Source: Boothiomyces macroporosus
Taxonomy: Eukaryota > Chytridiomycota > Chytridiomycetes > Rhizophydiales > Terramycetaceae
Direction of reading: 5' to 3'
Assembly (NCBI GenBank): GCA_027604185.1
Contig: JADGKB010000131.1
Coordinates: 1-33,560, forward strand
DNA: 33,560 bases
Shown here: piece after piece, positions 1 through 33,560 of the stretch
Layout of the letters: the number at the start of each line of letters is the position of its first letter
How positions within the stretch are numbered: position 1 is the stretch's first letter
Notes under the pieces: generated by a model
What the model saw: the letters and a program-made list of their open reading frames with translations, nothing else
What the model was told of the DNA's origin: nothing
Databases searched by the model: none
Translations under genes and position numbers: made by a program

Positions 1-87
1 AGCTACGAGCGCAGATTGATTGCATCGGAATACAAGATTCTCCAGCTATACAATGAAAAGATGGAACTAATGAATAAGAAAATGTAA
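1..87 (+). CDS. 3' end of an unidentified gene
   Basis: An open frame enters from the left edge and ends at TAA 85-87, giving 28 C-terminal residues (SYERRLIASEYKILQLYNEK at the start of the visible part). It is rich in charged residues and Leu/Met and could be the end of a coiled coil. The gene is convergent with the CTK3-like gene, whose stop is only 14 bp away, which supports a true 3' end here. No function can be assigned from so short a piece. Confidence 0.5.
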   Translation, partial: SYERRLIASEYKILQLYNEKMELMNKKM

Positions 88-101
88 ATTAAACTAATAT
101 A

Positions 102-775
102 TTACTCGGCTTTTATTGAATCGTACCTGATCCTGTACTTTTTGAACAACTGATAATCATGTTCAGAGAATACTTTTGCCTTTTCCCAAGCTCGTTTGAA
201 TTCTGTGTTTCCATCCATTGACATTGGTTGGTACCAGCTTTCCTCACGATGCTTCTTTTGCTTATCCCGATCTTCAACCACTCTTTTCCAAAACATATCC
301 TTATTACTCCTAGCTTTAACAATATTTACGTTTGAGATTCTAGTAAATTCGTGAGCATGGTATTCAATCCTTCAAACTGTTTTTCAGATACAATATCTCT
401 AGATTTCCATATTGATAGTACTTTGCGGACGTTGTGAGCATTCGTAAGCACGCATTTTTCTACTTTGCCTTGAGGTGGCCTCTCCACTACGAGATTCACT
501 AATTCTTCCAAGAACTGCTGCGTTTGTTCTACATATCCTTCAAAATTATATTTCTGATTGTTTTTGCACAAGTTATCTACAGTATAAAATAGGTTTAATC
601 GCTTTTGGATGGTCTGTTGTTTCATTACTTCAATCAAACCTGAAAACAGGCCGTCGTAAAGCGTACAGTGTTGATACGCAAATTCGCCTATTTTCTGAAT
701 CGCTCTTGCGGATAGATTTGGCTGGCGTAGCATATTCATAAATGTTGAAATTATTTCCACTGGGTCTTCAACCAT
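102..775 (-). CDS. CTK3: CTK3-like CTD-kinase subunit gamma
   Basis: Probable third subunit of the CTDK-I kinase, which phosphorylates the RNA polymerase II C-terminal repeat in the nucleus. Two exons (775-330 and 309-102) give 217 residues. The 20-nt intron 310-329 starts GTAAAT and ends CTAG. Residues 1-145 resemble the all-helical N-terminal CTK3/CID-like domain: DPVEII..FMNMLR, then AIQKIGEFAYQH, RLNLFYTVDNLC and VLSIWKSRDI. The second exon carries the EDRDKQKKHREESW...EFKRAWEKAK block typical of the CTK3 C-terminal part. Without splicing, each half is a separate fragment. The start at 775 is the only ATG before the conserved helix. The assignment rests on remembered family patterns and not on a search. 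Confidence 0.78.
310..329 (-). other. 20-nt spliceosomal intron (example of the genome's intron type)
   Basis: On the minus strand it reads from GTAAATATTG to TTAAAGCTAG. Removing it joins the two CTK3 halves in frame. It shows the pattern shared by most introns here: a GTA start, an A-rich TTAA or CTAA element about 5-9 nt from the 3' end, and TAG. The other introns are listed with their genes. Confidence 0.85.
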
Positions 776-815
776 TTTGAAAAAAGTGAAAAATTTAAAA
801 AGACTGTTTTATTTT

Positions 816-1685
816 TCAGAGTAAAAGTGCTATCAAGGCCAAGAAAGATGGAGCAAATTGGCTGGCTCCGTTCTTGGTTGTACCAGTCATGGTATTGGTG
901 CTACCGTTGGAAGAGTTGCTGACAAAGACTACAGGACAGTTGACGATAGTGAGAGGCATCTTTACATTTTGAGTTCCTTGAGAGGTTGCGCCAGAGCTAG
1001 TGATTGTATTGGCAACGTAACCAGGTTTTGTAGTAACAGTGGTTACATACCAGAAAGCAGTATATCCATCTTCTCCTGGAATACCGGGAAATACATGGTT
1101 GCCAGATGGGTTTCCAGTGGAATCAAGAATAACATAGACCTTTTCCAAGTTGTTGTTTCCATTGCCAGCCCCATTGACACCAAAATCAAAGTAATGGACT
1201 AATTGGCCGTTGTAGTATCCAGTAACATCCTTTGCATCACTCGGAGTGTCCAGAGTAGAGTTTTGATGAACTACAGGGCAGTTTACCAATACATTTGGAT
1301 AGGATAGAGTTACTTGTTTGGACGTAATCAAAGTAGCTAATTGCGAGTAGGAGGTAATTACATCAGTTACATTAGCAGGCACAGTTACAACAGTTACATT
1401 CCATAAATCAGAGTATCCAGGATCACCTGGTGCAACTGGGATCAAGTTCTTTTGAACTGGAGTGCTTTTAGGGTCAGTGTCGCGTCTGAAAACGTAAATT
1501 GGAGCAGCAACAAGGCCAGTTTGAGCAGTTCCATTCATTGGATTAGTGAATGTGTATACTTTGATTGCCTTATCTTCAGCCCATCCATCGTTTCTTGAGT
1601 AAACTTGGGACGTAAGCCCAGTGTTAAAATAAGTAGTTGGTTCAGCAGCGAAAGCAGCAGCAAAGAGCAAGAAGATTGATTTCAT
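816..1685 (-). CDS. Secreted, probably GPI-anchored protein with two tandem repeats of unknown function
   Basis: About 289 residues when started at the ATG at 1685 (MKSIFLLFAAAFAAEP), which begins directly with a signal peptide. A TTTAAA box at 1721-1726 lies about 40 nt upstream, the spacing seen at other genes here. The ATG at 1703 would add six residues but lies too close to that box. Two related blocks can be seen. One has YVFRRDT...PVAPGDPGYSDLWNVTVVTVP, the other YVILDST...FPGIPGEDGYTAFWYVTTVTT. Each is followed by a V/I-NCPVV cysteine motif. The C-terminus (NGSTNTM..., then SFLALIALLL) looks like a GPI-attachment signal after an Asn/Ser/Thr-rich stem with N-glycosylation sequons. It resembles extracellular proteins of early-diverging fungi annotated only as DUF proteins (possibly DUF7482). 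Its role is unknown; cell-surface location is inferred. Confidence 0.8.
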   Translation of the reverse strand: MKSIFLLFAAAFAAEPTTYFNTGLTSQVYSRNDGWAEDKAIKVYTFTNPMNGTAQTGLVAAPIYVFRRDTDPKSTPVQKNLIPVAPGDPGYSDLWNVTVVTVPANVTDVITSYSQLATLITSKQVTLSYPNVLVNCPVVHQNSTLDTPSDAKDVTGYYNGQLVHYFDFGVNGAGNGNNNLEKVYVILDSTGNPSGNHVFPGIPGEDGYTAFWYVTTVTTKPGYVANTITSSGATSQGTQNVKMPLTIVNCPVVFVSNSSNGSTNTMTGTTKNGASQFAPSFLALIALLL

Positions 1686-1703
1686 TGGAGTTGTATATTT
1701 CAT

Positions 1704-2004
1704 TGCGAGGTTATTGCCCTTTTAAAGGGATTAATTTGCGGAAAATAGTTTTTCCGTTTTTCCATTAAGTATGTGAGTTTTTCCACTCTAATTTGTTGTT
1801 CCTTCGTAAAGTTAGTGTATCATATGATTTAAGGTATGGAAAAATATATGGACTACCTTTTTGAGTTTGTGGTTAATTTTCATAAATTCATGATTAATGG
1901 ATTAAAAGTTATTCTTGTAAAAGCGGAAAAAAATTCCTGTGCCACAATTTCTAATTTTCCCCAACCAACTTTAAAACTAACCCAGCGTTCGACTGATCAT
2001 CAAA
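1704..2004. other. Intergenic, divergent promoter region
   Basis: About 300 bp between the minus-strand secreted protein and MsrB. It holds the TTTAAA box of the minus gene near 1721. A 72-codon plus-strand frame at 1836-2054 overlaps the MsrB start and has no recognisable features. No other gene is seen. Confidence 0.5.
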
Positions 2005-2391
2005 ATGGCAGTATCAAAAACCGAAGAAGAATGGAGAGCAATCCTATCCCCTGAACAGTTCAGAGTAATCAGACAAAAAGGAACCGAAGCCCCTGGCACT
2101 GGAGAATACAACAAACACTATAAAGATGGTGTCTACACTTGCGCAGCTTGCGATGCACCATTATACAAATCGACTACCAAATTTGATTCCGGATGTGGAT
2201 GGCCGGCATTCTTTGATGCAATTCCAGGCGCTGTAAAGAGAAACGAAGATAATTCTCATGGAATGAAGCGAATTGAAATCGTTTGTTCAAGCTGTGGTGG
2301 GCATCTTGGCCATGTATTCAAGGGTGAAGGATTCAAAACCCCAACTGACGAAAGACACTGTGTCAACTCTGTCTCTCTAAAGTTCAAGTAA
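2005..2391 (+). CDS. MXR2: Peptide-methionine (R)-S-oxide reductase (MsrB)
   Basis: Reduces the R epimer of methionine sulfoxide in proteins. It is a 128-residue single-domain protein of normal family length. Two zinc-binding CxxC pairs (C46/C49 in TCAACD, C94/C97 in VCSSCGG), the substrate-pocket block SGCGWPAFF (61-70) and the catalytic block RHCVNSVSL with C119 are all present. C64 occupies the usual resolving-cysteine position. There is no N-terminal targeting extension beyond MAVSKTEEEW, so a cytosolic enzyme is likely. The ATG at 2005 (AAAATGGCA) is in good context and no intron is needed. An AATAAA lies a few bases after the stop. Confidence 0.97.
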   Translation: MAVSKTEEEWRAILSPEQFRVIRQKGTEAPGTGEYNKHYKDGVYTCAACDAPLYKSTTKFDSGCGWPAFFDAIPGAVKRNEDNSHGMKRIEIVCSSCGGHLGHVFKGEGFKTPTDERHCVNSVSLKFK

Positions 2392-2459
2392 TACCAATAA
2401 ATCACACGTAATGTCTATATCGGTTGTAAATTATGTAGATGCAATTAAATGTATTTAAA

Positions 2460-2891
2460 TTAGAGACTTTCCAAGACACTTTGTGGCACTGGTTCAAAAC
2501 ACTTGAATTGTGGGCATGGGTCAGTAAAACAGTTGACTTGGAGCCATTCGTCAATGCAGTTGTTGTTGCCACATGGTTTGTCTGCACAAGTCCAAGTGCT
2601 CCATGATTTACCAGGTGGTGGGACAAGCTTTTCGACATCCATCTTTCTAGATGGAACACAAGCAGTTTGACACGTTTCCAAATCACTAAAGTAAGGACTT
2701 GGCCCAGTGGTGCAAAACCCAGTAACCATCATTGATTGGATACCTTCACACTTTTGAGTTAGTGGGTCGAAATAGTAAGATCCAGAACAACTTGGGCGAA
2801 CAAACTTTAGATTAGTTGTTGGATTGATTAAGCATTGGTCTGGAAGCATGATACTTGGGACTAGCACCAATTGAGATATTGGGAGAATCAT
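2460..2891 (-). CDS. Cysteine-rich secreted protein with a Kunitz-like domain
   Basis: A 143-residue frame from ATG 2891 with a short hydrophobic leader (MILPISQLVLVPSIM) and 12 cysteines at 20, 35, 48, 60, 74, 78, 102, 107, 112, 121, 126 and 131. Residues 35-78 (C..SYYFDPLTQKC..TGFC..YFSDLETCQTAC) resemble the core of BPTI/Kunitz domains: the aromatic-Asp-x-x-Thr block before a cysteine and the final CxxxC. The inter-cysteine spacings differ from the classical ones, so a degenerate or convergent module is possible. The C-terminal half is a second six-cysteine region. An AT-rich TATATTAAAAGG lies about 35 nt upstream of this ATG. The true gene may extend upstream through an extra exon (see the entry at 2888-3097). 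Extracellular function is inferred; protease inhibition is only a possibility. Confidence 0.6.
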   Translation of the reverse strand: MILPISQLVLVPSIMLPDQCLINPTTNLKFVRPSCSGSYYFDPLTQKCEGIQSMMVTGFCTTGPSPYFSDLETCQTACVPSRKMDVEKLVPPPGKSWSTWTCADKPCGNNNCIDEWLQVNCFTDPCPQFKCFEPVPQSVLESL

Positions 2892-3097
2892 TGAAAGTAA
2901 CGAAAGAGGTTTTTTTCTCCTTTTAATATAGAGTCTGTGACCAAGGGCACTGATCTCTCTTTGCCAATGGAGACTGGTTGAATACCACGAGTCACAGGAA
3001 TAATATAACCACTTGTAGCAAAGAAATTAGAAACCTGGACATTTTTTTCAACTCCTCGGTATCCGTGGTTATAGTGTTCATCTAGATTGCTGTCATG
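2888..3097 (-). other. Unassigned open frame upstream of the Kunitz-like gene (possible exon)
   Basis: A minus-strand frame runs 69 codons without a stop from 3097 to TGA 2888-2890, reading HYNHGYRGVEKNVQVSNFFA and ending in EKNLFRYFQ. It has no ATG and its codon use looks coding. It can be joined in frame to the Kunitz-like frame by removing 41 nt that begin GTTACTTTC and end TGGTGCTAG. A competing frame in the same DNA starts MSRFLISLLQVVILFL, which looks like a signal peptide. That frame also joins the Kunitz frame, through a 22-nt intron starting GTGACT and ending CCAG. Either could be a true 5' exon, and the sequence alone does not decide. Confidence 0.3.
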
Positions 3098-3743
3098 TCA
3101 TTATAAAATAATTTTTTCGTTTTTCGTTTGTGGGGTATGTCACACACTGGTTGCACAAAGTAGAGGCGAAGCTCACAGACTTACTATTTCGCTGTAACTA
3201 CAAAGTAACTGCCTAAATAAGACATTTAAATTGGGCTATTGCATCTCATGATTAGTTTGAGGCTAAATGGATTGAATATTTGAGTCCTTCCATTTGTTTG
3301 GCTGAAAATCTATCTACCGGATAGTTAGTGGATCTAGTAATTCCGGGTTTCACTAAACTTCAGTTGGTAAATGGATCCCTTTTCTTATTCGAATAGCAGT
3401 AAGGTATAAACCGAGATTATGTTTTCCTGTAAATGGGAACAATTTATTAATCTCAACTAAATAACCGAACGATAACAAGTACTGCACCAATCTTTACTGC
3501 CAACAGACGCTGGTCTAATCTATACGTCAACAGTATTTCGTCTCGCTGCTTGATATATATCTGGAACAAAGTATCTGACTGAGACGGAATAGCTGTATCA
3601 ATCGATTCCCTTTGCAATAAAAGGAATTAAAGTACACAAGCTAGCGATAATTCTGATTGGACTGAATTGATTGATCTTGATTTCAATCATTGAGTTCCCG
3701 ATATTAACCTCGTGGTAGCACAAATTTTTTGTTAAAAACGCTG
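3098..3743. other. Intergenic region, no gene seen
   Basis: About 650 bp between the minus-strand Kunitz-like gene and glucosidase II alpha. A TATA-like TTATAAAATA at 3101-3110 (TTTTATAA on the minus strand) could serve the minus gene if it has an upstream exon. No RNA gene or convincing reading frame was found. A superficial tRNA-like start near 3055 lacks a T-arm. Confidence 0.4.
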
Positions 3744-6575
3744 ATGATCCTGAAGCTTCTTGTTTGGTTCATTTCCATCAGCCCCATAGTTATGGTCAAG
3801 CGTTCAGATTTTAAAACCTGCAGTCAATCAGCATTCTGCGTCCGCCAACAAGCAATTGCGGATTACGTCGACACAACCAACAACAAAATGGATTGGACAA
3901 TGAAATCAATTCAGTACGCTCCAAACGCAATAACTGGCCAAGTTGATTCGCTTGGAGATGAATTTTCATTTGAATTCAACATCTTGGCTGGTAATAATGT
4001 CCGCTTTAGGCTACATGAAAAGACCTTGTTGCATCCGCGTTATGAAGCCAAATTTTCAATTGAAACCCTAGAAACTGCAGTTTATGATCACCAAAAGAAG
4101 GATGGATTGGAAATAGTTACTTTTGGAAGCAGCGAATTGCTCATTGCCTACGCTCCATTTTCATTTGAATTTAAAGTGAACGGAAAATCCCAGATCGCTT
4201 TCAACAAGAATGGATATTTCTATTATGAGCCTTATCGGGCTGAATCAAAAATCCCGGAATTTGCAGTTGTAAAGGAAGGAGAAGCAGATGAAAAGTTGAA
4301 TGAAATCAAGACAAAGATTGGAAAAGATTTGGGTTCTGAATCATTTGGAGGAAAGACTGATTCCAAACCAAGAGGTAATTATTATTAATAGCAGGCGCAT
4401 CTTCCATTGGATTTGATATCACTTTTCCCAACTCCAAGCATGTATTTGGTATTCCTGAACATGCTACTTCCTACTCTTTGAAATCTACAAGAGGATCTGG
4501 AGCTGAATACACTGAACCTTACAGATTGTATAATTTGGATGTTTTCGAGTACGAGTTGGATAACCCTATGGCATTATACGGTGCTGTTCCATTCATGTTG
4601 TCTCATAAAGTAGGCTCAAGTGCGGGATTTTTATGGTTGAACTCTGCGGAAATGTGGATCGATGTTGAAAAATCTACTGATCCGTCAGTCAAAACTCATT
4701 GGATGGCGGAATCCGGAATGGTTGATTTGTTCTTCTTCCTTGGACCTACACAGAATGGCATTTTCAATTCTTTTACAAAGATCACTGGGAGGCCTCAGTT
4801 ACCACAGCAATTTGCAACTACATACCATCAATGTCGTTGGAATTACAATACTGAAGAAGATGCTTTGGAAGTAGATTCAAACTTTGATCTTTATGATATC
4901 CCCTATGATGTCTTGTGGCTTGATATTGAACATACTGATGGAAAGAGATACTTTACTTGGGATAAAGTGAAGTTCCCACATCCAAAAGAAATGCAAAACA
5001 AATTGGCCAATAAGGGCAGAAAGATGGTGCTATATCTTTAATGTAGATTACTATTATTGATCCACATATTAAAAAGGACGACAATTACCACGTTTCCAAA
5101 AAAGCAAAGGAGTTGGATATATTTGTGAAGAATACCGATGGATCTACCTTTGACGGACACTGCTGGCCAGGAGACTCCAACTGGATTGACTATACTAATC
5201 CGAAAGGAAGAGAATACTGGGCTGAACAGTTCCTGTACAAGAATTATGAAGGCTCCACCCCTTCATTATATACTTGGAACGATATGAATGAAGTAATGCT
5301 AAATTAACTCTAGCCATCTGTATTCACTGGGCCTGAAGTTACAATGCCAAAGGATTTGCTACACTATGAAAATGTAGAACACCGTGATATTCACAACACT
5401 TATGGTATGTTGCAGCACCGATCTACTTTTGAGGGACACTTGAAAAGAAGTGATAACAAGGACAGACCATTCATTCTTTCTAGAGCATTCTTTGTTGGTA
5501 CTCAACGTTACGGTGCTATTTGGACGGGTGACAACACAGGTGAATGGGAGCACTTGTCAATGTCTATTCCAATGTTACTTTCTGTTAGTATTGCTGGTAT
5601 CACATTCTGTGGAGGTAAGTCATCTTTGATCTTTAGCTGATGTCGGTGGATTCTTTTTGAATCCTGATGCAGAGTTACTAGTCCGTTGGTATCAATTGGG
5701 TGCCCTCCAGCCATTCTTCAGAGCGCATGCGCACATTGATACCAAGAGAAGAGAGCCATGGCTATTTGGAGAACCTTACACCAGTTTGTTCCGTGAAGCA
5801 GTTATTCGCAGATATAAGCTTTTGCCTTATATCTACACTTTGTTTTCTGAAGCTCATTTGACTGGAAACCCAGTAATGAGGTATTTTTTGCTAACGTAGA
5901 TCAATGATGCAAGAATTCCCAGATAATGAATTAACATTTGGAATGGATGACCAATACATGTTTGGACAAGCTCTTTTAGTTAAACCAGTTTCAAAGGCCG
6001 GGCAAAAGTCTGTGGAAGTATTCCTTCCACAAGAATCCATTTGGTACGACTATGATACCTTTGAGTTGGCAAAACCAAAAGCTAACCTGATTGAAGTCGA
6101 AACTCCGCTTGATAAAATTCCAGTCTTTATGAGAGGGGGCTGCATTATTCCTCGCAAAGATAGGCAACGCAGAAGCTCCCAGTTGATGAAAAAAGATCCA
6201 TATACCATTATTGTGGCACTAGATTCTCGATTGAATGCTTCCGGTTCTATCTACGTTGACGACGGCTCTTCATTTGAGTATCAATCTGGTGATTATATCA
6301 ACAGCAAGTTTGAATTCAAGGACAATACACTTTCTGCCAAGCATTTACCACTTTCCACCCCAATGGATGTAAAAGGTGACTTTAACGTGAAAATTGAACG
6401 AATAGTTATTGTTGGATATAGCAATGAACCCGCTGCTATCAAGAACAGCAACGGTAAAGATTTGTTCTTTGGAACTAAAAAAGTTGGTGATTGCTTTACT
6501 GTTACAATCAAGAATCCAGAAGTGCTGATTGGAGATGAATGGTCCATTAAATTTAAAGGAAACTCCAAGCTATGA
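3744..6575 (+). CDS. ROT2: Glucosidase II alpha subunit (GH31)
   Basis: ER enzyme that trims the two inner alpha-1,3-glucoses from N-glycans, normally with a beta subunit that provides ER retention. Six exons (3744-4374, 4395-5026, 5047-5292, 5314-5614, 5637-5880, 5900-6575) give 909 residues, the usual length. Introns are 20 (or 17), 20, 21, 22 and 19 nt. The product starts with a signal peptide ([18 protein letters not shown]) followed by the family hallmark [14 protein letters not shown]. The GH31 nucleophile motif WNDMNEPSVF (Asp near residue 500), [10 protein letters not shown] (acid/base region) and FCGADVGGF follow. The last two joins rebuild FCGADVG and [10 protein letters not shown] exactly. 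An upstream in-frame TTG at 3729 is not needed; ATG 3744 starts the signal peptide. The C-terminus lacks an HDEL-type signal, as expected for the alpha subunit. Confidence 0.97.
4375..4394 (+). other. Glucosidase II intron 1, 20 or 17 nt with tandem TAG/CAG acceptors
   Basis: Starts GTAATTATTATTAATAG and can end at AG 4391 (17 nt) or at AG 4394 (20 nt). Both choices keep the frame and differ by one residue (RG-AS versus RAGAS). This is a NAGNAG-type acceptor within an already minimal intron. Confidence 0.75.
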
Positions 6576-6862
6576 ATAAATACAGTGTGATAATGTCCTT
6601 TTTAGTTTATTCTAATGACTATGCGACCTGATTCCCCGATCAGCAAAGCCAACTGTATTACGCAAATATCCCTTTTGGTTAATTTATGGCAGCCCATCTG
6701 TCATTTGTTACGGTGCAAAAATGTATTCAGAGAACTCTTTGACACTGGGCTAGTTTTTCATCAAGGTCAGGGCAAAGGTGTCAAACACTATTGACAGCCA
6801 ATATGAAAAAGCCGACATATCAAATATAAAAACCCTGCAAGTACTGATATCACATCAATCCA
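6576..6862. other. Promoter region of lysine-rich gene 1
   Basis: Intergenic stretch holding a TTGACAGCC at 6791-6799, GAAAAAGCC at 6805-6813 and a TATAAA box at 6825-6830. The same three elements recur in the same order upstream of lysine-rich gene 2. Nothing else is seen. Confidence 0.5.
6825..6830 (+). promoter_or_regulatory. TATA box of lysine-rich gene 1
   Basis: TATAAA 38 nt before the ATG at 6863. This is the spacing (30-41 nt) seen at other secreted-protein genes in the window and implies a very short 5' leader. Confidence 0.65.
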
Positions 6863-7126
6863 ATGCTATTTAATCTCAAGTCACTTGTCAATATCCTCGC
6901 CCTTTCCTCTGCTATTTCGGCAATCGCCCTCCCAAATGTTCAAACCGATGAACCTTCTTTGGCAGTTCGCGATGCTGGAATTGTAGAATCAGCTGGTGCA
7001 AATACGATGGTTAAGCGTGAAGCACTTCCAGATCCTGCTAAAAAGAAAAAGAAAGGAAAGAAGGGCAAGAAAGGCAAGAAGGCTAAAAAGAAAAACGAGA
7101 TGTTGAAGAAGCTGATAGTAAAGTAG
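6863..7126 (+). CDS. Lysine-rich secreted preproprotein 1 (frame apparently broken in the lysine tract)
   Basis: An 87-residue frame: signal peptide (MLFNLKSLVNILALSSAISA), pro-region with EPSLAVRD, Kex2-type site MVKR, dipeptides EA-LP-DP, then a Lys/Gly tract starting AKKKKKGKKGKK. After the tract the frame runs into NEMLKKLIVK and a stop at 7124-7126. In the -1 frame the DNA instead continues as KRDVEEAD and a long acidic stretch with three RDV(E/Q) repeats, to TAG 7216-7218. Paralogue 2 has just such an acidic spacer after KRDD. The shift falls in A-runs at about 7083-7096. It may be a one-base deletion, a sequencing error, ribosomal frameshifting or, less likely, a 17-nt intron at 7101-7117 (GTTGAAGAAGCTGATAG). 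Function unknown; secreted polycationic peptide precursor inferred. Confidence 0.8.
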   Translation: MLFNLKSLVNILALSSAISAIALPNVQTDEPSLAVRDAGIVESAGANTMVKREALPDPAKKKKKGKKGKKGKKAKKKNEMLKKLIVK

Positions 7127-7218
7127 CAGATGAAGCCGAACTTGAAGCCAGAGATGTCGAATCAGATTTGGAAGCAAGAGATGTTCAAGAAGACACTGAA
7201 GCTGATGAATCTGACTAG
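7127..7218 (+). other. Acidic continuation of lysine-rich gene 1 in the -1 frame
   Basis: Continuous coding potential in the -1 frame relative to the upstream gene, rich in Asp/Glu with a repeated EARDVE motif, ending in EADESD and TAG at 7216-7218. An AATAAA follows near 7226. Its composition matches the acidic spacer of paralogue 2, so it probably belongs to the same precursor. Confidence 0.55.
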
Positions 7219-7536
7219 TCTGTAAATAAATTTATTGCAAATAAGATTACTCTTCTTTAGATAGTTTATTTGATTGAAAGATAAAGTTTGTATCCACAGA
7301 TTTCGTCATACAGAAACTTTTCCTTCCAAATACACCAAATTTGAATACTTTACCATGTTGGGAACATTTCTAATCTGAATCGCAATTCAATTTCATGAAT
7401 CTTTCTTTTTGATTAATGAGCTACCGCAGTAATGGGTTTCATAACATAGTTTTGATTGACAGCCCAACCAACTGTCGAAAAAGCCCACGCGAGAAAAAAT
7501 TATAAATGGACAGCCAAGTTGTGGTAAATATCAAAA
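7219..7536. other. Promoter region of lysine-rich gene 2
   Basis: Contains the gene 1 polyadenylation-like AATAAA, then TTGACAGCC at 7456-7464 and GAAAAAGCC at 7477-7485 matching the gene 1 promoter, and TATAAA at 7501-7506, 36 nt before the ATG. No gene seen. Confidence 0.5.
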
Positions 7537-7944
7537 ATGCTCTTCTCTGTAAAATCATTCATCAATATCCTCGCTCTCTCTGCCTTTGTGGACGCATCTC
7601 CAATCTCCTATGACCAAGACCTTGTAGTTCGCGACACCTCTCTCAGCCAATCTGATATTGACATGCTGGTTAAAAGAACAGCCATGCCAAAAAAGAAAAA
7701 GGGCAAGAAGGCAAAGAAAGGAAAGGCCAAACGAGACGATACCCCTGAAGACTCTGAATTAGCGCCAGACTTGGAAGCTGATATACCTGTTGATGCTCAA
7801 TCTTTAACTACAGATACTGCCGAAAGTCCAGAAAATGATTTGACTAAACGCTCTCCACTCCCAAAGAAAAAGAAGGGAAAGAAAGGAAAGAAAGCAAAGA
7901 AAGCCAAGAAGGGTAAAGCAAAGAGAGATGAGGACCAAGATTGA
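7537..7944 (+). CDS. Lysine-rich secreted preproprotein 2, two-peptide precursor
   Basis: 135 residues. Signal peptide MLFSVKSFINILALSAFVDA, short pro-region with VVRDTS, then KR-TA-MP-KKKKGKKAKKGKA-KR, an acidic 40-residue spacer (DDTPEDSELAPDLEAD and onward), then KR-SP-LP followed by a second Lys/Gly tract to KAKR and DEDQD. Four KR sites therefore bracket two polycationic peptides and an acidic linker, like a polyprotein hormone precursor. The residues between each N-side KR and the first Lys are X-Ala/X-Pro dipeptides, which are substrates of Ste13-type dipeptidyl aminopeptidase. TATAAA lies at 7501 and AATAAA follows the stop. No matching known family comes to mind; a secreted role is inferred from the leader and the processing sites. 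Confidence 0.88.
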   Translation: MLFSVKSFINILALSAFVDASPISYDQDLVVRDTSLSQSDIDMLVKRTAMPKKKKGKKAKKGKAKRDDTPEDSELAPDLEADIPVDAQSLTTDTAESPENDLTKRSPLPKKKKGKKGKKAKKAKKGKAKRDEDQD

Positions 7945-8056
7945 TCCCTATGTAATAAATACTGTACATCGATCCTCTTTTTTTAATTCACTGGCCGCAT
8001 TGTTTCAAAACGAGGCAACCTTTTACGCCAGGCCAGGGAACTTGATTGTTCCTCGC

Positions 8057-8062
8057 TATAAA
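8057..8062 (+). promoter_or_regulatory. TATA box of the Cys-rich GPI-type gene
   Basis: TATAAA 36 nt before ATG 8093, the same spacing as in the lysine-rich genes. Confidence 0.6.
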
Positions 8063-8092
8063 AAGTGATTAATTTTTGTTCCTTTCATCACT

Positions 8093-8560
8093 ATGCAATT
8101 GAATTTCGTTATTTTGGCAGCTACTGTCCTCGCCCAACAAAACTGCGACGACACCAATTTCGGCGCTTGTCTTCAACAAAACCAAGTTTTCTTGGACAGT
8201 ACTTGCACGCCATTGCAAAAGAATGACCCTACCAACTACCAGAAATGTCTATGTTACCAATTGGTCAACGCCAAAACTTGTTATGCTCAATGCCCAAATA
8301 ACTCTACCGTTCAAAATCAATTCACCACTGGAGTTTTGGTTTCGTTAAACGCCCAATGTAAAACTGCACAGCTTGATCCAAACAACTTGCCACAACCTGC
8401 TCCATGGGTTACCTACACCGCAACTGCCACTGCTGGTTCGTCCACTCAAACCATTGCCGGATCCGCTCCAACTGGCACTTCAACCCAAAAAGCTTCTTCA
8501 AATGGACTGTCTGGCTCCGCCTACGCTCTTGCTTTAGGAATCGTTGGAATGCTCTTCTAA
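8093..8560 (+). CDS. Secreted 8-cysteine protein, probably GPI-anchored
   Basis: 155 residues: signal peptide MQLNFVILAATVLAQQ, a domain with eight cysteines (18, 26, 38, 52, 54, 63, 67, 89; note the CLC pair), a Ser/Thr/Ala-rich stem from about residue 105 (TYTATATAGSSTQT), and a hydrophobic tail (SGSAYALALGIVGMLF) typical of a GPI signal. Eight cysteines plus a GPI tail recall fungal CFEM proteins, but the CxC spacing does not fit CFEM as I know it. It is better called a small fungal cell-wall/membrane protein of unknown function. It sits beside the lysine-rich genes and shares their promoter layout. Confidence 0.85.
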   Translation: MQLNFVILAATVLAQQNCDDTNFGACLQQNQVFLDSTCTPLQKNDPTNYQKCLCYQLVNAKTCYAQCPNNSTVQNQFTTGVLVSLNAQCKTAQLDPNNLPQPAPWVTYTATATAGSSTQTIAGSAPTGTSTQKASSNGLSGSAYALALGIVGMLF

Positions 8561-8626
8561 GCGTCATAGAAATAAACCCTTTTTTATTATCATCTAATAA
8601 TGTAACTGTATGCTAGCATCATGCGC

Positions 8627-8632
8627 TATAAA
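8627..8632 (+). promoter_or_regulatory. TATA box upstream of VMA16
   Basis: TATAAA within GCTATAAAATC. By the usual spacing it would predict a start codon near 8658-8668, where there is none. This bears on the uncertain VMA16 start. Confidence 0.45.
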
Positions 8633-8846
8633 ATCAAATCTAGTCGCGCTTCATTCTTTTTAATTTGAGTGGAATTTTTTGAACCATCTCACAACCATTT
8701 CTCGTAGAAGGAGGACACCACAAGAATCTCACATTGAAATTCCACTTGAAGACTTAAGCACAAGACTAGGAGTTAGACTTAACGAAATACAAAACAACGA
8801 ACAACAAGCAGTTACTTTATCACCTTCATCATTGATCGATTTAAGA

Positions 8847-9556
8847 ATGTACTATTCAAAAGAAGCTGTTATTGCGTACACTTTCACTCTATTGATAGTG
8901 ATTGTACTTTTAAACATGTTATTTACTGGAAACGGGGAAATGTTCAACGTTGGAAAGTTTTTAACGGATACCACACCCTACATGTGGGCAATGTTAGGAT
9001 CTAGTTTGGCAGTCGGTCTGTCCGTAGTAGGAGCCGCCTGGTAATATATATTAATATAGGGGTATTTATATCACTGGATCCAGTTTAATTGGGGCTGCTG
9101 TACGAGCACCAAGAATCAGAACAAAGAATTTGATCAGGTAACACGCGTGTAATGCTAGTATTATTTTCTGCGAAGTAGTAGCCATCTACGGAGTTATTAT
9201 TGCAATTATCTTTTCATCTAAATTAAACTTTACTGAAATGGGCGAGGTAATTCTTGATTTATATAGCCTGGTGAGGTCTTTAGCAAAGCCACATATTTCT
9301 CTGGATATGCGCTATTCTGGGCTGGATTAACCGTTGGTTTATCTAACCTATTCTGCGGAGTATGCGTCGGGATCACTGGATCTACCTGTGCTATCGCAGA
9401 TGCTGCTGATGCTCAGCTATTTGTCAAAGTACTTTTGGTTAACCATAGGTCTTGATTATTGAGATCTTTGGGTCTATTATTGGACTCTTTGGGCTAATTA
9501 TTGGTCTACTAATGTCTTCAAAGGTTCAAGACTTTGAATACGCTGCTCTATCGTAA
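8847..9556 (+). CDS. VMA16: V-type H+-ATPase proteolipid subunit c''
   Basis: Membrane-rotor subunit of the vacuolar proton pump. Five exons (8847-9040, 9060-9137, 9159-9246, 9267-9428, 9449-9556) give 209 residues, close to yeast Vma16. Introns are 19, 21, 20 and 20 nt. Visible hallmarks are [70 protein letters not shown] (essential Glu in TM3) and [28 protein letters not shown]. The open frame continues 61 codons upstream of ATG 8847 to a stop at 8661, encoding a basic then acidic segment ([20 protein letters not shown]) without any ATG. Either translation starts at 8847 or an N-terminal extension begins at a non-AUG codon (TTG 8679) or in an unseen exon. AATAAA overlaps the stop. Confidence 0.93.
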
Positions 9557-9610
9557 TAAAGCCCATTTTTTTGATTTAGTCTCCATTACTACAAAGAAAA
9601 CTCAATATAT

Positions 9611-10324
9611 TCAAAAGTACTTTAACTTGGCGCCTTTTCCTCCGGCAATCATTGGCTGGTTCAACTTGACTTCGGTTTTCGGGTCTTCTTTCTTTGGCTC
9701 TTCCTTTTTCTTTTCACTAAACAGCTTTGCGACTTTGTCAAAGTTTGGAATCCACAGCTTCATGATGGTGTTGTACAGAAACAGGGCTCCCTGGATTAGA
9801 CTACTGATACCTGCGTCCGAGGCAACATTAGCCAAAAGACTACTACTGTTTTTAGACTGTAGTAGAATGGTGACATTTTCATCAACATGCCATTGAAATT
9901 TTCAACAAACTCTAGCATTCCATAAATGACCCAGTAACTCAACCACTGTTTATAATTAGACTTGTCTTTATCACACTCGATTGATTTCAATGACATGTAC
10001 GCTGGATAAACATGTGAAAGTAAATCAGTCAGTATTCCCGCTTGCACGTTCTAAATTAAGGGTTCTCTTACGAAAATTATCAGAATATGAAAGATCAAGA
10101 CAAACAACAATACTGCGATTATTGTTATTTTAGAACAACCATATTTCTTTGCGAAATCTACCAAGGGTTTATGAGGTTCCAAAGCCTTTTCAACCTACAT
10201 GAGAAAATACTACATCGTCATAGACCTTCTTGATTTTTTCCATTAAACTCTTTTCTTTTTCCTTCTTTTCCTCCTTTTTCTCTTCTTTTTTCTTTTTGGT
10301 AGTAATGGTATATCCAGTTAACAT
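9611..10324 (-). CDS. YOP1: YOP1/REEP (TB2/DP1/HVA22) ER-shaping protein
   Basis: Reticulon-like hairpin protein that curves tubular ER membranes. Four exons (10324-10214, 10194-10072, 10050-9811, 9790-9611) give 217 residues. Introns are 19, 21 and 20 nt. The family core is clear: HVYPAYMSLKSIECDKDKSN, then QWLSYWVIYGMLEFVENF, MSPFYYSLKTVVVFWLMLPRTQ and GALFLYN, with the last join exactly between RTQ and GAL. An N-terminal hydrophobic stretch (ITIIAVLLFVLIFHILIIF) gives the first hairpin. Unusual are the highly charged N-terminus (KKKKEEKKEEKKEKEKS) and the charged C-terminal tail. It is convergent with VMA16, 54 bp away. Confidence 0.93.
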
Positions 10325-10444
10325 AAAGTGAAAGTTGGCGGCGTGCGCTCTGTCGAGATGTCAATGCCCTATGATCTGTATTTTATATGGGCGTGACCTT
10401 GTTTTGTTTGTACACATAGAAGGTCAAAATGATCTAAAATCTAT

Positions 10445-11278
10445 TCAATACTTGTATTTCTTTAGAGATCGCTCTGGTTTTAAGCTCGAAAACGATCTCA
10501 AGTCCGAGTCGCACTTTGTTCTCGGTGTTGTGCAGCTGCTATCCGTGAACTTTATAAGGAATGATTTACCTCTTCAAAATCATCGTCATAGGCTAGCACT
10601 CTTTTACCAGTGAACTCATCAAGCATCTCAAATACACGCTCTACTGGGGTATCGGGTTTCTAATTACATATTACATACCTTTAATAGCTCTTGAATCAGT
10701 GTTGCTGCAGATTCAGCATTCTTCATCGGTGTCATTTTTTTCTGTAGTAATCTAGGATCTAGTCCTGGCCATGGCATGGATGTATTTGACTGTAAACGCT
10801 GCATCAATGAATTGGCGACTTTTGCTTCATGAACAATCCTGTTATGTTGTAAAGTAACACATTTCGTGATTTTAATCAGTGATAGTTTCTTTAACAGTTC
10901 TTCCCGTACTGGATCCGCTTTTATTTCTTCATCTGGAGCCAATTCCGGTTTATCAAATTGAGGCACTAGCTTTACTGGTGAACAGATATTTGTGAACTTC
11001 CTTGGTTCAGTTGGTTTGTAACTGATCATCGACGCGCTAGCCCAGATTGTGGGTTTCAATGAGGATTTAATTTTGTCTGTATGCATTGGCGTAAATTTAT
11101 TTCTACAAGTTGATAAGATGGTCTTGTCTTGAGGTTTTGGTATTTTAGGTAATTTATCGTAATCGTGCAAAAGAGATGGTGCCAATTTTGATACTGGTTT
11201 TGGTATCCGGAAATACTTTTTCTCCTTGGAAGGATCTGGTACATAAAACTTTTTACAACTATTAAGGTTTAAATCCAT
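10445..11278 (-). CDS. Hypothetical basic protein, three exons
   Basis: Exons 11278-10679, 10659-10570 and 10549-10445 give 264 residues. The introns are 19 nt (starts GTATGTAATA, ends TAATTAG) and 20 nt (starts GTAAATCATT). The protein starts MDLNLNSCKKFYVPDPSKEK and has many Lys-Pro pairs (RIPKPVSKL, KIPKPQDK), a helical segment with REELLKKLSLIKI and an AATLIQELLK helix. The second exon contains TPVERVFEMLDEFTGKRVLA and an acidic YDDDFEE. The last exon is Ser/Thr/Lys-rich and ends KKYKY. No signal peptide or membrane segment is seen. I do not recognise the family. The second intron is less certain: without it the protein ends six residues later at an in-frame TAA. Confidence 0.7.
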
Positions 11279-11340
11279 ATATTAATGAAAGATAAGAATT
11301 TTGAGGTTTTATTTTTTGTTTGTTTACCATAGAATAACAA

Positions 11341-13599
11341 TTAGTCTAAAGCGACCACCGCATTCCCAACAACAAACATGGCTGGATTATCAATTCCTTG
11401 TGCTATTTGCAATTCATTTATAGTGGACAAGGTTCCCTTGCACACTTTTTGACCCACCACCCAAGCACCTTTTTCTATAATAGCACACGGCAAGTGTTCA
11501 GGATATCCCTGCACATAGAGCAGTTCAATCAAAGGCTGAATTCTAGCAAGCGCCATTAAAAATATTGTTGTTCTGGTTTCTACAAATTCAGGAATTGATG
11601 GGAATGCACCTTTTTGTCCCCTCCCTGTCAAAATAAGCACTTGGTCCGCAACTCCTCTATGTGTAACTGGAATATTTGAGGCTAAGGTAGAACCAAATAC
11701 ACTAGAAATACCAGAAATCGGTTTAGCCACGAATCCATGTTCTCTGAAATACAAAATTTCCTCACCTCCTCTTCCGTATACAAATGGATCTCCAGTCTTC
11801 AACCTAACAACGCTTTTGCCTTCTTTCAGGGCGTCCAGGCACTTTTGATTTGATTCATCTTGCGCTTTATCTGAAGCTCCACCAACCTTGAAAGAAGACA
11901 ATTCCAATTTCTCGGCATCAATAACATCTAACACTTCCTGTGGAATTAAACGGTCGGACACGACGTAGTCTGCGGTCTTGATGAGCATTAGAGCTTCAAT
12001 AGTTAACAACTCTGGCCTTCCAGGACCAGCCCCAACCAAATAGATCATACCTGGTTGAGCAAAATAGCGAGTTGATAAAAAGTTGTCAAACCCTGGAATA
12101 GGAGCTTCATCCATCAGTTGTTCTGCACCAGGACTGGTTGATTGATCAATACTTATGCATGGTGCAATTTGATCTGTCAAAGTGGATTTTTCAATAGGAG
12201 TTGGAGGCAAAGTACCTACATCTTTATCGACCATTTCAGTGGAAATTCCTTTGGAATGACGACCTACGGGACTTGTCTGTTTGTCTAAAGTATTGATTGT
12301 TTCACTATTACTAGCTTGCTCATTAGTGCTAACCAATGTAAATGTTCCTTGCGTATTCAGTTCTTTTTTAATCGGACTGGTTGATCGATCTACATTGATT
12401 TCTGGGAGTGTTTCTGTGCCGGTGCTTGAAATATTCCTTCCAACCTCTATTGAACTGGTTTTTGACGATTCACCTACTTTCACCTTTTTTGGCGTTCCAC
12501 TTTCAAAAGTATCGACAGTTCTCTTATCTTCTTGTTCCTTGATTTTGACGTTCTTCCTTTCACCCAAATTCCCTTTTATAACAAATAATAATTTAAAATG
12601 AATATAAAAGAGATAAATCAGCTGCATGACAATCATATAAGAATAGCTGAAAACAGTCTGTATCCAAGCAAAGTATCCCATTGAACTTGGACACCACCAA
12701 TAAGAAGTTAAAAAGACAGGCAAGTTGGTGTTCAAGCGGGCTACCTTTGTATTTACAACTGGTGGAGAAGGAACATCCCTTCCACTTTCAAATTCGCGCA
12801 AGATCTTTTCGATTTTGTCTGAATCATTAGCAGAAGCAAGTTGCTCGATTGACCAAGTATCACAAAATCTAGATACCCATCCCATTCGCTTTTTAATCTC
12901 TTCACTAGACTTTCCGCTAGAAATTTCCCTAATTCCACTTCGAATTTTTGCTACAGCTGAAACAGCTTTAGGAGTAGCAGGATTCATATTTTCAACGATT
13001 GCATTTCTAATTCTTGCACCTAATCTTGGGCCTCCGCCGTTTGTAGAAACAGCAATTTGCAATTCCTCATTTCGGTATTGAGCCATGAAATAAAAGTCGC
13101 ATAATTCTAGTATTAGCAATATCTAACCAGGGATATCGGCGCAGTTGACTGGTATTCTCTTTGCTCTTGCCAACAGGGCAATTTTCCGCGATTCTTGGTG
13201 ATCATCAATTGTGCACAAAACCATGTCAACAGCGTGTCCTTCAGTTGAATCGTTCCACCTTAATTCCAAATCTTCCTCTTGAAACTTTCGGTCCAGCACT
13301 CTAACCAATCCACTATTAATACGCTGTTCTACAGCTGGATGTCGATTTTCAGGGGGTGCAACAACGGTAACATTTGCAGAGGCATCAAGAGCAAAAAATG
13401 TACGGATTGCAGCTTCTCTCCCTCCTCCTATGACTAACACATGTTTTCCTTTTAGCTGATATGCAAGCAAAAAAGATCCGTTGCCTAATATGGGTCGTGA
13501 AACTGAATGTGCTGGTTGATTGATTTTCATTTCGGAAAAAATAAAGCTAAATTCACGATGGTTTCCAAGAGTAATTTCACTTGGTTTATCCGAGCTCAT
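11341..13599 (-). CDS. Siroheme synthase: MET8-type dehydrogenase/ferrochelatase fused to uroporphyrinogen-III methyltransferase
   Basis: Makes siroheme, the sulfite reductase cofactor, from uroporphyrinogen III. Exons 13599-13128 and 13106-11341 give 745 residues; the 21-nt intron starts GTTAGA and ends CTAATACTAG. Residues about 45-260 are the Met8-like part. It shows an NAD-binding HVLVIGGGREAAIRT, then NCADIPELCDFYF spanning the splice (with the Asp equivalent to the Met8 catalytic Asp), IAVSTNGGGPRLGARIR, and helices to about 268. Residues 286-336 are strongly hydrophobic (YSYMIVMQLIYLFYIHF). A 170-residue low-complexity Ser/Thr linker follows. From residue 511 comes the SUMT domain: MIYLVGAGPGRPELLTIEA, SDRLIP, RLKTGDPFVYGRGGEE, PISGISS and PVTHRG. 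The domain order (Met8 part first, SUMT last) lets one chain do all three chemical steps. The hydrophobic insert suggests membrane attachment. Confidence 0.93.
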
Positions 13600-13722
13600 T
13601 GCCGCTTGAATTTGGCTCCCTACGAATAGAGCGAACTTTTAGCAGCGAATAACTTCAATAGGATAGAGACAGAGATAGTATTAGTTGTTCTATTCACAAT
13701 TAATCTTTACATTTTTCGCGTT

Positions 13723-13908
13723 ATGGATGTGTTACGAGATCTATCAAACCTCTCGATTGCAAAGCAAAGCAAACAAACAAAAGCAATTTGCAGAAGAAAT
13801 AATAGTTTGCCACGCATATCCGCAACCAAACCAAGGGCGTTCAAGCGTACAAAGTCACAGACCAGACTTTTGGTCATAGATCCAATCCACTGGAACGGAG
13901 CAATGTAG
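13723..13908 (+). CDS. Doubtful small basic ORF
   Basis: 61 codons from ATG 13723 to TAG 13908, very Lys/Arg/Ser-rich (KQSKQTKAICRRNNSLPRIS). It lies between the divergent siroheme synthase start and the 3' end of the lysine-rich repeat gene. An overlapping frame that starts at a TTG would give a hydrophobic leader. No homology is recognised. It may be a real micro-protein or chance. Confidence 0.25.
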   Translation: MDVLRDLSNLSIAKQSKQTKAICRRNNSLPRISATKPRAFKRTKSQTRLLVIDPIHWNGAM

Positions 13909-13953
13909 CTGGAAGGATAGTTTAATAGATAAATATTTATTTACAGTTACAAA

Positions 13954-14496
13954 TTAAGCTGCAGGTGCAGGCTTGAAAAATCCAACTAATTTACTTATGA
14001 TGGATTGGTTAGCTGGTTTGGCTTCCTTCTTCTTGCCCTTGCCTTTGTTGTTCTTTTTGCCTTCAGCCTTCTTTAATTGCTGATCAGCTTTCTTTAGCTC
14101 CTTTTCAGCAGCTCCATTCTTTTTCTTTTTCAAGTCATTTCCAGCTACTTTGACATCCTTGTCGGCTTTCTTTAGCTCGCCTTCTTCCTTCTTGTTCTTT
14201 TTGACTTGCTTTTCGGCTTTTTTGATTTCCTTGTCGGCTTTCTTTAGTTCCTTCTCTGCAGCTTTATCCTTCTTTTTTTTGACATCTTTTTCAGCAACCT
14301 TTACATCCTTGTCTGCTTTTTTAATTTCTGCTTTGGCTTTTTGCCCTTCATTCTTGTTTTTCTTTTCTGCTCCTTTGGAGATATTGACAGCTTGCGGTGG
14401 GATGTTAGCGACCGGCGCGGCAATAGCAGTTGTTTCAACTGGCGGAATAGCTAGTGACATAACGGAAGTTAAGACTAATAAAAGTTGGAATTGCAT
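13954..14496 (-). CDS. Lysine-rich helical-repeat secreted protein
   Basis: 180 residues from ATG 14496 (MQFQLLLVLTSVMSLAIPPV), chosen because TATAAA at 14537-14532 lies 41 nt upstream. The ATG at 14517 would be only 20 nt from it. After a signal peptide and a short Ala/Pro region comes a highly charged segment with imperfect repeats of ELKKADK-(D/E)-(V/I)-K-(V/K)-A-(E/G): KKADKDVKVAEKDVKKKKDK, AAEKELKKADKEIKKAEKQV, then a second round. The tail has GKGKKKEAKPANQSIISKLV and FFKPAPAA. It lacks the KR plus dipeptide module of the other lysine-rich genes and mixes Glu/Asp with Lys, so it should form amphipathic or coiled-coil helices. It may be a distant relative or an independent secreted polycation. 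Function unknown. Confidence 0.82.
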   Translation of the reverse strand: MQFQLLLVLTSVMSLAIPPVETTAIAAPVANIPPQAVNISKGAEKKNKNEGQKAKAEIKKADKDVKVAEKDVKKKKDKAAEKELKKADKEIKKAEKQVKKNKKEEGELKKADKDVKVAGNDLKKKKNGAAEKELKKADQQLKKAEGKKNNKGKGKKKEAKPANQSIISKLVGFFKPAPAA

Positions 14497-14537
14497 TTGG
14501 AATTTTTGATATGGCACAGAATGGATTACTTTTTATA

Positions 14538-15044
14538 ATGATCAAAATGGTCGAGCCTGTTGCTGTCAAAACTTTTTTCATGGAAGCCTTTCACAAACGC
14601 TTTTTCAAGGGTACAATGATGTAATTAGTTTCTTTTATAACTTTGAGATAAAAACTCTTACAAACTCTATTCACTTATCCACTCTTTATTTTCCTTTGTT
14701 ACCTGCCATCAGCGGTTATAGTTGACATTACATTAAATTGGGAAAAATCAAGCTGGGCTGCCGTGTATCCCGATTCACTCCCAGGGCAGGCTAATAGTAG
14801 GATGCAGGTATTAAATTCGTGAAAGTAACTGGTTGAATAACGCAAGAACCGGCTCTTTTTGTGTAATGATATCCAATCTTGAAGCTTTAAAGAGCAGTGT
14901 GGATGGCTCTGCTTCGATCATTATGTAACAACTGGTACCCGCAAGCAATAATAGAGCTGGAACTGGTTGGAGAAGGTATTGGATGTATCATTCGTATCAG
15001 ATTATTCAGCTTTCTTTTGCTTACCTAATTGATAAACATACAAA
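14538..15044. other. Intergenic region, no gene seen
   Basis: About 500 bp separating the start of the lysine-rich repeat gene from the 3' end of the 265-residue membrane protein gene. No reading frame, RNA gene or clear repeat was recognised. Confidence 0.4.
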
Positions 15045-15862
15045 TTACAGTTTATTGCCAAAGTACTTGGATATCCAATAACCAAGTTCTCCTATACCTG
15101 CAAATATAATTCCTTTGAAAAATGCAAGCTCTATCATCACCCTTGGTAAATCTAGGAATCCCTTGCTTTTTACAAATCCCATAAATCTATCTAGTCCATT
15201 CAAATTACTATACATCAAGTAGAAATCAAGTGGTGTCAATAGCCACTCTACTATTTCATAGCTTAATATCCCAAGACAGGTCTTTCCGTATTCCAATGAC
15301 CTTTCTTTCAGCAAGTAGGGTGACAAGCGCTTGTATATTTTTTGTGTGAGATATTCCGCTATCCCAGTGCGCAGATAAAAGAATCCAAACAAGAGCATGT
15401 AGGATGGTATCGAGATATCAAAGTTCCTGGTGAATGCAGCAAAAAAGGTTGGGGCAGTTCCGTATGACATTAGTATCTTTGATCTGTAAATAGGGAAGAC
15501 TAAAAAGTGCATGATTAAGGTCTGGAGAGTGCCATCTGGTATAACAAAAGACACTAGCGTGCTGGTTATTACCCCTTGCGCCATATGTAGAGATAGCGAC
15601 GCATATCTGCATTAACTCTAAAATACCTCTTGATCCACGCAAATACAGAATGATCCAATGTGTGATACTGACCAGGCTTGAGTAAGCTAACCATCGTATA
15701 CATCCCAATCGGATACGACAATATGAAATTACTGGCATACATTGAACTGTTCAGAATGAAATTATAACTATTCAGTGTCGTCCGCTTTATGGTTTTGAAA
15801 GGGAAATAATTCTGCTTTATCTCTTTTGTGGGGTGAAACTGTAGGAAATTATCCAACAACAT
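15045..15862 (-). CDS. Multi-pass membrane protein, possibly a degenerate mitochondrial-carrier-like protein
   Basis: Exons 15862-15627 and 15606-15045 give 265 residues; the 20-nt intron starts GTATTTTAGA and ends TTAATGCAG. This splice places the two halves in one frame. Several amphipathic or hydrophobic segments can be seen: NSSMYASNFILSYPIGMYTM, VITSTLVSFVIPDGTLQTLI, PSYMLLFGFFYLRTGIAEYL, GILSYEIVEWLLTPLDFYLM and IELAFFKGIIFAGIGELGYW. The SYPIGMYTM and TPLDFYLMYSN blocks are reminiscent of SLC25 carrier Px(D/E) signatures but lack the basic residue, so this is only a suggestion. It is divergent from OXA1, with start codons 22 bp apart, which might hint at a shared mitochondrial programme. 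Not firmly identified. Confidence 0.72.
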
Positions 15863-15884
15863 TCAAACTTGGAAAATTTTTTTC
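15863..15884. promoter_or_regulatory. 22-bp divergent spacer between two start codons
   Basis: Only 22 bp (TCAAACTTGG then A/T-rich) separate the ATG of the minus-strand membrane protein from the ATG of OXA1. Promoters and 5' leaders must overlap the opposite coding regions or be extremely short. Confidence 0.6.
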
Positions 15885-17014
15885 ATGTTCAAATTCAGGA
15901 ATATCTTGCAGAGCAGAATTCAGATTGGATTGAGGAGTAGTCTTCCAAGAACAAAAGTGCCAGTTAATGGGCTGCAATTAAATAGAAGTTTTTGGAACAA
16001 GTCTGCCTCGGTTGCACAAACAGCACCTGTAGTTGAAGCTCCAGTTCAGCCAAGTGTTGAATTAGTGGATGGAGAATTAGTGGACACTGTAGTTACAAAA
16101 CTTACCAGCATTAGCAATATCGGGGACCTGAAATTGTTGGGATTAGCGAGCAATTATACACCTGTTGGATGGATCCAGCAATTTTTGGAATTTGTTCACG
16201 TAACTACCGGTATGGAATGGTAAGGACCAATATATTATTTTTAATCATTTCATTCGGTGCTAATACTAGGTGGGCGACCATTGCCGTTAGTACAGTTATT
16301 GCTCGTGTGTTATTGTTTCCAGTATTAATCAAGACTCAAAGAGCAATGATAAAAATGACTAATATCAAGCCACAGATTGAACCTATTCAAACTGAAATGA
16401 ACAGACTCAGAAGTATTGGGGATGCAATGGGTGCTGCAAAAGAACAGCAAAAATTGATGGAAGTATTTAGAAAAGAAGGTAAAGTTTACTAATGTAGGTG
16501 TCAGTCCATTTTCTGGGTTATGGGGCTTGTTGCAAGCACCAGTATTTATTAGTTTCTTTTTGGCACTTCGAAATATGTGCAGCTTACCAGTTCCTGGATT
16601 ATCTACATCTAGTTTCTTTTGGATTCAGGATTTGACGCTTCCAGATCCTTACATGATTCTTCCAATCGCGTCTGCTGCTGGTACAACCAATTTAATATAG
16701 GCATGTTGGCTGCCATGGAGCTTAATCGCTCTGTAGCTCAAAACCAATCACCAGTAACCAAGAATATCTTTAGATTACTTATTGTTGGTACTATTCCATT
16801 CTTTTACAACTTGGCAAGTGGTGTGTTTATATACACCGCAGTTGGTGCGATCGCTACATTGGTGCAAACGCTTGTTTTACAAAACAGCTTTGTAAGAAGA
16901 AAAGTTGGTTTACCAGAAATCCAATCTACCACTGTTGAAAAAAAGAATACTTTTCTAAAGGTAGCACCACTTGGTTTGAATGAAGCCAGAAAACTTGTTA
17001 AAGAAATAAAATAA
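15885..17014 (+). CDS. OXA1: OXA1 mitochondrial inner-membrane insertase
   Basis: Inserts mitochondrially made and conservatively sorted proteins into the inner membrane (YidC/Oxa1/Alb3 family). Four exons (15885-16219, 16270-16478, 16498-16680, 16701-17014) give 346 residues. The basic N-terminus ([20 protein letters not shown]) looks like a mitochondrial presequence. The core shows [97 protein letters not shown] and [20 protein letters not shown], a standard Oxa1 order. A basic C-terminal tail follows, as for ribosome binding. Introns are 50, 19 and 20 nt. The first, starting GTAAGG and ending CTAATACTAG, is the only long intron I could place in the window. Confidence 0.95.
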
Positions 17015-17785
17015 CTCTATAATCCTCAATCTACTTATTCTAGTATGCATTATCTGCCGTATTTCCAGTTTACTATGATGTAGGAATTACTAATACAATC
17101 TGGGAACTGGGTTAAAGCAAGAGTGGGGATGGATGACACCTCAGTGTGGGAACTAACAAAAAGAGACATTACAAAATTTTTCATGGGGCCAAGGCAGTAT
17201 TAATTTCCTCTTGAGCCTGCTTTCAAATAGTGATGTCAGTCAGGATCGGGAACGTCCATAGGTTTCATGTTCAAAGTCCAAGAAATTGAATACTCGACCC
17301 TTCTTTTTAGGCGAGTTACGACTACTAATATAAATACAGACGAGATACGACAGAGTGAAAGGTATCCGCTTGGAAATTTTTATTCTAAATCAAAGATCTG
17401 GAGGTGTTCATTGACGGGGTAAAGTGGAGCTTTTGGGGAATGTTGAGCAAGAGCTCTAGTGAAAAGAGTGTATTCCTTACTGATTCAGACTGCTTGCATC
17501 AAGAATTATTGTCTGTTAGCATGTATATTAGAAAAGCAATAATATTTGGTGGCGACACACGGGCTGTTTCAGTACCGCTATTTGAATACAGCTACAATTT
17601 ATCATATCTCTGCCAAATTAATTGGTGGAAAGAATGAATTGTAGTTTCAACTGATTTGCAGTTTATTTGCTGTTCAACGCTTCTCTAAATTACAATTTCC
17701 ACTATTGTGCTTTAGGGGAAAGACAAGCCATGCCTGAATGGATTGAGCCTCTCATTGCCAGCTTCAGTAGCCCACCTTCTTTACC
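17015..17785. other. Intergenic region with an orphan TATA-like element
   Basis: About 770 bp. TATAAATACA near 17328 matches the TATA boxes of lysine-rich genes 3 and 4, but no ATG follows at the usual distance. A 77-codon frame at 17404-17637 starts at GTG/TTG and reads like no known protein; it is probably chance. Confidence 0.4.
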
Positions 17786-17791
17786 TATAAA
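17786..17791 (+). promoter_or_regulatory. TATA box of lysine-rich gene 3
   Basis: TATAAA in CTATAAATACAGG, 39 nt before ATG 17825. It is nearly identical in context to the box of gene 4. Confidence 0.65.
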
Positions 17792-17824
17792 TACAGGCCA
17801 CAACATCCATACAATATCAAAAAA

Positions 17825-18253
17825 ATGTTGTTCAATCTCAAATCACTTGTTAATATTCTCGCTCTCTCTGCCTATGTTTCTGCTATTGCTGGTCCAGTAG
17901 CCGACATTGAAGAACCATCCTTGGCTACCAGAGATACTCAGATCGCCGAATCTTCTGCCAACTTGCTAGTCAAACGCGAAGCATTCCCTGATCCAGCTGC
18001 AAAGAAAAAGAAGGGAAAGAAGGCAAAGAAGGGCAAGAAGAAGGGAAAGAAAGCCAAGAAGGGAAAAAAGAAGGGAAAGAAGGCAAAGAAGAACAAGAAG
18101 AAGAAGGGAAAGAAGGGTAAGGGCAAAAAGAAGGGAAAGAAGGCTGCTCAAGCTGCTGCCGCTCAAGCTGCTGCTGCTAACGCTGCCAATGCCGCCGATG
18201 CTGCAAACAACGCTACTGTTGCTGCACCAGATGCCACTGCTGCTGCTGTTTAG
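17825..18253 (+). CDS. Lysine-rich secreted preproprotein 3
   Basis: 142 residues. Signal peptide MLFNLKSLVNILALSAYVSA, pro-region IAGPVADIEEPSLATRDTQ, Kex2-type LVKR, dipeptides EA-FP-DP-AA, then about 45 residues of KKKKGKKAKKGKKKGKKAKK-type sequence and an Ala/Asn-rich tail (QAAAANAANAADAANNATVA). The signal and pro-regions are close to genes 4 and 5. The lysine tract has no acidic spacer or C-terminal KR, so one long polycation with an Ala-rich tail would be released. AATAAA follows the stop. The coding strand is almost pure purine from about 18000 to 18140. Function unknown. Confidence 0.88.
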   Translation: MLFNLKSLVNILALSAYVSAIAGPVADIEEPSLATRDTQIAESSANLLVKREAFPDPAAKKKKGKKAKKGKKKGKKAKKGKKKGKKAKKNKKKKGKKGKGKKKGKKAAQAAAAQAAAANAANAADAANNATVAAPDATAAAV

Positions 18254-18743
18254 ATTTCCAAATAAAAATCTTGTAAATATGCGATTTGAATTTTAAACAA
18301 ATGTAACTTGTTTCAAGGAGAGCCAGTGCTAATTCAAGAAATACTAATTATCACTACAACTTGAACATTGTCAAGTGAAAATGACACCAAGCGTAGTTGG
18401 TTCATGCTAGGCTATACCCATCAATTAAAGTTTGTATATTGAGCCAAAGCATTAATCTAAAAGGGTCAAAATGTCAAAATGCAATTTGACTGGGGGGTGA
18501 TAAATTGAACCAGGAATTTGTCATGCAGGCTTCAGCTCTTGCCTGAAAAAGTTTACAATTCAATCAAACTTGATGGTTGTACCTGGGTAACTGCGAGTGG
18601 TAAGAGATCGATACCACTCACCTAATATTCCAATAGTGTATCTATCGTGAAGAAGAGTAAAGGCAAAAATCACATCACTAGTTTAGCAAAATTGCAAAAA
18701 TGAGCCAATATTGTATTTGCCAAACGGCGTACACTCGATCAGC
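18254..18743. other. Intergenic region with a hairpin
   Basis: About 490 bp between lysine-rich genes 3 and 4. It contains an 8-bp perfect inverted repeat, GAGTGGTA at 18595-18602 and TACCACTC at 18612-18619, with a 9-nt loop. No gene was recognised. Confidence 0.45.
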
Positions 18744-18749
18744 TATAAA
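18744..18749 (+). promoter_or_regulatory. TATA box of lysine-rich gene 4
   Basis: TATAAA in GCTATAAATACA, 38 nt before ATG 18782. Confidence 0.65.
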
Positions 18750-18781
18750 TACAAACAATATTTTCTTATATCCATTCCAAA

Positions 18782-19372
18782 ATGTTATTTAATCTCAAAA
18801 CTCTTGTAAATGCTCTTGCACTTAGTGCTTATGTATCTGCCATTGCTGGACCAGTGGTAGACTATGAAGAACCATCCTTGGCAATCAGAGATACTCAAGT
18901 ATCAGAAAGCTCTACCGATATGCTAGTCAAACGTGATCCAATGCCAGATCCACACAAGAAGAAAAAGAAGAAAAAGAAGGGAAAGAAAGCAAAGAAGGCA
19001 AAGAAGGGCAAAAAGAAGGGAAAGAAGGCAAAGAAGAACAAGAAAAAGAAGGGAAAGAAGGCAAAGAAGAATAAGAAAAAGAAGGGAAAGAAGGGAAAGA
19101 AAGGTAAGAAGGCTAATAAAGCCAAAAAGGCTGCTGCAAATGCTGGATGTAATGGAGCCGCCAACAATGCTGCGAATAACGGCGCGAATGGAGCTGCCAA
19201 CAATGCTGCGAATAACGGCGCGAATGGAGCTGCCAACAATGCTGCGAATAACGGCGCGAATGGAGCCGCCAACAACGCTGCAAACAACGGGGTCGCTGGA
19301 ACTACTGCCACCAACAACGCAAATAACGGTGTAGCAGCTATCCCAGCAGTCACCACCATTGCTTCTACTTGA
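18782..19372 (+). CDS. Lysine-rich secreted preproprotein 4 with Asn/Ala/Gly tandem-repeat tail
   Basis: 196 residues, the longest family member. Signal peptide MLFNLKTLVNALALSAYVSA, pro-region IAGPVVDYEEPSLAIRDTQ, LVKR, dipeptides DP-MP-DP, then HKKKKKKKKGKKAKKAKK and about 55 residues of Lys/Gly/Ala/Asn. The C-terminal part has four copies of a 12-residue unit (NGAANNAANNGA), encoded by 36-bp repeats at 19151-19294, ending in VTTIAST. A lone Cys sits just before the repeats (AGCNGAA). The tail may be a spacer or wall-interaction segment; this is inference. AATAAA follows the stop at 19382. Confidence 0.88.
   Translation: MLFNLKTLVNALALSAYVSAIAGPVVDYEEPSLAIRDTQVSESSTDMLVKRDPMPDPHKKKKKKKKGKKAKKAKKGKKKGKKAKKNKKKKGKKAKKNKKKKGKKGKKGKKANKAKKAAANAGCNGAANNAANNGANGAANNAANNGANGAANNAANNGANGAANNAANNGVAGTTATNNANNGVAAIPAVTTIAST
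19151..19294 (+). repeat. 36-bp coding tandem repeat, four copies
   Basis: Units at 19151, 19187, 19223 and 19259, each starting AATGGAGC(C/T)GCCAACAA. The first three are nearly identical; the fourth differs at several bases and ends GGGGTC. Such identity suggests recent expansion by slippage or unequal crossing-over. Confidence 0.9.
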
Positions 19373-19753
19373 ACTTTGTTCAATAAATCTTTCTAGTCCC
19401 AACTAATCTAAATTTCTTGTAGTTAATGTGGCTTGGATAATCGGATAAACGAACCAATCGGGGGAAGGAATCCATTTACATTTGGTTTTCGTTTGATTGC
19501 TTCTTTACCAAATTCATATGCATATTTCTAATCCGTATCCAATAGAATTAATGATCAAAAAAAGTTAAGTGGATAAATTCAACAGCTGGTGATAAGCGAA
19601 ACAATAAAGTCGTTCACCCCATGATCAAGTTCCGCACATTACAAAACTGCTTCCGATGATTCACCCGTAAATTCAACTCATCACATCTCTTTCGGATAAA
19701 CTGAGGAATCAAACACAAAAGCCACAGTTTTGTTATGGAAAAAAACTTTTCCA
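19373..19753. other. Intergenic region, leader of the VIT1/CCC1-type gene
   Basis: About 380 bp. It holds AATAAA of lysine-rich gene 4 and, at its end, an out-of-frame ATG at 19735. That opens a short upstream ORF overlapping the main start and ending at TAA 19768-19770. Nothing else is seen. Confidence 0.4.
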
Positions 19754-20545
19754 ATGTCTGCAGCAGATAATATCCAAGGTAGCGAACATACAGTCCAGGA
19801 AGTCGATAATGATATCTCTATTATAGTCAAAGACCCCAAGAGAACCTCCATTGATTCCCACGCAGAACCTCACTTTGGGTCTGCAGAAGTAATTAGAGAT
19901 GTAATTGTTGGATTGTCAGATGGCTTAACAGTACCTTTTGCGCTCGCTGCTGGTCTGGCTACTTTGGATTCTTCCAGAATAGTGGTTACTGCAGGTGTTG
20001 CAGAAGTAGTTGCAGGATCAATATCAATGGCCCTCGGAGGCTACCTAGCTGGTTTATCAGAAATAGAACATTATGATTCAGAAAGACTCCGGGAGCAAGT
20101 GGAAGTTGATGAGTTGCCAGAAAGAGAAACTCAAGAAATCTATGAAATATTCGAGCCATATGGAATGGACGATGATCAACTGCAGCCATTAATCGCCAAA
20201 TTACAAAGCGACAAGGAAATTTGGGTAGATTTTATGATGAAATTTGAACTTGGGCTGGAAAGACCTGATCCCAACAGATCGTGGATCAGTGCGTTAACAA
20301 TTGGTGTTTCGTACTTTGGAGGTGGTGTTGTGCCATTACTGCCTTATGTATTCATATCCCATGCAATGACAGCCTTGATGGTTTCTGCCATCGTTACAGT
20401 AGTTGCTCTGTTTATATTTGGTTATGTAAAATCAATACTGTTGGGCAATGTTCGTCCATTTCTTGGTGCCCTTCAAATGACTATTGTTGGTGCATTGGCT
20501 GCTGGAGCAGCATTTGGAATTGCAAGTCTTTTGCCAAAGCCTTGA
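19754..20545 (+). CDS. CCC1: VIT1/CCC1-family metal (Fe2+/Mn2+) transporter
   Basis: Probably moves cytosolic iron or manganese into the vacuole. It is 263 residues from ATG 19754, without introns. The conserved N-terminal block HFGSAEVIRDVIVGLSDGLT, then VPFALAAGLATLDSSRIVVT and GVAEVVAGSISMALGGYLAG, covers TM1-TM2. A cytosolic Glu/Asp-rich segment (EVDELPERETQEIYEIFEPY...DFMMKFELGLERPDP) is the metal-binding region of the family. Three further membrane helices follow (SYFGGGVVPLLPYVFI, VSAIVTVVALFIFGYV, LGALQMTIVGALAAGAAFGI). An upstream TTG-started extension (19730) is not needed. A short upstream ORF overlaps the start codon and could lower or regulate translation. Confidence 0.93.
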   Translation: MSAADNIQGSEHTVQEVDNDISIIVKDPKRTSIDSHAEPHFGSAEVIRDVIVGLSDGLTVPFALAAGLATLDSSRIVVTAGVAEVVAGSISMALGGYLAGLSEIEHYDSERLREQVEVDELPERETQEIYEIFEPYGMDDDQLQPLIAKLQSDKEIWVDFMMKFELGLERPDPNRSWISALTIGVSYFGGGVVPLLPYVFISHAMTALMVSAIVTVVALFIFGYVKSILLGNVRPFLGALQMTIVGALAAGAAFGIASLLPKP

Positions 20546-20808
20546 ACTACTTTAATAAAACTGATTTGAAACTGTCTCTAATAATTTGGAATACTGACGT
20601 ATGATTGCATCAGTTCAGAATAACTTGGTACTGGTTACAAATACCTGGAAGTTTTACATTAACGCTAATACTAGCGGCATCCTATTATATCAGGCTGGCT
20701 GATTCATCCTTAGCCTTCTTTTATTATAATTAGTACATCTTTTCGTCATATGGCTTCACCTTGCACATTCGCGTGGCTCACACAAAATGATCACCTATAA
20801 AAATATAG
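20546..20808. other. Intergenic region with the TATA box of the next gene
   Basis: AATAAA of the transporter gene near 20556 and TATAAA at 20796-20801. No gene seen. Confidence 0.4.
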
Positions 20809-20826
20809 ATGCAGCTCATATATCCA

Positions 20827-21282
20827 ATGAATTTAATCTGCCTGCTACTTTCTAGCACACTCTTTGCCACCCGACCAAACTCTACTGACATTTCAAAGCA
20901 AGATAAACGTAAAAAGCACAAACATAAAAGAAAGAAACACAAGAAAAAACGGAAAGGAATCCTGCACATTCTACTACCTCATACCGGCATACCCGTACTG
21001 ATACCTCACAGACAAACTCAGAATAAGCCTTTGGAGTTTCCTCCACCTCCTCAAAGAGATCCGTTACCAGCTATACCCACAACTAGTATACCACAAGAAA
21101 TACCCCAGCCAACTGCCACCATACCACAAGTGACTAGTCCGCCTCGTGGTGCAAATTTACCGCCTGTAACGATTGCCCAAGTTGCTCAACCAACATTCTT
21201 CACAATCCCTACTTTTAGTGCAAAATCAATGGCAGATAAACCAGAGCTTTCACTGCTCATTTTAGTAATAAACCTCTTGTAA
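20827..21282 (+). CDS. Secreted His/Lys/Arg-rich and Pro-rich protein
   Basis: 151 residues from ATG 20827 (MNLICLLLSSTLFATRPNST). The in-frame ATG at 20809 lies only 13 nt from TATAAA 20796, too close to be in the transcript, while 20827 lies at 31 nt. After the signal peptide comes a basic tract rich in HK/RK (KRKKHKHKRKKHKKKRKG), then a Pro-rich region with repeated IPQ/PTT motifs (TTSIPQEIPQPTATIPQ). It ends in a hydrophobic tail (LSLLILVINLL) that could be a GPI signal. It lacks the KR-dipeptide module, though DKRKKH could be a dibasic site. Possibly a divergent member of the secreted polycation set. Function unknown. Confidence 0.7.
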   Translation: MNLICLLLSSTLFATRPNSTDISKQDKRKKHKHKRKKHKKKRKGILHILLPHTGIPVLIPHRQTQNKPLEFPPPPQRDPLPAIPTTSIPQEIPQPTATIPQVTSPPRGANLPPVTIAQVAQPTFFTIPTFSAKSMADKPELSLLILVINLL

Positions 21283-21291
21283 GTTTTTTAT

Positions 21292-23009
<1,718 letters not shown>

Positions 23010-23052
23010 GAATTTCAAAGTGAATACACACAACTGTTTACCTAACCATCAG

Positions 23053-23130
23053 AATTGGTTGCTGGACAATACTTTTTTAATTTGTTGCTGGACAATACTT
23101 TTTTAATTGGTTGCTGGACAATACATAATT
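23053..23130. repeat. 26-bp tandem repeat, three copies
   Basis: Units at 23053, 23079 and 23105, each with TTGCTGGACAATAC followed by a T-run. Copies 1 and 2 differ at one base; copy 3 diverges in its last six bases (ATAATT in place of TTTTTT). Confidence 0.9.
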
Positions 23131-23964
23131 GCTGTTTTATGAACATATTCCTACCGAAAAGAGTCTAAATAGAAACCTCCATTTTCACCAGTGCCAAGAG
23201 ATATTTAATAGAGCGTAATAAGACAAATTACAGTCACACGATCAATTGCTGTTCATTTAGTTTAGCCGCAATTCATGATCTCCTGACACTTCGGTCGCCT
23301 ATTTGTTTCATTCGCGCCAAAAATAAATTAGGCTAAATAAAAAGCAGGGCAAAGACCACCGAGAGTTGGATAAGCGTATCATTGCAAATGCAAATCAAAA
23401 AATACTTTAAATACAATGAAATACTATACTTTATGGTACATTTTGAGTTTGGGGAGATTGAGCGCTTTTGGGAACGATTAAATTTTTTTCTTGGCATTTA
23501 ATTCAAGAAAAAGAGTTAGCTATCAATGAGGCTCAATATTTGTAAATTTGATTAATGAAAACTAAACTGAAATCAAGCTAAATTCATTTTATTTACTAAT
23601 TCTGCTGCATCTTGTGACTCATCACAAGGTCCAAAAGTGCCTCTAAACTCAATTTGACAAAGCAAATAATTTACAGGTCCGTAATTTATCTACAAGCTAC
23701 AATTTGATAGGTTGATGGTGTTTGAGGCCGCTTCTATTTCTGGAATTAAATTACGTCTCTGGTTTCACAAGATCAATTTCGGCTGGGGTTTCCTCAGCTG
23801 ACTTTTCAAAACTTTGTGTCGTCTCCACTGGTGGGGGCCACGTTTGCGTACGGGGTCATTACTGTCAAAATGCAGTGAAAATACAGTCTAAAAGATGAAT
23901 ATATTGTAAATAAAGGTACTAATGGTATTGTGAGTGGTTGTGAATGAACCAGAAGCTATATTCG

Positions 23965-23986
23965 GGTGAGGCCAGCTGACCTCACC
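23965..23986. repeat. 22-bp near-perfect palindrome
   Basis: GGTGAGG, a central CAGCTG and CCTCACC form an inverted repeat with 10 of 11 base pairs matching; one C/A pair is mismatched. It could be a dimeric regulator site or a transcript hairpin. Confidence 0.7.
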
Positions 23987-24498
23987 GGCTCTAATCAGGG
24001 AACTAAACTCATCCCATTTTGTGGCTAGAGTAATTTTCATTAATTGCGTCATGAGTAATCAAAATTAAAAATCCCATTAAAATAACAATTAATCGAGAAA
24101 TAGCTGTATAGCAATTCTGTATTGACTATTCTGCGATTATTTTACCCCGTTCGGCTGGGCTACGTGTGGTAAATTTGGTTGCTTGAAATTCATACCTCGT
24201 GAAAATAAGTCGTGATGTTTCACAAGGGACTTTTTTGAAACATGTGATAAAAAAGAAATTCTAAAAATCCTCAGAAAAGAGTCGCTGATCAGTCAAATGC
24301 GAGCAGGGATATAATATTAGTATTTATGAACTATTCCTGCAATGCATTATTGCCCCGTGGTCCATTTTCTTGTCAAGAACGTGTTCCCCCATTGTTTTTT
24401 TCTTTTCACCGATGGGTCAGCTGAAGTTGGCCGCGTGATTATTAGAAAACCTGAATAAAAAGGGCGCAGAGAACAAAGGTCTCCAACGAAATTATTGC

Positions 24499-25480
24499 AT
24501 GCCCGCACTAGCTGAACCAGTATTAGCTCTTCAAATTGGAAACTTGCAAAAGTTGACAGTCGACCATGACTTGTCTACAGTGTGGAATCTCTTTACTAAA
24601 TGCAAAGACAGTTTAGAAAATGGACATAGGTTAGAGAATTTGTCTTGGAGGTATTTTTATAATTAATCGTAGACTGTGGTATCGCTCCTGCCATCCTCCA
24701 GCAAACAAAAAACAAATCAACCCTATTTCTTCGCTCTCTCAGCCTATGGAAAAAAACTTGAAAGTAGATCTGTCAGTACCAGTTATACCACCATTCCAGC
24801 AAAAAGAAGTAGCCGCGCCAATACAAGTGAAGGCGCCTGCAGTGCAAAATTTTGAAATTGCAGCAGCTTCCCTGATGGGCCCAGTCGTTCCAGAGTTTAC
24901 CTCTGTCCCACAAAGAAATGTATTGGTGAAGCCAGTACCAACTAGACCAACACCTGCACCTGTTACTATCAATCAGGTTTCTAAACCAGTGGACATCAAA
25001 CCAGTGTCGACAGTTGCAACGAAACCAAAGACCAGATCCCCTCCTAAAGAAAGGTCTAGAGCTACGTTCTTCATCTCTGAATCGCAATCTAGCCACAGCA
25101 CAATTGGCTCTTACCGATCCAACTATTCTGAAGATGATGACTCTGATCTAGAGTCGGACATTTCTGGGGATTCGTACGTTGAAGCTCCAACACTGTTTTT
25201 GAAGAATTGCAAGAGCAATCTGCCGATAAAGAGGGCTTCTCTTTTGTCTGTAGCTATTCAAAGGCAGGCGTTCAGGAGATCTCAATCTCATAATACCCAG
25301 ATCGACACATTACCGCAAGATATCCCACAACCTATTTATTCACAAGACATTGACATATCGCCCTCTCTAAAAGAGAATTTGGCTTGGGATCATGCGAGAC
25401 CTTTCAATACCACCGCAAAGGTGGAGGGAAGGAGACATCTAGACTCTACTCCTATATCTAGTTCTTTTAATTATTGGTAA
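24499..25480 (+). CDS. DUF1752 / GATA_AreA-like N-terminal domain protein
   Basis: Exons 24499-24650 and 24673-25480 give 319 residues; the 22-nt intron starts GTATTTTTAT and ends ATCGTAG. The first exon and the join create LSTVWNLFTKCKDSLENGHR followed by LENLSWRLWYRS, the signature of the fungal DUF1752 motif. That motif is found at the N-terminus of AreA-type nitrogen regulators and several other fungal regulatory proteins. The rest is low-complexity and disordered. It is Pro/Val-rich (VDLSVPVIPPFQQKE), then has a basic SPPKERSRATFFISESQSSH segment, an acidic EDDDSDLESDISGDSYVEAP and Ser-rich stretches. No GATA zinc finger is present, so this is not a DNA-binding AreA orthologue. A signalling or regulatory role is inferred. 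Confidence 0.85.
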
Positions 25481-25561
25481 ATTATTGGTGTATATAATAT
25501 AATAGTTTTTTTCTAGACTTTTTTGTTTTTGTAAAGTTCCAACCACTGCTTGTAATCAAGA

Positions 25562-28261
25562 ATGAAGTTCAAAAACTGGACTCGGAATCTACAGCTGAAA
25601 TCTTCAGTAATTCTATTCGCGATTCAAATAGTGGGATTATATCTTTTCAAGGAAGGGTTTCTATTATCTAGATTAGAGCTACACACTAAAAGCACCCAAC
25701 CAGCGCTATTCCCCAGGTACAATAAAACACTACTGGTGATGATTGACGCTCTCCGCTTTGATTTCATAAAGTACAAGCCGGGAATAGCAAGAGATGCACC
25801 TCATTATATCAATAAAGTACCAGTGATTCACGAACTACTGACAACCCAGCCAAAGAACAGTTTGTTGTTTCGAGGATTAGCCGACCCGCCAACAACTACT
25901 TTACAACGTCTGATGGCGATTGTTACTGGCGCTTTGCCCACACTTGTAGATGCAGGCAGCAATTTCGAAGGGGCATCGTTAAAAGAGGACAATATCTTGG
26001 AAAAAATACTTTTACGGAATCAGAGGATTGTTTCTTTGGGTGATGATACATGGGATAGACTCTTTCCGTCTGGATTTAACGAATCGCACTTCTTTCCTTC
26101 TTTTGATGTTTGGGATTTACATACAGTAGATGAAGGTGTCTTGTCTTATCTATGGCCAATGCTGGATAAACCAAGTCATGATTGGGGATTTCTTATTGCG
26201 CATTTCCTAGGAGTAGATGTAAGCATTGTTAATGTAGCATGCCGGCCATCGGTATGGGCCTGGTCATTATCAAATGGGGGAAAAGCTTGCTCAGATGGAT
26301 CGAGTGTTGCGTATGCTATTTGAAAAAGTTCATGAAGATACTCTAGTTATAGTTATGGGAGACCATGGGATGGACCAAAAAGGAGACCGTAAGTGTGTAT
26401 TAAAGTAGACGGAGGCGATTCAGACCCTGAAATGGATGCCGCGTTATTCTTTTATAGCAAGAAACCATTGATTACTGGAACCAAAGACTATTATAATTCC
26501 TTGCAACAGATTATCAAACAGACAAAAGGATTGGATGAAGGGTTCGAAAAGTTTTCAGAATGGAAAGGACACAGGACAGTGCAGCAAATTGACCTTGTGC
26601 CTACAATATCACTGCTGATGGGATTGAACATTCCATATGGAAATCTAGGATCAATTATTCCCGAATTCTTTATCGATTCAGATTTGAATTTACTTTTGGA
26701 AGCTACTAGACTGAATGCGCAACAGATGGAAACGTACTTGGATGCGTATTCAGAATTAAGAAGTGATGCTAAACTGGCATTTACCAAAAGTAGAAATCTT
26801 TATAAACAAGCAACTGAAATGGAGGGCAAACAAGATATTTCCACCGTCATTGCTTACACCCACTTTCTACGACAAACATTGCTGGTTGCAAGAAATATCT
26901 GGTCTCGTTTTGAGCCTACTCTAATGATTATGGGGATTCTTGTACTGATATTGTCTTTTCTTGTTAGTCTAGCAATGTACTTTAAAAAGATGGGTTTGAA
27001 AAAGCCATTGATTATTGGCGCGTTCAGTTCGCTTGTTGGCTTATTCTCACCAATTAGATCTATATGTTATCCTGGATTGGATGCTGATGCTTTAACAATC
27101 AAACCAGTACACGAAATGCTGTTCTTTGCGACATTTTCGTTTTGCATAGCGATTTTCTTTAATATGAAGAGCATACAATTTGACCTGTTAAGCAAATATT
27201 CTTTACTTGGAATGGTTATAGTGCTGCTATACGTTAGTTGTGTTGGATCGGACAGCTTTACAATATTTGAAGATTTCGCAATCCTGCACTTTATTCAGTT
27301 CATTCATGTTGCTATGCTTTACATGTCCTTTAATTTAAAGAGCCAGAAACTGTTTATGCAACGACAAATTTTAATTTGTGCTGTACTCACAAGGATCATG
27401 TCTTTTGTGACGTTGTGTAGACCGGACCAAGGGCCATACTGTCTTGCCACATTCAATGCGTCACCAACATCCTCAGTATCAGCTATTTGGACTCCCATTG
27501 CTTTGATGGTACTGAATGTTTTGGTGATCTATGAAATTCGTAAAAACAAAAAGTCTCTTAAGTTTGCAAACATTGCGACTCTGTCAATAATGTCGGTGAC
27601 TATATATTGGATACTGGATACTCTTGAAAACCACTCGCTCATCTCGCCAACGTTTATCAAAAATATCTTCGTATACATTTATTGGCCAACTATTGGATAC
27701 TTGTTCTACACTGTACCAAAGACGGATACCAATATTCTGACACTGTATTACATTTTCCTATCAATGTTCCAAAAGCCTATGGGTGGAGTCGTTTTAGCGC
27801 TTGGATACTTTTACTTTATCAGTTTAAAAATCATTAATCGCAATTGGCCACTAAACTATTTGGTGTATCCCCAAGGTTTTCTCATTGGCCAATTGATTTT
27901 CTATTCAACTGGTCACCAAAACACGCTACCGTCTGTTCAATATGAAATTGGGTTTATAGGAATCACAACGGCGAATTACTTGCTTTCACCAATATTTATC
28001 AGTCTAAACACATTTGCTGGACCAATATTTGGGTCAGTGGCTACAAACAACTGGAATATCTTGCGAATGATAAGCGGAACGGCGCTAATGACTACCGTGA
28101 TATTTACTTTTCACTTTTCTCGACATTCACAGGCATTTAGAGTTTGGGGACCGAAATTCTTGTTCTTTGCAGGAGGGCATACTATAAGCAGTATACTGAA
28201 TATTGTCAATGGGTTTGTTCAAATTGACGATCAAATTGAAACTGATTTTAAAAATGAATAA
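25562..28261 (+). CDS. GPI13: GPI ethanolamine-phosphate transferase 3 (GPI13/PIG-O)
   Basis: ER membrane enzyme that adds phosphoethanolamine to the third mannose of the GPI anchor, the group through which proteins are attached. Exons 25562-26218, 26238-26388 and 26409-28261 give 886 residues. Introns are 19 and 20 nt. The luminal alkaline-phosphatase-like domain shows TLLVMIDALRFDF (metal/nucleophile region, D62), PPTTTLQRLMAIVTGALPTL, DAGSNF, FLGVDHAGHRYGPGHYQM and VIVMGDHGMDQKGDHGGDSD. Both introns fall inside these motifs and their removal restores them. The C-terminal half has about ten membrane helices. IDALRFDF separates it from the MCD4 and GPI7 paralogues. The window also encodes probable GPI-anchored substrates. 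Confidence 0.94.
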
Positions 28262-28331
28262 AATCAAGTAACAATACAGTATTTCTTTTAAAAGAATATG
28301 TCTTGTATTGATTGCAAGTGTTTTGGAAATG

Positions 28332-28337
28332 AAAAAA
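28332..28337 (-). terminator. RNA polymerase III terminator of tRNA-Val
   Basis: Six consecutive T on the minus strand starting two bases beyond the tRNA discriminator base. Confidence 0.85.
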
Positions 28338-28338
28338 G

Positions 28339-28412
28339 TGATTCCATCCAGGATCGAACTGGAGACCTCAAGCATGTTAAGCTTGCGTGATAACCAACTA
28401 CACCATAGAACC
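28339..28412 (-). tRNA. tRNA-Val (anticodon AAC)
   Basis: 74 nt, no intron. The acceptor GGTTCTA pairs with TGGAATC (two G-U pairs), followed by discriminator A. The anticodon stem CAAGC/GCTTG encloses the loop TTAACAT, giving AAC. The T-arm TCCAG-TTCGATC-CTGGA is perfect. The D-arm includes AGTTGGTTA. CCA is not encoded, as expected for a eukaryotic nuclear gene. A run of six T follows one base after the 3' end. Confidence 0.96.
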
Positions 28413-28544
28413 ACGTTTTTTGAAAAAAACTGAGCCAAAAACAATTTTTAAATAGTGTCTCTAGTTGCTGAAACTACTAATGGGGTTGTAGATATTGATA
28501 GTGAACGTGGTTTTATTTACAAATTTTTACGGTTTTCAAATTGT

Positions 28545-28931
28545 TTAGACTGCAGTCGCGTTTCCAGTGGCATTTCCAGTTGCAGCAGCGATAGTTTCAG
28601 CCTTCTTTGCAGCCTTTTCCTTCTTTTTCTTGTTCTTTTCCTTCTTTTTCTTGTTCTTTTCCTTCTTTTTCTTGTTCTTTTTTCCCTTCTTTTTCTTGTT
28701 CTTTTTTCCCTTCTTGTTCTTCTTGCCTTTCTTTCCCTTTTTCTTTTTCTTCTTGGCGTCAGGGTCAGGCATTGCATCCCTTTTAACTACCATGCCAATA
28801 TTGGATTCAGCTAGTTGAGTGTCTCTGACAGCCAATGAAGGCTCTTCAATGTCTGCTACTGGCCCAGCAATAGCAGATACATAGGCAGAGAGAGCGAGGA
28901 ATTGAACAAAAGATTTGAAATTAAATAACAT
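28545..28931 (-). CDS. Lysine-rich secreted preproprotein 5
   Basis: 128 residues. Signal peptide MLFNFKSFVQFLALSAYVSA, pro-region IAGPVADIEEPSLAVRDTQ, VVKR, dipeptides DA-MP-DP-DA, then KKKKKKGKKGKKNKKGKKNK. Later in the tract come repeats of NKKKKEK, and the tail is AAKKAETIAAATGNATGNAT. The tail has two NAT glycosylation sequons. TATAAA lies on the minus strand at 28968-28963, 37 nt before the ATG. The signal and pro-region are almost identical to gene 3, about 11 kb away and on the other strand, so the family spread by dispersed duplication. Function unknown. Confidence 0.88.
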   Translation of the reverse strand: MLFNFKSFVQFLALSAYVSAIAGPVADIEEPSLAVRDTQLAESNIGMVVKRDAMPDPDAKKKKKKGKKGKKNKKGKKNKKKKGKKNKKKKEKNKKKKEKNKKKKEKAAKKAETIAAATGNATGNATAV

Positions 28932-28962
28932 TTGATTCTGGTTGGTTTAGAGAACATGAATA

Positions 28963-28968
28963 TTTATA
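28963..28968 (-). promoter_or_regulatory. TATA box of lysine-rich gene 5
   Basis: TATAAA on the minus strand, 37 nt before ATG 28931. Confidence 0.6.
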
Positions 28969-29133
28969 TCCTTTTGGTGCAAGGCTAGTCTATTCGGCTA
29001 GTAAAAATCGAAAACTGAAATACAGCCATAGTACACACTGTAGCCCTGACCCGAATTACCAATTTGCTTGTTCAATACCAACGAGTCCCTGGCCAAAGTT
29101 TTTCTTTTACTTCACAAGGCAGCTGTTTGTTTC

Positions 29134-30028
29134 ATGGACAAAATTACAGAGTTATTTGATGCACTAGAACATTTGTTTTCAAATACCAAAGACACACAAG
29201 CAAAGCTTATTGCATTAAAGGAAACATGGTCAACTCCTACTGAACTAGCGCTGTTGCTTCCACAAATTGCAAGAACTTATGGGCTTCTCTCAGACTTTGA
29301 AAATGGCCACAAACTGGTATCTGAAGCCGAACAATTACTTCATCAAATCCCGGATTCCAATTTGAAAACAATAATTATAGTTCGCATTTCGTTGGAGCGG
29401 GGAAGATTATACCGTTCCTCAGGGAAGAAGGCAGAGTCTATTCCATTCTTTCAAGATGCTTGGGATAAGAGTTTAGGTGTTGAAGGTGCTGATTACTTTC
29501 TAGTTGATGCAGGTCATATGATGGCTTTGGTCATGGAACGAGAACAGAGGTTAAACTGGTATGAGAAGAGTATTGCAGCCGCAGAGAAAAGCACTGGTAT
29601 TCGTTTCTAATATAGATAAGAAAGCTAGAGGTTGGCTTGGTGCGCTCTACAATAATTCTGCATGGGATGAACACGATTTGGGCAATTATCAGAAGGCATT
29701 GGAGCTGTTTCAAAAAGGGTTGGATTTCAGAATTAGCAACAACGACTCTCAAAGAACTATTAATATTGCAAAGTGGTCCGTTGCACGAGCACAAAGATCG
29801 CTTGGTCGTTACCAAGAGGCATTGGAGATACAAGAGGAGCTTGCAAATCACCCAAACGATGGATACGTGTTTGAAGAACTTTTAGAATTGTACAGCGCGC
29901 TTGACCAGAAAGAAAAGGTTCAAACGGTTGCCAAGAAAGCGTACGAGCTACTGTCCAAAGATGATTGGTTTGTAAAGAATGAAGCTGCCAGATTTGAAAA
30001 GATAAAAACCTTGGCATTAGGCTCATAA
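29134..30028 (+). CDS. Tetratricopeptide-repeat protein of unknown function
   Basis: Exons 29134-29596 and 29616-30028 give 291 residues; the 19-nt intron starts GTATTCGTTT and ends CTAATATAG. ATG 29134 (MDKITELFDALEHLF) is the first in frame; the upstream open frame has only a TTG. Several TPR-like helical pairs are visible: ELALLLPQIARTYGLLSDFE, ISLERGRLYRSSGKKAESIP, WLGALYNNSAWDEHDLGNYQ then KALELFQKGLDFR, and RAQRSLGRYQEALEIQEEL. The block around GWLGALYNNSAWDEHD...IAKWSVARAQRSLGR is familiar from bacterial and fungal TPR proteins with no assigned role. No signal peptide or catalytic domain is present. It is probably a cytosolic scaffold. Confidence 0.85.
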
Positions 30029-30041
30029 TAAACTCCAGCAG

Positions 30042-30354
30042 TTGTTTCTCTATTCAAATGTAATTTCGCTGCAGTTCACCCCAAGCTCTAATCAATGTTT
30101 ATTTTCAGAACTGCTGCTCCGTTTCCAGCTGATTTCCTTTGCCTTCCTGATACTACTGTCTTTGGGGCTTTGGCTACCACTACCAGACATTCCGCGTAAC
30201 TTGAGCTTTGAACCAAACGCAACATTGAGGAAACAGAGAGGTGTACGATGGATTGTTATCTAATCTTACTGTGAATCACATCAAAGATCGCGTAGCATTC
30301 GATAGTTTAAATGATGAGCCTACTGTGTTGTTGAACAGAGAAAAGGAAACTGAA
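30042..30354 (+). other. Possible small membrane protein with a frame jump
   Basis: A plus-strand frame without ATG (30042-30263) contains a good membrane segment (LISFAFLILLSLGLWLPLP) and then FEPNATLRKQRG. In the +1 frame the coding-like sequence continues (YDGLLSNLTVNHIKDRVAFD to NREKETE) and ends at TAA near 30354, followed by an AATAAA-like signal. A 34-nt intron at 30198-30231 or a one-base indel would link the two. No start codon could be assigned. It may be a real gene with an unseen first exon. Confidence 0.3.
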
Positions 30355-30694
30355 TAAAAAGACAGATTATTAGTTAAGTTTAATTGTCTTTACCCCTTTT
30401 CATTCAAAGAACCAATCATTCTAAACCACTATACGTAGAATTACAATACAGCAGTTTAAATATCGTGATGTCTTGTGAAGTTTGAAGAAAGCCAATGCCA
30501 TTGGGCAAGATAACAGGAATTTCCAACGCAGCATAGATACACTATCAGCGGGAATATTTTTTTCAAATTTTACCACTTTCACGCGTGTTTGATGTTGCAT
30601 CACAGACAAGAGAACTAATGTACAACTTGAGTTTACAACTACGAAATTCTTTGGCAAAAATCAATCAATACAAAATATATTCACAAATAGCAAA

Positions 30695-30952
30695 TCAAGC
30701 CTTTTTAGCCTTCTTTGCTTTCTTCTTTTTGCCCTTCTTTGCTTTCTTTGCCTTCTTCTTTTTACCCTTCTTTTTCTTTCCTTTAGGAACAGGTTCAGGC
30801 ATAGCTTCACGTTTACCCAAATTGGCATACGCAGTTACACCGCCATCACGAATAGCCAGATCCGGTGCATTTTCTTGGTAAGGAGCAGCAATTGCAGAGA
30901 CATACGCAGAAAGCACGAATAAACAAAAGTAAGTTTTTACACTACCAAACAT
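30695..30952 (-). CDS. Lysine-rich secreted preproprotein 6
   Basis: 85 residues, the shortest intact family member and the most divergent in its leader (MFGSVKTYFCLFVLSAYVSA). Pro-region IAAPYQENAPDLAIRDGG, then LGKR, dipeptides EA-MP-EP-VP, then KGKKKKGKKKKAKKAKKGKK to a terminal AKKAKKA. There is no tail or acidic spacer. Processing would release one cationic peptide of about 36 residues. TATAAA lies on the minus strand at 30982-30977, 30 nt upstream. Function unknown. Confidence 0.87.
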   Translation of the reverse strand: MFGSVKTYFCLFVLSAYVSAIAAPYQENAPDLAIRDGGVTAYANLGKREAMPEPVPKGKKKKGKKKKAKKAKKGKKKKAKKAKKA

Positions 30953-30976
30953 TATTTGATTATTTCTATGCTGTTA

Positions 30977-30982
30977 TTTATA
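30977..30982 (-). promoter_or_regulatory. TATA box of lysine-rich gene 6
   Basis: TATAAA on the minus strand, 30 nt before ATG 30952. Confidence 0.5.
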
Positions 30983-31455
30983 GTAATTACCATTGGCTCG
31001 ATTGTGACTATTTTTTGATTGTGCTTTTTCCACAAGCCTACATGACTTCATATCGTTCCATTGATGCATCCGAGCAATGTTATATTGGCACTATCGTAAA
31101 TCATTTATCCTTGAATTACAAGAATATATGGTGGTTAATTTCTGGTGTTTAAACTGTACCAAATTGAAAATGAACAAAACGCCATCTAGCAGTGCCTTCG
31201 TTCATCATCAGGGCTTTGCTAAAGACTATGCATCCCTTTGTAATATGTATGTAGGAAGCAGTTCAACTACAGATAATTATTAAAGCAGATAGTAGAAACT
31301 AGTTTCCAGACTAAATCTGCACCACATGTCTGGGATTATCGATAGAAAGTCAGATATTCAAATCACAGGGATGCGGCTCTGGACTATTCTGCAACCCTAA
31401 ATGACAACCCCTAAATGACAATCCTTCTCCAGATATAGCGAACCAATAATTGATT
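30983..31455. other. Intergenic region, no gene seen
   Basis: About 470 bp between the lysine-rich gene 6 promoter and the 3' end of the glycine-cleavage H gene. It contains a small direct repeat of CCCTAAATGACAA at 31395-31420. Short frames (for example 31077-31283) carry no recognisable features. Confidence 0.35.
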
Positions 31456-31913
31456 TTATTTAGTATGTTCTTCGTATGCCTTTTCGTCCATCAAAGCTTC
31501 AAGTTCGCCTTCATTTGCCAATTTGATCTTTGCAATCCAACCTAAAGTTAAATTGAATTACCATCAACGTAAGGAGAAGTATTAATCAGCCCTGGGTTTT
31601 CTTGTAGCTTTTCATTAATTTCTACGATTTCCCCAGACACTGGTGAATAAATATCCGAAGCGGCTTTGACAGATTCAACAGCACCAATTTGATCCTTTTC
31701 CTTTACTACATCACCGATAGATGGAACTTCAATGTATACGACGTCACCAAGAGCGGTTTGAGCGTAATCAGTGATTCCAAAAGTGCCAATTCCGTTTGTG
31801 ACTGAGATCCATTCGTGGTCCGGGGTGTACTTGCGGGCTGGATTAAACTAGAAATTACTTGCAAATGTTCTGAATAGCGGAGTAATTCTTAAAGCTCTGA
31901 ATCCTCTCAACAT
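31456..31913 (-). CDS. GCV3: Glycine cleavage system H protein (lipoyl carrier)
   Basis: Mitochondrial shuttle protein of glycine decarboxylase; its lipoyl lysine carries the aminomethyl group between the P, T and L proteins. Exons 31913-31859, 31837-31562 and 31541-31456 give 138 residues. Introns are 21 and 20 nt. The basic leader [18 protein letters not shown] is a mitochondrial presequence. The mature part shows [40 protein letters not shown], the lipoylation motif [20 protein letters not shown] (K76), [20 protein letters not shown] and an acidic C-terminus. The fully split gene shows only as short fragments unless the introns are removed. Confidence 0.96.
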
Positions 31914-32014
31914 TTTTTTTGATTTGAAAATTCCTTTTTTCAGCTTACGTTAGCTGGTCGTCTGATTTTGGAAATTTTCGTAGCAGTCGATATATTAAAT
32001 TCAAGTGTTTTTAT

Positions 32015-32464
32015 TTACAACCACTTTCGCGCATTGGCTTTCACTCGCTGGTCAAATATACTGGAGGACACTGGCTGGTTCAAGTCCATGAATGGATTCA
32101 GCAAAACCTCGTTAATAATCAAATACCTTAATGTACAGCTCGTGGCAATCTGAGAAAAAGTTTCGTATTCCATCCACATTCTGTTGATCGTGTAAAAGGA
32201 GAAACTTTATCCCGCTTGGCAAGACATAACCAGAAACGTTCCATTCCTACGTGAATAATCAAATACATTGAATTTATCTACTATTTTCAAGTATTTTTGA
32301 TTAGTTCCGTACTGCAGTTCATCAATGATATCTAGCGAAGAGTGTAGAATAAACTGATTCAAGTGTCGGTATTCGTCCTTCTTTGCTTCCTTTTGAAGCG
32401 GTCCAAACTCTGCTTCGTATAACGGATTGTCCTGTGTGCCGACTATAATAAAGTAAGAATTCAT
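32015..32464 (-). CDS. TRS20: TRAPP complex subunit TRS20 (TRAPPC2/sedlin)
   Basis: Longin-fold subunit of the TRAPP tethering complexes in ER-Golgi transport and autophagy. Exons 32464-32267, 32246-32127 and 32107-32015 give 136 residues, the usual size. The family pattern is clear: MNSYFIIVGTQDNPLYEAEF, RHLNQFILHSSLDIIDELQY, YLKIVDKFNEWNVSGYVLPS, IKFLLLHDQQNVDGIRNFFS, ELYIKVLLNPFMDLNQPVSS and FDQRV at the end. Introns are 20 and 19 nt. They begin with the same 13 bases (GTATTTGATTATT), and the second ends in GAG instead of the usual TAG. It lies in tandem upstream of the H-protein gene, 101 bp away. Confidence 0.95.
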
Positions 32465-32792
32465 TTTTGAGATTCCGACAAGAAAAAATTACAATAAAGA
32501 CAAAAAATGACAAGGAAATAGTCTATGAGTATCGAGTAGATTTTACTAAACTGGTATTGGACCGGTTAACTGAAATATTTTGGTTGACTGAAATATTTTG
32601 GTTGACTGGGACTTGACTTATGGCTTAAATGCACATGTGGCATATGGTTTAAATACACATGTGAATCTACTTTCAAAAGAATGAGAACGGTATTCGTAAC
32701 CAGTGATTCTTTGTGGTCCCATTTTGGTTCAACTGTGAGTCAGAAATTAGTCATTTTTTCATATAAGAACCAAAAAACAGCACACCCAGAAA
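32465..32792. other. Divergent intergenic region with short tandem repeats
   Basis: About 330 bp between TRS20 and the F-box-like gene. It contains an 18-bp tandem repeat at 32564-32609 and two near-copies of TTAAAT(G/A)CACATGTG at about 32624 and 32649. No gene seen. Confidence 0.5.
32564..32609. repeat. 18-bp tandem repeat, about 2.5 copies
   Basis: Units begin GGTT(A/G)ACTGAAATATTTT at 32564 and 32582, with a partial third (GGTTGACTGG) at 32600. Confidence 0.85.
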
Positions 32793-33491
32793 ATGCAGCT
32801 TCCATATGATATACTCAACATTGTGATCAAGTATTTGGATGATCACGAAGTTACTGAATTATCAATGATTAATCATTATTATAATCAATATCTGGAACCA
32901 TTCCGAATTATAGCAAATTGTATCAACTTTGTTGACAAGGAGTGGGCACTCAAGCGATACACTAAACATTTTCAAAAGTTTAGGCAAAGAGGATTCAGGT
33001 TGAAGAATCTGTTTGTATACCATTCCAAGCTGACCCCAAACGTTATTCACAACTTGCCTTCTGTTCAAAAATTGATTGTCAGTATACCTCACATGGAATT
33101 TAACCCTGAAAAACTAGAGCTGTTAAAGTATATTCCGTTCCCATACGAATGTCGATTAAGCGATACCAGAATATTGTCTTGGATGCTGCGGAATCCGGTT
33201 GGACAGTGGAGTGAACTGCAGATAGAGAAAATCGAAAATGAAGATGTGAAACTACTAGGAGATGCCATTCAAAGCGAGAAACTTAAAAGATTGCAAGTAA
33301 CTAGAAACATTGATTGGGATATATTTGCACCATACATTGCAAGCAGTCATTTGGAAGAACTGCATGTGGAGATACATGAACAGAATGCACATGCTATTGC
33401 ACAGGCAGTTAAACAGTCAAAAATCAAAGTATTAAGAAACACTTCTGAATTTTGGAACAATGATGCACTTGCTCCAATTCTGGATATATAG
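32793..33491 (+). CDS. F-box-like / leucine-rich-repeat protein
   Basis: 232 residues, no intron. The N-terminus MQLPYDILNIVIKYLDDHEV followed by TELSMINHYYNQYLEP fits an F-box: LP-x-(D/E)-(I/L)-L...I..YL, then a second helix with L..I....N. Leucine-rich-like segments follow (LKNLFVYHSKLTPNVIHNLP, LKRLQVTRNIDWDIFAPYIA, LEELHVEIHEQNAHAIAQAV). F-box proteins recruit substrates to SCF ubiquitin ligases, and such LRR forms are often expanded in fungal genomes. The match is by pattern only; ATG 32793 follows an A-rich leader. Confidence 0.7.
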   Translation: MQLPYDILNIVIKYLDDHEVTELSMINHYYNQYLEPFRIIANCINFVDKEWALKRYTKHFQKFRQRGFRLKNLFVYHSKLTPNVIHNLPSVQKLIVSIPHMEFNPEKLELLKYIPFPYECRLSDTRILSWMLRNPVGQWSELQIEKIENEDVKLLGDAIQSEKLKRLQVTRNIDWDIFAPYIASSHLEELHVEIHEQNAHAIAQAVKQSKIKVLRNTSEFWNNDALAPILDI

Positions 33492-33513
33492 TCTGTCAAC
33501 CGCACTTGTACCG

Positions 33514-33538
33514 CAAAAAAATTTTTTTAAAAAAAAAC
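33514..33538. repeat. A7-T7-A9 homopolymer block
   Basis: Consecutive runs of A, T and A just after the F-box-like gene. It is probably a poly(dA:dT) nucleosome-depleted element of the next promoter. Confidence 0.5.
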
Positions 33539-33544
33539 AATTAA

Positions 33545-33560
33545 ATGGAGGATTGGCAAA
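33545..33560 (+). CDS. Possible start of the next gene (truncated by the window)
   Basis: ATGGAGGATTGGCAAA runs off the window (MEDWQ...). It follows a poly(dA:dT) tract and an A-rich leader, as real starts do here, but five codons cannot prove a gene. Confidence 0.2.

Follow-up and report, generated by a model that had tools for sequence, protein, structure and literature searches.

Predicted secreted lysine-rich precursors with Kex2- and Ste13-type processing signals in the chytrid Boothiomyces macroporosus

Six genes with a common leader and lysine-rich tracts

The window analyzed here, a stretch of 33,560 nucleotides of contig JADGKB010000131.1, contains six open reading frames (ORFs) of 85 to 196 codons that start at 6863 (+), 7537 (+), 17825 (+), 18782 (+), 28931 (−), and 30952 (−) (genes 1 to 6) (Table 1). 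An earlier note on this DNA had described them as a dispersed family of six with a common leader and KR site followed by a Lys/Gly/Ala tract. The ORFs and their shared architecture were recovered, and the leaders are homologous; the count of six was too low, as a seventh full member lies on contig C35 and the genome contains further relatives. "Dispersed" is apt only in part: four of the six sit in adjacent same-strand pairs (6863/7537 and 17825/18782), and 28931 and 30952 share a strand about 1.8 kb apart, with opposite-strand ORFs between them.

Table 1 Positions of the genes and upstream modules in the window
Feature	Position	Strand	Content
Gene 1 ORF	6863..7126	+	Leader; KR 7013-7018; ladder EA-LP-DP 7019-7036; Lys/Gly tract ~7037-7096
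Gene 1 end, other-frame stretch	7093..7218	+	KR, then 39-residue acidic tail resembling the post-tract tail of gene 2
Gene 2 ORF	7537..7944	+	Two Lys peptides, 7678-7728 and 7852-7920, each flanked by KR sites
Gene 3 ORF	17825..18253	+	Leader; KR; ladder EA-FP-DP-AA; tract 18002-18142; Ala-rich tail 18143-18250
Gene 4 ORF	18782..19372	+	Leader; KR; ladder DP-MP-DP; tract 18953-19129; Asn/Ala/Gly repeat tail 19130-19369
Gene 5 ORF	28545..28931	−	Leader; KR; ladder DA-MP-DP-DA; tract 28754-28602; tail
Gene 6 ORF	30695..30952	−	Diverged leader; KR; ladder EA-MP-EP-VP; tract 30784-30698, reaching the C terminus
AGCCGA ... TATAAA module	6810..6830	+	Upstream of gene 1
AGCCCA ... TATAAA module	7482..7506	+	Upstream of gene 2
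AGCCCA ... TATAAA module	17769..17791	+	Upstream of gene 3
AGCCAA + TATAAA, wider spacing	18703..18749	+	Upstream of gene 4
AGCCGA + TATAAA, wider spacing	28963..28999	−	Upstream of gene 5
AGCCAA ... TATAAA module	30977..30998	−	Upstream of gene 6

All six products have a hydrophobic N terminus, from which signal peptides were predicted by eye. In an alignment, every copy retains M1, K6, a Leu-Ser within the hydrophobic core, the pro-region RD, and the KR site; tract and tail lengths differ widely. The start MLFN(L/F)K, said to be present in most copies, is exact in four (gene 2 reads MLFSVK and gene 6 MFGSVK), and the proposed pro-region motif (E/A)P(S/D)LA.RD occurs in five, gene 2 carrying DQDLVVRD instead. 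A genome search with a single leader as the query matched all five remaining copies in the window (E values 2e-26 to 2e-7), so the leaders are homologous rather than alike by chance. Leader dN/dS is 0.14 to 0.39 in 15 of 21 gene pairs (the six window genes plus the C35 member, pairs with finite dS), with dS saturated in the other 6. Pfam scans of these seven genes and of two distant genes of similar layout (on C177 and C180) returned zero families above the cutoff. On sequence grounds, the layout of leader, KR, and Lys/Gly/Ala tract is well supported.

Gene 1 corresponds to database protein HK103_001292. Its ORF stops shortly past the tract, and the KR and acidic tail found in another frame may reflect a frameshift, an assembly error, or splicing; the C terminus of the public model differs from both versions. 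The expectation of one tract per gene fails for gene 2, in which an acidic spacer (7735-7845; net charge −11 counting its KR) separates two short Lys peptides. This two-peptide layout is conserved in relatives P0002 and P0005, proteins of Boothiomyces sp. JEL0838 and Terramyces. KR sites flank a peptide on both sides in gene 2 and these two relatives, and in gene 1 in the other frame only; the remaining window genes have a single KR. The tail of gene 3 has one N-glycosylation sequon and that of gene 5 has two NAT sequons, while the tails of gene 4, which consists of near-identical repeats, and of the C177 gene have none. A VIT-family gene adjoins gene 4.

Processing signals and tract composition

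X-Ala or X-Pro dipeptides follow the first KR directly and in phase in nine K-tract genes, 2 to 5 per gene and 30 steps in all, a number reached by 0 of 100,000 shuffles of each ladder's own residues. Such in-phase dipeptides after a Kex2 site are a feature of precursors trimmed by Ste13-type dipeptidyl aminopeptidases (DPAPs). Two leader relatives, on C140 and C118, have a single ladder step each. The tract begins with Lys straight after the ladder in six of the nine genes and with Ala (gene 1), His (gene 4), or Arg (C177) in the others.

At the first KR, position P4 is Leu, Val, or Ile in 10 of 11 precursors and Met in the remaining one, in line with the aliphatic (Leu/Val/Ile) P4 preference of Kex2 given in the available part of PMC8528282. 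In gene 2 and its two relatives, the KR sites closing the Lys peptides have Lys at P4. Both enzymes are predicted, from domains, to be encoded in the genome: frames matching Peptidase_S8 (subtilase) and P_proprotein (P-domain) lie on C33, and DPPIV_N plus Peptidase_S9 on C154. The kexin-like gene is seen in pieces, with a stop within the P-domain match that is likely an intron.

The tracts themselves are poor in Arg. After the first KR, with further KR pairs removed, nine genes encode 256 Lys and 2 Arg, against a Lys-to-Arg ratio of 192:113 in 11 other window ORFs. Together with the in-phase ladder, the Kex2-like P4 at the first KR, and the kexin-like and DPAP-like genes, this scarcity supports the earlier interpretation of the products as preproproteins. 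Alternatively, the products might be unsecreted nuclear or nucleolar proteins of the histone H1 type, or effectors that are secreted and enter the nucleus of a host, since Lys-rich tracts can act as nuclear localization signals and resemble H1 tails. Given the conserved hydrophobic leader, the Kex2-context KR, and the ladder, and with no histone family matched in the Pfam scans (six window genes, C35, C177, and C180), we regard this explanation as very improbable.

Lys codons after the KR in seven genes number 152 AAG and 51 AAA, compared with 76 AAG and 116 AAA in the 11 background ORFs, and A-runs in the tract coding sequence are shorter than in recoded simulations; both fit selection for being translated. 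Low-complexity codon repeats that expand with little function, hitchhiking behind a genuine leader, could account for the wide variation in tract and tail length and for the near-identical tail repeats of gene 4. However, Lys, Gly, and Ala of the tracts are encoded by mixed synonymous codons, the ladder stays in phase, Arg is nearly absent, and the arrangement of two peptides in gene 2 persists across genera, which makes mere repeat expansion quite improbable.

Relatives and the shared upstream region

The pattern KK-x-KK-x-KK occurs at 15 coding places in the genome, 10 of them in ORFs with a signal-like N terminus as judged by eye. Those set aside are C200 (two places), C2, C6, and C51, where a signal-like start was not seen in the short pieces and an upstream exon is possible. 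The pro-region pattern occurs at 12 places, compared with 6 in a reversed control; seven are family or leader genes (five in the window, C35, and C140, the last cut by a contig end) and five lie in unrelated frames. We excluded two Lys-rich window ORFs with hydrophobic starts, 13954 (−) and 20809 (+), which lack the KR-ladder layout; the former matches nothing else in the genome and the latter has KR pairs within its tract. A frame on C201 that resembled the C140 gene was set aside, as it spans just 49 codons and abuts the end of its contig.

Database profile searches found relatives in Boothiomyces sp. JEL0838 and Terramyces, and the three named ones are annotated as hypothetical proteins. 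Two such searches scored the best 8,000 candidates, those richest in common words and probably ranked mainly by Lys words, so relatives in other chytrids may have been passed over. Four weak matches (P0006, P0007, P0009, and P0010) were not accepted, P0009 having no visible leader. A separate protein search with the leader of gene 3 alone found one database protein among 4 candidates.

A TATA element lies 25 to 50 nt before the ATG in 10 of 10 K-tract genes and in 2 of 32 control ORF starts, a contrast that may be inflated because the controls include internal exons. The motif AGCC[ACG]A, chosen post hoc after inspection of the genes, occurs within 130 nt upstream of all 10 and of 3 of the 32 controls; it is absent upstream of C140 and 13954. 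Genome-wide, the joined AGCC-A/TATA pattern is at chance level (87 sites versus 89 in a reversed control). Eighty sites lie away from K-tract genes, and 23 of the 77 inspected have an ORF of at least 40 codons starting 22 to 75 nt downstream; the other 54 have none. Five of these 23 ORFs look secreted by eye (L079, L094, L095, L115, and L139), and L139, on C118, carries the family leader start. The common TATA-plus-AGCC-A layout suggests that the K-tract genes may be expressed together.

Proposed role and comparison with known precursors

Along each precursor, a hydrophobic leader is followed by a short pro-region, a KR in Kex2 context, the ladder, and an Arg-poor Lys/Gly/Ala tract, beyond which there is nothing, a KR and an acidic piece, or an Ala/Asn/Gly tail with N-glycosylation sequons in several genes. 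We propose that the leader sends the chain to the endoplasmic reticulum, that a Golgi kexin would cleave after the KR, and that a membrane DPAP of the Ste13 type would then remove the ladder and expose the Lys tract, which Arg scarcity would protect from kexin. This would yield either free polycations or block polymers in which a cationic anchor carries a neutral brush, the brush probably being glycosylated in part. Less surely, the products may act by charge, binding extracellular polyanions of the fungal coat itself or of the substrate. We give about an even chance to this reading as a whole, in which a small gene family encodes secreted precursors that yield, through kexin and DPAP, polycations that bind extracellular polyanions as a coat or adhesive. 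More tentatively, the Terramycetaceae chytrids may possess a secretory polycation system in which coregulated genes, kexin, and DPAP produce poly-Lys block polymers for an electrostatic coat or glue; some products would be free Lys peptides, others Lys anchors with glycosylated brushes, and the product of a gene on C120 would be a Lys/Gly linker joining Cys-bearing parts.

No sequence feature favors adhesion over killing. We rank surface polyanion binding first among the possible roles, with antimicrobial use as its main rival: Lys tracts freed by kexin might harm competing soil microbes, the conserved leader and acidic pieces being arranged as in many precursors of animal peptides. High net positive charge speaks for this (+11 and +15 for the gene 2 pieces with their KR; +30, +40, and +30 after the KR for genes 3 to 5), the gene 2 spacer could mask charge until cutting, and the C118 gene joins the family leader start to a different core, two repeats of another kind, recalling peptide families in which a fixed leader precedes varied cores. 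However, an amphipathic or Cys-stabilized core is not evident in the window genes, genes 3 to 5 bear neutral tails, and the pre-pro part (−1 to −4 in the six window genes) fails to balance the +11 to +40 that follows, so we consider an antimicrobial role rather unlikely. Lys tracts also bind nucleic acid and polyphosphate, and the products might be secreted or vacuolar binders of these polymers that serve phosphate storage or scavenging; the VIT-family gene is just one neighbor, and we hold such a role to be improbable.

In the literature searched, we found no published fungal family with this layout, which looks undescribed. The earlier note had said as much; the absence of a published match or a Pfam family and the hypothetical status of the relatives agree with it, but the processing logic is the known one of Kex2 and Ste13. 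In the available parts of PMC7329392 and PMC6339444, Kex2-processed repeat proteins (KEPs), which include the ascomycete alpha-pheromone precursors, have a signal peptide, peptides bounded by Kex2 sites, and XA/XP dipeptides by the Kex2 site for Ste13; the genes here resemble them in the dipeptides, in a predicted signal peptide, and, for gene 2 and its two relatives, in peptides bounded by KR. The KEP definition in PMC7329392 calls for three or more tandem repeats, each 8 residues or longer, between Kex2 sites, whereas by KR sites eight of nine K-tract genes with KR have one Lys tract and gene 2 has two, the core being a Lys polycation. That survey also counts KK, and cutting at KK would leave tract pieces far below 8 residues. 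Kex2-processed pro-domain (K2PP) effectors of fungi have an N-terminal pro-domain closed by a Kex2 site with a preferred aliphatic P4 (PMC8528282, as far as available). The effectors named there (SnTox3 and ToxA) belong to plant pathogens; here, a low-complexity mature part takes their place, and the X-A/X-P ladder comes in addition.

Diatom silaffins, like the products predicted here, are repetitive, Lys-rich peptides that are secreted and released from precursors by cleavage; we know of no silica in B. macroporosus. Frog-skin and other animal antimicrobial precursors combine a conserved leader, an acidic spacer, KR, and a cationic mature part. Here, unlike in those, the mature part is low-complexity Lys/Gly/Ala sequence, preceded by a ladder and in many cases followed by a neutral tail, and there was no homologous animal protein among the database matches listed.

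If the proposed reading is true, these genes would add a new core type to Kex2/Ste13 precursors, one that KEP surveys relying on repeats would probably overlook, as each precursor holds only one or two peptides. They would represent a genetically encoded poly-lysine material of fungal origin made with ordinary pheromone-processing enzymes, and a concrete candidate for the means by which the wall-less zoospores of chytrids settle and adhere or, alternatively, fend off competitors.

Lysine-tract precursors in the window and the genome

An earlier note described six lysine-rich secreted preproproteins, named here by ORF start (6863, 7537, 17825, 18782, 28931 and 30952), as a dispersed family among housekeeping genes. 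An ORF scan, alignment and a genome leader search confirmed the six ORFs and their homology, and their neighbors indeed include a VIT-family transporter, siroheme synthase, a SelR protein and a CTK3 protein. The dispersed layout held only in part: 6863/7537 and 17825/18782 are adjacent pairs, each on a single strand, while 28931 and 30952 share one strand with ORFs of the other strand in between. A Pfam scan of the six genes gave no fitting family, with few matches (E 0.036 to 0.087), all under curated cut-offs. In a database profile search, B. macroporosus HK103_001292 matched ORF 6863 at 100% over the full 87 residues of the ORF, which makes this chytrid (Rhizophydiales, Terramycetaceae) very likely the source species; the public model HK103_001292 has a C terminus unlike that of the ORF. 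The frame leaving the Lys tract of 6863 soon reaches a stop, and a second frame from 7093 has a KR and an acidic tail resembling that of 7537; a frameshift, an assembly error or splicing may account for this end.

The family is larger than the six genes first counted. The window makes up all of contig C131 in the 15.2-Mb assembly (216 contigs) that was searched. There, the 17825 leader matched eight places, namely the six window genes and genes on contigs C35 and C140 (genes outside the window are named by contig). Counted from the Met shared with the family, C35 has 203 codons, with a Lys tract and then an Asn/Ala/Gly tail that matches N-x-S/T eight times (two of the matches overlap); C140 has a Lys/Pro/Ser/Thr-rich core and is truncated by the contig end. 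The pattern KK-x-KK-x-KK occurred 43 times, versus 21 in the reversed control (window genes, 23; C35, 7; C177, 4; C120, 3; C200, 2; C180, C2, C6 and C51, 1 each). These occurrences fall at 15 places, 10 of them in ORFs with an N terminus judged signal-like by eye: the six window genes, C35, C120, C177 and C180, together termed K-tract genes. At C200, C2, C6 and C51, the short stretches inspected showed no such N terminus. C177 and C180, which the leader search did not match, have the same order of leader, KR, X-Ala/X-Pro ladder, tract and tail. C120 lacks KR and had no match in a Pfam scan; its Lys/Gly tract is flanked on either side by a Cys-bearing part. C118 begins MLFNIKS and contains two 37-residue repeats, each ending HKR.

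Other ORFs in the window also look secreted. ORF 13954 (180 aa, Lys/Glu/Asp-rich, without KR) had no second match in a genome search and has a TATA box 41 nt upstream of its ATG. ORF 20809 has a short Lys/Arg/His tract and then a Pro-rich part; its tract contains Arg, whereas K-tract family tracts are nearly Arg-free. ORF 8093, a small Cys-bearing protein, has a TATA box at −36 and no AGCC-A element upstream.

Coordinates of additional secreted-looking ORFs and leader relatives (L positions count within the named stretch)
Feature	Stretch	Position	Strand	Found by or noted for
C140 leader relative	L013	3-533	-	leader search
C120 secreted-looking protein, 271 aa	L055	1015-1830	+	promoter layout as in K-tract genes
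C118 precursor	L156	1523-1963	-	promoter module; family's leader start
ORF 13954	window	13954-14496	-	
ORF 20809	window	20809-21282	+	
ORF 8093	window	8093-8560	+	

Putative processing signals and codon usage

In the nine K-tract genes with KR, a putative Kex2 site, the first KR is followed by a ladder of 2 to 5 dipeptide steps, each X-Ala or X-Pro (30 in total, a number reached in 0 of 100,000 shuffles of each ladder's residues). The second peptide of 7537 has a separate two-step ladder, and C140 and C118 have a single step apiece. The tract then starts with Lys in six of nine genes, with Ala in 6863, His in 18782 and Arg in C177. Of 11 precursors, all but 6863 (Met) have Leu, Val or Ile at P4 of the first KR; a passage of PMC8528282 gives aliphatic P4 residues such as these three as the Kex2 preference. 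At the KR sites closing the Lys peptides of 7537, P4 is Lys. The genome contains subtilase and P-domain frames at one place (C33), where one stop, probably an intron, interrupts the P-domain match, and a DPPIV_N/S9 gene (C154). Judging from these sequences, the precursors would be cleaved by processing enzymes.

After the first KR, Lys:Arg is 256:2 in the nine genes (further KR pairs excluded), versus 192:113 in 11 other window ORFs. Lys codons after KR in seven genes are 152 AAG and 51 AAA, versus 76 and 116 in 11 background ORFs. The longest A-run there is 5 or 6, versus a mean of 9.7 to 12.2 with Lys recoded at background usage; a fraction of 0 to 0.036 of simulations gave runs as short. 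This pattern fits poly(A) avoidance in translated Lys tracts; the codon bias seen when genes are highly expressed would give a similar picture.

Shared promoter elements

TATAAA/TATATA lies 25 to 50 nt upstream of the ATG in 11 of 12 genes (the ten K-tract genes, 13954 and C140, the last lacking it), versus 2 of 32 control ORF starts. AGCC[ACG]A occurs within 130 nt upstream in all ten K-tract genes and in neither C140 nor 13954 (10/12), versus 3/32 controls (one of them is C35's own upstream region, with an earlier Met taken as the start). As a general promoter, the joined pattern AGCCVA-N5-14-TATAAA shows no enrichment, with 87 occurrences genome-wide and 89 in the reversed control; seven of the 87 sites precede K-tract genes, the other three genes having wider element spacing. 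Co-regulation of the K-tract genes is only suggested, because the motif was picked after the genes were viewed and many controls are internal exons. For 11 of 55 upstream-region pairs, led by 7537 with C118, no more than 2 of 100 shuffles reached the observed score. These 11 include no pair from the 15 that the six window genes form with one another, which counts against recent duplication as the sole cause of the shared elements.

Relatives and possible function

The earlier statement that no such fungal family is described agrees with the open-access papers that were searched, in which we found no account of lysine-rich secreted chytrid proteins or of the tract sequence and no related description of lysine-rich secreted fungal Kex2 proteins. 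The KEP survey PMC7329392, as far as its accessible text goes, covers 19 chytrid strains and requires at least three repeats, a rule by which one- or two-peptide precursors would probably be missed; the word "lysine" is absent from the main text, as available, of the chytrid comparison PMC5364385. In two database profile searches, 7537 matched proteins of Boothiomyces sp. JEL0838 and Terramyces sp. JEL0728, and C180 also had one relative. Both 7537 relatives keep its order of Lys peptide, KR, acidic spacer, KR, Lys peptide, KR and acidic end.

The sequence points to probable secretion, processing and charge, and to no particular target. The tails of 17825, 28931, C35 and C180 carry glycosylation sequons, and a scan of the 18782 and C177 tails gave none. 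Antimicrobial action of the Lys tracts is the closest rival to a role in surface binding, but neutral tails and Cys-bearing parts make more sense in an anchor than in a killing peptide. Because several tracts carry such tails and that of C120 is joined to Cys-bearing parts, we rank surface binding first: the proteins would act as a coat or adhesive.
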